From: Tridacna crocea
Taxonomy: Eukaryota; Mollusca; Bivalvia; Cardiida; Cardiidae
Direction: 5' to 3'
Assembly: GCA_943736015.1 (NCBI GenBank)
Contig: OX031063.1
Span: forward strand, 7,607,001 to 7,671,000
DNA length: 64,000 nt
The notes beneath the pieces were generated by a model. The model did not search any database. It was not told where the DNA came from and saw nothing but the letters and a program-made list of their open reading frames with translations. A program made the position numbers and the translations under genes. Position 1 is the first letter of the stretch, and each line of letters begins with the position of its first letter. Below, in pieces: positions 1 to 64,000 of this stretch.

Positions 1-250
1 AATGTGAAGTTAGAAATGTTTGCATTGGCCAATCATATCTCTTCTAATGAGAAAAAACGAAAAATTTCTGACTCTGAAGTTACACTGTCGTCCTTCCTCT
101 ATTCCTCTTAATTCATTTATCCACATTCAAAGATCCAGGCATAAAAAAATCTGAAAAAGACAAAAATAAAACATGAGATGTAGATTTTAGAAAAAATTAA
201 CATTTTTTTTCATTCATGTCAAACATAAAATCAAAGGCCAAGTCAGTATT
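1..250. other. AT-rich spacer, nothing recognised
   Basis: No open frame, repeat or motif that I can support before the first MITE. Confidence 0.5.
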
Positions 251-490
251 TTAACCCTTTTCCCCATAAGGCATTCCTATGACATCTCTAATTGACCCCT
301 AAAGAACAGTAAGGATGAAACTGTTTCTTACATGTATGTATAAATGACACCTTTTGTTAGAAGACATAGAAAACATTGTGACAAAAGCTAAAGTTGCTTG
401 TCACGAGCAATTTCACCTTTTGCCACAATGTTTTCCAAAGGCTCCTACAAGCAATGTGTAGAAATGAGTATCTATGGAGTAAAGGGTTAA
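251..490 (+). mobile_element. Family B TTAA MITE
   Basis: Bounded by TTAA at both ends (251-254, 487-490) with inverted CCCTTT / AAAGGG termini. The central hairpin (about 371-440) has the GCTTGTCACGAGC apex that separates B from A, while its outer stem (GAAAACATTGTG) is the one also found in A. No coding capacity. The left arm has several mismatches to the right arm, so this is an ageing copy. Confidence 0.88.
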
Positions 491-513
491 GTGTTAAACA
501 AACAATTACAGGT

Positions 514-743
514 TTAACCAATTACCACACAATCCCTTCTTTTGACGCCCCTGAGAAAGAAAGCCTTTTGAAAACACTGTGGGAAAAGGAGAAAATGCTG
601 GTAACCAGCATTTTCTCCTTTTCCCACAGTGTTTTCTACCCTTCCCAGAACAAATTTCAATTTTTCAGTCACCTTTATTTTGTCGTCTGCAAATGCTTTC
701 AATTTGGACCAGTCTGAAATTTTCTTGTCTGGTAAAGAGTTAA
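514..743 (+). mobile_element. Family A TTAA MITE, full length
   Basis: Complete copy with TTAA at 514 and 740. The hairpin at about 570-638 carries ACACTGTGG on the left arm and the matching CCACAGTGT on the right, a paired variant shared with a subset of copies. Right half contains the conserved TCGTCTGCAAATGC block. Confidence 0.92.
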
Positions 744-882
744 ACAACCCTTGAAGAAGCCTTTTACATGTATAAATATTGTGGGAAAAGGAGAAAATGA
801 TGGTAAACCACATTTTCTCCTTTCACCATAAATCAATGTTTTTTAACATTATCAAGGACAAATTCTACCATTGGAGACATCT
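740..882 (+). mobile_element. Family A remnant
   Basis: Decayed copy that abuts the preceding one at its right TTAA. Keeps AAGCCTTTTA, one good hairpin arm (GTGGGAAAAGGAGAAAATG) and a damaged second arm. The right third is unrecognisable. Confidence 0.6.
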
Positions 883-1112
883 TTAACCCTTTACTAAACG
901 ACAAAATTTTGGACTGGTTCATATTGAAAGCATTTTGCAGACGACAAAATAAACCTAACTCAATAATTGAGATTTGTTTCCAGCTGGGTAGAAAACAATG
1001 TGGGAAAAGGAGAAAATGCTGGTTACCAGCATTTTCTCCTTTTCCCACAATGTTTTCAAAAGCTTTCCTTCTCAGGGTCGTTAAAAGTTGGGATTGTGTG
1101 GTAAATAGTTAA
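883..1112 (-). mobile_element. Family A TTAA MITE, full length
   Basis: Complete reverse-oriented copy (GCAGACGACAAAATAAA block on the left, GGGATTGTGTGGTAA on the right). Its right TTAA (1109-1112) is also the left TTAA of the next copy. Confidence 0.92.
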
Positions 1113-1336
1113 CTCATTACCAAACAACAAAATTTTTGGTTTGTCCAAATCAAAAGCATTTGCAGACGACAAAAGAAAAGTGACTGAAAATTTGAAATTA
1201 ATTTGTGAAGGGTAGAAAAGATTGTGGAAAAAGGAGAAAATGCTGGTAACCAGCATTTTCTCCTTTTCCAACAATGTTTTCTAAAGGCTTCTTTCTCAGG
1301 GGCGTCAAAAGTAAGGATTGTGTGGTAATGGGTTAA
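1109..1336 (-). mobile_element. Family A TTAA MITE, full length
   Basis: Reverse copy sharing TTAA 1109-1112 with its left neighbour. The hairpin centre reads GGTAACC, the base normally seen in + copies, so the central base does not always follow the orientation of the flanks. Confidence 0.9.
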
Positions 1337-1466
1337 TTTGTTGTCTGCAAGTCCTTTCAATTTGAATCAGTCTAAAATTTTGTTGTTTATTATTGAACAG
1401 TATGTTTTTAAAAGACTTCTTTCCCAGGGTTGTTAAAAGTCAGTATTGTATGGTAAAGTGGTAAAG
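1333..1466. mobile_element. Fused family A end fragments
   Basis: The right end of a + copy (TTGTTGTCTGCAAGTCC onwards) runs straight into the right end of a - copy (AAGACTTCTTTCCCAGGG onwards). The hairpin between them is missing. Confidence 0.6.
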
Positions 1467-1580
1467 AATGAGGCAGTAATTATAAGCTGCACTGATACAT
1501 CATGTTAACATTTCAGGCCTGAGTCAATGTTTACATTTGAACATTTTCCATCTGACAGTGTGTCATGTATAAAATGTCAA

Positions 1581-2645
1581 CATACATATTCAGATTATTT
1601 ACTATTTACCTAACTTGTTTACCTCCTCTGTTCAACTGCTTTCAGCAGTAGACAACTTTAAAAACATTGCATCAAAGGAGATGTTCATGTTGAGTATTGA
1701 ACGATTTCTCCCTTTTGCCATTATCTTTTTGCGCATTAATGTATACATATTTAGATTATTTACTATTTACCTAAATTGTTTACCTCCTCTGTTCCACCGT
1801 GCTTTCAGCAGTATACAACTTTAAAAACATTGCAGCAAAGGAGATGTTCATGTTGAGTATTGAACGATTTCTCCCTTTTGCCATTATCTTTTTGCGTACT
1901 CATGTATACATAAACTTAAAAAAAAAATTCAGCAAAGGAGATGTTCATGTTGAGTATTGAACGATTTCTCCCTTTTGCCATTATCTTTCTGCGTATTCAT
2001 GTATACATATTCAGATTATTTCCTATTTACCCAACTTGTTTACCTCCTCTGTTCAACTGCTTTCAGCAGTAGACAACTTTAAAAACATTGCAGCAAAGGA
2101 GATGTTCATGTTGATTATTAAAAGATTTCTCCCTATTGCCATTATCTTTTTGCGCATTCATGTATACATATTTAGATTATTTACAATTTACCTAACTTGT
2201 TTACCTCCTCTGTTCAACTGCTTTCAGCGGTTACCGGTAGACAACTTTAAAAACATTGCAGCAAAGGAGATGTTCATGTTGAGTGTTGAACGATTTCTCC
2301 CTTTTGCCATTATGTTTTTGCGTATTCATGTATACATATTTAGATTATTTACTATTTACCTAACTTGTTTACCTCCTCTGTTCCACTGCTTTCAGCAGTA
2401 GACAACTTTAAAAACATTGCAGCAAAGGAGATGTTCATGTTGAGTGTTGAACGATTTCTCCCTTTTGCCATTATGTTTTTGCGTATTCATGTATACATAT
2501 TTAGATTATTTACTATTTACTTAACTTGTTTACCTCCTCTGTTCCACTGCTTTCAGCAGTAGACAACTTTAAAAACATTGCAGCAAAGGAGATGTTCATG
2601 TTGAGTGTTGAATGATTTCTCCCTTTTGCCATTATGTTTTTGGTA
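1581..2645. repeat. ~160-bp tandem repeat, about 6.5 copies
   Basis: Units begin near 1581, 1741, 1904 (truncated to about 97 bp), 2001, 2162, 2330 and 2491, each starting (G/C)ATACATATT-AGATTATTT. Every complete unit contains a polypyrimidine stretch, CTGCTTTCAGCAG and GCAAAGGAGATGTTCATGTTGAG. Period is 159-168 bp, not a multiple of three overall, yet open frames of 65-121 codons span units because stop codons are rare in one frame. I treat this as non-coding satellite-like DNA. Confidence 0.9.
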
Positions 2646-2650
2646 AGATG

Positions 2651-2890
2651 TCAACCCTTTATCAAACAATCCACGATTTTTATGGCCCAGAGTGAAGAAA
2701 CCTTCTGAAAACATTGTGGGTAAAGGAGAAAATGCTGGTAACCAGCATTTTCTCCTTTTCCCACAATGTTTTCTACTCTTCTAAAGTCAAGTTTCAATTT
2801 TTGAGTTACATTTATATTTTGTCTGCAAAATTAATGCTTTCAATTTGGACAAGCCTAAAATTTTGTCATAATTATGGTAAACAGTAAAGT
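2651..2890 (+). mobile_element. Family A TTAA MITE, diverged
   Basis: CAACCCTTTATCAAACAATCC start, good hairpin at about 2712-2774, decayed right end (GGTAAACAGTAAAG). Sits just after the 160-bp array and before the 3.4-kb element. Confidence 0.8.
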
Positions 2891-2941
2891 TTGAACAATT
2901 CCTCTGTTTAACCGTTATATTTTTGCTCTGTAACACTCATT

Positions 2942-2989
2942 CACAGTATATAAACGAACTGTACCCAAACCGGATCTTGCGAGTAAATT
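2942..2989 (+). repeat. Left 48-bp terminal inverted repeat
   Basis: Starts CACAGTATATAAACG and ends CTTGCGAGTAAATT; identical in reverse complement to 6301-6348. Confidence 0.93.
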
Positions 2990-3364
2990 TCAGTGATGTC
3001 CACTTTGCATTAGAGACAGCCGAGATAAAAATTGTTGCGTCTTTCATACTGCTGAATGTAAACTATGTGAATCTTTATTTATAGTTTATGCCAAACCTTT
3101 ATTGTTAATACATAAACTGCTATATAATCATTCTTAGCTTTAAAACATTGAAATTCTCAATACTCACCGCAGGCTACAGCGTCATTTGCAGTAGACCCAA
3201 TCTTAAATCAGCTTTTATCATGTTAAGGCTGGCTGAAACACGTTTTCTGAGTTTGAACCGGTGCAATTAATTAATTAAAAAAGACATTTGCGGCATTGGG
3301 CATTTTAAAGTTCGATTTTGAACATAAAAAATAAGAATTAATGACTCTATGTAAAGTAGGTCAA

Positions 3365-3469
3365 CTGTACGTTTCTTGCTGATGATTTGTACCCTTACTT
3401 GCGAGTTTACGAAATCTATCTGTACGATGTCTTGGGAGTTTTTTTCAAATATTCTGTACGGTTCTTGGG
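3365..3469 (+). repeat. Left subterminal repeat cluster
   Basis: Four degenerate copies of CTGTACN(3-4)T(T)CTTG(C/G)GAG at about 3365, 3387, 3420 and 3454, the same core as in the terminal repeat. Spaced 22-34 bp, as expected of transposase-binding subterminal repeats (inference). Confidence 0.7.
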
Positions 3470-4178
3470 ATAACAAATCTGATGCCTGATGGTATAAATC
3501 TGTATAAAATGGAGTAATTCAGATGCCTTTACAGCAAACTGTCAACCACAAGCTTTTGTGATATAAATAAATCATAATTTGGAAATCCATATAGGAAAAA
3601 CTTCAAGATCAAACTTTCAGAATTTGACTCACAAAGAAAAGAAACAATTTCGTATAAAAAAAAACTTCAAAAGTATTCCAAAAGATTTGAAGCTATGGAA
3701 CAGGCCTCTGCAACCTAATGGTGATACTAAGACAGTGAGTTTGAAGGCTTGTTTATGTGTCACCATTTAAAAAAAGCCCCATAAAGAAAGACACCAGTGA
3801 GGGACGTTCACAAGTTTCTTGAAGAATCTGAATGTTTTATGCGAAATACTGTTTAATAGTGGTTATTCCTATTCCTCATAGAAATGAGTCATCAGTCAAT
3901 GACTTAAGAAAATATTGTAAGAATTTGAGAAGAAATTACACTCAACGAACAATTTCTTCCTTTCTCGTTACATGTTCTATTCTTTTTCAAAATTATACTT
4001 TTATTAAGCAGATCTGTAAATTTTCCCGTTAATTCTCCCAAATTGGATGAGTCCAAGATGCCGTATCAGGAAATGGTAATTCCTCTTTTTATCTATTTAA
4101 GCAGATCAATCCCTCTTTTTATCTATCAGCGGATGAATACGAATTGTGAAATTTTATTGCATGAATTCGTTCTGTTCC

Positions 4179-4728
4179 TTAAAGGTGGGTATATAGGTTT
4201 TTCACATCACACAAAATTAAATAATATATATATCATTGAAATTAATATGAAAAAAAAATACGAATTATCAATAATTAAGAATCATAATATTACAAAAAAT
4301 TAGGGGTGGTATTCCCTTAAAAGGCTACGTTGCCCATTAGGCTATTTTTAGATTTCGCGCAAAAAAAAAAAAAAAAAAAAAGCATGGTGGGAATGTTAAT
4401 TTTAAATAAGTGACTGGCATGTGACTAATGACGCTTAAATTCCATAAGAAACATGTATTTATTTTCCATAATGTCTTCTTCGGACGCTATGTTTGAAGCT
4501 TCGTCTGTGTATTTTCCAGTATGTAAATGAGCAAATTGTAAAAAGAGACAGTGTGTCCCGTCGGTGTCGACCTGGGCTGTAGTAAATCTCTTATTTCTCT
4601 TGTTTTCGGATGGTTTTCGACTACTGGGGTTTAATGAAAGAAAATTATACGGCTTTGGGAGTATAAAGATTTTTTTTTTTTGTATTTTGTAAAATTTTTG
4701 TCCCAAAATCTGAAGGGCCTCCTGTAGT
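4179..4728 (+). mobile_element. Family C element, interrupted
   Basis: Starts TTAAAGGTGGGTATAT and ends near CAAAATCTGAAGGGCCTCCT, matching the complete copy at 32756-33124. About 150 bp of extra sequence (roughly 4295-4440, including a run of 21 A) interrupts it. The right terminus is mutated and its TTAA lost. Confidence 0.75.
4361..4381. repeat. Poly(A) run
   Basis: Twenty-one consecutive A inside the extra segment of the C copy. It might be the tail of a short retroinsertion; no source sequence is identifiable. Confidence 0.9.
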
Positions 4729-5452
4729 TCATGAAAAGGAAGCAGAATAAAATCCGAGTCTTTTTATACTATTATGTTTGGATGCCTTTCTCTCAAAAAC
4801 CTGATCTTCAGTGACTGTTTACAGCCACAAGAATAGATGTTCAATGACCTGTTGCAGCTGTTACATATCTCCCCGTGTTTCATATTTGATGTTGTCTTTT
4901 ATTCTGGTCCGCCTTGATCACCGATTTCAACACTAACTTATGGAAATAAAATACAGCTCCACCCATACCCTGCTGTAATAAAAGAGCTGGGCAGTACACT
5001 CTGCATGAACTAAAGACACAAATAAAATGTGACACATAGTCATTGTGACACGTTACAATCCTTCAACAAAACATACAACGAATGGTGTTCAGAAATGGCA
5101 CTGATAATGACAAAAGAACAAAATCATTGTTCCACTTTTATAATATAAAATAGCGTATTTCATATGTGGTGGTACGAGGATAAGGTTGTACACACGATGG
5201 GTAGACGAGGGGTCGAATGGCTAGGTTTGAGATTATTCAGTGTCGACCGATTACAGTGCTGACAGCACTTTGATTTTTTTTATACGATGGAAGGGTTGTA
5301 TTATGTTATGGCCACGGTCTGTCACCGTTAGCATTTTTTGTATGCACCCACAGTTTCCATCGGAATGATTTGAAACTTACTACAATGAATCTCTATGATG
5401 TGTGGTTTTGCATGTGACTTTTCAAATTTGGATCTCTGTAGGGTTCTAGATT
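4729..5452. other. Interior of the 3.4-kb element, no coding signal
   Basis: No recognisable frame, motif or second element. Confidence 0.5.
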
Positions 5453-5740
5453 TTAACCCATTTCACTGACAAGCCCCTTTGGGCGTATATGCACTGCTGT
5501 GCGAAGCTCATGTTATTTTTTTGCCAATGAGACAAAGTCGTGTTATTTTGAACGTATACTTAGAAATGATTCACATATAATCACAGCTAATATTTTTTTA
5601 CTTGTGATATGTATATTAGATTTTATACAGCATACAAAGTGTTGTGGCAAAGGTTGAAATTGCTTGTAACGAGGAGTTCCACCTTTTGCCACAAAAATTT
5701 CAAAGATTCTTCAGTATAACTGCATTGAAATGACATTGTA
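5453..5740 (+). mobile_element. Family B remnant
   Basis: TTTAACCCATTTCACTGACAAG start, a damaged hairpin at about 5640-5695 (TGTGGCAAAGGTTGAAATTGC... / ...CCACCTTTTGCCACA) and a short trace of the right side. Old insertion inside the 3.4-kb element. Confidence 0.6.
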
Positions 5741-5849
5741 AGGAATAAATTGCGAAACAAAGTTTACAAGTATTGAGCACTCTAGTAACGTGCGTAATGG
5801 ATGCTTCGCTCTTGTGTAGGTATAAAGCAATGGAAATCCCTGTATGGTA

Positions 5850-5923
5850 CTCGCAAGAATTCGTTCAGCCAACTCGCAAGTAATGTACAGATCATTTACT
5901 TGATATTTGCAAGAAGGGTACAG
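5850..5923 (-). repeat. Right subterminal repeat cluster
   Basis: Three copies, inverted relative to the left cluster: CTCGCAAGAATTCGTTCAG (5850), CTCGCAAGTAATGTACAG (5873) and TTGCAAGAAGGGTACAG (5907). Confidence 0.7.
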
Positions 5924-6300
5924 TATCAAACCGTTCGCCATGCAGAATTTCCATACATTTTCAGGTAATTTTAACAAATTTTGTCGGCATATATTGGCTG
6001 TTTTGTGAAGAGCATACATTTAGAAACAAAACTTTACAAATGGGTATCGGATAAATAGACGGAATTATACATAAATTGCCTTGTGAAAACAGCATGTATA
6101 GTAGTAAGCAAAAGAAGTGAAGACGAGTTTTGCACTTTATCAGCAATTACACGGCCAAAGATGGTAAATGATGTATTTATTTGAAAGATACATTATTTCA
6201 GTCAATGATGCAAATGTTTGCAAGTTGCATGAAAGTCACAACAACCTGTCGATCTCAATTATTCAAAGGTACCCATCTGTTTTCACCAATCGATTCATGG

Positions 6301-6348
6301 AATTTACTCGCAAGATCCGGTTTGGGTACAGTTCGTTTATATACTGTG
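6301..6348 (-). repeat. Right 48-bp terminal inverted repeat
   Basis: Exact reverse complement of 2942-2989, followed by the TCATT duplication. Confidence 0.93.
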
Positions 6349-6430
6349 TCATTGTATAATGCTGGTTAATTTCAAAAATAAGTACTTGACCAAGTTTGAA
6401 GAATTTGCAGATGCTAAACATAGCTTAAAG

Positions 6431-6663
6431 TTAACCCTTTGTCACATGACAAAATTTTAGACTGGTCCATATTGAAAGCATTTGCAGACGATATTTAATT
6501 AAACATACCTCAATAATTAAAAATTTGTTTCCAGCAGGGTAGAAAACATTGTGGGAAATGGAGAAAATGCTGGTTACCAGCATTTTTTCCTTTTCCCTCA
6601 ATGTTTCCAAAAGGCTTCTATGTCAGTGTCGTAAAAACCTCTGATTGTTTGGTAAAGGGTTAA
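6431..6663 (-). mobile_element. Family A TTAA MITE, full length
   Basis: TTAA at both ends; right TTAA 6660-6663 shared with the next, oppositely oriented copy. Internal TACCTCAATAATTAAAAATTTGTTTCCAGCAGGGTAG resembles the copy at 883 and marks a subfamily. Confidence 0.9.
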
Positions 6664-6888
6664 CCCATTACCACACAATCCCTACTTTTGACACCCCTGA
6701 GAAAGAGGCCTTTTGAAAACACTATGGGAAAAGGAGAAAATGCTGGTAACCAGCATTTTCTCCTTTTCCCACAGTGTTTTCTACCCTTTCCAGAAAAAAA
6801 TTCTATTTTTCAGTCACCTTTATTTTGTCGTCTGCAAATGCTTTCAATTTGGACCAGTCCAAAGTTTTCTCCTGTGGTAATGAGTTAA
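6660..6888 (+). mobile_element. Family A TTAA MITE, full length
   Basis: Intact, head-to-head with the previous copy through TTAA 6660-6663. Hairpin with ACACTATGG on the left arm and CCACAGTGT on the right. Confidence 0.92.
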
Positions 6889-6899
6889 AAGATGACTTA

Positions 6900-7074
6900 G
6901 CTCTTTGACAGAGTCAGAAATGCTGTAGGAAAATGAGAAAATGCTAATCACTTTCTTCTTTTAGACTTGTCAAAATTGAAACTGGGTGCCAGCATTTTCT
7001 CCTTTTCCCACAATGTTTTCAAAAGGCTTCTTCTGAGGGTCGTTAGAAGTCAGAATTGTGTGGTAAAGGGTTAA
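6900..7074 (-). mobile_element. Family A, scrambled copy
   Basis: Right half is good (CATTTTCTCCTTTTCCCAC to TGGTAAAGGGTTAA) but the left arm is broken and part of the GACTTGTCAAAATTGAAA block has moved into the hairpin. Confidence 0.65.
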
Positions 7075-7127
7075 CACTTTACCACACAATCCCGACTTTT
7101 GAAGACCATGACAAAGAAGCCTTTTAA
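7071..7127 (+). mobile_element. Family A left-end fragment
   Basis: First 55 bp of a + copy (ACCACACAATCCCGACTTTTG...AAGCCTT), cut off where the next copy is inserted at TTAA 7124-7127. No continuation is seen on the far side. Confidence 0.75.
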
Positions 7128-7352
7128 CTCATTACCAAATGACAATATTTTAGGCTTGTCCAAATTGAAAGCATTTGCAGACGACAAAATAAAAGTGACT
7201 GAAATTTTGAAATTTGTTTTGTGAAGGGTAGAAAACATTGTGGGAAAAGGAGAAAATGCTGGTTACCAGCATTTTCTCCTTTTCCCACAATGTTTTCTAA
7301 AGGCTTCTTTCTCAGGAGCATCAAAAGTAGGGATTGTGTGGTAATGGGTTAA
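7124..7352 (-). mobile_element. Family A TTAA MITE, full length
   Basis: Intact copy with a perfect hairpin; inserted in or next to the fragment on its left. Confidence 0.93.
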
Positions 7353-8118
7353 CATTTCCATGCTTTCTTGGAGTTCCTTTTATCAGTATTCTACACAATA
7401 TTTTTTCCAAATAAGCACATCAAATTTTGAACCTAAAGACTTTATTTGTCCTGCATGAGAAATCTTTGGAAAATAATGTGGCAAAAGAACAAAATGCTTA
7501 CAATGCAATGATAACGTAAAATTAAATACTACCACTCCTGTTATTAATAACTATCCACTTGAAACAAATTTAAACATTTAACTTGTTATCATACCAAAAA
7601 TCACAACTGTCCACTTCCTAAAGAAAAACACTGACCACAGTTGGTCTGTGATGTTATCATCAAATTATATCAGAAGCAAAAAATCCAAAATACCCGATAC
7701 AGGATGTACATCCCCTTCTATTAAGTGCATCAAGATAAAATATTTATGCCCAAAATCAAAAACTTTCACAATTTTCACCTGTAATTCTAGTTAACACCCC
7801 TCATCCACTGCAGGCCTGCCTTAAAACTGATAATTGACCCCTCACCAGGTGTAACACTGGTCACTTTTCCAATACTGACAGGTACATGGACAATAGCTGA
7901 CCAATCGTATTGCAGTATTGGACACAAGGTAAAGTGGGCATGTCGTGAGAACATTATGAGACAATGAAAATCAGTGATTTTTCATGTGCAGATAATAATT
8001 ATTTTGTGTAGGTAGTCAATCATGTATGCAAAGATAAACCTGTCCATTTAATGGCTGTAATCCCATTATGTTAGATCAACACACAGTCATCCTTGCTGAC
8101 TTTCTTTTACATTTATCA
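7353..8118. other. Spacer, nothing recognised
   Basis: Apart from a faint hairpin-arm trace near 7480 (GGAAAATAATGTGGCAAAAG), no gene or repeat is visible. Confidence 0.5.
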
Positions 8119-8350
8119 ACCTTTTACCACACTATCCCAAGTTAAGAACTTGAGAATGAAGGCTTATGAAAACATTGTGTGAAAAAGGAGAAAATGCTGG
8201 TAACCAGCATTTTCTCCGTTTTCACACAATGTTTTCTACCAGATTAAAGGCAACTTTCATCATTTAAGCTGCTCTTGATTTTTATTCTTCAAGTAATATT
8301 ATGCTTTGCATGTGGACAAAATGTACCATTTTTCTGTACAGTAAAAACTT
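8119..8350 (+). mobile_element. Family A, diverged
   Basis: Both hairpin arms carry the same G-to-T change (GTGTGAAAA left, TTTTCACAC right) while the flanks are heavily diverged. Confidence 0.78.
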
Positions 8351-8933
8351 CAATCCCCTTTTGTAATGATTCTATGTTTGGAAGGTTGTGAGGGAACACG
8401 GTGCAAGCATTTTCTCCTTTCCACATTTTAACTCTCAGCGAGACCTACATACCTCTCTGTGGACGCCTTCTTATTTTATAAGAAGTTTTAAATTTTGACA
8501 TATGGTGAAGCAATTATTACACTAAATTATGTTCAGATGACAATAGCCTTATCAATTAAACATATGTCTTCCAGTGACTTTTTTCCTACATGTTTTATTC
8601 CATAATAAAAGAGAAACCAGGCAGGTTCAAATAGCAGTAAATTCCTTGAAAGCTGTAAACTGAATAGCTATTTTGGAAAACATGTAGGAATACAGACACT
8701 TCTAACAACCAGCAACTATATTTTTTTCTTCCACGTTTTCATGATGTTGTAATTCCAAGCCTAACATTTGTAATTTCACAAAAATCAATTTCAAAACTAG
8801 ACTTAAACCTGCTTGGTATATTTAGCTGCTTCTTTTGTTAAATTTTGCCTGATTTTTTAAATTCTTATTTTCTGCTGGCAACTAACATTATGGCTTGTAA
8901 CAGACTGTCATCTCCACAATATTTTCCCTACAT
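8351..8933. other. Spacer with one hairpin-arm trace
   Basis: A short GCAAGCATTTTCTCCTTTCCACA stretch near 8400 is a probable family A residue; otherwise featureless. Confidence 0.45.
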
Positions 8934-9162
8934 TTAACTCATTACCACACAAGAAAATTTTAGACTGGTCCAAATTGAAAGCATTTGCAGACAACAAAAT
9001 AAAGGTGACTGAAAAATTGAAATTTGTTTTGAGAAGGGTAGAATACACTGTGGGAAAAGGAGAAAATGCTGGTTACCAGCATTTTCTCCTTTTCCAACAG
9101 CGTTTTCAAAAGGCTTCTTTCTCAGCGGCGTCAAAAGTAGGGATTGTGTGGTAATGGGTTAA
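8934..9162 (-). mobile_element. Family A TTAA MITE, full length
   Basis: TTAA both ends. Outer stem diverged between arms (ACACTGTGGG / CCAACAGCGT). Confidence 0.92.
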
Positions 9163-10051
9163 ATTTAAATCTATTAAAAGACCTATTTTAGGCTTTACTG
9201 GGCCTTTAAAGTAGTTTACATCTAGTTGGAAAAAGGTATATTACACCCGGCAGTACAAAGAATACATTTTCATGGATAACATTTACTTACCCTACCACTT
9301 AGAACATTTATCCAAAATCTTGTTCTTGAATCATATCATATCATATTCAAACTCTTCTAAGAAGACCTTGTTTTTCTTTTAACAAAAAATATATACCTAT
9401 TTAATGTAAAAGTCTACAGGTGTTTCAGTCTGACAAGTACAGAAAAAGTCTACATGAGACAGTACTTCCAACAGTATGGGCATGTCTAAAGTTTTTCACA
9501 GTTTTTTGCAGTTTGAACATCCAGATTGTCATTTGTAGTAAAACCCAATCAAAACTGTACAACCAAATCACAATTAAAACTGGTACAAACTGTGACTTGG
9601 CAAACAAAGGTGAACAAGTATCAGAATGTTATACTGTTTTTCAAAAAACTATTTCTTTTAGCCCATTGATCTGTTTATGAGTTACATATGTTCACCATAA
9701 ATTTTATCATGAAACAAAAGTTTCAAGCACATTTAGTTCATATATTTGTCATGCAGGTCACATTGTGAGTATATCAAAATTTGAAGCTACTTGTTCTGGA
9801 AAAGGCATTTTAATGAATGTGCAGAAAGTATAGGCCCATCAAAGACAGTCCGTGCCGATTTTCACACAGATGTATCGGACCTCGCTTGGAATCTCTTGCT
9901 TTAGTTTAGCATACGAAAGGACATGTTCCTTCCTCTCAACAATCGGCCAGTCTTTCCACATTATAGATTTGACGGATCAGTAATCATGTAATAACTTGGA
10001 ATAATGCACCACAGAGAAGGAAGAAACCCCCTTTTTCAGACTGCAGCTCAT
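9163..10051. other. Spacer, nothing recognised
   Basis: Contains an 86-codon open frame (9420-9680) on + and a 60-codon one on - with no recognisable domain. The 9840-9960 stretch is slightly more GC-rich but shows no usable frame. Confidence 0.45.
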
Positions 10052-10280
10052 TTAACCCATTACCATACAATCCCTACTTTTGATGCCCCTGAGAAAGAAG
10101 CCTGTAGAAAACATTGTCGGAAAAGGAGAAAATGCTGATAACCAGCATTTTCTCCTTTTCCCACAATGTTTTCTACCCTTCACAAAACAAATTTCAAATT
10201 TTAAGTCACTTTTAATTTGTCGTCTGCAAATGCTTTCAATTTGGACAAGCCAAAAATCTTGTCGTTTGGGAAAGGGATAA
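10052..10280 (+). mobile_element. Family A TTAA MITE, full length
   Basis: Left TTAA intact; right end mutated to GGGATAA. Confidence 0.9.
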
Positions 10281-10366
10281 GAGGTGTGGCTCAAGTGTTG
10301 AGGTATTTCATTGAGAGGGTAGCAAAGATCTTGTGAAAAGGGGAAAATGCTGTTAACCAGCAACTA
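10281..10366 (-). mobile_element. Family A fragment
   Basis: TTGAGAGGGTAGCAAAGATC, then one hairpin arm to GCTGTTAACCAGC; stops at the hairpin apex. Confidence 0.55.
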
Positions 10367-11314
10367 TTTCAATCCAATGTAACAAATTCAATCCAATATC
10401 ACAAAATACATCACAGAAGTTACTTTTTTTTCCCTGATACAAAGTGCATTATGGGCGTATTGTATTTGTATCAACAGAAAGAGAAACTGTTTTGATAATT
10501 AACATGTCTATCTGTCATCTTCAGTCAATAATCTCTAAGATCAATATGGTTAAAGATTGATGATTGATCTATTGATGAACTGATATGTCCTGTATACATG
10601 CATGCCAACAAATTGACAAGAGTGTGAAATCTGCAGATTAAGTACCATTGTTAAAAAAAATTGATGCTTAAAAAAGGTGAGAAAGTGTGTATACATGTAT
10701 ATGAATACAATGCTTTTCTGGCTTTTTTCTGTAACCAACACCAAAATTTTAGACCACGAAATGTTCACCATTTGCAAAATTAACAAGTGAAATTTTGCCA
10801 CAATGAAAGCATGAGAGTTTTAAACAATAACAGAAAAGAAGAAAATCGCTGTCTTTCCCAAAGAAAAAATTGAAAGAATTTGAAGACAGCATATTGCTGA
10901 AAAAAAAAAGATCTGTCTTTCATGCAGCAAAAAACATTATGGGAAAAGAGTATTTATTCAGACATAGTATTGGGTAACAGGTTTTAAAAAATACCATGAA
11001 GTAAATGATTACAATACAAGATCATCATCAGTTTTCCTGATAAAACTAAAACATTTTTGACACTGATCTATTTGAATTTCTGATTTTAGGAGATGATGCA
11101 ATGTTATCAAAGCCAAGGACTCTAAATGGTGTACAAACCAAATAGAAAAACAGTTATAGTTGTAAAAGGAAATCATAACAATACTAATACTTTAACTGGC
11201 TATGTTTGTTTTTATGATGACAATGCAGAGTGTGTTACTAGTTTGACTTGTAAATATTTGATATTGGTTCAACATCCAATACTGCACATGTTAACTTGCA
11301 GAGTACTTCTACTG
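10367..11314. other. Spacer, nothing recognised
   Basis: AT-rich. A possible arm trace at 10925 (CAAAAAACATTATGGGAAAAG) is the only repeat-like piece. Confidence 0.45.
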
Positions 11315-11503
11315 GCATGTATTCACCAACCATTCTTGAGAATATTCTTAGTCTTATTCTCTAAGGTTTTCCGAATTTGAAAATAATAACTTCTGATTGG
11401 CTAAACCAATTGGTTTAGCCAATCAGAAGTTGTGTTACAAATGTAGAAAACTTTGGAGAATAGGACAAAGAACGTCTAAGAATGGTTGGTGAATATGGGT
11501 CCT
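11315..11503. mobile_element. Family E palindromic MITE
   Basis: Long inverted repeat with outer arms TATTCACCAACCATTCTTGAG / CTAAGAATGGTTGGTGAATA and a near-perfect core around CTGATTGGCTAAACC / GGTTTAGCCAATCAG. Related copies at 47511 and 58118. No coding capacity; superfamily unknown. Confidence 0.85.
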
Positions 11504-11707
11504 GAACTGGCAGACTTTTGCCCATCTTGGTTCTTAAAGATGCACCATGTATAGCATCATCATCACACAAGACTGTTACAAGACTTATGTGAAATATTTC
11601 ATCTAAAACTGTAAAGAAAACTGTAAATTTTGACTACTGTTGGAACCAAACCTACACCTACAAAATGTGCTAAGAATTGTTACTGATAAATATTGTGCTC
11701 TCCCAAT

Positions 11708-11929
11708 ATTACCCTTTTACTAAACAACAAAATTTTAGACTTGTCCAAATTCAAAGTATAACTGCATACTACAAATTCAGTATGATTCAAATGTCAGTGT
11801 TTTTGAATGGGTAGAAAACATTATGGGAAAAGCAGAAAATGCTGGTTACCAGCATTTTCTGTTTTTCCCCACAATGCTTTCAAAAACCTAAAGTTTGTGA
11901 ATACTTGGTACTGAGTAGTAAGGGATTAA
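11708..11929 (-). mobile_element. Family A MITE with paired arm change
   Basis: Diverged left half. Hairpin arms share a G-to-C change (AGCAGAAAATGC left; GCATTTTCTG right). Confidence 0.82.
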
Positions 11930-12459
11930 TTATAAAGCTATTCTGGCTAACATCCTTTTTGTGATGCCATGTCCATGTTCACTGCATAGAATTTAATAAA
12001 TTTTTGATACAGGTTATTTCACCATGAAAGGGAAACCTCTTCAGTATATTGTAGAAGAGCTATTACCAATAGATGTCTATCTTGCAATTTCTAAAGCATG
12101 GACTGTAGGAGGGATTTACCCATAATCCCCACAATTCAAACGGCAATTAACCTCTACCTGTGAACAGGGCAGCTATTACAGCGGTTATAATTATTGCTAT
12201 CCCTCTCTAATATTTCTTGAATACTCTTCACCTTAGAAGGTAAAACATATTCCTGTCCCTCTCTAATATTTCTTGAATACTCTTCACCTTTAAAAAAGAC
12301 AGATAAATGGAAGCCATGTTTACTTCAGTGCAAGCTTGCCTGTACATGATTGTGAAGCGCACATGTAAATAATACTTTACCTATTCCACCAGTGTTTTTG
12401 AACTGACAGGCCAGAATTTTACATGTAAATCTTCTGTCAAGTAAACTTACACAGATTTC
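11930..12459. other. Spacer with a short direct repeat
   Basis: Only the two-copy repeat listed next stands out. Confidence 0.45.
12200..12290. repeat. 35-bp direct repeat, two copies
   Basis: TCCCTCTCTAATATTTCTTG... at 12200-12234 and again at 12256-12290, identical, separated by 21 bp. Confidence 0.9.
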
Positions 12460-12676
12460 CTCCCACAGACCTGGAAACATTGTAGTGGACCAAAAAAAGC
12501 TAAGAATGTGCAATTTTTCCCTGCTGATACAGAGGTTTTCAACCAGCATTTTCTCCTTTTCCGACATTGTTTTCTATCCCTCCAAAAAGTTTTCTTCCAT
12601 TGAGTCACTTCAAATTTGTCATATCCTTATTAATTTTGGAACAGTCTGAAATTTTGTCATCTGGTAAAGATTTAAG
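12460..12676 (+). mobile_element. Family A, half decayed
   Basis: The right half (CCAGCATTTTCTCCTTTTCC to CATCTGGTAAAG) is clear; the left arm survives only as GGAAACATTGTAGTGG. Confidence 0.6.
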
Positions 12677-12683
12677 AGTAAGG

Positions 12684-12910
12684 TTATCATCACAGAACAA
12701 AATCTTAGACTCTTCCATATTTCAAGCATTTTCAGATGATATTAGCCAAGTATGGACAAAATAATTGGATTTTTCTTTCAAACAAAAATAAAAGATGTAG
12801 TGGGAAGAGGAGAAAATGCTGGTCCACATTTTATCTTGCACCAACAATGTTTCCAAAAGCCATCTTCTACAGATTCATTAGAGCATTCGATTATTTCATA
12901 AAAGGTTATG
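12684..12910 (-). mobile_element. Family A, diverged
   Basis: Recognisable order of blocks (CACAGAACAAAATCTTAGAC, GAGGAGAAAATGCTGG, CAATGTTTCCAAAAGCC) with a broken hairpin. Confidence 0.6.
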
Positions 12911-13344
12911 GGGACATCCATATATTTTGTTTACCGACATCGGATGAAAGCAAAGAGGACTGCAATCCACCCAGATATCTAGACAGATATCATAGAAAAA
13001 CTCTGGGCTTCAGCTCATAAAAAAAGAAAAGTGAATTCCTTGGTATCCTAACAATTACGGACTGTCACAAAACACCCTCAAGTAATACACAGGAATTCTA
13101 TCACCCCTAGACTTTAATAAACTGTCTGTGCCGAAATGATTCATGTCAACGAAGGCAGCCAGCTTGTGCTGCAAGGATGACTAATGATACAAAGTATGAC
13201 AACAAATTTGGCCTATCAGCTTTGCTGTAAGATACTGTAAGATAACATGCTTCTTGTGCCACCCAAATAAAATATTTTTACTCTGTGATGAAGACAGAAC
13301 TATTTTGTAACATTACCTATTTTCCACATACATGTAATTCCAAC
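12911..13344. other. Spacer, nothing recognised
   Basis: No supported feature. Confidence 0.45.
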
Positions 13345-13601
13345 TATTAAAGAAGGAAAGGAAGAAGCCTTTTTGAAAATATTGCGGAAAAAGGAGAAAA
13401 TGCTGAATACCAGCATTTTCTATCCAGCACTTTCTCCTTTTTCCACAATGTTTTTGAAACCAGCATTTTCTCCTTTTCCTGTGATGTTTTCAATCCTATC
13501 AGAAAGCTTATTTTCATTTGTACTAATTCTGAAATTTTATTGTCTCCAGATGTTCCGAAATTGAAAGAGCATAGAATTTGTCTCTAGGTAAAGAGTTAAT
13601 G
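13345..13601 (+). mobile_element. Family A with rearranged hairpin
   Basis: The right arm is present twice (CCAGCACTTTCTCC...CACAATG and CCAGCATTTTCTCCTTTTCC), so the element is about 30 bp longer than usual. Ends GGTAAAGAGTTAA. Confidence 0.72.
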
Positions 13602-13757
13602 GTTAGTCTTTATTTGACATAATTTTTCTTCGTAATGCTTGGATATATTACGGAAAGAGGAGGAAATGATGGTTAAATGCTGTTAAATCGTAGCATTTTC
13701 TCCTTTTCCCATAATGTATTTAAACCTGAGAATCATATTGTTTGGTAAAGGGTTTAG
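13598..13757. mobile_element. Family A, diverged short copy
   Basis: Weak hairpin (GAGGAGGAAATGATGG / GTAGCATTTTCTCCTTTTCCC) ending GTTTGGTAAAGGGTTTA; shares the TTAA at 13598 with its left neighbour. Confidence 0.55.
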
Positions 13758-14500
13758 CAACTGATTGAACATTAGGTTTAGTCCAAACATTCCAAATTCA
13801 AAGCAAAATAATGTTTAATTTCAACACTTGTAATCTGATTGGTTGAGACAGAAGAACAACATTTAAACTAGCCAATGAATACAAGCCATCATTGTAAAGA
13901 CCTTAGACCAAAGAAAGCTTGACTTGCACCATAACATGGGGTTATTTTTCCACACTCTCTCTTTTTGTCACAATGCTTTTTCAAAAATTTAGACCATGCA
14001 AGGCTTGAGATGATTTTTCAGCACAATCCAGTAAGTTTTGATACCAATCATAGATAAGTATGTCAAAGATTTGTGGTTGCCATGGTGTGCATTGAATTAT
14101 ACATAGAGTTGGTGACAAAATCACCAATGGTCTATGCAAGGTTACTTAATTAATCATTTCTATGTATGGATGTAACCTGATTAATTAATTCAGTTATTAT
14201 CTGATACATAATGTGTTTGCTCTACATTTACCTGGCTCATTCAGAGTTCCACACAAGTGGTTGTGTGTGGCAGGGTAGTACCATACAAAGTACATGTACT
14301 CTTATGAGGTACATGGCAAATTATCTAAACCCATGTTGGGGGTACTCATGAATTGTTTAATAAGGGTTCACATATTATAATCCCTGCTTTGTTTCTGGGA
14401 AAACTATTGGGAGCTTTTGCTCTGGTAGAAAATATTGTATACAAATAGTTTCTATTTTCTGATGCAAAAACTGTCAACAGGTCTAATTCACTCCATTGCA
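13758..14500. other. Spacer, nothing recognised
   Basis: A faint arm-like trace at 13955-14005 (CTCTCTTTTTGTCACAATG). Otherwise AT-rich and featureless. Confidence 0.45.
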
Positions 14501-14700
14501 ATTCAACTCTTCACCACACAATCTCAACTTTGAACAACCTTAGAGAAGAAAGCTTCTGAAAACCCCATGGGAAAAGAAGAAAATGCTGGTTACCAGCATA
14601 GTTTGCTCCCTCCCCCCTTGCGCAAGGCTTCAAAACGCCTCTTGTTTTTCCTGAGCGTCATTATGCCTTGTTATTGTGTGGTATATGGTCAAGACTAAAA
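14501..14700. mobile_element. Family A symmetric chimera
   Basis: Left end is the + type (CACCACACAATC...GAAAGCTTCTGAAAAC) and the right end is also the CACAATCC type but inverted (CAAAACGCCTC...TTGTGTGGTATATGG). Hairpin intact on the left arm only. Confidence 0.65.
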
Positions 14701-15233
14701 TTTTGCCATTGGGTAAAAAAAAACAACCTCTTAGACAACGTCCCAAAAGTTTTCAACAAAGTTAGATTTGAGCATTTCTTCATTCTTCACAATGCCTTCA
14801 GGTATAGCCTTTGGCTACAATCTCAGTACAGAGCCAAATCAGTGGTAAGAATTGCCCTGAAGAATATCAAGACAATGAAGCTGCTGTTTATGTGCTCTAG
14901 TTCAATGATTATCTTATAAATATTTAATCAGACATGACTTTAAATCAATCCCTAGAAAAACATAAATGGGCAATTACAATGTGGTAATGAAGTTCCTGAT
15001 ATCTATAATGAACAGGAGGGTCAACTTTCGATTTTTTTCGTGTCGTGTTCACCTTTATAGTGCTTCACACAATTTACATTGTTATCACAGACAGTATTGA
15101 TTAAAATCAGACTACACAGAATATGCATCCCAACCTTGGATCTACACTGTCCCCTCCTTTTGGTAAAAAAATATTTTCAATATTTTGTCTGTCGTTTTTG
15201 TTAAATAAAAGATATACATTCCCTTTCACTAGG
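14701..15233. other. Spacer, nothing recognised
   Basis: A short ACTAAAATTTTGCCATTGGGTAAA near 14692 is a family A right-end trace; the rest is unrecognised. Confidence 0.45.
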
Positions 15234-15380
15234 TTTCAATCTTTCACCAAACAATCCCACAATTCAACAACTCTCTGAGACAGAAAGCTTTCAAAAATGC
15301 ATTGGGAAAAGAAGAAAATGATTGTACCAATCAGTCTTTCCTGTCTCTTTTTCTGCAACATTTCCTATGCATGCTCTGAA
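15234..15380 (+). mobile_element. Family A left-half remnant
   Basis: CTTTCACCAAACAATCCC through a broken hairpin (GGGAAAAGAAGAAAATGATTG). Confidence 0.6.
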
Positions 15381-15489
15381 AGACAAATGACCAATCATTG
15401 GGGGCCACAATAATTTTTCATCTGTAATGGCTTTCACTGGCAGTGCACTTGTCTAATTTGAAAACATTTACATGCGGAAATTTAAATAT

Positions 15490-15650
15490 GTACCAGAAAA
15501 TGATGAGACAAGCTATCAATAAAAGGGTAGAAAACAATGTGGGAAAATGAGAAAATGGTGGTTAGCAGCATTGTTTCCTTTTCCCCCAACATCTATGTTT
15601 TTTTGTGTCAAGGTTGTTTTAACTTGATATCATGTGTTAAAAGAGTTCAG
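15490..15650 (-). mobile_element. Family A remnant
   Basis: AAAGGGTAGAAAACAATGTGGG and a partly paired second arm (GCATTGTTTCCTTTTCCCCC). Confidence 0.6.
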
Positions 15651-16106
15651 CAATATATACATGTTTTTACATAGAATTGCAATTGTATTATCTTTGTGAT
15701 ACTTTGTAATGTGTCCTGGCCAAACCAGCTTTCACATTGCAATGCTATATTACTCTTTTTCCTAATAAGAAAGTCACTCTAAAGATAACTTAGAGTTGTC
15801 AATGATATTAAAACCTGGAATATGTGGCAACTAAAAATGCATACATGTATGTAGATAGACTTGCAATCATTTGTATCTTGGCGATACCTCATAATATCTT
15901 GGTCCAACCAATTTTTTCACTGCTATGTTACACCATGTTTCCCTAATTTGAAAGGTCCATTTCATTGATTTAGGGCATTTTTGTCTAATTACAATTGTAT
16001 GTATCCTGGGGATTTACGGAGGAGAATCACTGCCAGCAGCTTATAGGAACACAAATTACTCTTGTTTCCTTATTTGTAATGGAACACAGAAACGTAAGCC
16101 TTCTGT
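15651..16106. other. Spacer with weak internal duplication
   Basis: Two similar passages (about 15690-15800 and 15865-15965) both read CATTTGTATC/TTGTATTATC...GGCGATAC/GTGATAC...CCAACC/CCAAACC, an old degenerate duplication. Confidence 0.4.
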
Positions 16107-16336
16107 TTAACTCTTTAACAAGCAACAAAATTCATGATATGTCCAAATTGGAAGCATTTCCTAACCAAAAATTTAATAGGACACAAATAAACCCTTTTTT
16201 CTTTAAAAGGTTATAAAACAATGTGGGAAAAGGACAAACGCTTGTTACTGGCATAATCTCCAGTTCCGATGATGCTTTTAAAAGCTGTCTTTGTCAGAAT
16301 CATTAAAAGTCAGGACTGTATAGAAAAAAGGGTTAT
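16107..16336 (-). mobile_element. Family A, diverged
   Basis: TTAACTCTTTAACAAGCAACAAAA start; hairpin mismatched near the apex (CGCTTGTTACTGGC). Confidence 0.68.
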
Positions 16337-16470
16337 GATTCTTCACCAGACAACAAAATAATAGACTCTTTTCAACTCTGTCAAAGACGATTCCTGTCGA
16401 TTGAATCACAGTGAATTTTTCATCTGCAAATGCTTCAAATTGGACAGGTCTAAAATTTGGTGGCTGTTAA
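16337..16470. mobile_element. Family A internally deleted chimera
   Basis: Left end CTTCACCAGACAACAAAATA joined to a right half TCATCTGCAAATGCTTC...GGTGG; both ends are of the same (GTCTGCAAATGC) type and the hairpin is gone. Confidence 0.55.
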
Positions 16471-16693
16471 CCCTTTACCACACAATGACGACTTTTAACA
16501 CCCCTGTATAAAAAGCCTTTTGAAAACATTGTGGGAAAAGGAGAAAATGCTGGTAACCAGCATTTTCTCCTTTTCCCACTATGTTTTCTTCCCCATCCAA
16601 AAGAAAAATCATTATTTCAGTTACATTTAATTTGTTGTCTAAAAATCCTTTCAGTTCGGACCAGTCTAATTTTTTGTCCTTTGGTAGAGTTAA
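16467..16693 (+). mobile_element. Family A TTAA MITE, full length
   Basis: Clean TTAA ends; shares TTAA 16467-16470 with the chimera on its left. Confidence 0.9.
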
Positions 16694-17048
16694 TGAGTTT
16701 AGATACCCGTGTCAGAAAAAAATACTGATAGTAGAAATGAGGAACAAGTTTACATTATCAATGATAAATCACCTCCCCCCTGACAGATGTTGAGTAATAA
16801 GAAACTATTACTTACTACTTCATCTATATTCAGTCACAAGAGAAAATCCTGAGTTGCTACTATACGCTGCCACCCAGTGGTTGCTTCTTGGAGTGTCAAG
16901 AAAATGGACTTTTCAAAATGTATGAAAGACCAAGATATTGCAGTATAATGTTAGCACAAAAGAGATCCCATGTGTAGACATACCTGCATATTTCATGCAC
17001 TTAAGCTGGCATTATTCAGAAAAGCAAAAAACCCACCCAATTCCCTGT
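16694..17048. other. Spacer, nothing recognised
   Basis: No supported feature. Confidence 0.45.
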
Positions 17049-17273
17049 TTAACTCATTGCCAAAAAACAAAACACTTGTCCAAATTCAAAGCATTTGCAT
17101 ACAAAAAAAAAATAAATTAAACTAAAAAATAGAAATTTTTCATAGGAAGGATTGAAAATATTATGGGAAAAGTACAAAATGCTGGTTACCAGCATTTTTC
17201 TCCTTTCCCCACCAAAAGTTTTCAAGAGCCTCTTTCCTCTGGGTCATCAAATCATTAGATTGTTTGATTAAGG
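17049..17273 (-). mobile_element. Family A, diverged
   Basis: TTAACTCATTGCCAAAAAAC start, right end decayed (GTTTGATTAAGGGTCAC). Confidence 0.75.
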
Positions 17274-17710
17274 GTCACAAAATTTATCAAAATATTAGTC
17301 AACTGTCTGTTAGCATTTCTTAACTTGCAAATAGAGTCAGTGGTCAGTTTTGTCAATATTTATGTTGGGTCAGTATTTGTCAAACTTGTGGCACATTGAC
17401 CAGTCCATGAAATGATCTCCGATTCTAGTTGTCAATAATCACGATTTAATCTGCAGACAAATATTACAAATTTACCTATGTTGATAAGTAACCTATCTAC
17501 AATTGTTGAGTTCGAGTCTAATTTTGATATCCATATTGGACTCAATTTAAGTCTTGAATCGAATCTGTGACAGACAACTTTGAGAAATGCACTCCAATTC
17601 TGTGCAAAAAAGGCAAATTGCAATCTCTTACTATGGAAATAAAAGAAATCACTGTCAGCAATTTAGCCTTTTTTGTCACAAGGATTCTAAAAATACTCAG
17701 AAGGTAAGTC
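17274..17710. other. Spacer, nothing recognised
   Basis: No supported feature. Confidence 0.45.
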
Positions 17711-17843
17711 TTAACAATCCCGAAAGGGATAGCTTTTGAAAACCTTGTAGGGAAAGTAAAAAATGTAACCAACATTTCCTCCTTTTGCACACAATGTTTT
17801 CCACCCTATCAAAGACATTTGCTACAACTTTCAAAACTTTTAA
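17711..17843 (+). mobile_element. Family A, truncated
   Basis: TTAACAATCCCGAAAGGG start; hairpin lacks its tip (AAAATGTAACCAACATTT); ends at the TTAA where the next copy begins. Confidence 0.65.
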
Positions 17844-18047
17844 CTGTTTACCAAACAAGCCCTAGTTTTTATCCAGGAAGAAAAGCTTTTGAAAACCTTA
17901 TGGCAAATGGAGAATGTAACCAACATTTTCTCCTTTTCCCACAAGGTTTTCTATCCTTTCAGAGACAAATTCCATCGACTGAGACACTTTTAATGTGTCA
18001 TCTGTAAATGTTTTCAATATCGACCAGTTTGTTTGGTAAAGAGTTAA
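17840..18047 (+). mobile_element. Family A, short-hairpin copy
   Basis: Same tip-less hairpin (GAGAATGTAACCAACATTTTCTCC) as its left neighbour, suggesting the two belong to one subfamily or a local duplication. Ends GGTAAAGAGTTAA. Confidence 0.8.
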
Positions 18048-18753
18048 ATTGTTGTTTTTCAAAGATTTGAATAGGGGTAGGTCTAAAGTTTTGTTATCCA
18101 CCAAAGACAAAGTAAAAAAACATACCCGATTTTTGTATTTATTCCAATCTCATACTTCTGGCAATAAGTACAGTAAGACATAATCTAACATGCTGTGCAC
18201 TGCACTTTCCCCCATTTGTCCATGTATCCCATTTTATAGCATTTTCGAAACACTGGCAATTTGTTCAATTTCATCCTTGAACTACCCAAACAAGCTCCTT
18301 ATTGTCCATTGCCAGTTTGACCCCTAATTCCCAGCTTTGGGGCCTGACCCTTGTTAACCCCACATCTGTACTTCAACAATTTTTACCTTGTATCCAAATG
18401 CACAGAAAATTTAATTTTCATAAAAACAGTTTTGACGAATTATTGAAACGGTGTGTCATTCCTGCTGGGAAAGATGAATTCATTTACTTTCGGTCTATTT
18501 ACCCAGTGCTGGGCCAACTGACATTTCAACACCTTAAGTCCTAAACTGGACACGTCCTTATATGGTCAAAATCTTCTTACAAGCGCTTCTTTACATGGGG
18601 ACATTTCACGAAAGTGGTGTCCAACGGTTTCTTATTGTTGAGGCTTTCTAAAGTCAGATGCGGCAGTATTTAGAAACATCGCTAGAGCAGAAGTTTTTAA
18701 GTAGAATTTGACAAGCGTGACCAATGACTTATTAATACTGAATAAATTGAAAT
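18048..18753. other. Spacer; 80-codon frame of no evident function
   Basis: Near 18085 a small trace of a family A right end (TCTAAAGTTTTGTTATCC). An open frame at 18302-18544 (+) matches nothing I recognise and has no supporting signal. Confidence 0.45.
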
Positions 18754-18985
18754 TTAACCCTTTACCTGAAACAATCCTGTATTTTAATGAGCCTGACAAG
18801 AAGATCATGCTTTAAAAAACGCTGAGGGAAAAAGAGAAAATGCTGGAAATCAGCCTTTTTCCCTTTTCCTACAATGTTTTTAACCCTTTCAAATATGACT
18901 TTAACATTTCAGCTACATTTAATTCTTTGGTCAGCAAACACTATCAATTTTGAAGTCTAAAATGTTGTGGTCTGGTACAGAGTGC
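18754..18985 (+). mobile_element. Family A, diverged
   Basis: TTAACCCTTTACCTGAAACAATCC start, imperfect hairpin, right end mutated (GGTACAGAGTGCC). Confidence 0.75.
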
Positions 18986-18999
18986 CAATAATTTTTGCA

Positions 19000-19085
19000 C
19001 TGTATGCCTTCTAGGACCACGTAGATCAGGATCACACTGGCACATAAAATGCAGGCTGATCTTTAATAGTTACACTTACAAATAT
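19000..19085. mobile_element. Family D remnant
   Basis: GTAGATCAGGATCACACTGGCACA / TGCAGGCTGATCT: a decayed D hairpin. Confidence 0.5.
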
Positions 19086-19189
19086 TGTATTATTTGTCCA
19101 CAATGGCCAGATTGTCACACACCATGGTTGTATCTTTTTCTATCTGCTGAAAAGGTCTTGGCAGTCTCATTTATTTACGGGTTAAAGGA

Positions 19190-19412
19190 TTAACATTTTA
19201 CAACACAGTCTCTAGTTAGAGACACTGGAGAAAAAAGCTGTAGAGAACATTGTGGGAAAAGGAGAAAATTCTGGTCACCAGCATTTTCTCCTTTTCCCAC
19301 AATGTTTTCTAAATTTTCAAAGACAAGTCTCAATTTTTTTAGTCACGTTTGTTGCTTGCAAATGCCTTCAATTTCAAACAATCTAAAATTTTGTCATTTG
19401 GTGAAGAGTTAA
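19190..19412 (+). mobile_element. Family A TTAA MITE
   Basis: TTAA both ends; perfect hairpin outer stem, centre GGTCACC. Confidence 0.87.
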
Positions 19413-19636
19413 GCACCAATATAAAAGATGTGTTGGGTAAACAGACCCACTGGTTGCTAACAAAGCTAATAAGAATTTCTTTTGTTAAGAGTCTTTAATT
19501 GTTATCTTTGGTGTCAAACAGTTTTTTTCCTTGGCTACTGAGAACATTTTAAACATTGCTGCCAAAGGATAATAATAATAACAATGGACAAGTTTTCCTT
19601 TTGCCACACTTTTTCCATGTATTGAATATATCAAAT

Positions 19637-19824
19637 TTAACCTTTATTACCATTGAGAGTTCTGATAGCCCTGAGAAAAAAAGAAAACTTTTGAAATCAT
19701 TGCAGGAAAAGGTGGCAAAGCTAACAAATACTATAATTTTCTCCCTTTCCAATTTTTTCTATCTTTTTCTGGAAAGCCTTTCAATATGGTTCGGGCAAAA
19801 AATCTGTTGTGATTAAAGAGTTAA
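19637..19824 (+). mobile_element. Family A, shortened
   Basis: TTAACCTTTATTACC start and GATTAAAGAGTTAA end, hairpin largely destroyed, about 40 bp missing. Confidence 0.6.
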
Positions 19825-20145
19825 AGCAGAGAATTGTCTCATGACAGCATTCTGCACCAGGGATACTTGCAATAATATCCACCATCAAGATAAACACCAT
19901 TATCTCCCACTAGATGGCATTCTACAATAACCATCTATCTAATTTTGGCATCTTGGGTACAGAATCGGACTACTTTTATACACAACAACAATTACTTTGA
20001 ATTTCAAACTAAAAAAAACAACGTTTATACAATAAAATGCTATGTGGTGCGATTCATTCTGTTCTGATCAACAGTCTAGAGAAATCTGGAGCCTGATTTC
20101 TGGACCTCAAACGGATTGATAAAAGCCACTTTCTCCATTGTTACT
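19825..20145. other. Spacer, nothing recognised
   Basis: No supported feature. Confidence 0.45.
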
Positions 20146-20374
20146 TCAACTCATTACCAAACGACAAAATTTTAGGCTTGTCCAAATTGAAAGCATTTGC
20201 AGACGACAAAATAAAAGTGACTGAAAATTTCAAATTTGTTTTGTGAAGGGTAGAAAACATAGTGGGAAAAGGAGAAAATGCTGGTTACCAGCATTTTCTC
20301 CTTTTCCCACAATGTTTTCAAAATGCCTCTTTCTCAGGGTCGTCAAAAGTAGGGATTGTGTGGTAATGGGTTAA
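20146..20374 (-). mobile_element. Family A MITE, full length
   Basis: Near-perfect copy; left site mutated to TCAA, right TTAA intact. Confidence 0.9.
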
Positions 20375-20659
20375 AGCGCTTATAACTACCCTCCTCCAAC
20401 TTAGGGGAGAGTGATGCGTCATATCAGTCAGGTTGGATCTTCGAAGAATATGACTGTGATGCAGAGACAAGATAAACCAGGCAGAGAACTGTCCCATGCC
20501 TATTTATGTACAAGGGATAGTTGCAGTAATACTGTCACCATGTGCAGACAGACAGAACATGACAGCTAGATAGTGAAATGTGACAGATAGAATGGTCAAC
20601 AAATATTGATGGTAATAATTTACTTATGGCTCAACATGGCTCAATGTCAATAATGATTT

Positions 20660-20889
20660 TTTACCCTTTTATCACATGGGAAAGTTCTTAGATATGCCTA
20701 AATTGAAAATATTTGCAGATGATAATTCTAAATATGACTTTAAGGATGGAATTTTTCTATGATAGAGAAGACAACTTTGTGGGAAAAAGGAGAAAATGCT
20801 GGATTACCAGCATTTTCTCCTTTTCCCACAATGTTTATGAAAACTTTTTCCAAAGGCCAATTGAAAGTCCAGATTATTTGGTAAAGGAC
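20660..20889 (-). mobile_element. Family A, diverged
   Basis: Good hairpin with an extra base at the centre (GCTGGATTACCAGC); both TTAA sites lost. Confidence 0.78.
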
Positions 20890-20941
20890 CCAGTAGTAAC
20901 AATATTATGATTGTGTGACAGTACTGATACAGTAATTACCA

Positions 20942-21170
20942 TTAACCCATTACCACACAATCCCTACTTTTGATGCCCCTGAGAAAGAAGCCTTTTGAAA
21001 ACACTGTGGGAAAAGGAGAAAATACTGGTAACCAGCATTTTCTCCTTTTCCCACAGTGTTTTCTACCCTTTCCAGAACAAATTTCAATTTTTCAGTCACC
21101 TTTATTTTGTCGTCTGAAAATGCTTTCAATTTGGACCAGTCCAAAATTTTCTTGTGTGGTAATGAGTTAA
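20942..21170 (+). mobile_element. Family A TTAA MITE, full length
   Basis: ACACTGT/ACAGTGT paired-stem subfamily. First of two copies carried by the 492-bp tandem duplication. Confidence 0.92.
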
Positions 21171-21433
21171 GGAAAAATAGTATTTTCATTATTACTTATC
21201 TTCCAAACTGCCTTCAGTATAGATCAAGATCAAGTTGTTCGTTTGGCTTTCAACTGTTAAACAGTTACAGTAAGTTATTTTCATCAAAGCGATCAGTGCA
21301 CCTATCCACATATTTCTGGATAATTTCTTATTCAGGGTACTGTGTGTCACTCACAAATCCCCATGCAAGCCACTGACTGCATTCCATAAAAACAACAAAG
21401 AAACAGCTTTTTTGTTTTGGAGTATAATGCTGT

Positions 21434-21662
21434 TTAACCCATTACCACTCAATCCGTACTTTTGACACCCCTGAGAAAGAAGCCTTTTGAAAACACTGTG
21501 GGAAAAGGAGAAAATGCTGGTAACCAGCATTTTCTCCTTTTCCCACAGAATTTTCTACCCTTCCCAGAACAAATTTCTATTTTTGAGTCACCTTTATTTT
21601 GTCGTCTGCAAATACTTTCAATTTGGACCAGTCTAAAATTTTCTCATGTGGTAAAGTGTTAA
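21434..21662 (+). mobile_element. Family A TTAA MITE, full length
   Basis: Second duplicated copy. The right hairpin arm has CCCACAGAATTTTC where unit 1 has CCCACAGTGTTTTC, so it diverged after duplication. Confidence 0.92.
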
Positions 21663-21934
21663 GAAGAAAATTGTATTTTCATTATTACTTATCTTCCAAA
21701 CTGCCTTCAGTATAGATCAAGATCAAGTTGTTTGTTTGGCTTTCAACTGTTAAACAGTTACAGTAAGTTATTTTCATCAAAGCGATCAGTGCACCTATCC
21801 ACATATTTCTGGATAATTTCTTATTCAGGCTATCGTGTGTCACTCACAAATCCCCTTGCAAGCCACTGACTGCATTCCATAAAAACAACGAAGAAACAGC
21901 TTTTTTGTTTTGGAGTATAATGCTGTTTAAAAAT

Positions 21935-22262
21935 TTAGGTCTACCATCAGGGTGACCAAAGCACCTAAGCATGTGTCTCCCAACTTCCTCACACCAGTAT
22001 TGACACAACTTTCTTTCCAAGCCACAGGTTGCTTTTCCCGCATGCATTGTAGAAGAGATTGAGCAAAAAGTCCCTGGAAAGAGAGTGTGCCAGTCAATAT
22101 GTGGTGAATCTTGTTCCTTCAGGAATACTAGGTAACATGTATACGGTAAGCCAAGCCCAGCCTCAGTAGCTTCGTCTGTAGGGTACAAGACTTCACTACT
22201 TTGATACACAAGCTCAACCAGCTTCTTTCAGAGGATTGATACCAGTCATAATGCAACAGGAC
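21935..22262 (-). mobile_element. Probable SINE-related fragment
   Basis: Contains CCAAGCCAC and CACACCAGTA passages also seen in the SINE-like sequences at 26640-26820 and 50770-50830. A 121-codon frame on the reverse strand crosses it but has no recognisable domain. Confidence 0.45.
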
Positions 22263-22759
22263 TCATTCACCTCTCACCACTAAGTATATATATATTTTTT
22301 TTGTTTGGATATGAGTTTACATAGGTTTATTGTATTTCAAACACAGGTTTTCAAAAATCTTCGATGAAATGGACAAGTATCTTCCCGGACAGAGAAGATT
22401 ATTTCGCTCACAGGACTTCAAAATTGGTCTTAAATTTAATGGACAAGTATCTTACTTAGTGTTTAAACAGTCCAATCCAATTAAATGGTCCCAGGTTTAG
22501 AGGAGATCAAACAGGCACTATCAGGGATCAATATCATCCTATCTTATCCCTTCCTTCACCAACTTTTAATCTGCAACGGAGAGTAACTGTTTCTGAAAAT
22601 ATTTTTATAAATGGAGACTTTGCTTATTTTTAACAGTTTATGGGTTTGTAAAAATGTTTTACTTTTATAGATCACAACTCGGCTCAAGTATTTATTTAAT
22701 GTTCAAACTTAAATTAGATCTAATAGGCATTTTAAAGCATATTACATGAACTTGTTGCT
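22263..22759. other. Spacer, nothing recognised
   Basis: A short direct repeat AATGGACAAGTATCTT (about 22367 and 22438) is the only structure. Confidence 0.45.
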
Positions 22760-22980
22760 TTCCAAGATGACAATATTAATAGACTTATCCAAACTGAAAG
22801 CATTTGCCAACGAAAAGTCAAGTGGCTAAAATCATCATTGAAAAATTGTATGCTTTTGAAAACAATGTGGGAAAAGGAGAAAATGCTGGTAACCAGCATT
22901 TTCTCCTTTTCCCACAATGTTTTCTGAAACCATCTCTCTTGGGAGTCATAAAAATGTTAGACATTTTGGCAAAGGATTAC
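22760..22980 (-). mobile_element. Family A, intact hairpin, decayed flanks
   Basis: Hairpin 22855-22925 perfect except one base, flanks recognisable (AAACTGAAAGCATTTGCC; GGCAAAGGATTA). Confidence 0.78.
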
Positions 22981-23133
22981 AAGGAATTGAAGAAACAGTG
23001 CTAATATCATTATGTTATATACAATCAGATTAGTTACCATTACTCTCTAAGTTAAAGAGATACTGCTTTGGCATCCAAATCCACTTATTTTGTGCTGTTT
23101 GGTTACATATATAATGTATTTAAATCACCCATT

Positions 23134-23395
23134 TTAACTCTTTACCTGATGACAGAAATTTTAGTCACTTCTAGAATGGAAGCATTTGTTTTGTAAAACA
23201 TCACTTATTCATTCTTTTTCATCCGGCAACAAATTTTATAAAGCTTAGGCTAGTTCAAATTGAAAGCATACATGTATTTGGGCAACAAATTTGAGGTGGT
23301 GACAAGATTTATTCTTGATATGATGGAAAATTCTTGTCACAATGTTTTTAAAAACCTCTTTCCCCAAGGGTCCAGACTGTGTGGTAAAGGGTTAA
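23134..23395 (-). mobile_element. Family A, two merged old copies
   Basis: TTAACTCTTTACC start; the GCAACAAATTTTATAAAGC...CAAATTGAAAGCAT block occurs a second time at about 23225. Ends GTGTGGTAAAGGGTTAA; hairpin nearly gone. Confidence 0.6.
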
Positions 23396-23460
23396 TCTTT
23401 TATCTCATGACTGAATTTTAGAATAGACAAAATTAAAGAGCACTGCATATGGATGCCAAC
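23392..23460 (-). mobile_element. Family A left-end fragment
   Basis: TTAATCTTTTATCTCATGAC then GAATTTTAGAATAGACAAAATTAAAG; truncated. Confidence 0.5.
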
Positions 23461-23686
23461 TTTCGGCTACAGTAGCTTGAATTTCAGTGAAAATTTTAAG
23501 TGGAGAAGAGCATAACTGTATCAAAAATATTTTGATGGTTATTTGCCCAATGTTGTATGGCTTTCCCTTTTAATACTTAACTATTAAATGCCTGAGTTAA
23601 AAGTAAAAATAATAAAAGAAATGTCATATGTCACATTTTTATAAATTTTCTATGTCAAAGAAGGGGGATAACCGTACAAAAAGAAA

Positions 23687-23977
23687 TTTGATGGTTGCAG
23701 GCCCATGTTGTATGGGCTCCCCTCTTGAAGGTTTGTTTGATGGTTGCAGGTCCATATTGTATGGGCTCCCCTCTTGAAGGTTTATTTGATGGTTGCAGGC
23801 CCATGTTGTATGGGCTCCCCTCTTGAAAGTTTATTTGATGGTTGCAGGCCCATGTTGTATGGGCTCCTCTCTTGAAAGTTTATTTGATGGTTGCAGGCCC
23901 ATATTGTATGGGCTCCCCTCTTGAAAGTTTATTTGATGGTTGCAGGCCCATGTTGTATGGGCTTCCCTCTTGAAACT
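23687..23977. repeat. 49-bp tandem repeat, 6 copies
   Basis: Units start at 23687, 23736, 23785, 23834, 23883 and 23932, each TTTGATGGTTGCAGG then the short palindrome GCCCATGTTGTATGGGC and TCCCCTCTTGAAAG. A diverged seventh copy may lie near 23533. Confidence 0.93.
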
Positions 23978-24331
23978 TAACAACTTATTTAAGTTTTGAA
24001 GTGAATACCGTATCTTCAATTAAAACAAAGATGTGACGAAATTGCAAAGTTCATGCATGACGATGAAGTTGACGCTGCAAGTAATTTTAACAATACCTTG
24101 ACATTTTCTTCAAAAAGAGCTATGCTGAAAACTTGGGGAAAGGAGGAAGTGCAGGTTACCAGCTACAAAAACAGTTTTGCAGCAAGGTGCTAGTTAACAG
24201 CAACAAATACAGTTTTGCAAGAAGACGGTGAGACAGTTGGTTATAACTGGAATAAGTAGTAGTGGAAGTTGCATATCTGAGTTCAGAATGCATGTTTTAT
24301 CCAGCCTGATCTTGGTCTAAAATACAGCAAA

Positions 24332-24490
24332 AGTTTCTGTGTTGTCGCAGTCCAAGGGTAGATCAACCTGGTGAAAATGTTACACATGGTATAGAGAGTA
24401 AAACTTGAGGAGTTTCTGTGTTGTCGCAGTCCAAGGGTAGATCAACCTGGTGAAAATGTTACACATGGTAGAGAGAGTAAAACTTGAGGA
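24332..24490. repeat. 79-bp tandem repeat, 2 copies
   Basis: AGTTTCTGTGTTGTCGCAGT... at 24332 and again at 24411; nearly identical (TATAGAG versus TAGAGAG). Confidence 0.93.
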
Positions 24491-24589
24491 TTTGTTACCA
24501 GGATTAAAGGGACACTTGAGTTGACTCCAGGCTTCTTCAAGAGTCAAATTTATTGATACAATAGAGGCATCAAAGCTTATGCTTAAAGG

Positions 24590-24685
24590 TCTTTAACTCT
24601 TAGGCTGCAAAGCATGGCTGACCTTTTGCAGACAGTGTAGATCAAAACATACACTAAACATGTATATTATGACTAATTCCTCCTT
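24590..24685 (+). mobile_element. Family D left part
   Basis: TTTAACTCTTAGGCTGC...GACCTTTTGCAGACAGTG then GTAGATCA; the rest of the hairpin is missing. Confidence 0.6.
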
Positions 24686-25082
24686 TTGCAACAATAAACT
24701 TGTGGATTTTTTTGCCTTTCAAATGATTTTTTGAAACCCTCTAGTTGTTTTTCTGTAACATTTTTTGTCAACGAAACCTTGCAAATATTTGTAAAAAATT
24801 CTCATTTCAATATTCTGAAGCAGCAGCCGATAAAATATTTCCCCTAATTCTGCCTGGGGGCCATTTTGAATCTACCTGTTAATTTCACCACCAATTAGAT
24901 GTCATTTATTTTCAAAAATCAGCCAATCAGGTTTTCAACTTTTTGTTCTGCACTGCACACAAGGTGAGCAAAAATTAGCACTTTCACAAAAACATGTCCA
25001 GCGCCCGTATTCAACAGGGCTGGTCACTACCATGGTCCGTCTGGTCAAACTGTTAGAGCCCATATGTCAATTGGGTGACCCT
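24686..25082. other. Spacer, nothing recognised
   Basis: No supported feature. Confidence 0.45.
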
Positions 25083-25212
25083 TAACCCAGAAATTTTGTA
25101 TTTTAGTGGTACAATTTATAAAACATTATGGGAAAAAGAAGAAAATGATAGTAACCAACAGTGTTTTCTAACCTTTCTAAAGGTATTTCCAACATGTGAG
25201 TCAATAATTTAA
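25083..25212 (+). mobile_element. Family A, truncated
   Basis: CTTAACCCAGAAATTTTG start and ATTATGGGAAAAAGAAG arm; ends at the TTAA where the next copy begins. Confidence 0.55.
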
Positions 25213-25425
25213 CTCTATACCAAACAAAATATTGTACTTTTCCGAATCCAAACCATGTGCAGGCTACAAATTAATATAGCTTATATAGTGGTAATTGATC
25301 TTTAAATGGGTCAAACCAAATGTGAGAAAAGGAGCATGTTACCCCCTATTTCTTCCTTTTTCCACAGTGTTTTCAAAAATGCTCCTTCCTCAGGGTTGCT
25401 CGGTATAGTGTGGTACAGGTTAGCG
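25209..25425 (-). mobile_element. Family A, diverged
   Basis: TTAACTCTATACCAAAC start; hairpin reduced to AAAAGGAGCATGTTACC...; ends GTGTGGTACAGGTTA. Confidence 0.65.
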
Positions 25426-25492
25426 CCTTGTCTCAAAATACATTCAACATAAAAAAGAGTCTAAAATTTTTGTCATCTTGTAAAGAGTTGAC
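25426..25492 (+). mobile_element. Family A right-end fragment
   Basis: AGTCTAAAATTTTTGTCATC then TTGTAAAGAGTTGA. Confidence 0.5.
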
Positions 25493-25548
25493 AAATGTCC
25501 CCAACTTTTTGTTTGGGACTTTCAAACTTGGACTGAAAGTGAACATTA

Positions 25549-25772
25549 TCTCTTTACCCGATGTCAAAATCCTAGACTTATCCAAATTGAAAGCATTTGC
25601 AGACGACAAATCAGTAGTGGTTTAGAATGCTGGAATTTGTCTTTAAATGGGTAGAAAACATTGTGGAAAAAGGAGAAAATGCTGGTTAACCAGCATTTTC
25701 TCCTTTTTCCACAATGTTTTCAATAGCCCTCTTTCCTAAAAGTCACTATGCCACAGGATTGCTGGGTGAAGA
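25549..25772 (-). mobile_element. Family A with perfect, variant hairpin
   Basis: Both arms carry GTGGAAAAAGG / CCTTTTTCCAC instead of GTGGGAAAAGG, and the centre is an even palindrome GGTTAACC. TTAA sites lost. Confidence 0.83.
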
Positions 25773-26146
25773 GTACAGAGCTGACCCCTGGACAATAGAC
25801 TGACCTACCCATTTTCAATGGTATACAGACCTCAAAATGACAGCGACAAGAAATATTACAAAATAATTTTTGCCCCATTTTTCAAGATGAGTTCCGATAC
25901 TGTCAACCAACCAGCCATAAATACTGATTAGGTTGTCTTGTTCGCCAAATACCCGGATTGGGCCAAAAGCCATTTAGGTACCAGATAATGGCCGGGCACC
26001 AGTCTGGCTTGAGTAATCAAAATACATAAACTTTTGACTTTTAACTAGTATTCAAAACCCTTTTAAATTTTTTGCACATCCCTACAATTATCTCAAGAGT
26101 GACACATTAAGAATAAGGAATGTATTTTGTTTGTTTGTGGTGGAGT
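25773..26146. other. Spacer, nothing recognised
   Basis: Somewhat more GC-rich than neighbours, no supported feature. Confidence 0.45.
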
Positions 26147-26383
26147 TTAACCCATTACCACACAATCCCTACTTAAAAATTGACTCCCCTGAGAAAGAAG
26201 CCTTAGTTTGAAAACACTATGGGAAAAGGGGAAAATGCTGGTAACCAGTAAATTCTCCTTTTCCCACAGTGTTTTCTACCCTTTCCAGAACAAATTTCAA
26301 TTTTTCAGGCACCTTTATTTTGTCGTCTGCAAATGCTTTCAATTTGGATCAGTCTAAAATTTTCTTGTGTGGTAAAGAGTTAA
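26147..26383 (+). mobile_element. Family A TTAA MITE
   Basis: TTAA both ends; small insertions in the left flank (TACTTAAAAATTGACTCC, CCTTAGTTTGAAAAC). Confidence 0.88.
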
Positions 26384-26386
26384 TGC

Positions 26387-26621
26387 GTAACCCTTTACCA
26401 CACAACCCCGACCTTTAACGACCCTGAAGATTAGAAAGCTTTTGAAAACATTGTGGGAAACAGAGAAAAACGCTGGTAACCAGCATTTTCTCTTTTTCTC
26501 ATGATATTTTCTACCCTTTCCAAATCAAATTTCTTCAATTTTTGATTCACATTTACTTTGTTGTCTGAAAATGCTTTCAATTTGGGCTGGTCCAAAATTT
26601 TGTCGTTCAGTAAAGAATTAA
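26387..26621 (+). mobile_element. Family A MITE
   Basis: Three bases after the previous copy; left site GTAA, right TTAA. Confidence 0.87.
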
Positions 26622-26821
26622 GTCAATCATATCATAGCAGTCAGTACAACGATATAATTATGTGTTTCCTGGGTTTCTCACACCAGTACTGCCACAACAT
26701 TCTCTCCAAGCCACTGACTACTTTTCTCACATGTGTCAGAGGTGAGAGGCAAAAAATTGCCGTACAGAAAGTTTGCAACAACCAGATACCGAACTTGCAA
26801 CCACCAGGTCACATGTCAGAA
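26622..26821 (-). mobile_element. SINE-related fragment
   Basis: TTTCCTGGGTTTCTCACACCAGTACT matches 51051-51072 of a clearer SINE; CCAAGCCACTGACTAC also recurs at 21855 and 50811. Confidence 0.5.
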
Positions 26822-27042
26822 GTGAACTCTTTATCAAACAATCCCTGGTTTACCCGAGGTAGAAACAATTTTGAAAACACTGTGGGAAAGGAGAAAATGC
26901 TGGTAACCAGCATTTTCTCCTTTTCCCACAATGTTTTCTACTCTGCTGGAAACAAATTTCAATTTTTAGAGTTGCGTTAATTTTGTGTGCAAATGCTTTC
27001 CATTGGGACTGGTATAAATTTTGTTGTTTGGTTAAGAGTTAA
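26822..27042 (+). mobile_element. Family A MITE
   Basis: Left terminus slightly short (GAACTCTTTATCAAAC); right TTAA shared with the next fragment. Confidence 0.83.
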
Positions 27043-27175
27043 AAGGGTAGAAATAAATGTCAGTAAAAGAAGCAAGTTCCTTAAGTTATCAGCGTTTTCT
27101 CCTTATCACATAAAGTTTTCTAAAACTTTATACCTCAGGGCTGTTGAAAATCAGATTTGTTTGGTAAAAGGTTAA
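27039..27175 (-). mobile_element. Family A, left half missing
   Basis: Begins at AAAGGGTAGAAA, i.e. at the hairpin base, and ends TTTGGTAAAAGGTTAA. Confidence 0.65.
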
Positions 27176-27625
27176 CATCTAATTCCTGGTCAACCCACAA
27201 ATTTGAAATCTGTCAAAATTTTAAGTTTTAAGTTTTAAAATTTCCTCATGTTTTCTGCACAATACCAAGACCCTGTCTTCTATAGATATTTATTCGTATT
27301 GGAGCAGTAAAAAGAGAGCAAATTCTAATTATGACTATTGATAGTACATGTTGGTAGCAGCTACTGTATAGGAAAAAGAAAGTTAAACAGGGAGAAAAAA
27401 AAGGGAGAAAAAAAATTCTGTTGGCTGACATTATGAGATGTCAAATCTGCATACATTGTTAGAGTCGTGACATCTTCTAGATGACAAGATAATGAACATC
27501 ACTTTATTACTTAATTGATTTGACCTTTTGTCAATGGTAATGGATTGTCAGCCTTCTCTGGACCATTTTGCATAGTACTTTTGTGCCGCTTTCCACATTA
27601 TTTCAGTCATGCTAAGTTTTTTTTA
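27176..27625. other. Spacer, nothing recognised
   Basis: No supported feature. Confidence 0.45.
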
Positions 27626-27992
27626 TCTCTTTACCACATAATCCTGACTTTTAATGACCCTAGAAAGAAGCCTTTTGAAAACATGTAATAATTATTTTCC
27701 ATAATGTCTTCTTCGGACGCTATGTTTGAAACTTTGTCTGTGTATTCCTGTATGTAAATGTGCGAATTGATCATCTAAAAATAGAACATGTTTTAATGAC
27801 CCTAGAAAGAAGCTTTTTGAAAACATTGTTGGAAAAGGAGAAAATGCTGGTAACCAGCATTTTCTCCTTTTCCAACAATGTTTTCTACCCCTTCTAAAAG
27901 GCATTTCAGTTTTTTAGTGATATTGCTTTTGTCATTTGTAAATGCATTCAGTTTGGACTAGTCTGTAAGTTTGTCATTTGGTAAAGAGCTCT
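27626..27992 (+). mobile_element. Family A split by a family C fragment
   Basis: The left flank passage TTTTAATGACCCTAGAAAGAAG through GAAAACAT occurs twice (about 27648-27684 and 27790-27826), separated by 105 bp of C sequence. The hairpin has a paired G-to-T change on both arms (GTTGG / CCAAC). Confidence 0.82.
27685..27789 (+). mobile_element. Internal fragment of family C
   Basis: Matches the middle of the C copies at 4179 and 32756 (TTTTCCATAATGTCTTCTTC, GAATTGATCATCTAAAAATAG) but has neither C terminus. Confidence 0.82.
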
Positions 27993-27994
27993 GA

Positions 27995-28160
27995 ACACAG
28001 AGGTAAAAGGCTCTAGATAAAATTGTGGGAAAGTGAGGAAATGCTGGTTACTAATTTGCACTTTCATCTTTTTCCACAGTTTTCTATCCATTCAAAGACA
28101 ATTTCTAATTCTACCATTTGAACCAAACTGAGTTAATTGCAAATGCTTTGTCACTTAATA
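27995..28160 (+). mobile_element. Family A remnant
   Basis: ATTGTGGGAAAGTGAGGAAATGCTGG arm with decayed partner and right flank. Confidence 0.55.
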
Positions 28161-28709
28161 TAACAACATGTGGGATCCATTGCTTCAGACCAAATCTTAG
28201 ACTTAAATGCAATAGCTGTTTTAATCAGAGTAATTGTTTTATGTAGAAAAAAATGTGGCAGGGGAAATTTCTCATCAGAGCCTTTCCTTTTCATTTCACA
28301 TTTTGGTCTGTTAGAGAATGAAAAATGTTGTCTAAAAATATAAAGCAGTTAAAACAATATGGCAGAAGAAATTTCTGTTCTAAGCCATGCCTTTTTTTTT
28401 TTTCACACATGTTTTTTTCCAAAAAGGTGGTCTGCTGAAGATGAAAAAAATGTCCTCCAAAGGTGACAATACCTTTTACGAATGATTTTTGACAGAGTAG
28501 TGGCGTACCATGCCCCGTGCAAACAATCATGTTTACTTTAAATACGAACCTCCTCTCCGCAGTCACACATACAGACAAATAAAGAAATAATCCGAATTAT
28601 ATTCCATCACAAAAAAATGTTAATTCAATTTCCGATCATTTCCCATTCATTCACTCTTCATGAAGTCCCGTCAAGTACAAGAACAAATAAATGTAAATTT
28701 ATTTCTTAC
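28161..28709. other. Spacer, nothing recognised
   Basis: A 95-codon reverse frame (28291-28578) has no recognisable domain. Confidence 0.45.
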
Positions 28710-28905
28710 AACTCTTCTCTAGCTACCAGTAGTAAAATCATAGATTCATCCAAATTGAAAGTATTTGCAGACAACAAATTTAATTTGGTCAAAAATGGTG
28801 AGATTTATCCATTGAAGGGTAGAAAACATTGTAAGAAATGGAGAAAATGCTGGTTACCAGCATTTTCTCCTTTTCTTACAATGTTTTTAATAATTTTATA
28901 CTTTT
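28710..28905 (-). mobile_element. Family A with doubly changed, still paired hairpin
   Basis: Both arms have AA/TT where the family has GG/CC (GTAAGAAA left, TTTCTTAC right). The right terminus is lost. Confidence 0.82.
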
Positions 28906-28977
28906 TCATAAGCTATAAATATAGTTCCACTATAAGATAGAGAGATAGTAACAAATTGGCCTATACCTAAAATATAG

Positions 28978-29090
28978 CAGTGGACACTGTGTAGACCAGA
29001 GATCAGACTGCACATTCTATGCAGTCTGATCTTGATCTACACTGTCCACAATGGCTTCAGGTGTCATCAAAAGTAAGGAAAGAGTTAAGG
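28978..29090. mobile_element. Family D hairpin
   Basis: GTAGACCAGAGATCAGACTGCA paired with TGCAGTCTGATCTTGATCTAC; no TTAA ends visible. Confidence 0.78.
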
Positions 29091-29629
29091 GTCCTGAAAA
29101 TAAAAGCTTTTATAGTAAAAGGTCAAAAGATTCATGCTGTTAAAAAAGAATGGAGTTTCGATACACTTCGCATTTCTCTAATCCAAAACTGATATTTACG
29201 AGCATGCTCTTAAAACATGAAAATTCTTGTTATGCATTCCACTCTAAAAGCCAATACCAGAAATGGTATTCTTAATATATAAATTTCAGTATCTCTGAAC
29301 CATTGTTACAAAAGATCAATTCAAATAAGTATTTGGAAAACGATGGAATATGTTGTTTTTTTGTCAGGTCTTTTATAAGTTTCACCCTTAAAGGCTTTCA
29401 AAACATTTTATCCTTCTGCTATGATGTTTTCTATCATATTTGAGAGCTCTTATTTTTGTTCCTAAAATAAACCACACAAAAATGATTTCATATACAGTAT
29501 TATGTTGTTGCAATAAACAAACCTTGAAAAGGTTGGTGGGAAAGAAGTAATTTGTACTTTTCTATGTTTTTGAAATCAAATTGAACACAGTTGTCTTTGT
29601 TCAAGTACTTTTCTTTTGTGTCACTTTCG
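29091..29629. other. Spacer with one A trace
   Basis: CTTTCAAAACATTTTATCC...ATGATGTTTTCTATC near 29393-29440 is a probable A relic; otherwise nothing. Confidence 0.45.
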
Positions 29630-29821
29630 CCTTCATCAAATCTGAAAATTTTAGATTTGTCCAAATTAAAGGCATTTACAGATTAAATGTCACATATTAA
29701 GGCTTGTCTTTGAAAAATTAGTAAACATTGTTGGAAGAAGATAAAATGCTGCTTACTAACATTTTCTCCTTTACCCAGAATTTTTTCAGAATGCCTTTCC
29801 CTAAGGGTTGTTAAAACTTAA
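29630..29821 (-). mobile_element. Family A, diverged
   Basis: TCCAAATTAAAGGCATTTACAG block and weak hairpin; right TTAA shared with the next copy although the terminal ~20 bp are missing. Confidence 0.65.
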
Positions 29822-30049
29822 CCCTTTAACAAACAATCCATGAGTGTTCTAACGACCCTCAGATAGAAGGCTTTTGAAAAACATTGTGGGAAAAGGAGAA
29901 AATGCTGGTAACCAGCATTTTCTCCTTTTCCCCCAATGTTTTCTACCCTGCTGGAAACACAATTCAATTTCTGAGTTATGTTTATATTGTCATCTGCAAG
30001 TGCTTTCAATCTGGACCAGTCTAAAATTCTGTCGTCTGGTAAAGGCTAA
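29818..30049 (+). mobile_element. Family A TTAA MITE
   Basis: Left TTAA intact, right end GTAAAGGCTAA; one extra A in the outer stem. Confidence 0.88.
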
Positions 30050-30339
30050 AATTTTAGTCAAGGTTGTATAATAAAAGGCTTGAACAAATTAAGATCCAAA
30101 AACCCTGCTGAGTCCAAGAAAAGCCTGTATAAAATGATTTTACAGCTAAGTGTGGCTTGTGCTACTTTTAAGGGAAAATGTAGATCAAAATAAAACTGCT
30201 GCACAAATCATTCACTTGAGATCTTCTTATAGATTGACAACATAGTGAGTTTGGCAGTAAAAATGGTCTTGAAATCTTGAGGTATTGGCACTTACTTGTT
30301 TGAAAAGTATATGCCAACATTATGCAGGAGGCTGCAAAC

Positions 30340-30548
30340 CCTTGAAACTGTCCACAATCCCAAGTTTTTGTTTCCTTGAAGAAGGAAGCTATTGGAAATA
30401 TGGTAGGAAGGTTGAAATATTGTTCACCAGCACTTTCTCCTTTTCTCACAATATTTTAAAAGCTCTGGAAAACAAACTTTCATCATTTGAGCTAATAACA
30501 GCATTTTATATCTGAAAAAGTTTGTACAAGTCTGAAGCTTTGTCATTC
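30340..30548 (+). mobile_element. Family A, strongly diverged
   Basis: CACAATCCCAAGTTTTTG, CACCAGCACTTTCTCCTTTTC and ACAAGTCTGAAGCTTTGTC keep the family order. Confidence 0.55.
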
Positions 30549-30775
30549 ACTCTTTACCACACAATCCCGACTTTTAACGACACGGAATAAGAAGCCTTTG
30601 AAAACATTGTAGGAAAAGGAGAAAATGCTGGTAACCAGCATTTTCTACTTTTTCTACAATGTTTTCTACCCTTCCCAAAACAAGTTTTAATCTTTCAGCT
30701 TTTTTTATTTTGTTGTCTGCAAATACTTTCAATTTGGACCAGTCCAAAATTTTGTTGTTTGGTGTAAAGAGTTAA
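30547..30775 (+). mobile_element. Family A MITE
   Basis: The hairpin carries a paired G-to-A change (GTAGGAAAA / TTTTTCTAC). Right TTAA intact. Confidence 0.87.
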
Positions 30776-31143
30776 CGAAAGAGGCAAGAGTCAAATAATG
30801 TTTTATTAGGACAAAAAAAGGTCAAATAACTATATACCTATCTGAGAAATTACTAATACAAAACAGTAAGTATCAAAATTTTTGTCAAACCCAGGGGACC
30901 GAGAATGATTTTTATTGTAAATGAAGCGGAAACCAAACTGGACTTCAAACGGCAGATCAAACCCCCAAATTTTTTCCACTCTGTTACTTTTCCGTTAGGT
31001 CGTTTGCTCAATCACAAAAATCTGAAATTCTGATTTTTGTTAAAAACATATTTGCCCTTGGTGTCCTGATAAGTAATTAGAAACCAATTGCCCTTTTAAC
31101 ATATGCTTAATGATCCCTAAATGGAATCATGCTGAATTTGGCT
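30776..31143. other. Spacer, nothing recognised
   Basis: No supported feature. Confidence 0.45.
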
Positions 31144-31333
31144 TTAGCACTTTACCACACAATTACAAGTTTTATAGACCTGGACGATAAAGCCTAATTT
31201 GAAAAAAATTGTGAAACTGGTAACCAGCATTTTCTCCCTTTCCCATAGTATTTTCTACCCTATCAAAGACAAAATTAATCATTTCAGCAGCATTGAATTT
31301 GTTGTCAATTTTGTCCAGTCCAAACTATGTTAA
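31144..31333 (+). mobile_element. Family A, left arm shortened
   Basis: AATTGTGAAACTGGTAACCAGC shows deletion of most of the left arm; right TTAA shared. Confidence 0.7.
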
Positions 31334-31460
31334 TACTTTACCAAACTACCAAATTTTCAATTATACCAAATTCTAATTGAATAGATGCACAGATGACAAT
31401 ATAAAAGTAGCTCAAATAATGATTTGTGTCTTTGATTGAGTAGAAAATGTAAAGGGTTAA
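31330..31460 (-). mobile_element. Family A, hairpin deleted
   Basis: Left half runs to GAGTAGAAAATG then jumps to TAAAGGGTTAA; the whole right half and hairpin are missing. Confidence 0.7.
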
Positions 31461-31724
31461 AGGTGGCCCTTCAGATTTTGGGACAAATATTTTCCAGAAA
31501 TACAAAAAATTCATCCTTATACTCCCAAAGCCTTTTAATTTTCATTCATAAAACCCTAGTAGTCAAAAACCATACAACAAGTAGAGGAATTTGAGATTAA
31601 CTATGGCATAGGTCGACACCGACTGGAAACATGGTCAATTTTAATTTATATTATCAACTCGCTCATTTACGTACTGGAAATACACAGATGAAACTTCAAA
31701 CATTATAGCATACGAAGAAGACTT
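31457..31724 (-). mobile_element. Family C element, truncated
   Basis: Starts TTAAAGGTGGCCCTTCAGATTTTGGGAC, the reverse complement of the C right end, at the TTAA of the preceding A copy. The far end is lost at GAAGAAGAC. Confidence 0.83.
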
Positions 31725-31747
31725 TGGACCAGTCTAAAAAGGGTTAC
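31725..31747 (+). mobile_element. Family A right-end fragment
   Basis: TTGGACCAGTCTAAAAAGGG directly after the truncated C copy. Confidence 0.5.
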
Positions 31748-32021
31748 ATCCCAATCCCAGGTGTTCCCATTTTGATTAATTTACCCACAATATGATGTAC
31801 TTCAAACCAGAAGATTATCTTTAATAACTTTTAATATATTTCTACAACATCTGTGAAATTATTGTATCGGTTAGTGAGAAAAATATGAAAAATATGAAAA
31901 TGATCTGCAAAGGCTTTGTGAAACAGAAGCTTGACAAAAGAAAACCTGTATCAAATGGCTGACTTCTTATTGGCTTAATTCATGTAAGTCAGTATTTAAA
32001 CTCATGGGCACATTTCTCTTA

Positions 32022-32327
32022 TCAGCCAATATAGCTCAGTAGGTAGAGCGTAGGACTCGTGAACACAATGTTTCAGGTCACTACAGGTTGTGGGTTCGAA
32101 TCCCCGGCTGGCCAACTAAAATTACTGATAGTCTTTCCGATGAGACGTTAAACCGAGGTCCCATGTGACGGTGCTATACTCCGAGCACATTAAAGAACCC
32201 TGCGAAGCTCTCAGTAGTTTCGACCTGTATCCTTGCACTATCCCCTGTAACAACTAACCGTCTTCTGGGGGCGTTGCTCAGATGGGCAACTGGTAGCAAC
32301 GATAAATAAACGCAAATTCAATCAATC
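32022..32327 (+). mobile_element. tRNA-derived SINE, complete
   Basis: The head has a Pol III A box (TAGCTCAGTAGGTAGAG, 32032-32048) and B box (GGTTCGAATCC, 32093-32103) and tRNA-like complementary ends (GCCA...TGGC). The roughly 200-bp body starts GTCTTTCCGATGAGACG...CCGAGGTCCCATGTGACGG and ends AATAAACGCAAATTCAATC. The body recurs at 32340-33690 and 47109-47812. A conserved central domain of the Meta-SINE type is possible but unchecked. The long anticodon-side arm rules out a normal tRNA. Confidence 0.88.
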
Positions 32328-32399
32328 TTTTATCATAGACCAGCCTGCGTAGCTCAATCGGTAGAACACAGGACTTGTGAATGCAATGTATATCGTCAC

Positions 32400-32627
32400 T
32401 TACTCTTTACCACAAAATCAAGACTTTGAACGACACTATGCAAGAAGCCTTTTTAAAACATCAAGGGAAAAGGAGAAATTGCTGGTGACCAGCATTTTCT
32501 CCTTTTCCCATATTATTTCCTACCTTTCTGCAAACAAATTTCAATTTTTGAGTTAGGTTTAATTTGTCATCTGCAAATCCTTTCAATTTGGACAATTTTG
32601 AAATTTCATCATGTGGTAAAGAGTTAA
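32400..32627 (+). mobile_element. Family A MITE inside SINE
   Basis: Left site TTAC, right TTAA. Interrupts the SINE between its A-box region and B-box region. Confidence 0.9.
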
Positions 32628-32755
32628 GGGTATCGGTTTGATTCTCATGACTGGCTATCTAAAATTCCCTACGTAGTCTTTCCGACAAGACGCCTTAAAC
32701 CGATGTCCCATGTGGCAGTGCTATAGACCAAGCATGCTAAAGAACCAGGTGTAAC

Positions 32756-33124
32756 TTAAAGGTGGGTATTTAGAATTTCAACATCATACCAAATTAAAAA
32801 AAATATATATCACTGAAATTTATTTATACCATTACATAACAAACATGTAATAATTATTTTCCATAATGTCTTCTTCGGACGGATGTTTGAAACTTTGTCT
32901 GTGTTTTCCTGTATTTAAAGGAGAGAACTGATAATCTAAAAATAGAATGTGTCTCCCGTTGGTGTCAACCGGGTCCATAATAAATCTATAATTTCTCGTG
33001 TTATCGGATGGTTTTTGACAGCTGGGGATTTATGAACGCAAATTAAAAGGCTATGGGAGTAGAAGGGAGATTTTTTTGCATTTTTGTAAAATTTTCGTCC
33101 CAAAATCTGAAGGGCCACCTTTAA
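32756..33124 (+). mobile_element. Family C element, complete (369 bp)
   Basis: Clean TTAA at both sides (32756-32759, 33121-33124) with AGGTGG / CCACCT termini. The surrounding SINE sequence resumes on the other side, which fixes the boundaries. TTAA plus an AGG start fits Kolobok-type or piggyBac-type non-autonomous elements; I cannot decide. No coding capacity. Confidence 0.88.
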
Positions 33125-33175
33125 GATGGGTTTTGTCCTGTATCTGCAGTATCCCCTGTGACAAAACTAACAGCC

Positions 33176-33404
33176 TTAACTCATTACCAAATGACAATAT
33201 TTTAGACTAGTCCAAATTGAAAGCATTTGCAGACAACGAAATATAAGTAACTGAAAATTTGAAATTTGTTTTGTGAAGGGTAGAAAACATTGTGGGAAAA
33301 GGAGAAAATGCTGGTTTCCAGCATTTTCTCCTTTTCCCACAATGTTTTCAAAATCTTTCTCTTTCAGCGTCGTCAAAACTTGGGATTGTGTGGTAATGGG
33401 TTAA
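33176..33404 (-). mobile_element. Family A MITE inside SINE
   Basis: Complete, TTAA both ends, strong hairpin with centre GGTTTCC. Confidence 0.92.
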
Positions 33405-33420
33405 TTAAGGGGTGTGGGCC

Positions 33421-33648
33421 TTAACTCTTTACAAAACGACAAAATTTTGGACTAGTCCAAATTGAAAGCATTTGCAGAAAACAAAATAAATGTGAATCAG
33501 AAAATGAAACTTGATGTGGAAAGGGTAGAAACCATTGTGGGAAAAGGAGAAAATGCTGGTTACCAGCATTTTCTCCTATTCTCACGATGCTTTCAAAGGC
33601 TTTCTTTCTCAGGGTCGTTAAAAGTCGGGATTATATGGTAAGGGTTAA
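33421..33648 (-). mobile_element. Family A MITE inside SINE
   Basis: Complete; only 16 bp of SINE separate it from the previous copy. Confidence 0.92.
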
Positions 33649-33733
33649 TTGGGCAACCGATGGCAATGATAAATAAATGCAAATTCAATCGAACAGTTTC
33701 TTACCATAATATAGGACTAAAAAAATACACTCA

Positions 33734-34139
33734 TGTTTGGGGCCTAGCTAGTAACATATGAGTGTTTGGGGCCTAGCTAGTAAAATATGAGTGTTTGGGG
33801 CCTAGCTAGTAAAATATTAGTGTTTGGGGCCTAGCTAGTAAAATATTAGTGTTTGGGGCCTAGCTAGTAAAATATGAGTGTTTGGGGCCTAGCTAGTGAA
33901 ATATGAGCGTTTGGGGCCTAGCTAGTAAAATATGAGTGTTTGGGGCCTAGCTAGTAAAATATGAGCGTTTGGGGCCTAGCTAATAAAATATGAGTGTTTG
34001 TGGCCTAGCTAGTAAAATACGAGTGTTTGGGGCCTAGCTAGTAAAATATGCATGTTTGTGGCCTAGCTAGTAAAATATGAGTGTTTGGGGCCTAGCTAGT
34101 AAAATATGAGTGTTTGTGGCCTAGCTAGTAAAATAGCAA
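33734..34139. repeat. 29-bp minisatellite, 14 copies
   Basis: TGTTTGGGGCCTAGCTAG then TAAAATATGAG, repeated with a strict 29-bp period from 33734 to 34111 with few substitutions. The low divergence suggests recent expansion, and length may vary between individuals. Confidence 0.96.
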
Positions 34140-34545
34140 AGATACAGACCAGTATACAGATGGCCAGCATGAAGGAACTTATTATTGCAAACAGCTCAAA
34201 AATTCACAAATGTTTTTGGTTTCAAAGATACCAGGCCAAGATTATGAAGTATCTTGTCCAAGGACACTCCTGAATCTGAAACCTTTTCACAGAGTATGGC
34301 TCGTATTTTTTTTTTTCTATGCAATTGTAAATTTTGTTTGTACTTACACAAAGTTTGGGTAATTAAATTCTGAATAAATTAAACTGAAACTGGACAAGGG
34401 TACAATAGCTAGAATACCGTAATGAAAATATCTTTTTCCTTTTTATTTTTTCAAATTTAGTTGCATTTTCCCATCACATTACACCATACCATACCAAATT
34501 ATCCAAATTTAATACAGAACAATTTGTACAAATAACCACAAAAGT
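34140..34545. other. Spacer, nothing recognised
   Basis: CCAAGGACACTCCTGAATCTG near 34260 resembles the SINE-related phrase CCAAGGACACTTCTGTG at 51100; a decayed SINE piece is possible. Confidence 0.4.
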
Positions 34546-34762
34546 TCACTCTTTATGCTTAAACAACAAAATGAAAATTCAAAATGTTTGCTAAAATTTG
34601 AAGCACTTGCAGAAAATCAGTAAAATGTAGCTTGGAAATTGCAGGATTCACCTTTCAAACAGTACACAGAGGGGCACCAGCAATTCCTCCTTTTTCCACA
34701 GTGTTTTCAAAAGCTCCGTTTATTAGGATTTTTAAAACACCCTGTGATAGTTAAAGATTTAA
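34546..34762 (-). mobile_element. Family A, hairpin lost
   Basis: Recognisable at both ends; middle replaced by GCACCAGCAATTCCTCC. Right TTAA shared with the next copy. Confidence 0.62.
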
Positions 34763-34992
34763 CACTGTACCAAACTACAAAATTTCAGACATTGGCAATT
34801 CAAAGCAAATGAAAACAATAAACATAAACAAAACCTAAATGTGACCCAAAAACTAAAAGCTATGTTAGGAAGGGTAGAAAACATTGTGGGAAAGGAGAAA
34901 ATGCTGGTTTCCAGCATTTTCTCCTTTCCCACAATGTATTCCAAAGCTTTCTTATGGTTGTTAAAATTCAGGATTGTATGGTAAAGGTTTAA
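34759..34992 (-). mobile_element. Family A with paired 1-bp deletion in both hairpin arms
   Basis: GTGGGAAAGG on the left and CCTTTCCCAC on the right each lack one A/T compared with the family. Confidence 0.88.
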
Positions 34993-35297
34993 TGGGAATT
35001 TGATTTTGTTGAACCTGGTATCAAATGTTTATCCTTTGATCATTTAACTCTATGTAATGGTCAATTTCAGTAAGTAATGTAATCTTTTAATTGATGAAAT
35101 TTCGAAGGTTTTACTGCAAAAACAAGAAAAGTCTTTCATAAAGTTATTTAAAAAGTGTGAATCTATGATGAGTATGTACAGACTTGAAGCAGGCTGCCCT
35201 TTATTTAAACTGTTTGTGTCAGGAAGTTAAACGCTGCCCTCTCCCATTCAAGGGGATTAAACAAGATCCCAATTTTCATACTTTATGATCATACAAT
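34993..35297. other. Spacer, nothing recognised
   Basis: No supported feature. Confidence 0.45.
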
Positions 35298-35528
35298 TTA
35301 ACCCTCTACCCCATAAGGCATTTCTATGGTATCTTGAATTGACCCTAAATAACAGCAAGGAGGAAGCTTGTTTCTTATGTGTATTATGACACATTTTGAT
35401 AGCATAGAGAACATTGTGGCAAAAGGTGAAATTGCTCATCACGAGCAATTTCACCTTTTGCCACAATGTTTTCCAAAGACCCCTACAAGCAATGCGTAGA
35501 AATGAGTATCTATGGAGTAAAGGGTTAA
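35298..35528 (+). mobile_element. Family B TTAA MITE, full length
   Basis: TTAA at both ends, hairpin about 35405-35472 with apex GCTCATCACGAGC. Confidence 0.92.
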
Positions 35529-35583
35529 ACCTTTACCAAACAATCCCTGGTTTTTACAAATCTGAGATAAAAGCCTTTTGAAA
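35525..35583 (+). mobile_element. Family A left-end fragment
   Basis: ACCTTTACCAAACAATCCCTGG to AAGCCTTTTGAAA, beginning at B's right TTAA and stopping where a SINE starts. Confidence 0.65.
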
Positions 35584-35795
35584 TTGGCTGAGCCAGGGGT
35601 CCTAGTCAGGGATCAAACACTGGACCCCATGTTCTTAAGTCCTGCTCGCTACTGGCTGAGTTACCAGAGCTTGGCTGCTCCATATGAAGCAATATGTAAG
35701 TTATGCTTGGATAAACTTAAGCCTTTGATATGACAATAACTTTCCAGTAGAAGCCATTAATCAGTAATGGTGTCTAGGACTGCTGAGAACATACC
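35584..35795 (-). mobile_element. tRNA-derived SINE, reverse strand, plus dispersed repeat
   Basis: AGGGATCAAACACTGGACCCC and CTGGCTGAGTTACCAGAGC are reverse-strand B- and A-box-like sequences of the same family as 48398-48556. The following ~100 bp (GTTATGCTTGGATAAAC...CAGTAATGGTGTC) recurs downstream of the LINE at 41565. Confidence 0.6.
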
Positions 35796-36001
35796 AAAAA
35801 TCGGTAACAAGTGGAAAAAAACGAAAACGAGGCTACCAATATGGACGTACTTTTTACGTGCTCTAGGAAAATAGTAATCATTCAGCAATTTTCTTAATTG
35901 ATATATTGTGATTTTATTCGGGAATAAATATAAAAATAGGATTAAGTCATTGGCACATTTAAAACCGCTCCTGTAAGTGAAAAAAACAGTGAAAAGGTGA
36001 A

Positions 36002-37543
36002 ATGACCGGCAAAAAACACAACAAAGGAGCAGACAAAGGAACAAATATGGCGGGAAAAAATACTACAAAGCCTCCGGGATTTGCTGAAGAGGGATCAAAT
36101 CGAAATAGACTGTTAACAAACATTATTCAGGAGAACTCAAAGGGACAGATTAATACAGAATCTAACATGCAAGTAAGCCAAAACCCTAAAAATCTGACCG
36201 CAAATATTCCATCTGTATCCTCAGCACCATCCCCACCCACAGTTGATAGTACAGGAAAATGTATTCATCAATCATACCCCGTGACCAATCCGTTATACAC
36301 AGGAGCCATGAACAATACAAACATAATGTCCCACTCCGATATGCAAAATAGCGGGATATATGGAGTTCTACAACAAATTCAGCAAGAGCTTAGACAAACA
36401 CAAATAACTAATACAAATGTACTCACAAGGCTCACAGAAATAGAAAACAACGTATCAAAATTGTCAAAAATTGAAAATATTATGGAAAAAGTACAAACTG
36501 ACGTAAACAAACTGAAAAAAGAAAATGAGAGAATTTCATCCCAAGTGACAGAATTTGAAACATCATGTCAAGCTATGAGCTCCATGTTCGACGCATATAT
36601 AGACTCAAGGGAGCGAACTGAGAAGGAGATTACTGAGCTGAAATTAATAAACCAAAACTTAGATCAAAACGTGAAAACTATGAACCAAAATTACGAAAAA
36701 ATGCAAAATGAAATACTTGAATTGAAAACTCGTTCAATGCAAGAAAACTTATTGTTCTTTGGGATAGAAGAGAAACCAGGTGAAAATACAGAAACAGAAC
36801 TGAGAAACTTTTTGAAAAACCAAGTTCTGCCAAACTCACCAGAATCAGTAGATCAAATAGTCTTTGATAGAGTTCATAGGCTAGGCGCGAGAAGAGGAAG
36901 CAGGGATAAACCGAATGCTAGGCCAATAGTCGCAAAATTTGAAAGATATACCGACAGAGAATATGTGAGAAAGGAATCATTCAATCTAAATAGAGAAAAA
37001 AACGGATATACAGTGCGGGAACAATTCCCTTACGAAATCGAACAAAAACGGAAAACCCTCTACCCAGTTATGAGAAAATTCAAAGCAAATAAAGAAAATA
37101 AAGTAGTGCTTATCCGTGACAAGTTATTTATTAACGGTACACAGTATATACCAGAGGAAAAAACCGACAACCCCGGTATACCTATGAGTGAATATCACTC
37201 TCGTGACCCTCGACCTCAATCGAATACTCAGCGCAGAAGCCGGGAATTTGATCCACCAGTACCATTGTCAAACCGTTTCCAGAGTCTTGCAGAACATGAT
37301 GTCATTAGGAAAACACCGCAAAAATCATCGCAAGGCCATAAGAATAAGGCCAGATCGCCTCTGGAAGAAGAAAATTCAAAAAAGTACAAAACTTCCGAAT
37401 CATCGAACATGTTTGATGAGCAAAGTGTAATCGTCTCGAATGTACTAGGGCAAGCGCACTCAGTATTGAACCCGATAGGAGAAAACCCTATTGTTTTGGA
37501 TGGCACGTGCTCAAACGTTGCGGGAGGTCCGGTCTATGACTAG
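36002..37543 (+). CDS. LINE ORF1 protein, L1-like (coiled coil + RRM + C-terminal domain)
   Basis: 513 residues, basic and polar. Residues about 1-115 are low-complexity and rich in S, N, T and P. About 120-245 are a heptad-rich coiled coil (for example EIENNVSKLSKIENIMEKVQ), expected to trimerise. About 246-330 resemble the RRM of L1 ORF1p, opening at ENLLFFGIEE and including FDRVHRLG and RPIVAKFERYTDRE. About 331-385 match the C-terminal domain (YTVREQFPYEIEQKRKTLYP). The last ~125 residues are a disordered tail with no zinc knuckles. In this family the protein coats LINE RNA and acts as a nucleic-acid chaperone. ATG at 36002 is the first in frame and leaves about 200 bp of leader. The stop lies 72 bp before ORF2, so ORF2 probably needs reinitiation or internal initiation. 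Confidence 0.9.
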   Translation: MTGKKHNKGADKGTNMAGKNTTKPPGFAEEGSNRNRLLTNIIQENSKGQINTESNMQVSQNPKNLTANIPSVSSAPSPPTVDSTGKCIHQSYPVTNPLYTGAMNNTNIMSHSDMQNSGIYGVLQQIQQELRQTQITNTNVLTRLTEIENNVSKLSKIENIMEKVQTDVNKLKKENERISSQVTEFETSCQAMSSMFDAYIDSRERTEKEITELKLINQNLDQNVKTMNQNYEKMQNEILELKTRSMQENLLFFGIEEKPGENTETELRNFLKNQVLPNSPESVDQIVFDRVHRLGARRGSRDKPNARPIVAKFERYTDREYVRKESFNLNREKNGYTVREQFPYEIEQKRKTLYPVMRKFKANKENKVVLIRDKLFINGTQYIPEEKTDNPGIPMSEYHSRDPRPQSNTQRRSREFDPPVPLSNRFQSLAEHDVIRKTPQKSSQGHKNKARSPLEEENSKKYKTSESSNMFDEQSVIVSNVLGQAHSVLNPIGENPIVLDGTCSNVAGGPVYD

Positions 37544-37615
37544 GAATGTGCGGGAAGGTCAAATAAAGCATGGGAAACACGTGACAGTTCGAAATCTGAA
37601 GCTAACGGTACTTTA

Positions 37616-40600
37616 ATGAATCAGTCTGATCCCTTAGATCGCAATAGCTCACGTGATAAAGGCAGTAACGGTACGTCATCTGCAAGTGTTTCCCAAATGG
37701 ACGGCTCGAAATGCTTGACGTTTTTAACTTTAAATGTCTGTGGCTTATTAAGCAAACAAAACACCCCCGAGTTTTTAGAAATAATTAAGAACTATGACAT
37801 TATCGGACTGCAAGAAATAAAAATGGACGACACCGATTATTTTTGCATTAAAGATTATACTTTCTACAGTAATAATAGACGTGCTCTTACAAACAGGAAA
37901 TCAGGTGGCATAGGGTTATTGGTTAAAAATAGTATTGCTTCACATGTTAGTATACTGAACATTAAAAGTAAACATGCACTCTGGTTTACATTATCTAATA
38001 AATTGACGGAGATAGGTGATGTTCTCTGTGGTGTACTATATGTACCTCCGGAGAACTCAGCATACTCTGTCAATGATCCTTACTCTGAAATCAAGGAAGA
38101 AATTGATTCGCTCAATGATATATATTCACATTATTTACTGTTTGGTGACTTTAACTCACGTACAAAGGAAAAGGCTGATTTTATCGCCGTAAATGAATGT
38201 ATTCTCCAATCATTGAATTCGGAAGAATTAATTGAGGAATATAATCAAGAAATTTTATCATTTGAAAACACAAATGTGAACGTAAATAGGAAAAATTGTG
38301 ATCAATCAATGAATAACCTCGGTTATAAATTGATTGACTTTGCTCAGGAACAAAATTTATTCATTTTGAATGGTAGAACTAGAGGTGACCTAGACGGTAA
38401 AGTAACATCAAGAAACGTCAGTACTATCGATTATTTTTTATGTAGTTCTGGTCTCTTTCGTTTTATTGATTGTCTTTCTGTGAGGGATTTTTGTCCTCTT
38501 TTATCTGATGTTCACTGTCCTGTATCATTATGTACTTCTTTCCGCACGAAAGCGACATGCACTTGCGCACAAACAGAGAATACTGACATAAAAACATGGA
38601 ATCATTTTAAAAAAGACGAATTCGATAAAAATATAAAAAATGACCATATAAACAAAATTCTAGATGAGATTTCTAGAATAACACATGAGAGTACAGATTA
38701 TCAAAAAGACATAGATTCTATCGTTGAAAGTATTGGTAGTTTATTCATGGAAACTGCAGAAAAAAGCTTTGGCACAACAACATTTAAATCTCCTAATCAT
38801 TATTGCACATTACATAAACACAATTTAACTATTAATCCATTACCTAATTGGTTTAAAGGCGATTGTAAAAGAGCAAGGAAAAAATTTCACAGAGCGAAAT
38901 TGAATTATAAATTACGCAAAAGTGAAATAAATAAGTCAAATCTTAAAAAATGCAGTAAAAATTATAAATATACATTGTCAAAATACTCTAGAATTGACAG
39001 GGAAAAAATAGCTAATGAAATTAAAAACACAAAACATTCTAACCCCCGAAAATTTTGGAAAATACTGAATTCCGAAAGCCCTCAAAGCGATATAAAGTGT
39101 AGTATTACAGATTTACACGATTATTTCAAAGATATAAATTCATCTTCACAAATTGGAGATAATATGCCATATTTAAACATCAATGATGAGAATTCTGAAA
39201 ATGAATTAAATTGTGAAATAACATACGATGAAATTGAAAAAGCTTTGAAAAATCTGAAAAATAATAAAGCGTGCGGTATTGATAAAATACTTAACGAACA
39301 TATCAAGTACAGTTACATGTCTCTTAAACATGTCTACTTCAAATTATTCAATTTAATTTTAGACAAAGGTATTTTCCCAAAATCGTGGTCCTCTGGTATT
39401 ATACACCCAGTTTATAAAAACAAAGGCGATCCCACAATCCCTTCAAATTATAGACCGATCACTCTTTTAAGCTGTCTTGGAAAATTATTTACCAGTATTC
39501 TTAACACACGCCTGCATAAATATGTCGAATCCAATAAAATTATACATGATTACCAATCAGGATTTAGGAAAGGTTTCTCAACTACAGACAATATGTTCCT
39601 ACTACATTCTTTAATTCAGTTAGCGTTTAAGTCCAAACAAAAACTTTTTTGTGCGTTTATCGATTTAAAGCAGGCGTTCGACACAGTTTGGAGAGATGGT
39701 CTATGGCACAAACTAATATCAGTAAATATTAACGGTAAATGCTTGCGTCTTATCAAAAATATGTACAATGACATAAAATCATGCGTTCGAGTAGGCAAAA
39801 CGTGCTCAAATCTCTTCCCATGTTTAAATGGCTTAAGGCAAGGCGAAAATTTATCCCCAATTTTATTTTCGATCTATTTAAATGATCTCCATGACTTTTT
39901 TAATAACTCAGGAGTATGTAACGGTTTTAGCATACCGAATGAATTAAATGAGGATTACAACTTATTCTTAAAAATGTTTGTACTATTATATGCCGATGAC
40001 ACAGTGCTACTCGGAAGTACGGCAGACGACTTACAAAACGCATTAGACTTATATGAAAATTATTGTAACACATGGAAACTCACAGTCAATACAATGAAAT
40101 CAAAAGTAGTCGTTTTTTCAAAAGGAAGACAAGGGACCTACAACTTTACATATAATCAGGCGCCAATAGAAACTTTAAACGAATACAAATATCTCGGAAT
40201 TATTTTTAGTCGCTCTGGGTCTTTCTATAAAACAAAAACAGAAATTGCAAATCAAGCTACTCGAGCGATGTACAGTTTACTTCGGAAAATTAAAAGACTT
40301 GCTCTACCAATCGATACTCAAATTGATTTATTCGAAAAAACCGTTAAACCAATCTTGCTATACGGGTGCGAACTTTGGTCTTTCGAAAATAACCAAATTC
40401 TAGAAAAAGTCCAACTTAAGTTTTTAAAATACATACTACATATAAAAAAGTCAACTTCATCCCATATCATCTACGGAGAAACTGGGGTTTATCCTTTATC
40501 TATTGATATAGAAACAAGATTCATCTCGTTTTGGTCAAAAATTATTTTACGTAAACATAATTATCTAGTAACAAATGTATACAGACATATTTATAACATT

Positions 40601-41173
40601 TATTGTAACTCTGAAAACGTGTCAAATATAACCCTTTTCCATTGGATAAAACATGTCAAAAATATCCTTGTCAAATGCGGCTTGATAAATATTTGGGATA
40701 GTCAAAGTTTTCCAAATGATAAATGGTTAAAATTAACAATAAAACAAAAGTTAAAAGATCTTTTTATTAATTCCTGGTTTAGTAAAATCGAAAATAATGA
40801 TAGTTGTCATACTTACAGATTGATAAAAAAGAAATTCGGATTGGAAAAATATTTAATTCAGACTCCTCCTGCACTTTTGAAATACATGATAAAATTCAGA
40901 ACAAATAATCATAGATTACCTATTGAAGTAGGAAGATGGTCAAATCTTGAAACCAGAGAACGAATCTGCAACCTCTGTAATAGCTCCATTGGTGATGAGT
41001 ATCACTATATTTTTGAGTGTAACTCATTCAGTGATCAAAGAAAAAAATTAATTTCTAAAAAATTTTCAAAGCGACATAATGTCGTTAAATTTGAACGTCT
41101 AGTAAATTCTACAGACCGTTCTGAAATTGTAAATTTGTGTAAATTTATCAAAATCATCATAAACTCCTTTTAA
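37616..41173 (+). CDS. LINE ORF2 protein: APE endonuclease and reverse transcriptase
   Basis: 1185 residues, uninterrupted. Residues about 33-310 form an apurinic-like endonuclease: N40 (LTLNVCG), E67 (GLQEIK), GDFN at 177-180, TIDYFLC at 270-276 and SDVH at 297-300 are the expected catalytic positions. The reverse transcriptase spans about 540-830: YRPITLLSCLGKLF (612-625), QSGFRKGFSTTDN, FIDLKQAFD (681-689, first catalytic Asp), GLRQGENLSPILFSIYLNDL and LLYADDTVLL with the YADD box at 792-795. A C-terminal CCHC (C1118, C1121, H1130, C1135; ERICNLC...YIFEC) matches the zinc-binding domain often found after reverse transcriptases of this type. No RNase H domain is seen. The protein nicks target DNA and primes reverse transcription from it. 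All catalytic residues I can check are present, so it may be active. Confidence 0.95.
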   Translation: MNQSDPLDRNSSRDKGSNGTSSASVSQMDGSKCLTFLTLNVCGLLSKQNTPEFLEIIKNYDIIGLQEIKMDDTDYFCIKDYTFYSNNRRALTNRKSGGIGLLVKNSIASHVSILNIKSKHALWFTLSNKLTEIGDVLCGVLYVPPENSAYSVNDPYSEIKEEIDSLNDIYSHYLLFGDFNSRTKEKADFIAVNECILQSLNSEELIEEYNQEILSFENTNVNVNRKNCDQSMNNLGYKLIDFAQEQNLFILNGRTRGDLDGKVTSRNVSTIDYFLCSSGLFRFIDCLSVRDFCPLLSDVHCPVSLCTSFRTKATCTCAQTENTDIKTWNHFKKDEFDKNIKNDHINKILDEISRITHESTDYQKDIDSIVESIGSLFMETAEKSFGTTTFKSPNHYCTLHKHNLTINPLPNWFKGDCKRARKKFHRAKLNYKLRKSEINKSNLKKCSKNYKYTLSKYSRIDREKIANEIKNTKHSNPRKFWKILNSESPQSDIKCSITDLHDYFKDINSSSQIGDNMPYLNINDENSENELNCEITYDEIEKALKNLKNNKACGIDKILNEHIKYSYMSLKHVYFKLFNLILDKGIFPKSWSSGIIHPVYKNKGDPTIPSNYRPITLLSCLGKLFTSILNTRLHKYVESNKIIHDYQSGFRKGFSTTDNMFLLHSLIQLAFKSKQKLFCAFIDLKQAFDTVWRDGLWHKLISVNINGKCLRLIKNMYNDIKSCVRVGKTCSNLFPCLNGLRQGENLSPILFSIYLNDLHDFFNNSGVCNGFSIPNELNEDYNLFLKMFVLLYADDTVLLGSTADDLQNALDLYENYCNTWKLTVNTMKSKVVVFSKGRQGTYNFTYNQAPIETLNEYKYLGIIFSRSGSFYKTKTEIANQATRAMYSLLRKIKRLALPIDTQIDLFEKTVKPILLYGCELWSFENNQILEKVQLKFLKYILHIKKSTSSHIIYGETGVYPLSIDIETRFISFWSKIILRKHNYLVTNVYRHIYNIYCNSENVSNITLFHWIKHVKNILVKCGLINIWDSQSFPNDKWLKLTIKQKLKDLFINSWFSKIENNDSCHTYRLIKKKFGLEKYLIQTPPALLKYMIKFRTNNHRLPIEVGRWSNLETRERICNLCNSSIGDEYHYIFECNSFSDQRKKLISKKFSKRHNVVKFERLVNSTDRSEIVNLCKFIKIIINSF

Positions 41174-41248
41174 CTGATGTAAAAGTAAATTTACTAATCT
41201 CTGCAACTTATCATTAATAGTTAGACAACCCTCTCTTACCCCCACCCC

Positions 41249-41251
<3 letters not shown>

Positions 41252-41293
<42 letters not shown>
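41252..41293. repeat. (CT)n microsatellite in LINE 3' UTR
   Basis: About 21 uninterrupted CT units directly after a C-rich stretch. Confidence 0.95.
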
Positions 41294-41295
<2 letters not shown>

Positions 41296-41399
41296 TTACA
41301 TTACGAACTTGAACTATATTTGTCTAAATACAAGTTTTGCCTCGTTCAAACTGGTTTCATGTACATTTACCTCTTGTTTTCTATAAAAGGAACAGAGTG

Positions 41400-41437
41400 A
41401 ATAAAGGTATTGTATTGTATTGTATTGTATTGTATTA
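41400..41437 (+). promoter_or_regulatory. LINE poly(A) signal and (ATTGT)n tail
   Basis: AATAAA at 41400-41405 followed by about five ATTGT units. Simple-repeat rather than poly(A) tails are known in several LINE clades and mark the 3' end used for priming. Confidence 0.85.
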
Positions 41438-41564
41438 TTGATATTAAAATTACCGTACACCTAGGAGTTAAGCTGAGGTATAGATGAACTTATTTGTACT
41501 TTGGTCACCATGTATCAAAATAATGTAACAGACAGGACCAAATTTCAACACATGAAGTAAGACA

Positions 41565-41690
41565 TGATTAGTTATGCTTGGGCAAAACTTCAGTGTTGGA
41601 AATCATAATTACGATCCCAGTATAGGCCATCAATAAGTAATGGAGTCAGGGGCTGCCTGGAACACCATAACTTGTGAACTGTGAATAATT
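41565..41690. repeat. Dispersed repeat also found upstream of the LINE
   Basis: GTTATGCTTGG(G)CAAA and CAATAAGTAATGGAGTC...GGCTGC align, same orientation, with 35700-35790. Probably part of a SINE-associated repeat. Confidence 0.6.
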
Positions 41691-41797
41691 AATCTAAAAT
41701 TAAAGCAGGATTGTCCAATATGAAAGCTGACCTAGGCAAGCAATCTAGATAAATCTGCTCCATATCTTATGTTAACCCTTGCACTGTTATAAGCCCT

Positions 41798-41845
41798 AAA
41801 CTCTTTACCATACAATCCCGACTTTTAAAGTATTCCTACCCTGAA
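41798..41845 (+). mobile_element. Family A left-end fragment
   Basis: AACTCTTTACCATACAATCCC then GACTTTTAAAG, truncated. Confidence 0.6.
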
Positions 41846-41920
41846 GCAGAACATGTATTTCCACTGTAATTTTACTCTGGAAAATATGATATCATTAAAA
41901 ATTATCACTGTTGTAGCATC

Positions 41921-42150
41921 TTAACCCTTTCCCAAACAACAAACTTTTGGACTAGACCAAATTGAAAGCATTTGCAGACGACAATTCAACTCTTGCTGAA
42001 AAGATGATTTCTGTCTCTGATAGGGTAGAAAACATTGTGGGAAAAGGAGAAAATGCTGGTTACCAGCATTTTCTCCTTTTCCCACAATGTTTTCAAAAGG
42101 CTACTATTCCAGACCCGTAAAAACTAGGGACTGTTTGGGAAAGGGTTAAC
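41921..42150 (-). mobile_element. Family A TTAA MITE, full length
   Basis: TTAA both ends; perfect hairpin with both arms matching the family. Confidence 0.93.
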
Positions 42151-42237
42151 CAAGCCATCTTTGGATGTTTTGCCTTCATTAGGAGAATTATCAGTTTCAA
42201 TTTGAAAATCACTGTCCTCAATTCAGAGTAAGATTAT

Positions 42238-42449
42238 TAAACATATTTATTTTATTTATTTGATTGAAAAAGTTCTTACAACTTATATTAAATCTCTCTC
42301 GATTCTGCTTCCTGGGAACTATACAATTACTTGTGACGAAAGTGTAAGCCAATGAAAAATCCCAAAGCTGACACCTTCTCACGGGTATCTAACTCAGGAC
42401 CGCATTGTTACGCGGCTAACACTCTACCTCACAACCATGGATGCCACAC
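42238..42449 (-). mobile_element. tRNA-derived SINE, second type, reverse strand
   Basis: Same family as the insert at 47233-47456: CTTACAACTTATA, TCTCTCTCGATTCTGCTTCC and CCAATGAAAAATCCCAAAG are shared. The reverse-strand head near 42395-42435 reads as A box (GGTAGAGTG on -) and weak B box. Confidence 0.75.
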
Positions 42450-42676
42450 TTAACCCATTACCACACAATCCCTACTTTGACGCCCCTGAGAAGGAAGCCT
42501 TTAGAAAACATAGTGGGAAAAGGAGAAAATGCTGGTAACCAGCATTTTCTCCTTTTCCCACCATGTTTTCTGGCCTTCACTACAAAAAATTCAAATTTTC
42601 AGTCACTTTTATTTTGTCGTCTGGAAATGCTTTCAATTTAGACAAACCTAAATTTTTGTCGTGTGGTAATGAGTTA
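42450..42676 (+). mobile_element. Family A TTAA MITE, full length
   Basis: TTAA both ends; inserted immediately at the head end of the adjacent SINE. Confidence 0.92.
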
Positions 42677-43550
42677 AACATGCTATGTGAATGGCTTCAT
42701 CATGCAGGCCTGAGATTTTAAGTCTCATTTGAAAAAAAAAATCAGAAATTTTAGATGGCCAGCTGTCAGAATTTAGCCTGCAACCTCAAGAAGCCCAAGA
42801 TTACAAATTCTGTGTTCTACCACCTGAGCTTATATGGCTGACTGACTGATAATGTATCATCTACCGGTACTAAGTCTTTTGCTGCCAACTAAATGGAGTT
42901 GCCAGCTGAAAACTAAATCAAAAAGGAAACGATAAAAAAAATAAAAATTCTTCCATAATCAAATCTAGCTGAGACAAAGACCAGAAGAATTCTGAAAGTT
43001 ATGAAAATTTTTAAAAAAATGAAGACAAATCACTTCTAAGATCACAATATGGTTCATCTTACAGGCATGGCTAATATCGTAACATGATTGTTGTTATATT
43101 CAATCAGATAATATAACAGCTGGTCCCCAGTGGAAGGTCATGTGATCTTATTAGGTGGTTAATTATTGGTCCCCTGTGTGCCAGTGTAGTCAGACATTAC
43201 AGAACAACTTGTCAAAATTATGCCTTGCATGGAACTGGTTCCAATAAATTCTGCACCAAAGGTATCATAAATGTTGGCTAAGTTTATGATTGCCCTGCAC
43301 ACTGCCTTTGCTTTCTTTTTATTCTAATACACCATTCAAAATGTGATAATGTTTGTCAAGTTTGCACTTGTCCTAACTTTCTGTTGTTTTGAATCTTATG
43401 ATGCCTTTCAACTATTTTTATCACACACTGAGCAATCTTGAAACAATATTTTTTCCTGTCTGAAATATCCTTTTTTACACAATATTACAGTGAAATCTAT
43501 ATAGAATGGCCATGCTCTGTCAAGAAAAATTTTACCTGAAATCATTGCAC
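42677..43550. other. Spacer, nothing recognised
   Basis: AGTAGCATTTAT-type A traces are absent; a SINE-like phrase CTGTGTTCTACCACCTGAGCT near 42811 may be a decayed reverse A box. Confidence 0.4.
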
Positions 43551-43702
43551 TTTAAATCTTTACAACATGATCCCAAATTTAATCAACCTTGAAGGAAAAA
43601 ACCTTGGAAACATCATAGAAAAAGAGAAGATGCTGTTGACCAGCATTTTCCCCTTTTCCAATAAGCTTTTCTAATCTTTCATAGATAATTTTCACCACTT
43701 AA
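43551..43702 (+). mobile_element. Family A, cut by next copy
   Basis: TTTAAATCTTTACAACATGATCCC to the hairpin and CTTTCATAGATAATTTTC; stops at TTAA 43699-43702, where the next copy begins. Confidence 0.7.
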
Positions 43703-43927
43703 CCCTTTCCCACACAATCCCTGGTTTTTACGGGTCTGGAAAAGTACCCTTTTGAAAATATTGTGGGAAAAGGAGAAAAGGCTAGTAACCATCATTTTCT
43801 CCTTTTCCCACAATGTTTTCTACCCTATCATGGACAGAAATCATCTTTTCGGCAAGAGTTGAATTGTCGTCTGCAAATGCTTTCAATTTGGTCTAGTCCA
43901 AAATTTTGTCGTTTGGGAAAGGGTTAA
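43699..43927 (+). mobile_element. Family A TTAA MITE, full length
   Basis: Ends TTAACCCTTTCCC / GGGAAAGGGTTAA, a longer perfect terminal inverted repeat than most copies. Confidence 0.92.
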
Positions 43928-43949
43928 GCCAGACTTGAAGAGTATGCAA

Positions 43950-44045
43950 ATACACAGGATTTGACCCTTCAGGTCAGACTGTACAAAAAAAGTATGCAGT
44001 CTGACCTTGGATGTACATAGACTGCTGCCTAATACTAAACTGTGA
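43950..44045. mobile_element. Family D hairpin, diverged
   Basis: AGGTCAGACTGTACA / TATGCAGTCTGACCT. Confidence 0.62.
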
Positions 44046-44496
44046 ACAAGGTCATTTTCACCGCAAGAGAATTTTATTTCAAACCCTTTTAAAATGATGG
44101 AATTTCTCAGAGAATAACAGCGACAGAGTTCTATTTCTAAAATCTTTGTATTTCTACCTAACTAGGTTGATTAACGATCCTGTCATACTAAAACAAACAA
44201 TCAATTAGCAGAAACAAAAGGTAATCATTACATAGACATTCTTACTGCGTAATCACTTGTCCACAACAGCCGACCTTGACAACATCGGGAGACAAGACAA
44301 TGGCCTCTGATTTGTCTTTTTTTCACCTTGGTGACATCTTTGTCACCAAGGTAACCATCAGTATCCAGAACTGACCAATACACATTGGAAAGCTTTGACA
44401 AGTGGTCAGACCCGTTGGAGACTTGAACCTTTCACCTCTTACATGACAACTTCCTGACTGCAGCAAACCACTTGTAAAACCAGGTTGACATTTAAT
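44046..44496. other. Spacer; small inverted repeat
   Basis: TTTCACCTTGGTGACATC / GTCACCAAGGTAA at 44322-44354 forms a short hairpin. CAGACCCGTTGGAGACTTGAACC near 44407 may be a decayed SINE head. Confidence 0.45.
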
Positions 44497-44709
44497 TTAA
44501 CTCATTACCAAACGACATTATTTTAGACTTGCCCAAATTGAAAGCATTTGCAGACAACAAAATAAAAGTGACTGAAAATTTGAAATTTGTTTTGTGAAAA
44601 GTACAAAAAATTGTGGGAAAAGGAGAAAATGCTGGTTATCAGCATTTTCTCCTTTTCCCACAATGTTTTCTAAATGCGTCTTTCTCAGGGTCGTCAAAAG
44701 TAGGGTTAA
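44497..44709 (-). mobile_element. Family A, right end shortened
   Basis: Left TTAA and hairpin good; AAAAGTAGGG runs straight into TTAA, so about 17 bp of the right terminus are missing. Confidence 0.85.
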
Positions 44710-44972
44710 TTCATATATGTATTTCATGTTGATGTTTGCAAAGTCATCTGTTCTGTTGCCAATAATGTTTCCATCCACAAGTTTTTATCTGATACTCAAG
44801 CTGTTGCCATTATGTTTTGAAATTATTACAACAACACTTGTCATAGGCTGGGGATCTGAAGTGCCTTGCCCATTGACAGGACCATGAATACAATCTAGAT
44901 AAGGATGGAACACAATAATTATCATGGTAACAATTTCAACATCAAGCCCATAAATGACAAAAATGTGGCCTA

Positions 44973-45190
44973 ACTGACTTTAGCAAATGATGAAATTGTG
45001 AATTTGTTCAAATTGAAAGCATTTGCAGATGACAAGATATAATTATGTAGATCAAATGATGGTTACAGTGTGCAAAAGTGTAGAAAACCTTGTGAGAATA
45101 GGAGAAAGTGCTGGTTAACAGCATTTTCTCCTTTTCCTACAATGTTTTCAAAAGCAGTCTTCTACTTGGAGTTGTTCGGTAACAGGTTAA
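44973..45190 (-). mobile_element. Family A, diverged
   Basis: TTTGTTCAAATTGAAAGC and GGTAACAGGTTAA ends; centre GGTTAACAGC. Confidence 0.75.
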
Positions 45191-45644
45191 GGAGGATGAC
45201 AATCATTATGGGCTTATTGGCTTATTCATCCCCAAATTTTATCAGACAACAATACTCAAGCTGTTGCCTTTATGTTTTGTATAACAAGAATTGAGAAATT
45301 TTATCACAAAATCTTTCTTGACGTTACCTTATGCCATGTTCTTGTTCAATACATACACTTTTCAAAAAGTGAAATTATTATCTTGATGATTTAGTTTGAA
45401 ATTACTTTTTCCTGATAATCATCTCCGAGATTTGAGCGGGAAATATACAAAAAAAAGTGAAATATTCAGTAAAGAAAAAACACCCCAAAAAAGGGGGTTA
45501 TTTCAATTTTGTTTGTGTCCTCAGAGAAATAACTGTAAATTGTAGAATACACTATTGTGTTTTATGATGTTTCATCTTAATCTATAATTATGAGTAGCCT
45601 GTAGAATTCAAAAGCAACTGTTGTTCTGACTGGCACTTTCAGGG
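45191..45644. other. Spacer, nothing recognised
   Basis: No supported feature. The phrase CAATACTCAAGCTGTTGCC...TATGTTTTG (45249) also occurs at 44792, a local duplicate. Confidence 0.45.
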
Positions 45645-45867
45645 TTAACCCTTTACGATAAAATCTCGACTTTTTACGATCCTGAGAAAGAAGCCTTTTG
45701 AAAACATTGTGGGAAAAGGAGAAAATGCTGGTAACCAGCATTTTCTTCTTTTCCCACAATGTAACCCTTGCAAAATCAAATTTCAATTTTTGATTCACAT
45801 TTATTTTGTCCTCTGCAAGTGCTTTCAATTTGGGCTAGCCCAATTTCGTTGTTTGGTGAAGAGTTAA
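45645..45867 (+). mobile_element. Family A TTAA MITE
   Basis: TTAA both ends; hairpin long and near-perfect, but the TTTTCTACC spacer after it is deleted to AACC. Confidence 0.88.
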
Positions 45868-45944
45868 TGGTTTTGTTCCTTAGAATCTCATTTTCACTGA
45901 CCATACCCCCAATCTCATTTTCATTTTCTTCATTTTCTTTATTT

Positions 45945-46152
45945 CTATCTTATTTTTGCTGACCTTATCCCTATCTCATTTTCGTTACCATTATTTCTAT
46001 CTCATTTTCGTTACCATTATTTCTATCTCATTTTCATTACCATTATTTCTATCTCATTTTCGTTACCATTATTTCTATCTCATTTTCGTTACCATTATTT
46101 CTATCTCATTTTCGTTACCATTATTTCTATCTCATTTTCACTAATCTTAATA
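45945..46152. repeat. 26-bp tandem repeat, 8 copies
   Basis: CTATCTCATTTTCGTTACC then ATTATTT, exact 26-bp period from 45971, one degenerate unit before it. It is read open as a repeating hydrophobic peptide, which I consider meaningless. Confidence 0.95.
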
Positions 46153-46269
46153 TCTGTTTTTGACAATCTGATCTTCAGCAGCCTTTAGAGAGCTGAATAT
46201 AAATTATGTACATGTATATCAAATGAACTTCAGCTGGTCAACAGAAGAAAACACAAAATATTTAACATA

Positions 46270-46324
46270 AAAAGGTAATTTGCCTGCAATGTTTTCAAAA
46301 GACTTTTTCCCAAGGATTTGTTAA
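46270..46324 (-). mobile_element. Family A right-end fragment
   Basis: GCAATGTTTTCAAAAGACTT...TTTGTTAA; shares TTAA 46321-46324 with the next copy. Confidence 0.55.
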
Positions 46325-46521
46325 CCCTTTACCACATAATGATGACCGTGAGAAAGAAGCCTGTAGAAAGCAGCACTGGTAACCAGCATTTTCTCCTTTT
46401 CCCACAATGTTTTCTACTCTACTGGAAACAAATTTCATTTTTTGAGTGATGTTTATTTTGTCGTCTGCAATTGCTTTCACTTTGGACCAGTCTAAAATTT
46501 TGTCGTTTGTTAAAGAGTTAA
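46321..46521 (+). mobile_element. Family A, left hairpin arm deleted
   Basis: AGCCTGTAGAAAGCAGCACTGGTAACC shows the left arm collapsed; the rest and both TTAA sites are intact. Confidence 0.82.
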
Positions 46522-46789
46522 AAAAACGACATTGTTTAGTGAAGGGTGAAAAAGTCAATTTATCAATTTACAAAGCAGCTAAAAAAATATTTATAGTATC
46601 ATCAGTTTTTTTTTTCTTACAGCAAAGTTGTTCAATTTTATCCTAGCAAGTTTTCTATGGTGATAAATATGGTTGTTAATGTCAACTATAATTGAGATAT
46701 CAAAAATTACAACTTAATGTCTTCAACCTTATGCCCCTAAGGTCTCAGTTTTTTTTTTACCCCCTCAAATCTTTTCAACTTCATGTCTA

Positions 46790-47009
46790 TTAACCCTTTA
46801 CCGCACAATTCCAACTTTTGACAAAAAGCCTTTTAAAAACATTGAAGGAAAAGGAGAAAATGCTGGTAATCAGCATTTTCTCCTTTTCCCCACAATGTTT
46901 TCAACCTTATCAAACATAGAAATCGCCATTTTAGCAGCATTTAATTTGACGTCTGCAAATGCTTTCAATTTGGTTCACTCAAAAATGTTGTTGTTCGGTA
47001 AAGAGTTAA
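46790..47009 (+). mobile_element. Family A TTAA MITE
   Basis: TTAA both ends; short left flank (ACTTTTGACAAAAAGCC). Confidence 0.87.
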
Positions 47010-47232
47010 ATTAGCCACTGATCCATAAATTATCCTGAAATACAAATCCCCTCTGGATGTTAGACTGTTTGGTTATATAAATTTGAACAAACTGGATCGT
47101 AGGTAGTTGACCAGCCCGCATGGCTCAGTTGGTAGAGCGTAAGACTCGTGATCACGCGGGTGTAGGTTTGATTCCCGTGACTGACAATCTAAAATGTCTA
47201 ATATTTTTTCAGACGAGACATTAAACCAAGGT

Positions 47233-47456
47233 TTAAACATATTTATATTACATTGATTGAGAAACAAGTTCTTACAACTTATACTGATCTCTCTCGATTC
47301 TGCTTCCTGGGAACTACACCAGTACCCACGCCGAATGTGTGGGCCAATGAAAAATCCCAAAGTTGACACCCGCTCCCAGGTATCAAACTCAGGACCTTTA
47401 GGTTATGTGGCTGACGCTCTACCTCACGACCACGGACACCACCACAATGACAGGCT
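47233..47456 (-). mobile_element. Second-type SINE inserted with a 13-bp target duplication
   Basis: Flanked on both sides by ATTAAACCAAGGT (47220-47232 and 47457-47469), a classic LINE-mediated duplication. The reverse strand carries a head with GTGAGGTAGAGCGTCAGCC (A box) and GGTCCTGAGTTTGATACC (B-box region). Confidence 0.9.
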
Positions 47457-47510
47457 ATTAAACCAAGGTCTCATGTGACGGTGCTATACACCGAGCCATA
47501 GAACCATTAC

Positions 47511-47705
47511 GCCCGTATTCATCAACCATTCTTAAGAACGTTCTCTGTCTTATTCTCCAGAATTTTCTACAATTGTAAGAAACACAAATTCTAATTGGCT
47601 AAACCTTTTGGTTTAGCAAGTCGGAATTTGTGTTACTTACAAATCTAGAAAACCTCAGAGAATACGACAAAGATTATTCTCAAGAATGGTTGGTGAATAC
47701 GGGCC
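47511..47705. mobile_element. Family E palindromic MITE
   Basis: GCCCGTATTCATCAACC / GGTTGGTGAATACGGGC ends; core AATTGGCTAAACC / GGTTTAGCAAGTCGG. Sits in the SINE between GAACC(ATTAC) and AGGTGAG. Confidence 0.87.
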
Positions 47706-47891
47706 CAGGTGAGATTTAGGATTTGTTTCGTCCCGTATCTGCACCATCCCCTGTAACAATACTAACAGCCTTCATGGGGCATCCCCCATATGGGTAACCA
47801 GTGGTGATGATGACTAAAAAGCAATTTTAATCAATTACAGGCAGTGAAAAATTGAAACCAAAGTGCATATTTTGGGCCTGGTACTATGAGA

Positions 47892-48116
47892 ACCCGTTAC
47901 CAAATGACAATATTTTAGACTGGTCCAAATTGAAAGCATTTGCAGACGACGAAATAAAAGTGACTGAAAATATGAAATTTGTTCTGTGAAAGGTAGAAAA
48001 CATTGTGGGAAAAGGAGAAAATGCTGGTTACCAGCATTTTCTCCTTTTCCCACAATGTTTTCTAAAGGCTTCTTTCTCAGGGGCTTCAAAAGTAGGAATT
48101 GTGTGGTAATGGGTTA
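47892..48116 (-). mobile_element. Family A MITE
   Basis: Perfect hairpin and right TTAA; left terminus begins AACCCGTTACC without TTAA. Confidence 0.88.
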
Positions 48117-48397
48117 ACTAAAATGTTCTTCATAGCAATTTCTCAGTCTTATTTTTGTTTTAGAAAATTACACCGCTTCTGATCAGCTTTACCATTTTGT
48201 TCTGCCAATAAAAAGTTATGTTACTTTGAAATTTAGAAAAATATTGAGTGTTAGATTAAGAATGCAATGAAAGATTCAAATTCTGTATTTTCTGACAAAG
48301 CCATTTGAATTTAAAAGACCAAGTTTGATTATAAATTAATGCATAAGTACATCATTAGACTTAAGATTGAAAGCTTGTTCCTTCTCTAGATTTTTGC

Positions 48398-48556
48398 ATG
48401 GCCCTGTGAGGAATGAACCCTGTTGCAGTGACTATCATCAATCCTTGGAAAGAAATTGGCCAAGCCAGGGGTCGTAGCCAAGGATCGAATCCAGGACCCC
48501 ATGTTCTCAAGTATTGCACTCTACCAACTGAGCTAGTGGGGTTCGGTGGTAATGGA
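48398..48556 (-). mobile_element. tRNA-derived SINE head, reverse strand
   Basis: Reverse A box at 48519-48535 (CTCTACCAACTGAGCTA) and B box at 48482-48492 (GGATCGAATCC). The body (GTTGCAGTGACTATCATCAA) recurs at 50873-50892. Confidence 0.8.
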
Positions 48557-48783
48557 TTAACTCTTTACCACACAATCCCGACTTTTAACGACCCTGAGAA
48601 AGACAGCCTTTGAAAACTGTGAGAAAAGGAGAAAATGCTGGTAACCAGCATTTTCTCCTTTTCCCACAATGTTTTCTAGCCTTTCCAAATCAATTTTCAA
48701 TCTTTGATTCACGTTTATTTTGTTTTCTGCAAGTGCTTTCAATTTGGACTGGTCCAAAATTTTGTTGTTTGGTAAAGGGTTAA
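48557..48783 (+). mobile_element. Family A TTAA MITE
   Basis: TTAA both ends, inserted at the head of the SINE; left arm lacks CATT (GAAAACTGTGAG). Confidence 0.9.
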
Positions 48784-48936
48784 GAAAAAGTTTTATTGCA
48801 GTAATTAGGATATAAATAAAATTACCCACATTGCATTGTGATAATTTCAAGTTTTTTATCGAAACTAATTGAATGACAGTGCAAGATTAAATTTCCACAT
48901 CTTTTTTATAGCCTTAAGCACATATTTTTTAAATCC

Positions 48937-49158
48937 TTAACTCTTTACCAGACGATGAAATTTTAGACTTGTCCAAATTGAAAGCATTTGCAGATAACAA
49001 TTTCAGTGTAGCTCAAATGGTGCAAGTTTTATTTGATAGGGTAGAAAACATGGTAGAAAACATTATGGGAAAAGGAGAAAATACTGGTTCCCTGCATTTT
49101 CTACTTTTCCTGCATTTTATTCAAAAGGCCTCTTTCCCAGGGTCGTTAAAAGTCGGCC
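48937..49158 (-). mobile_element. Family A, right end lost
   Basis: The TAGAAAACAT motif at the hairpin base is duplicated (GTAGAAAACATGGTAGAAAACATTATGGG). Confidence 0.78.
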
Positions 49159-49261
49159 AACTTTTCATTGCTTCTATCAAATATATATTATTTTAACTAA
49201 ATGTATCTTTGCTATAATTGTAGATAAATTTTGCCCGTGTTTTTCCTGGAAGTCTTCAAAT

Positions 49262-49450
49262 TATGTAAGTCCAAATTGAAGTAGTGGGGCGCAGGAGTTA
49301 TTAAAATTAAAACAGGCGGCAGATTGTGACTAGCGGACATTGAAGTCAAAGGAAAAAATATTAGTTACTTGTATTTTCTCTTCTTTCCACAACATTTTCA
49401 AAAGTCTTCTTGAAAAACTGTGAAAAAATACAGGATTATTTGATAAAGGT
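49262..49450 (-). mobile_element. Family A, strongly decayed
   Basis: GTCCAAATTGAAG, TATTTTCTCTTCTTTCCAC and CAGGATTATTTGATAAAGG in family order. Confidence 0.5.
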
Positions 49451-49516
49451 AATAATTATATGTGAATGTACAGTATTTCACTTTCTCATAATTCGTCAGC
49501 TTTTAATGTAATTTGA

Positions 49517-49690
49517 ATTCAACCCTTGTTCACAATCCCATATATTAACAAGCCATTGAAAGAAGCCTTTTAGAAACATTGTGGGAGGGGGTGAAAAAGC
49601 TGGTTACAAGCATTTTTTCCTTTTCCCATCATGTTTCAAAAAGCCTTTTTCCTCCGGATCATGAAAAAACAGGTTTGTTTGGTAAAAAAG
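49517..49690. mobile_element. Family A symmetric chimera
   Basis: Both ends are the CACAATCC type: TTGTTCACAATCCC...AAGCCTTTTAG on the left, AAAAAGCCTTTTTCC...GGTTTGTTTGGTAAA on the right. Confidence 0.65.
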
Positions 49691-49803
49691 ATGGGACTAA
49701 AAATTATAAGCTTGATTGCTTACAAAGAAAAAGGAATTTTCTCTTTTTTTGTATGGGTTTTTTGTTAGCATGAATGCATACTGAAACATAATTTGTCCAT
49801 ATG

Positions 49804-50190
49804 TTTAACCCTTTATCATAGAATCCTGAATTTTCACAACCCAGAGAAAGAATTAACCCTTTACCCCATGAGGCATTTCTATGATATCTCTAATTGACCC
49901 TGAATAACAGCAAGGGTGAAGCCGTTTCTTATGTGTATATGACACCTTTTGATAGTGTAGAAAACATTGTGGCAAAAGGTGAAATTGCTCGTCACGAGCA
50001 ATTTCACCTTTTGACACAATGTTTTCCAAAGGCTCCTACAAGCAATGCATAGAAATGAGTATCTATGGAGTAAAGGGTTAAGGCTTTTGGAAACATTGCG
50101 AGAAAAGGAGAAAGTGCTGGTTTCATCTCTATGAAAGGCATTTTTTTACGCTGGGGAAGAAAGCTCTTGAATGCATTGCTGATAATCATT
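49804..50190 (+). mobile_element. Family A interrupted by family B
   Basis: TTAACCCTTTATCATAGAATCC...CCAGAGAAAGAA, then the B copy, then GGCTTTTGGAAACATTGCGAG resuming the A sequence at the same point. The A right end is decayed. Confidence 0.82.
49853..50081 (+). mobile_element. Family B TTAA MITE, full length, inside family A
   Basis: TTAA both ends; hairpin 49962-50030 with apex GCTCGTCACGAGC, nearly perfect. Confidence 0.93.
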
Positions 50191-50274
50191 GTTTTCTTAA
50201 TTTAAAAAATCACCATTGCCTCTACATTAAATTTTGTTGTCTGCAAATTTTACCAAATTGGACAACCATATAAT

Positions 50275-50673
50275 GCTATTATCTTCAAAAGTTGACATTG
50301 TACCACACAAAAAAGTTTTAATGGCCTAAAAAAAAGGTCATTTTCTCCCTCCTTTTCCAATAATGTTTTCCACCACTCCAAAGACAAATTCAATCATGTG
50401 AAACACACTAGCAAATTCCTTTAACTCTTTACCCCATAAGGCATTTCTATGGTATCTCTAATTGGCACTAAATAACAGCAAGGATGAAGCCATTTCTTAT
50501 GTGTGTATGACACCTTTTGATAGCATAGAAAACATTGTGACAAAAGGTGAAATTGCTCGTCACGAGCAATTTCACCTTTTGCCACAATGTTTTCCAAAGG
50601 CTCCTACAAGCAATGCATAGAAATGAGTATCTATGGAGTAAAGGGTTAATCTTGTCAATTGGTAAAGAGTTAA
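50275..50673 (+). mobile_element. Second family A copy interrupted by family B
   Basis: TTGTACCACACAAAAAAG..., right hairpin arm, GACAAATTCAATCATG, then B at GCAAATTCCTTTAA, then TCTTGTCAATTGGTAAAGAG resuming A and ending at TTAA 50670-50673. Confidence 0.82.
50421..50649 (+). mobile_element. Family B TTAA MITE, full length, inside family A
   Basis: Almost identical to the copy at 49853; hairpin at about 50527-50594. Confidence 0.93.
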
Positions 50674-50974
50674 TTGGTTGATTGATTGTATGGTGTTTAT
50701 TGCTCTTTTCAACAATATTTCAGTTATATTGTGGCAGCCGGTACACTTGTCTATGCATTCCTTGAGTCTAATTTACCTGAGTACCTGGCACAATTTGCCT
50801 CCAAGCCACTGGCTACTTTCCCACATAACCATCATTGAAACAACGGTGGGCTGTGGAAGAGTAATGAATCCTGTTGCAATGACTATCATCAATCCTAGGA
50901 AAGATATTGGCTGAACTGGAGATCGAACCCAGAACCCCTTGTTCTCAAGTCCTGCAATGCTACTGAATGAGCAG
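50674..50974 (-). mobile_element. SINE, reverse strand
   Basis: AGATCGAACCCAGAACCCC is a reverse B-box region; GTTGCAATGACTATCATCAATCC is shared with 48430. The A box (TGAATGAGC) is decayed. Confidence 0.68.
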
Positions 50975-51202
50975 ACTGAATGCTGAATCGTGTTTTACGC
51001 CACTTTCGACGTTATTTCAGTCATATCATGGCAACAGTTCACATATTCATGTTTCCTGGGTTTCACCAGTACTAGGCTAGGCTCTGAAGTGTCTTGCCCA
51101 AGGACACTTCTGTGAAAAAACCCAGTGGAGCTAGTGAGGCTCGAACCCGGGACCTCCAGATAACAAGTCCTGCACTTTACCACTGAGCCACACAGGACCC
51201 AC
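50975..51202 (-). mobile_element. tRNA-derived SINE, third type, reverse strand
   Basis: Reverse B box 51138-51148 (GGCTCGAACCC) and A box 51175-51191 (CTTTACCACTGAGCCAC). The body GTTTCCTGGGTTTCACCAGTACT recurs at 26666; a head like this also lies at 56350-56430. Confidence 0.8.
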
Positions 51203-51585
51203 CGAATGAGCTACAGGGAATCAGCGGTAAAGAATTAAAGTAAAATGTATCAACGAAAAATGCACACAAGTTTGATTTCAGATAACAATAAATTCAAACA
51301 CTTGACAAAACAATCCATTATTAGCATTTCTACCTCATTTGATGTGTGCCGAAGCAAAAGTCAGGTCCACTCTAATTGGTCAGTTATTTTTCAAATCTGT
51401 CAAATCCCATCTCGAAACTGTCAGCCCAGGGAATTATGATTTATTCAAATTTTGCTTTGATGTGTTTTCCATGTGGCAAAGAAATTAAATCTTCCATCTT
51501 TATCAAGATACAATTGGCTTCTTTTTTCTAGCTATAAAGAATCTGCCATTCCAACGCTTTACCTCACAATCCTGTGTTTTTAACG
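51203..51585. other. Spacer, nothing recognised
   Basis: No supported feature. Confidence 0.45.
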
Positions 51586-51780
51586 CTTATGCTACCAAGT
51601 GCAACTCACTGACCTTTAAATTTGCAGACAGTATAGATCAAGATCAGACTGCACAGAATGTGCAGTCTGATCTTGATCTATACTGTCTGATGAGGACAAA
51701 TTATTCCCTAAAACATAACTTTGACATAGCAATATTTGGATTTTCACTACTGAATAGAAAATTTCATTTTAGTTAAGTCA
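51586..51780 (+). mobile_element. Family D hairpin element
   Basis: TTTGCAGACAGTATAGATCA... perfectly paired with ...TGATCTATACTGTCTG around AGAATGTG, followed by the tail TAACTTTGACATAGCAATATTTGG. Confidence 0.87.
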
Positions 51781-51787
51781 GCAGGAA

Positions 51788-51981
51788 AACACTGCTAGGC
51801 TGTTAAGCAGGACTCACTGACCTTTTGCAGACAGTATAGATCAAGATCAGACTGCACAGAACGTGCAGTCTGATCTTTGATCTATTCTGTCTGATGAGGA
51901 GATAATACTGGTATTCCCTTTAACATAACTTTCAAATAGCAATATTTTGGTTTTTAGTACTGAACAGCAAATTTATTTTAT
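51788..51981 (+). mobile_element. Family D hairpin element, tandem to the previous
   Basis: Same arrangement 190 bp further on, with an extra T in the right arm (GATCTTTGATC). Confidence 0.87.
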
Positions 51982-52205
51982 TTAACCCATTACCACTCAA
52001 TCCCTACTTTTGACGCCTTTGAGAAAGAAGCCTTTAGAAAACATTGTAGGAAAAGGAGAAAATGCTGGTAACCAGCATTTTCTCCTTTTCCCACAGTGTT
52101 TTCTACCCTTCCCAGAACAGATTTCTATTTTTTAGTCACCTTTGTCGTCTGCAAATGCTTTCAATTTGGACCAGTCTAAAATTTTCTCGTGTGGTACAGA
52201 GTTAA
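51982..52205 (+). mobile_element. Family A TTAA MITE
   Basis: TTAA both ends; short deletion in the right flank (ACCTTTGTCGTC). Confidence 0.91.
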
Positions 52206-52231
52206 TTTAGCAGGATATGGGTTAACAATTC

Positions 52232-52682
52232 CACGGCGGGGAATCACGTGACACAACAACAACAACAATGACTGTTATTTGAAAAAATTCCCCTACTTCA
52301 GGTAAGAAAATCTTCAATAATTCCGTTAATACGTGACCAATTGGAATTTGGTTTGAAGCAGAGAAGGCGGAAGGACTCCGGGGATTTGCTTGATGTGTTA
52401 GATTTTTTTAACAACACCTGATAAAAAAGTTATTGACGAGCAAACAAATTATCCAGGGTAAAAAATTTGTTTGCTCGTCAATAACTTTTTTATCAGGTGT
52501 TGTTTACAAAATCTAACACATCAAGCAAATCTCTGGAGTCCTTCCGCCTTCTCTGCTTCAAACCAAATTCCAATCGGTCACGTATTAACGGAATTATTGA
52601 AGATTTTCTTACCTGAAGTCGGGGAATTTTTTCAAATAACAGTCATTGTTGTTGTTGTTGTGTCACGTGATTCCCCGCCGTG
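52232..52682. mobile_element. 451-bp fold-back element, 5-bp target duplication
   Basis: Almost the entire element is an inverted repeat: arms of about 219 bp (52232-52450 and 52464-52682) around a ~13-bp loop. Ends are CACGGCGGGGAATCACGTGA and its complement. AATTC flanks both sides (52227-52231 and 52683-52687). Internal (CAA)n / (TTG)n tracts and the outer 43 bases pair exactly. No coding capacity. A 5-bp duplication and CAC start are again compatible with Transib-type mobilisation, by inference only. Confidence 0.9.
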
Positions 52683-52687
52683 AATTC

Positions 52688-52845
52688 TGATGAAGAAAAC
52701 ATTTTGACACACTGTGCCCAAGAAATGAAAATGGTGGTAACCAGCACTTTCTCCTCTTAACACAATGTTTTAAAACTTATCAAAAGGTAAAGTTCAACCA
52801 TTCAAACCACATTTAATTTGGTGTCTGCATTTTGTTTTTTTAATT
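52688..52845 (+). mobile_element. Family A, diverged, right part
   Basis: AAGAAAACATTTTGACACAC, GGTAACCAGCACTTTCTCC; begins immediately after the fold-back element's target duplication. Confidence 0.55.
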
Positions 52846-53017
52846 TAGAGAAGTTAAAGAAATGGTCCTTGAAAAGAGTTGACTGTTTGCCTTCGAAAGG
52901 GTAGAAAACATTTTCAGAAAGGAGAAAATGTCAGCTAAAGACATTTTCTCCTTTTCCCCTGATATTTTCCGAAGTCCTTTCCTTTGGGATATTGAACTCT
53001 GCAGTATAGGATTAAAC
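52846..53017 (-). mobile_element. Family A, short variant
   Basis: GAAAGGGTAGAAAACATTTTC, hairpin tip changed to AATGTCAGCTAAAGACATT. Confidence 0.62.
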
Positions 53018-53190
53018 GATCCTGGGAAATACCGTAATATCCTTCTGGAAATATTAGGGAAAAGAAAAAACAGTATAGTCTAGTATTTTATTCCCTTCAA
53101 ATAATGCTTTCTAATATTTCCACAAAAGACTCATTTTATCATTTCAGTTATATTTGTCGTTTGCAGATGCTTTGAATTTGCACCATCTAA
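53014..53190 (+). mobile_element. Family A, decayed
   Basis: AACGATCCTGGGAAATACC, weak hairpin, TTGTCGTTTGCAGATGCTTTG. Confidence 0.55.
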
Positions 53191-53388
53191 ATATTTGCAG
53201 CCATCCAAATTCAAAGCTGTTGCAGAAGACAAATAAATTGTGGCTTATTTTCTATGAAACTTGACCCTAAAAGGGCAAAAAAATTGTGGGAAAAGGAGAA
53301 AATGCTGGTTACTCGTTTTTCCCACAAAGTTTTCAAAGGGCATCTTCCCCGGGTCATTAAAACTCGGGATTGTGTAGTAAAGAGTTAA
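53191..53388 (-). mobile_element. Family A, right arm shortened
   Basis: Left arm perfect to GCTGGTTAC, then CGTTTTTCCCAC with the tip of the right arm deleted; ends GTAGTAAAGAGTTAA. Confidence 0.78.
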
Positions 53389-53613
53389 CTCTTTACCAAA
53401 TGACACATTTATAGACAGGTCCAAATTGAAAACATTTGCAGACAACAAAATAAATGTGATTAAAGAATTAAAATTTGATTTGGGAAGGGTAGAAAACATT
53501 ATGGGAAAAGGAGAAAATGCTGGTTACCAGCATTTTCTCCTTTTCCTACAATGTTTTGAAATGGCTTTTTTGTCAGGGTTGTTAAAAGTCGGGATTGTGT
53601 GGCAAAGAGTTAA
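53385..53613 (-). mobile_element. Family A TTAA MITE, full length
   Basis: Shares TTAA 53385-53388 with the previous copy. Confidence 0.92.
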
Positions 53614-53758
53614 ACATGATTACATAAAGTGCAGACAACAGCACACTGTAAGTTACATGTGTTTATTCAATCAAGTAAAACAATTAATTGTTCATTATCT
53701 ATCTAACTTTTGACAGGAACATTATTGATATTCATTACTGGTCTTGTCCCCTGTGGCC

Positions 53759-53999
53759 ATTAACCTTTTTACTATCCAAAAGTTTGTTTAGGGAAGACAC
53801 CTTTTGAAAACATTGAGGAAAAAAGGAGAAGATGCTGATAAGATGCATTTTCTGCCTTTCTCTCAATGTTTTCTATCCTTTACAAGGAGAATTCCAACAT
53901 TTCGGCAACAATTACATGCACTTTATTTGTCGTCTGCAAAACTTCAGTACTTTCAATTAGAACAAATCTAAATATTTACCGTTAGGTGAAGAGTCAATT
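53759..53999 (+). mobile_element. Family A, diverged
   Basis: ATTAACCTTTTTACTATCC start; ends GTTAGGTGAAGAGTCAA. Confidence 0.68.
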
Positions 54000-54218
54000 C
54001 TTTACGGGACAACAATATCTTTTTACTTTTCTCAATTGACAACACTGGCAAATGCAAAAAAAAAAATTGTTTTTCAAGTATATGAAATTTATTTTTCACA
54101 TTGTAAAATCATTATGGAACAAGGAGAAAGTGCTGGTTTCCACTGCATTTACTCTTTGTCCCAAACATTTTTTAAATGCCTTTTCTAGGGGTTGAAATCA
54201 GGATTATTTGGTGAAGAG
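53996..54218 (-). mobile_element. Family A, diverged
   Basis: Abuts the previous copy at TCAA 53996-53999; GGAACAAGGAGAAAGTGCTGG / TTTACTCTTTGTCCC arms share an apparent paired C/G change (AACAAGG / CTTTGTC). Confidence 0.65.
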
Positions 54219-54279
54219 TATATATATCAACCTATTAATAAATGATCTTGTGCAATAGATGCAATCCTGGGTAGGAATT

Positions 54280-54330
54280 GGCATTTAAAAACATTATGGG
54301 AAAAGGAGAAAATGCTGCTACTTTCATGGT
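54280..54330 (+). mobile_element. Family A hairpin-arm fragment
   Basis: AAAAACATTATGGGAAAAGGAGAAAATGCTG alone. Confidence 0.6.
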
Positions 54331-54435
54331 GTAACACTGGGTGAGGTATGAGGACAATAAACCTAAAATCAATCTCTTTCAGTGACAAATGTTGTACACA
54401 TCATTTGACAGCTACAATCATCATCATTATCTATC

Positions 54436-54545
54436 TTAACCCATTGAGCATCTTTCAAGACAATTATAACCTTTGAAGCCAGTGTAGATCAAGATCAGAC
54501 TGCACAAAATGTGCAGTCTGATCTTTTATCTTCACTGTCCACTTT
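54436..54545 (+). mobile_element. Family D element, right tail missing
   Basis: TTAACCCATTGAGCATC start, hairpin GATCAAGATCAGACTGCACA / TGTGCAGTCTGATC; runs into the next A copy. Confidence 0.8.
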
Positions 54546-54546
54546 T

Positions 54547-54693
54547 TTAACTCTTTACCAAACGACAAAATTTTGGGCTGGTCCAAATTGAAAGCATTTG
54601 CAGACGACAAAATAAATGTGACTGAAAAATTGAAATTTGATTTGAAAAGGGTAGAAAACATTGTGGGAAAAGGAGGAAATGCTGTTGAGTTAA
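54547..54693 (-). mobile_element. Family A, cut at hairpin apex
   Basis: A very good left half ends at GAAATGCTGTTGAGTTAA; the next copy starts at that TTAA. The right half is absent. Confidence 0.82.
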
Positions 54694-54915
54694 CCCTTTA
54701 CTATTTGACGACATTTTAGACCTGTCCGAATTGAAAGCATTTGCTGATGACAGTTTAAATGTGGCTTATATGAAATGGTATTTTTGACAGGGTAGAAAAT
54801 GTTGTGGGAAAAGGAGAAAATGCTGGTAACCAGCATTTTCTCCTTTTTCCCCAATGTTTTCAAAAGCCTTCTCTTTAGGGGTGTTAAAAGTTGTAATTGT
54901 GTGGTAAATGGTTAA
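54690..54915 (-). mobile_element. Family A TTAA MITE, full length
   Basis: TTAA both ends; shares its left TTAA with the half copy. Confidence 0.9.
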
Positions 54916-55552
54916 TTGCCACTCTGTCGGTCACAGTTTCCGACCTATAGTTGATTTTCTTCATCTTTCAATAAGGCAAATGCTGAAAACAGTGTGGTGC
55001 ATGGCAACATTTGAGATATATGAGCAAATTTTTCATGCTGCTACAAAGGTAAAATATGACTCTCACAAAACTCAAAGATAAATTTCCCTTTGTAACAAAT
55101 GATCCACAAGCTCTTTGACAGCTAGATCATCATCATCATCATCATCATGTCTTATCCCACATCCTGCTAAATATTTAGATTAAACTTGTCATGTAGATAG
55201 TAATAAGACAAATATTGCTAGTTCAAATCTTACTTTTGGGGAACATTATGTCGTTCTCGGACAATGTGGATCCAAGATCAGACTTCACAAATGTGCAGCC
55301 TGAGCTTTAAATCTACACCGTTTGCAAAAGGTCAGTGAGTCATGCTTAGGAGCCTAAGGGTTATCATGATCCTCTCTATGAACTAAGGTTATTTTTATAT
55401 CTTGAAGCAGATTATGTTTGAAAACATTGAGACAAAAGAAAATATTGATATGCAAAGTATGATTGCAATAAAATCCGGATCAATGTCATCTGTCGACAAT
55501 AGACATGTACAAGTTGTTTGACTTTCAGTTTGTGAGCATTTTTATCATAACT
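54916..55552. other. Spacer with (ATC)n and a D element
   Basis: A (CAT)7 run lies at about 55127-55149. See the D entry for 55262-55375; the remainder is featureless. Confidence 0.5.
55262..55375 (-). mobile_element. Family D element, diverged
   Basis: GATCCAAGATCAGACTTCACA / TGTGCAGCCTGAGC then GCAAAAGGTCAGTGAGTCATGC, the D flank in reverse, ending CCTAAGGGTTA. Confidence 0.72.
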
Positions 55553-55650
55553 TAACCATTTACCAAAGAAATCTGCTTTGTAACAACTCAAAGAAAATCC
55601 GCTCTTGAAAACATTGTGGCAAAAGCAGAATATGCTGGAAAAAAACTTAG
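55553..55650 (+). mobile_element. Family A left half
   Basis: TTAACCATTTACCAAAGAAATC and GAAAACATTGTGGCAAAAGCAG. Confidence 0.6.
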
Positions 55651-55668
55651 GAATAATAAGTGAAAGTT

Positions 55669-55829
55669 TAACTCTACCAAACAACAACATTTAAGACTTA
55701 AGTTTGAGAAATTTAATATGGATCTGTTGCTGTGTTCTGTTCTATTCTTAACAAATGCTTTGTTTTTCTCCTTTTCCCAAAATGTTTTCAAAGGTCATTA
55801 AAACTAGGGACAGTGTGATGGATGGTTAA
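55669..55829 (-). mobile_element. Family A, left arm missing
   Basis: TTAACTCTACCAAACAAC start; jumps to TTTTTCTCCTTTTCCCAAAATG; ends GGATGGTTAA. Confidence 0.68.
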
Positions 55830-56044
55830 CTTTTTACCAAACAACAAAATTTGGGACTTGTCCAAATTGAAAGCAGATGACAAAATTAATGTGGATCAAA
55901 AATTGAAAATTTATTTAGAAAGAGTATAAAACATTGTGGGAAAAGGAAAAAATGCTGGTTACCACCATTTTCTCCTTGTCCCACAATGTTTTCAAAGGCT
56001 TTCTTTCTCTCTTTAAAAGATGGGATTGTGTGGTAAAGAGTTAA
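55826..56044 (-). mobile_element. Family A TTAA MITE
   Basis: TTAA shared on both sides with neighbouring copies (55826-55829 and 56041-56044). Confidence 0.9.
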
Positions 56045-56273
56045 CTCTTTACCAAACAGCAAAGTTTTGGACTATATATCAATTTGAGTGACTTTGCAGA
56101 CGACAAATTCATTTTAACTAAGTGAATAATGATTTCTTTCTTTTAAAGGGTAAAAAACATTGTGTGAAAAGGAGAAAATGCTGGGTACCAGCATTTTCTC
56201 CTTTTCCCACAGTGTTTTCAAAAGCCTTCTTGTACAGGGTCATAAATACCTGGGACTAGTAATAAAGATTTAA
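56041..56273 (-). mobile_element. Family A TTAA MITE
   Basis: Third of a head-to-tail run; hairpin centre GGGTACC. Confidence 0.87.
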
Positions 56274-56299
56274 ACCACACTTTAATACTTTCTCATCCA

Positions 56300-56430
56300 T
56301 CTCTCTCCATCCAGATACCAAACCCCTTTTTTCTAAACCCTCTACCAAAAACCAGTGAATCCAGTGAGGCTCGAGCTCAGAATCCTAAGGTCAGAATCCT
56401 AACCTTTACCACTAAACCACAACAGGACCC
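56300..56430 (-). mobile_element. tRNA-derived SINE head, third type, reverse strand
   Basis: GAGGCTCGAGCTCAGAATCC (B region) and CCTTTACCACTAAACCACAACAGGACC (A region), as at 51135-51200; internally duplicated GTCAGAATCCTAA. Confidence 0.65.
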
Positions 56431-56965
56431 CAAAATCTAATAGGATAATCAGACAAGCTTGGCTATCTAAAAACAGTAAAACAGCACAAAATGTTACGAA
56501 ACTTTACCTTGACTATATAGAATACGCCTAAAATCTTTTATACATCTCATCCTATGAAATAATCCATCAGAAATAACTGGTCAAAACAAGAACATCTTCC
56601 AACATATCTAATCCTTAAATTCTTTCAAACTAACTCTCAATTGTATTTCAAATGTAATTAGTTCGAAAATTCACTTCCTTTTCATTATAAACAATTCCTT
56701 GTATTATCTAAAAAGTTTCTTGGCTCCATTCAAGACATATTTAAACTGTTTTTAATGCCCGAAACTAAAGCATTTTTGCACTTTTTTACATTTCTGGATT
56801 GGTTTCATTTCTATTATTTGTTCAAAAGACCAAAGGAAAGTCAGTCATTAAGATAATTGCCGCGGCTTTGGAATACAGGCCCCAAAACCAATCATCGATA
56901 GACCTTGTACATAAATTCTTTGTTATTCTTTTACAATTGACTCTCGTCTTTTATTCCCCTTCCCA
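56431..56965. other. Spacer, nothing recognised
   Basis: No supported feature. Confidence 0.45.
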
Positions 56966-57181
56966 CAGATCAATTTAAGACTCTTCCATTTTCATAAGGT
57001 GTTCTGATGAGACTAGAATTTGGTACAAATAAGCCCATGTTCTCTGACAGACTAGCAACAATTTGTCAGCCAAGGCGAAAATGCTAGTTTCCAGCATTTT
57101 CTCCTATTTACACAATTGTTTCAAAAGCTTTCACATTTTGTATTCTTGTTGAAAATCAGGATTGTTTGGTAGGGCGGTTAA
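56966..57181 (-). mobile_element. Family A, left half decayed
   Basis: Hairpin GCGAAAATGCTAGTTTCCAGCATTTTCTCC; ends GTTTGGTAGGGCGGTTAA. Confidence 0.66.
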
Positions 57182-57290
57182 ACACCAAGTCGAAAAACTG
57201 TTTTGAAAACATTGAGAGAGAAAGAAGAATTATGCTTGTATTTTCTCCTTTTCCCACATTGCTTTCTTAACCCTACAAATGAATAAAAAA
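57178..57290 (+). mobile_element. Family A remnant
   Basis: Begins at the shared TTAA; TTTTGAAAACATTGAGAGAG and TATTTTCTCCTTTTCCCACATTG. Confidence 0.6.
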
Positions 57291-57363
57291 TATTTAACCC
57301 CGTCTGATCCTTTAGCCACAGGTTAATTTTTCTTTGGCAAATTGGTTTTCAGTAAAAGAATAG

Positions 57364-57591
57364 TGTAAACCAATTACCACACAATCCCTACTTTTAATGA
57401 ACCTGAGAAAACAGACCTTATAAAAACATTTCAGGAAAAGAAAATGCTGGTAACCAGCATTTTTATCTTTTCCCAAAATGTTTTCTACCCTATGAAAGAG
57501 AAATTCCATCATAGGAGCCACCTATAATTTTCATCTGTAAATGTTTTCAATTTGGTGAGGACTACTTTTTTGTGCTTCGGTAAAGAGTTAA
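57364..57591 (+). mobile_element. Family A MITE
   Basis: Left terminus AAACCAATTACCACAC, right TTAA intact; both arms lack the AGG step (GGAAAAGAAAATGC / GCATTTTTATCTTTTCC). Confidence 0.82.
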
Positions 57592-58117
57592 AGCAATGAG
57601 TCATTGGGCTCTTTACCAGTCCTCACCTTTAAAAAAAACAAGAAGTGGAGGGAAAAAGAGTGGAAAGTGATCAATTTACAGTGAACTTATTGTTTTTTAT
57701 AAATGAGTGGGTATGAATGTAAATAAAGACTCTTGTCCGCAAAATTCTGCAGTCAAGGAGAAAATGTGGGCTTTTGTCCGCTGTCAACCTTCTTGTTTTA
57801 CCGTTATGCTGGCGTCAACTCACTAATTGCATTTTTGATATCTTTTTACCCAGCACTGTACTTTAGTGCTATACCCTTGTAATATTTTTAGTTTCACAAG
57901 TTTGGAAAACAATGTGGGAGAAGAGGAAAATATATGTAATAAATGACAATTTCTAGATAATGTCTTACATGTGTGTGCACTACTATCATTGACAGTAAAA
58001 GTTTTTTGTAAAGACTCATTAAATCATATCTATCTAGTGTTTGTATTGGACTTTCGACGAATTTGAACATCTTAGGTCATATCACGTTAGACAGGACTGC
58101 ACCTACACACATTTCCA
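57592..58117. other. Spacer, one A trace
   Basis: TTTGGAAAACAATGTGGGAG near 57900 is a lone arm fragment. Confidence 0.45.
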
Positions 58118-58317
58118 GGGCCCGTATTCACCAATCATTCTTGAGAATATTCGTAGTCTTATTCTCAAAGCTGGTTTTCTAAATTTGTAAGTAGAACAAC
58201 TTCTGATTAGCTAAACCATTTGGTTCAGCCTATCAAAAGTTGCCTACTTACAAATGTAGAAAATTTAGGGATTAAGACAAAGAATGTTCTTACGAATGGT
58301 TGGTGAAAATGACCCGG
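58118..58317. mobile_element. Family E palindromic MITE
   Basis: CCCGTATTCACCAATCATTC / GAATGGTTGGTGAAAATG ends; core GATTAGCTAAACCATTTGG. Confidence 0.85.
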
Positions 58318-58500
58318 CCCTGGTCAAGTTCTCGTACAAGTACTGACACAGAATTTCTTTCCAAGCAACATGCATTACAGGTGACAGGCCAACTATTGCC
58401 AGAAAGAAAAATTCCCTAAACCACGGTTTCAACCTAGCAAGCAAAAGCAACAGGTCATGAGTCACATACCCTACCCATTGTCAGCTACCAAACTGACAAC
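58318..58500 (-). mobile_element. Possible SINE-related fragment
   Basis: TACTGACACAGAATTTCTTTCC and TTTCAACCTAGCAAGC resemble decayed SINE body and B-box region; weak. Confidence 0.35.
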
Positions 58501-58566
58501 GGTGGCATACTGCATTATAATTTATGTGGCTAAAATAGCTTGATTTTGGTTTTGGAACTTCTGATA

Positions 58567-58670
58567 TGAAAAATTTGTGGTTACCAGCATTTTCTTCTTA
58601 TTCTCAAAATGTTTAGTGAAGCATTCTTTTTCAAAGTCAGTAAAACTCCTAGGATTGTCTTGTACTCAGT
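58567..58670 (-). mobile_element. Family A right-half remnant
   Basis: GGTTACCAGCATTTTCTTCTTATTC and AGTAAAACTCCTAGGATTG. Confidence 0.58.
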
Positions 58671-58961
58671 CAATGTAAATGTTTATGGCTACTTTTTCTC
58701 TACAATGCATTTAAAAAGTGCCTTTATCAATTGAATCTGAAGAAACTAGCAGCTGCAGCATTTACATATTACATAACCAAGTTTGAATCATCAGAATGTC
58801 ACAACCGTGGGTCAAACCTTTCAGTTGAAAAAAAAAAACTCAGTAATACCTATTTGAATTATGCTAATTAGACGAATTATACCTAAATTACTATCATTAC
58901 CTTAGTCATTAGTGACTTGTTATTATCATATAGGTGCAAAGTTGCCAACTCTGATCTTAAA
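58671..58961. other. Spacer, nothing recognised
   Basis: No supported feature. Confidence 0.4.
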
Positions 58962-59196
58962 CTGACATTACCAAACAACAAATTATAAACTGGTCCAAAT
59001 CGAAAGCATTTGCAGACGACAAAAGAAAAGTGACTGAAAATTTGAAATTTATTTTGTGAAGGGTAGAAAACATTGTGGGAAAAGGAGAAAAAGGAGAAAA
59101 TGCTGGTTGCCAGCATTTTCTCCTTTTCCCACGATGTTTTCAAAAGGCTTCTTTCTCAGGGTCGTTAAAAGTCGGGATTGTGTGGTAATGGTTTAA
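58962..59196 (-). mobile_element. Family A MITE, 10-bp arm duplication
   Basis: Left arm has AAAGGAGAAAAAGGAGAAAATGC, a tandem repeat of AAAGGAGAAA absent from the right arm. Confidence 0.88.
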
Positions 59197-59406
59197 CCCT
59201 TTGGTTGCTACGCGCGACTCACAGGATCTTTTGCAGACAGCATGGATCAAGATCAGACTGCACAGAAGGTGCAATCTGATCTTAGATCTACACTGTCCGC
59301 TATTAGGAGATATTATTCCCCCAAACATACATTTGAATTAACAATATTTGGGTTTTAATATCCAATTTAAAATCTCATTATATTATTTAGCACAATAAGG
59401 GTTTAA
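59193..59406 (+). mobile_element. Family D TTAA element, most complete copy
   Basis: TTAACCCTTTGGTTGC at the left, AATAAGGGTTTAA at the right, hairpin CAGACAGCATGGATC... at 59236-59299. It shares its left TTAA with an A copy and its right one with another, which shows D also uses TTAA. Confidence 0.85.
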
Positions 59407-59606
59407 CTTTTACCACACAATCTTATATTTGAACAAATGTAAGAAAGAAGGCCCTTGAAAACATTGTGAGAAAAGAAGAAAATGCTGGTAACCAGTGTTT
59501 TTCCATTTACTCATAATATTTTATGACCTTTCAAAGATCAATCATAAAATTTAAAGTCCCCAGATTCTTTCAAAATAGACAAATCTATGAATTTTTCATG
59601 GGTTAA
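59403..59606 (+). mobile_element. Family A, diverged
   Basis: ACTTTTACCACACAATC start; right end shortened to CATGGGTTAA. Confidence 0.75.
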
Positions 59607-59714
59607 GGTGTTTTTTTTTTTAATTCTTTGGAACTTTGAACCCTTTGGGGCAAAGTAAATGAAACAGGCATTTTCATTTGGGCAATTTGAAAGAGACATA
59701 ATAAATTGTAGCGA

Positions 59715-59967
59715 TTAACCCTTACCACACAATCCTGACTTTTAGCAACCCTGTAAAAGAAGTCTTATGAAAACACTGTGGGAAAAGGAGAAAATGCTGG
59801 TTGGAAACCAGAATTTTCTCCTTTTTTGCACAGTGTTTTCAACCCTCACAGAATGAATTTCTACCCTCCCAGAAAGATTTTCAATTTCTGAGTCACCTAA
59901 ATTTTATTGTCTGCAAATGCTTTGTATTTGGACCAGTCTACAATTTTGTCATTTGGCAAAGAGTTAA
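59715..59967 (+). mobile_element. Family A TTAA MITE, lengthened
   Basis: TTAA both ends; extra bases at the hairpin tip (GCTGGTTGGAAACCAG) and a duplicated CAGAATGAATTTCTACC / CCAGAAAGATTTTC passage. Confidence 0.86.
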
Positions 59968-60389
59968 ACAAGGCCTCTGGTTGGAGATTCTTCTGTAATA
60001 CTGGACAGTCCATTTCCCACTGACGCTGATTACTTTCCATTGCAGGGGCTAATCTCACTCTATATCGTCTTCCGACTCATGCACTAAAGTACATACATAT
60101 TGTGGCTAGCAGACTGAAGTGTTAGTGACTCATCTTCCACCTTTCACCAAAATAAATGCAAAGAATCAAATATGGAAATCAATGTGACAATGTTTTGTCA
60201 ATGACATTATGCTGCCAATGCTGATATCTTATAGACTAGAGACTTTGACAAAACGAAATATACAATTCCCATTGTAAAATCATTGTTTTTCAAACAAATT
60301 CCTATGCTGTTGGCGTCATTAGAATTTGCCTTGATTATTCCGGCAACAATAAGGTTAATATAATGTATTACAGCAATAAATTCTCAATC
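59968..60389. other. Spacer, nothing recognised
   Basis: No supported feature. Confidence 0.45.
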
Positions 60390-60619
60390 ACACAGTACAA
60401 AGTTTTAGCTACCCTGATTCAGAAAGCTCTAGAAAACATTGTGGGATTTTGAAAGAAGAAAATGCTGGTAACCAGCATTTTCTCCTTTTCCCCTAATGTT
60501 TCTCACTAAGCTAAAGGCGTCAGTTTTATCATTTGAATAATCTCTGATTTGTTGTCTCAAAATGCTATGACTGTTTGACTTTGGACAGTGCTATTATTTT
60601 ATAATGTGATTATAAGTTA
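60390..60619 (+). mobile_element. Family A, diverged
   Basis: AAAACATTGTGGGATTTTGAAAGAAG shows an 8-bp insertion in the left arm; ends TTATAAGTTAA. Confidence 0.72.
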
Positions 60620-60691
60620 AACCAATTAATTTTTACTTTACAAGACACTCACTCACTGTTCTATAAATAACTGAGTACCCACAACATGGGT

Positions 60692-60920
60692 TTAACCCAT
60701 TACCAAACGACAATATTTTAGACTGGTCCAAATTGAAAGTGTTTGCAGATGACAAAATAAAAGTGACTGAAAATTTGAAATTTGTTTTGTGAAGGGTAGA
60801 AAACATGGTGGGAAAAGGAGAAAATGCTGGTTACCAGCATTTTCTCCTTTTCCCACAATGTTTTCTAAAGGCTTCTTTCTCAGGGGCGTCAAAAGTAGGC
60901 ATTGTATGGTAATGGGTTAA
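60692..60920 (-). mobile_element. Family A TTAA MITE, full length
   Basis: Near-consensus copy with 20+ bp terminal match. Confidence 0.93.
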
Positions 60921-61354
60921 ATAATAGAACTTAAAACTGTTTCCCCCCATTGAACCAGCAAAGCTCCCTCAGAAATATTCAACGTCTGATGAAAGGGTAA
61001 AATATATTAGCGGCCACTTGATTATAGTAAAAAAAGTGACGACAATGACAGAGTGTTAGTTATCTGGTGGTCGAACAATCATAAAGGAACAAGAAGGTCG
61101 CGACAAAACCGATGATTACAATTCTTTACACTAAAGATAACGGGCTGCACACTTTCAACACGATAAGACAATTACGCGACTTTTTTGTTTAACCGAGTAG
61201 ATCAGAATATGCAGACTGATTTTAGGTCGACCCTTTTTGCGTGACAATTCTAGGAATTGCTTGATTATAGAGTATCCCACAATGCTTTCTTTAGTCTTTA
61301 CTAGAAGACAGAATTTAGACTTGGGCAAATCCAAGCATTCACAGACAAGACTAA
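60921..61354. other. Spacer, nothing recognised
   Basis: No supported feature. Confidence 0.45.
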
Positions 61355-61780
61355 TTAACTTTTTACCAAATGACAAAACTGTAGACCTGTTCAAATTGAA
61401 GCCCTTTGCCACCAACATTTCAAAATTTAACCCATTACCACACAATCCCTACTTTTAACGACCCTGAGAAAGAAGTCTTTTGAAAACACTGTGGGAAAAG
61501 GAGAAAATGCTGGTGACCAGCATTTTCTCCTTTTCCCACAGTGTATTCTACCCTTTCCAGAACAAATTTCAATTTTTCAGTCACATTTATTTTGTCGTCT
61601 GTAAATGCTTTCAATTTGGACGAGTCTAAAATTTTCTTGAGTGGTAAAGAGTTAATGTGACTTTGAAAATGAAATTTCTATTTAGAATTGTAGAAAACAT
61701 TGTGGGAAAAGGAGAAAATGCTTGTTACCACAATTTTTCAAAAGGCTTCTCTCTCAGATTCAGATTTTTCGTTTGTTTCT
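61355..61780 (-). mobile_element. Family A interrupted by another family A
   Basis: TTAACTTTTTACCAAATGAC...CATTTCAAAA, then the inner copy, then TGTGACTTTGAAAATGAAA and the hairpin resume at the internal TTAA. The right end is decayed. Confidence 0.82.
61427..61655 (+). mobile_element. Family A TTAA MITE, inside family A
   Basis: Complete, ACACTGT/ACAGTGT subfamily; centre GGTGACC. Confidence 0.93.
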
Positions 61781-61938
61781 TTGTTACGGACTATGTTCGT
61801 AAGACTATTCCTTAATGACACTATAAAGAATTAATGATTTATGCAGGACTGAACTTGTAGATAAACAGAATTACAATTATATTTTTTCAACAGGTAATAT
61901 TACCAAACTTGGTACATAGTTTATGTAACAAGTTTATC

Positions 61939-62167
61939 TTAACCCATTACCACACAATCCCTACTTTTGACGCCCCTGAGAAAGAAGCCTTTAGAAAACA
62001 TTGTGGGAAAAGGAGAAAATGCTGGTAACCAGCATTTTCTCCTTTTCCCACAATGTTTTCAACCCTTTGCAAAACAAATTTCAAATTTTCAGTCACTTCT
62101 CTTTGGTCGTCTGCAAATGCTTTCAATTTGGACCAGTCTAAAATATTGTTGTGTGGTAATGGGTTAA
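61939..62167 (+). mobile_element. Family A TTAA MITE, full length
   Basis: TTAACCCATTACCACAC / GTGTGGTAATGGGTTAA: a 17-bp perfect terminal inverted repeat. Confidence 0.94.
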
Positions 62168-62398
62168 CTTATCCATTTTTGTATTCAGATCATGTAACAT
62201 TAGGGTAGTGAAAGGATTATCTAAATTAATCTTGTTTACAATCTGCAAATTGTCCTTAGATATTTTACTCTGGGGGCTGACCTTCTGAACTGAGATGACA
62301 CAATGGGAAGGGATAAGAAGTCTTGAAAAATGATTTAAGAGTTAAGAAAAAAGCTTATAGCTTCTTTTCTCACAAAGTTACAAAGTCATTCATGGCCG

Positions 62399-62459
62399 CC
62401 TACCAAACAATCTCAACTTGTCTGAAATTTTGTCCATAATATTATATTGTTAAGTAACC
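62399..62459 (+). mobile_element. Family A solo ends
   Basis: CTACCAAACAATCTCAACTT joined directly to GTCTGAAATTTTGTCC; about 170 bp including the hairpin deleted. Confidence 0.55.
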
Positions 62460-62691
62460 CTAACCCTTTACCAGATGACAAAATTTCAGCCTTATCTGAA
62501 ATAAAAGCATTTGCAGACCACAATTTCAGTGTGGCTTAAAAGGTGCAACTTTTCTTTCATTGGGTAAAAAAAAACATTGTGGGGAAAGGAGAAAATGCTG
62601 GTTACCAGCATTTTCTCCTTTTCTCACAATGTTTTCAGAAGGCTTCATTTTTAGGGGCATTAAAAATTGTCACTGTCTGGTAAAGGGTTAA
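62460..62691 (-). mobile_element. Family A MITE
   Basis: CTAA left, TTAA right; extended perfect hairpin except GTGGGGAAAGG / CCTTTTCTCAC. Confidence 0.88.
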
Positions 62692-63006
62692 TCAAGGAAA
62701 CCAACCACAGGACAGCTTTGTAAAACAGTAGTTGTTGGAAAAACTAAACTGATCAAAAGTATAAACAAATTCATGCCAGAATTATTCTACACAAAACAAG
62801 AGCTTCTGTCACATTACAATTAGTGCACTTCTAACTGAAAAGGCTTCTTGCAATACTAATTGAACCTTTTAAGGTAGATTCTGTCATGATGACTCCTTCG
62901 AGTGCAATATTATGTGACATAAGTCACCTATAACTTTCATACCATAAGTACTACTTTTTCTGAGCTCTTAGTCAAATACATATAGTAGGGTACCTATTTT
63001 AATTGT
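62692..63006. other. Spacer, nothing recognised
   Basis: No supported feature. Confidence 0.45.
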
Positions 63007-63229
63007 TTAACCCCTTACCAAACAATCCCTGGTTTTTGCGACCCAGAGGAAGAAGCCTTCTGAAAATATTGTGAGAAAAGGAGAAAATGCTGGTAACCAG
63101 CATTTTCTCCTTTTCTCACAATGTTTTCTATGCTTTTGAAGTCAAGTTTCAAGTCACCTATTTTCTCATTAGCATTATGCTTTTCAATAACTGACAAGTC
63201 AAAAATTTTGTTGTTCGGCAAAGAGTTAA
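63007..63229 (+). mobile_element. Family A TTAA MITE
   Basis: Paired G-to-A change in both arms (GTGAGAAAA / TTTTCTCAC). Right TTAA shared with the next copy. Confidence 0.9.
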
Positions 63230-63478
63230 CTCTTTACAAAATGACATTTTTGACTTGTCCAAATTGTATGCATTCATAGATGACCCTGAAATAAGAGCCT
63301 TTTGAAAACATTGTGGGATAAGGAGAAAATGCCTGTTACCAGTATTTTCTCCTTTTTCCACAATGTTTTCTAATCAATAAATGCCAATTTCCATAATTTG
63401 AGCCATCTTTAATTTTTTTCATCTGCAAATCTTTCAATTTGGATTAGTCTGTATTTGGTCGTTTGGTAAGAAGTTTAA
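63226..63478. mobile_element. Family A symmetric chimera (opposite type)
   Basis: Left end TTAACTCTTTACAAAATGAC...GACTTGTCCAAATTG (right-end type inverted), then a + copy from ATGACCCTGAAATAAG to TCGTTTGGTAAG...TTTAA. Confidence 0.7.
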
Positions 63479-63914
63479 ATAAGTCTCCTGAAAAATGCTT
63501 TTCATGATAACGGACAAGTTTCAGATTTTGTGATCTGAGAGAGGATCTGGTCAGAAGACAGTACTGCATGTGGAAACATGAAGTCTGAAATAGGGATATA
63601 ATTGTATCAAAAATATTCTGAGGCTCTTAATGCTGCTCTGGTATCAGTTGCCCTTTTGATGGTAAATGGCATTTCAAAGTCTGAAGTAAACAGAGGGATG
63701 ACAGAGGTATTTATGAGAAAATGTTAAAACTTTTCCATGACAATGATAAAGACTAGTACAGGTCTATGACATTTTAACACAAAGTATTTTGTAGAAACAG
63801 CCAATCTTGCAACTGCAAAACAAACTCTGTGTTCTCAATGTTTTAATTGCCTGATTCAGAAGAAGGACAAATACAACACATATTTCTGTAAGTTTGATGT
63901 AGTTTTGTACCTCG
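63479..63914. other. Spacer, nothing recognised
   Basis: First region of more than 400 bp without an A trace for several kb. Confidence 0.45.
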
Positions 63915-64000
63915 TTCATAATGGCGCCGCCTGAGTGGTGGCTCTATATTCTTATTCACTTTTGAAAAGTACCTTTGGAGGCAGCCATGTTGTTTACTCG
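63915..64000. promoter_or_regulatory. Possible edge of a host gene (weak)
   Basis: GC-richer than the rest, with CATAATGGCGCCGCC and GGCAGCCATGTTG, two opposed matches to the YY1-like core (CCAT). The frames from either ATG are 17 codons or run off the window. Speculative. Confidence 0.2.

What the first reader, a model, noticed from the sequence alone, without database searches (positions are those of the whole stretch)
544..63125. Hairpin arms change together within single copies
Many copies carry a substitution on the left arm matched by its complement on the right: ACACTGT/ACAGTGT (near 573, 1000s of bp apart also 20999, 61482), GTGTGAAAA/TTTTCACAC (8175), GTGGAAAAAGG/CCTTTTTCCAC (25660), GTTGG/CCAAC (27826), GTAGG.../...CTAC (30606), GTGAG/CTCAC (63070). 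Some mark subfamilies, but several are seen once. Independent mutation should usually break pairing, so arms seem to be corrected against each other, or pairing is selected (structured RNA).
Basis: partly seen in the sequence, partly recalled or inferred. Interest (0 to 1): 0.78.

Follow-up and report, generated by a model that had tools for sequence, protein, structure and literature searches.

The report
Paired changes in a million-copy hairpin transposon
A short mobile DNA, estimated at about a million copies in one genome, carries a near-perfect 67-base hairpin whose two arms change together more often than chance, probably because parent copies kept the hairpin matched and passed it on, while copies at rest mostly lose the match and sometimes flip the hairpin's tip.

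Summary
The repeat is a ~228-bp non-coding TTAA element with a central 67-bp palindrome, 17% of 250 kb sampled, extrapolating to ~1 million copies. Paired arm changes exceed chance: 164 cells against 48 expected in 258 copies; 109 against 68 (sd 7.6) without the main inherited variants; genome-wide 401 and 192 mirror doubles against 64 and 72 non-mirror doubles. Yet one-arm changes dominate (1230 to 164; 3097 to 401 at one site). The five commonest paired types are inherited with their flanks. Four subfamilies whose flank consensuses differ by 11-25% share one perfect hairpin; between all six consensuses arm differences are five paired types and one single, within them singles dominate. So matching seems kept in source lineages and decays in resident copies; general arm correction is not supported, though minor paired types remain unexplained. 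Separately, the centre base reads T about six times more than arm bases do, more so in copies with diverged flanks, T 1551 to G 552 genome-wide: a spacer-inversion signature, not linked to arm matching here.

The parts
514..742 (+). Full element of the CACTG subfamily: TTAA end, central palindrome, inverted right end
   Evidence: nhmmer hit end to end; one other place 100% and others 96-99% identical over 161 bp
570..636 (+). Its 67-bp palindrome, centre base A at 603, no unpaired arm position, pair 26 C-G
   Evidence: read directly; window 544-665 folds at -58.3 kcal/mol, shuffles mean -22.2
8118..8342 (+). Copy cited at 8175: extra base in each arm and G-C to T-A at pair 21, one unpaired position
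   Evidence: left-arm variant in 15 places genome-wide; right arm fully matched in none of the 7 others read
20942..21169 (+). CACTG/CAGTG copy, first unit of a 493-bp tandem duplication
21434..21661 (+). CACTG copy, second unit of the duplication; the visible hairpin differences between the two units are on one arm only
   Evidence: sequences, coordinates
25548..25774 (-). Copy cited at 25660, paired change at pair 20, no unpaired position, nearest sampled flank 71% identical
27787..27988 (+). Copy cited at 27826, GTTGG/CCAAC (pair 22), no unpaired position; best other right flank found in the genome 84% identical
30547..30774 (+). Copy cited at 30606, pair 22 G-C to A-T, two unpaired positions
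   Evidence: same pair state in 401 otherwise perfect 55-mers
61427..61654 (+). CACTG/CAGTG copy cited at 61482, one unpaired position, centre G
63007..63228 (+). Copy cited at 63070, GTGAG/CTCAC (pair 21), one unpaired position
   Evidence: same pair state in 192 otherwise perfect 55-mers
1110..1336 (-). Copy whose centre base reads T in element orientation (flipped tip)
35299..35528 (-). Copy of the second subfamily (GTGGCAAAAGGTGAAATTGCTC arms), four paired flips from the main hairpin
   Evidence: sequence; cluster 126

Best explanation
It is a piggyBac-like (TTAA) miniature element whose central 67-bp palindrome is needed, or at least favoured, for being copied. Source elements with a matched hairpin leave progeny, so the changes that survive in source lineages are those that keep both arms matched; each new copy then decays freely, mostly on one arm at a time. 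The paired variants are therefore mainly inherited from source lineages: two clear large ones (the CACTG and the GTGGCAAAAGG subfamilies) and, by inference, many small ones. SHOWN: excess of mirror doubles, inheritance of the five main types, stronger conservation of the arms with distance, dominance of one-arm changes, over-abundance of the flipped centre base. INFERRED: that the minor types are inherited too; that selection acts through transposition, for example through a dimeric transposase reading a symmetric site; and that hairpin template switching sometimes supplies the paired change in one step.
For: Between six flank-defined cluster consensuses: 5 distinct paired types and 1 single (7 and 1 counted by cluster), mean arm difference 6.8% against 30.8% in flanks; the four largest-group hairpins are identical while flank consensuses differ by 10.6-25.0%. 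Within the clusters: one-arm 289, paired 37, double-unpaired 7; 27 of the 32 paired in the largest cluster match its 27 pair-26 carriers. Arms 91-92% conserved, ends 84-88%, rest 78%, in 275 copies. Arm/flank divergence ratio between relatives falls from 0.82 for the closest to 0.52-0.55 for distant ones. Second subfamily and pair 26 set aside: among 65 copies with 0-1 unpaired positions, 9 paired carriers have median nearest-flank identity 0.82, the 56 others 0.93, p=0.0002; same direction at 2-4 and 5-9 unpaired, none at 10 or more. Paired number rises more with flank divergence than with mismatches (coefficients only). piggyBac transposase domain PF13843 in the genome: 118 matches, 26 of them, by eye, spanning at least positions 4-348 of 349 without a stop.
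Against: 17 of 22 paired types with at least two carriers show no shared flanks, so for them inheritance is not shown; with 261 copies out of about a million, small source lineages would be missed, but so would recurrent events. The 27826 copy has a perfect hairpin yet no flank relative above 84% among the 40 scored of 1737 candidates, not what a recent copy of a fertile source predicts. Copies with at most 4 arm changes already hold 14 paired to 3 unpaired doubles. Tree counts put 37-42 paired changes on terminal branches against 10-11 simulated. The distinct paired differences between consensuses are few (5), and the second subfamily's flanks differ by 47-52% from the others, so their homology is doubtful. 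No transposition was tested.
Confidence: 0.6

Rival explanations
1. Arm correction in resident copies: the hairpin forms during replication or as a cruciform, the polymerase or mismatch repair copies one arm onto the other, and mutations become paired in one step.
For: Mirror doubles 401 and 192 against 72 and 64, cross ratio 16.7; centre base T in 30 of 232 against 2.0% at arm A-T sites, 3, 9 and 18 T of 79 per flank-divergence tertile, 3 of 82, 9 of 86 and 13 of 83 in a second grouping; T to G genome-wide 1551 to 552 against 192 to 290 in arms; arm homogenisation and spacer inversion by template switching are described in yeast (PMC8604942, passages) and for RNA genes (PMC8794818, abstract and one section).
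Against: One-arm changes dominate in all classes; the 42 centre-T of 262 copies have neither fewer mismatches nor more paired changes at matched flank divergence (effect -0.18, sd 0.6); two perfect consensus hairpins lie in flanks only 63-65% like any other (22758-22979; L040/340-540), whereas in my simulation of unbiased correction only one of 4000 copies combined flank divergence above 25% with at most one mismatch, and it held ten paired changes (rates chosen by me); at pair 14 the 100 listed rows give 8 paired to 5 unpaired doubles by eye.
Confidence: 0.2
2. Ectopic gene conversion among the copies: breaks at the hairpin tip are repaired from another copy, in either orientation because the arms are symmetric, which spreads paired variants, flips the centre and keeps hairpins near the consensus.
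For: Would explain unclustered flanks of minor paired types, consensus hairpins in diverged flanks and centre flips without change in mismatch number.
Against: The main paired types follow their flanks: pair 26, 27 of 37 carriers in one cluster and 4 in another; pair 20, 7 of 9 in one. Homology in inverted alignment is only about 67 bp.
Confidence: 0.15
3. Independent mutation plus subfamily structure only; no real excess.
For: A large part of the paired cells comes from five inherited types; at pair 14 no clear excess.
Against: Excess remains after their removal, 109 against 67.9 (sd 7.6, highest of 500 shuffles 94), and at two sites genome-wide (z 14.6 on the log cross ratio; copies are related, so z is too large).
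Confidence: 0.04

Closest known systems
CMITE, coral piggyBac-like MITEs (PMC2872659; abstract, passages and one section seen)
   Same: TTAA target duplication, CCCTTT-type end, short, head-to-tail or abutting copies, internal ~75-bp region more conserved than the terminal repeats, suspected role of that region in transposition
   Different: About 100 bp, and 108 to 737 expected copies in the family rows I saw; here ~228 bp, about a million estimated, and the conserved interior is a palindrome (the words palindrom- and hairpin do not occur in that main text)
piggyBac and piggyBat transposon ends (PMC11707139, passages)
   Same: TTAA; transposase C-terminal domains bind as a dimer to palindromic sites in the ends, which would favour symmetric changes
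   Different: Those sites are 14-19 bp and near the ends; here one central 67-bp palindrome; binding not tested
Template switching between inverted-repeat arms (PMC8604942 passages; PMC8794818 abstract and one section; PMC6649704 passages)
   Same: Spacer inversion; paired arm changes in excess
   Different: Here arm homogenisation is not shown to go with spacer inversion; the substrate is a transposon family

Membership tests
piggyBac/TTAA MITE | TTAA at both ends | tested here: met
   183 end-to-end copies: TTAA in the first 14 nt in 159, in the last 14 nt in 147, both 131; chance 9% per 14 nt; the profile itself ends in TTAA, which favours such copies
piggyBac/TTAA MITE | CC[C/T]T terminal motif at both ends (motif as given in PMC2872659) | tested here: inconclusive
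   Left model consensus CCCTTT, but CCCATT in several seed copies; right end CTCTTT in the model, CTCATT or CCCATT in seed copies
piggyBac/TTAA MITE | Non-coding and short | tested here: met
   Model length 228; the two longest open frames of the window belong to a LINE
piggyBac/TTAA MITE | Autonomous partner with the same ends | not tested
   Transposase domain PF13843 present, 118 matches; the ends of those elements were not read
CMITE-like | Internal region more conserved than terminal repeats | tested here: met
   Arms 0.911 and 0.917, ends 0.876 and 0.842, 275 copies; copies were found with a profile of the whole element
CMITE-like | Internal sequence homologous to coral CMITE | not tested
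   Coral sequences were not compared
Template-switch target | Recurrent spacer inversion | tested here: met
   a one-base spacer, so inversion is inferred from A to T; genome-wide count for centre A not obtained
Template-switch target | Arm homogenisation accompanying inversion | tested here: inconclusive
   No effect seen; limited power with 42 centre-T copies
Structured RNA gene | Match to a known RNA family | tested here: not met
   No match at gathering score in the window
Structured RNA gene | Wobble-tolerant arm changes | tested here: inconclusive
   G-T 340 against A-C 422 one-arm mismatches; made on decaying copies
Structured RNA gene | Expressed hairpin or small RNAs | not testable with these tools
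   No RNA data held

The most novel reading that the evidence does not exclude
The resident hairpins are physically active DNA: across about a million copies the tip inverts recurrently, at a rate above that of point mutation at an arm site, and the same process now and then copies one arm onto the other, so the family is a genome-wide record, graded by flank divergence, of hairpin template switching or cruciform flipping in a germ line.
Probability: 0.4. Interest if true: 0.7.

Novelty: new variant of a known kind. Interest (0 to 1): 0.5.

Why it matters
How long stems keep their pairing while changing sequence is an old question; template switching has been proposed as an answer but selection on RNA can hide it. 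A non-coding element with an estimated million copies, a one-base spacer and resident copies that decay freely gives a place where paired change, one-arm change and spacer inversion can be counted in hundreds to thousands and set against flank divergence. It also adds a case, beside coral CMITEs, of a TTAA miniature element whose interior is more conserved than its ends, here with an obvious structure.

Tried and rejected
Chance pairing: rejected by slid columns, swap shuffles and exact genome counts at two sites. Tree simulation: rough only; it overstates changes in already broken pairs on internal (34 and 49 against 1 and 0) and on terminal branches (166 and 214 against 38 and 23), so I do not use it as evidence of constraint. 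Association of centre T with arm matching: no effect. Indels in both arms: 20 of 293 copies, 6 with a mirrored deleted position; no statistic made. Extension of the palindrome beyond the arms: T to A at model column 54 (0-based) makes a pair in 41 of the 251 copies examined, whose flanks cluster like those of the unchanged state, so inherited; the reverse change (12 copies) does not cluster. Wobble signature: none seen. Simulations of inheritance and correction use rates of my choice and only illustrate. Literature: the papers listed by searches (lists capped at 10-20; one search found none) include none whose title or abstract start concerns arm homogenisation or spacer inversion within a MITE family; nothing wider is claimed. 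The host was not identified; a mollusc was guessed from recall and is not used.

An early note gives 88 copies and 75 single; recounted by eye the 100 listed rows are 87 copies, 74 one-arm, 8 paired, 5 unpaired doubles. Two earlier statements of mine were mended after a check: flank distances of the four hairpin-sharing clusters are 11-25%, not 31%, which is the mean over all six. One search was a script that failed and was rerun. Copies dropped before counts: L002 and L041 (inside the window); hits with fewer than 28 of 33 sites in either arm; for reduced counts, 27 second-subfamily copies and pair 26. The 327 usable copies are 169 from spaced stretches, 87 from the window and 71 from loci fetched because of a match, so they are not a random sample.
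Full report
WHAT IS THERE. The window lies in an unnamed 1.05-Gb assembly of 31 contigs; with a LINE of two open frames in the window I take the host to be an animal, but it was not identified. The repeat has a 228-column model: TTAACCCTTTACCACACAATC..., a 67-bp palindrome with 33-bp arms and one centre base (model columns 56-122 counted from 1), about 106 further columns, and an inverted end ...GGTAAAGAGTTA. The window holds 111 hits covering 32% of it. In 25 regularly spaced 10-kb stretches, 242 hits cover 43,350 of 250,000 bases, which extrapolates to 1.0 million hits, bootstrap 0.76-1.28 million; stretches differ from 0 to 22 hits, and hits include fragments. Of 458 copies, 83 neighbouring pairs lie within 6 bp of each other, most often overlapping by 4, as a shared TTAA would give. 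The hairpin strand folds at -58.3 kcal/mol against -22.2 for shuffles.

GENOME-WIDE COUNTS. Exact 55-base patterns, both strands: 66A/110T 401, 67A/109T 192, non-mirror 67A/110T 64 and 66A/109T 72; cross ratio 16.7, about fourfold per site, z 14.6. One-arm 66A with normal partner: 3097. Of 66A copies with either the normal or the complementary partner, 11.5% are paired; the same ratio for the neighbouring non-mirror change is 2.3%. At pair 14, a 35-base pattern gave 20,901 matches; the 100 listed rows are 87 copies with 74 one-arm, 8 paired and 5 unpaired doubles by eye, no clear excess, so the effect may be uneven among sites. Copies are related, so z overstates the evidence.

SOURCE LINEAGES AGAINST RESIDENT COPIES. 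Clustering 261 copies on flanks alone at 20% gives six clusters of at least four (78, 19, 11, 9, 8, 4). Those of 78, 19, 11 and 8 have identical, perfectly paired hairpin consensuses, 0 of 66 arm positions different, while their flank consensuses differ by 10.6-25.0%. Differences from the largest: 7 paired and 1 single by cluster, 5 and 1 distinct; they come from the cluster of 4 (flank consensus 29% away) and the cluster of 9 (49% away, homology of flanks doubtful). Within clusters of 78, 19, 11, 8, 4, 9 copies: one-arm 159, 65, 31, 15, 2, 17; paired 32, 2, 1, 0, 0, 2; double-unpaired 3, 2, 1, 0, 0, 1; 27 of the 32 fit the pair-26 carriers. Relatives chosen on one half of the flank and measured on the other: arm/flank divergence 0.82 for the closest, falling to 0.52-0.55; one-arm to paired 44:3, 241:14, 265:21, 424:17, 727:36, 1289:92 with rising distance, pairs not independent. 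The arms are the best conserved part of the element. This is the pattern expected of a part constrained while a lineage is a source and free afterwards; it is not proof of selection.

WHERE THE MINOR PAIRED VARIANTS COME FROM. Among copies with 0-1 unpaired positions, paired carriers have more diverged flanks (nearest identity 0.82 against 0.93, 9 and 56 copies, p=0.0002); the same at 2-4 and 5-9 unpaired, not at 10 or more. Without the second subfamily, 5 of 60 copies with flank divergence above 25% have at most one unpaired position, with 0.6 paired changes each; in illustrative simulations unbiased correction gave one such copy of 4000, with ten paired changes, and inheritance 208, with 0.57 each. 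Against this, the 27826 copy has no flank relative above 84% among those scored, and of 8 copies with the 8175 left arm one has a nearly matched right arm (window), one a partly matched one (L039) and six neither, so correction or conversion in single copies is not excluded. In the four-copy cluster, the left-arm G to A at pair 2 stands on one arm in L031/8503-8728 and on both in L030/1878-2096, flanks 85% identical: a one-arm and a paired state of the same change among relatives.

THE TIP FLIPS. In 239 copies whose two flanks each fix the orientation, the centre base is A 193, T 30, G 7, C 2, gap 7; arm A-T sites in the same copies change to T at 2.0% and to G at 3.1%. T is thus about sixfold over expectation, G near normal. 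T rises with flank divergence, 3, 9, 18 of 79 per tertile or 3 of 82, 9 of 86, 13 of 83; flank divergence mixes copy age with source lineage. Carriers do not share flanks (25 carriers). Genome-wide 47-base oriented patterns: T 1551, G 552, odds ratio 4.2 against arms. Inversion of a spacer between inverted repeats is a known product of template switching (PMC8604942, passages); cruciform flipping and exchange with an inverted copy would look the same. Copies with a flipped centre are not better matched than others at the same flank divergence, so flipping and arm matching are not shown to be one process.

MECHANISM. Most likely: paired variants arise rarely in source elements, by two steps or one template switch, and are kept because a symmetric hairpin helps the element to be propagated; resident copies decay. 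A concrete reason for symmetry is offered by piggyBac transposases, whose C-terminal domains bind palindromes as dimers (PMC11707139, passages); this genome has many PF13843 frames. That step is inference.

NOVELTY. The closest precedent found is CMITE of corals, TTAA elements with an interior more conserved than the ends (PMC2872659). The palindromic interior, the copy number and the flipping centre are additions, so I call it a new variant of a known kind.

Noticed in passing
window 35993-41173, +: Two long adjacent open frames (516 and 1209 aa) of a LINE; the second has endonuclease and reverse transcriptase domains.
   Followed up: partly
window 1582-2642: Tandem arrays with periods of about 97, 161 and 260 bp in overlapping rows.
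   Followed up: no
window 33734-34135: About fourteen copies of a 29-bp unit shortly after two neighbouring elements.
   Followed up: no
window 23686-23975 and 45939-46139: Minisatellites of 49 bp and 26 bp, 95% and 93% matching.
   Followed up: no
window 20942-21930: Tandem duplication of about 493 bp, 94% matching, each unit holding one element; the hairpin differences seen between the units are on one arm.
   Followed up: partly
window 683-706 (model columns 168-191, 0-based): A second box, TCGTCTGCAAATGCTTTCAATTTG, is 84-86% conserved, above most of its surroundings.
   Followed up: no
G000:C8:56710862-56757774 and C13:4481437-4612957: Clusters of piggyBac transposase domain matches, many with stops.
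   Followed up: no
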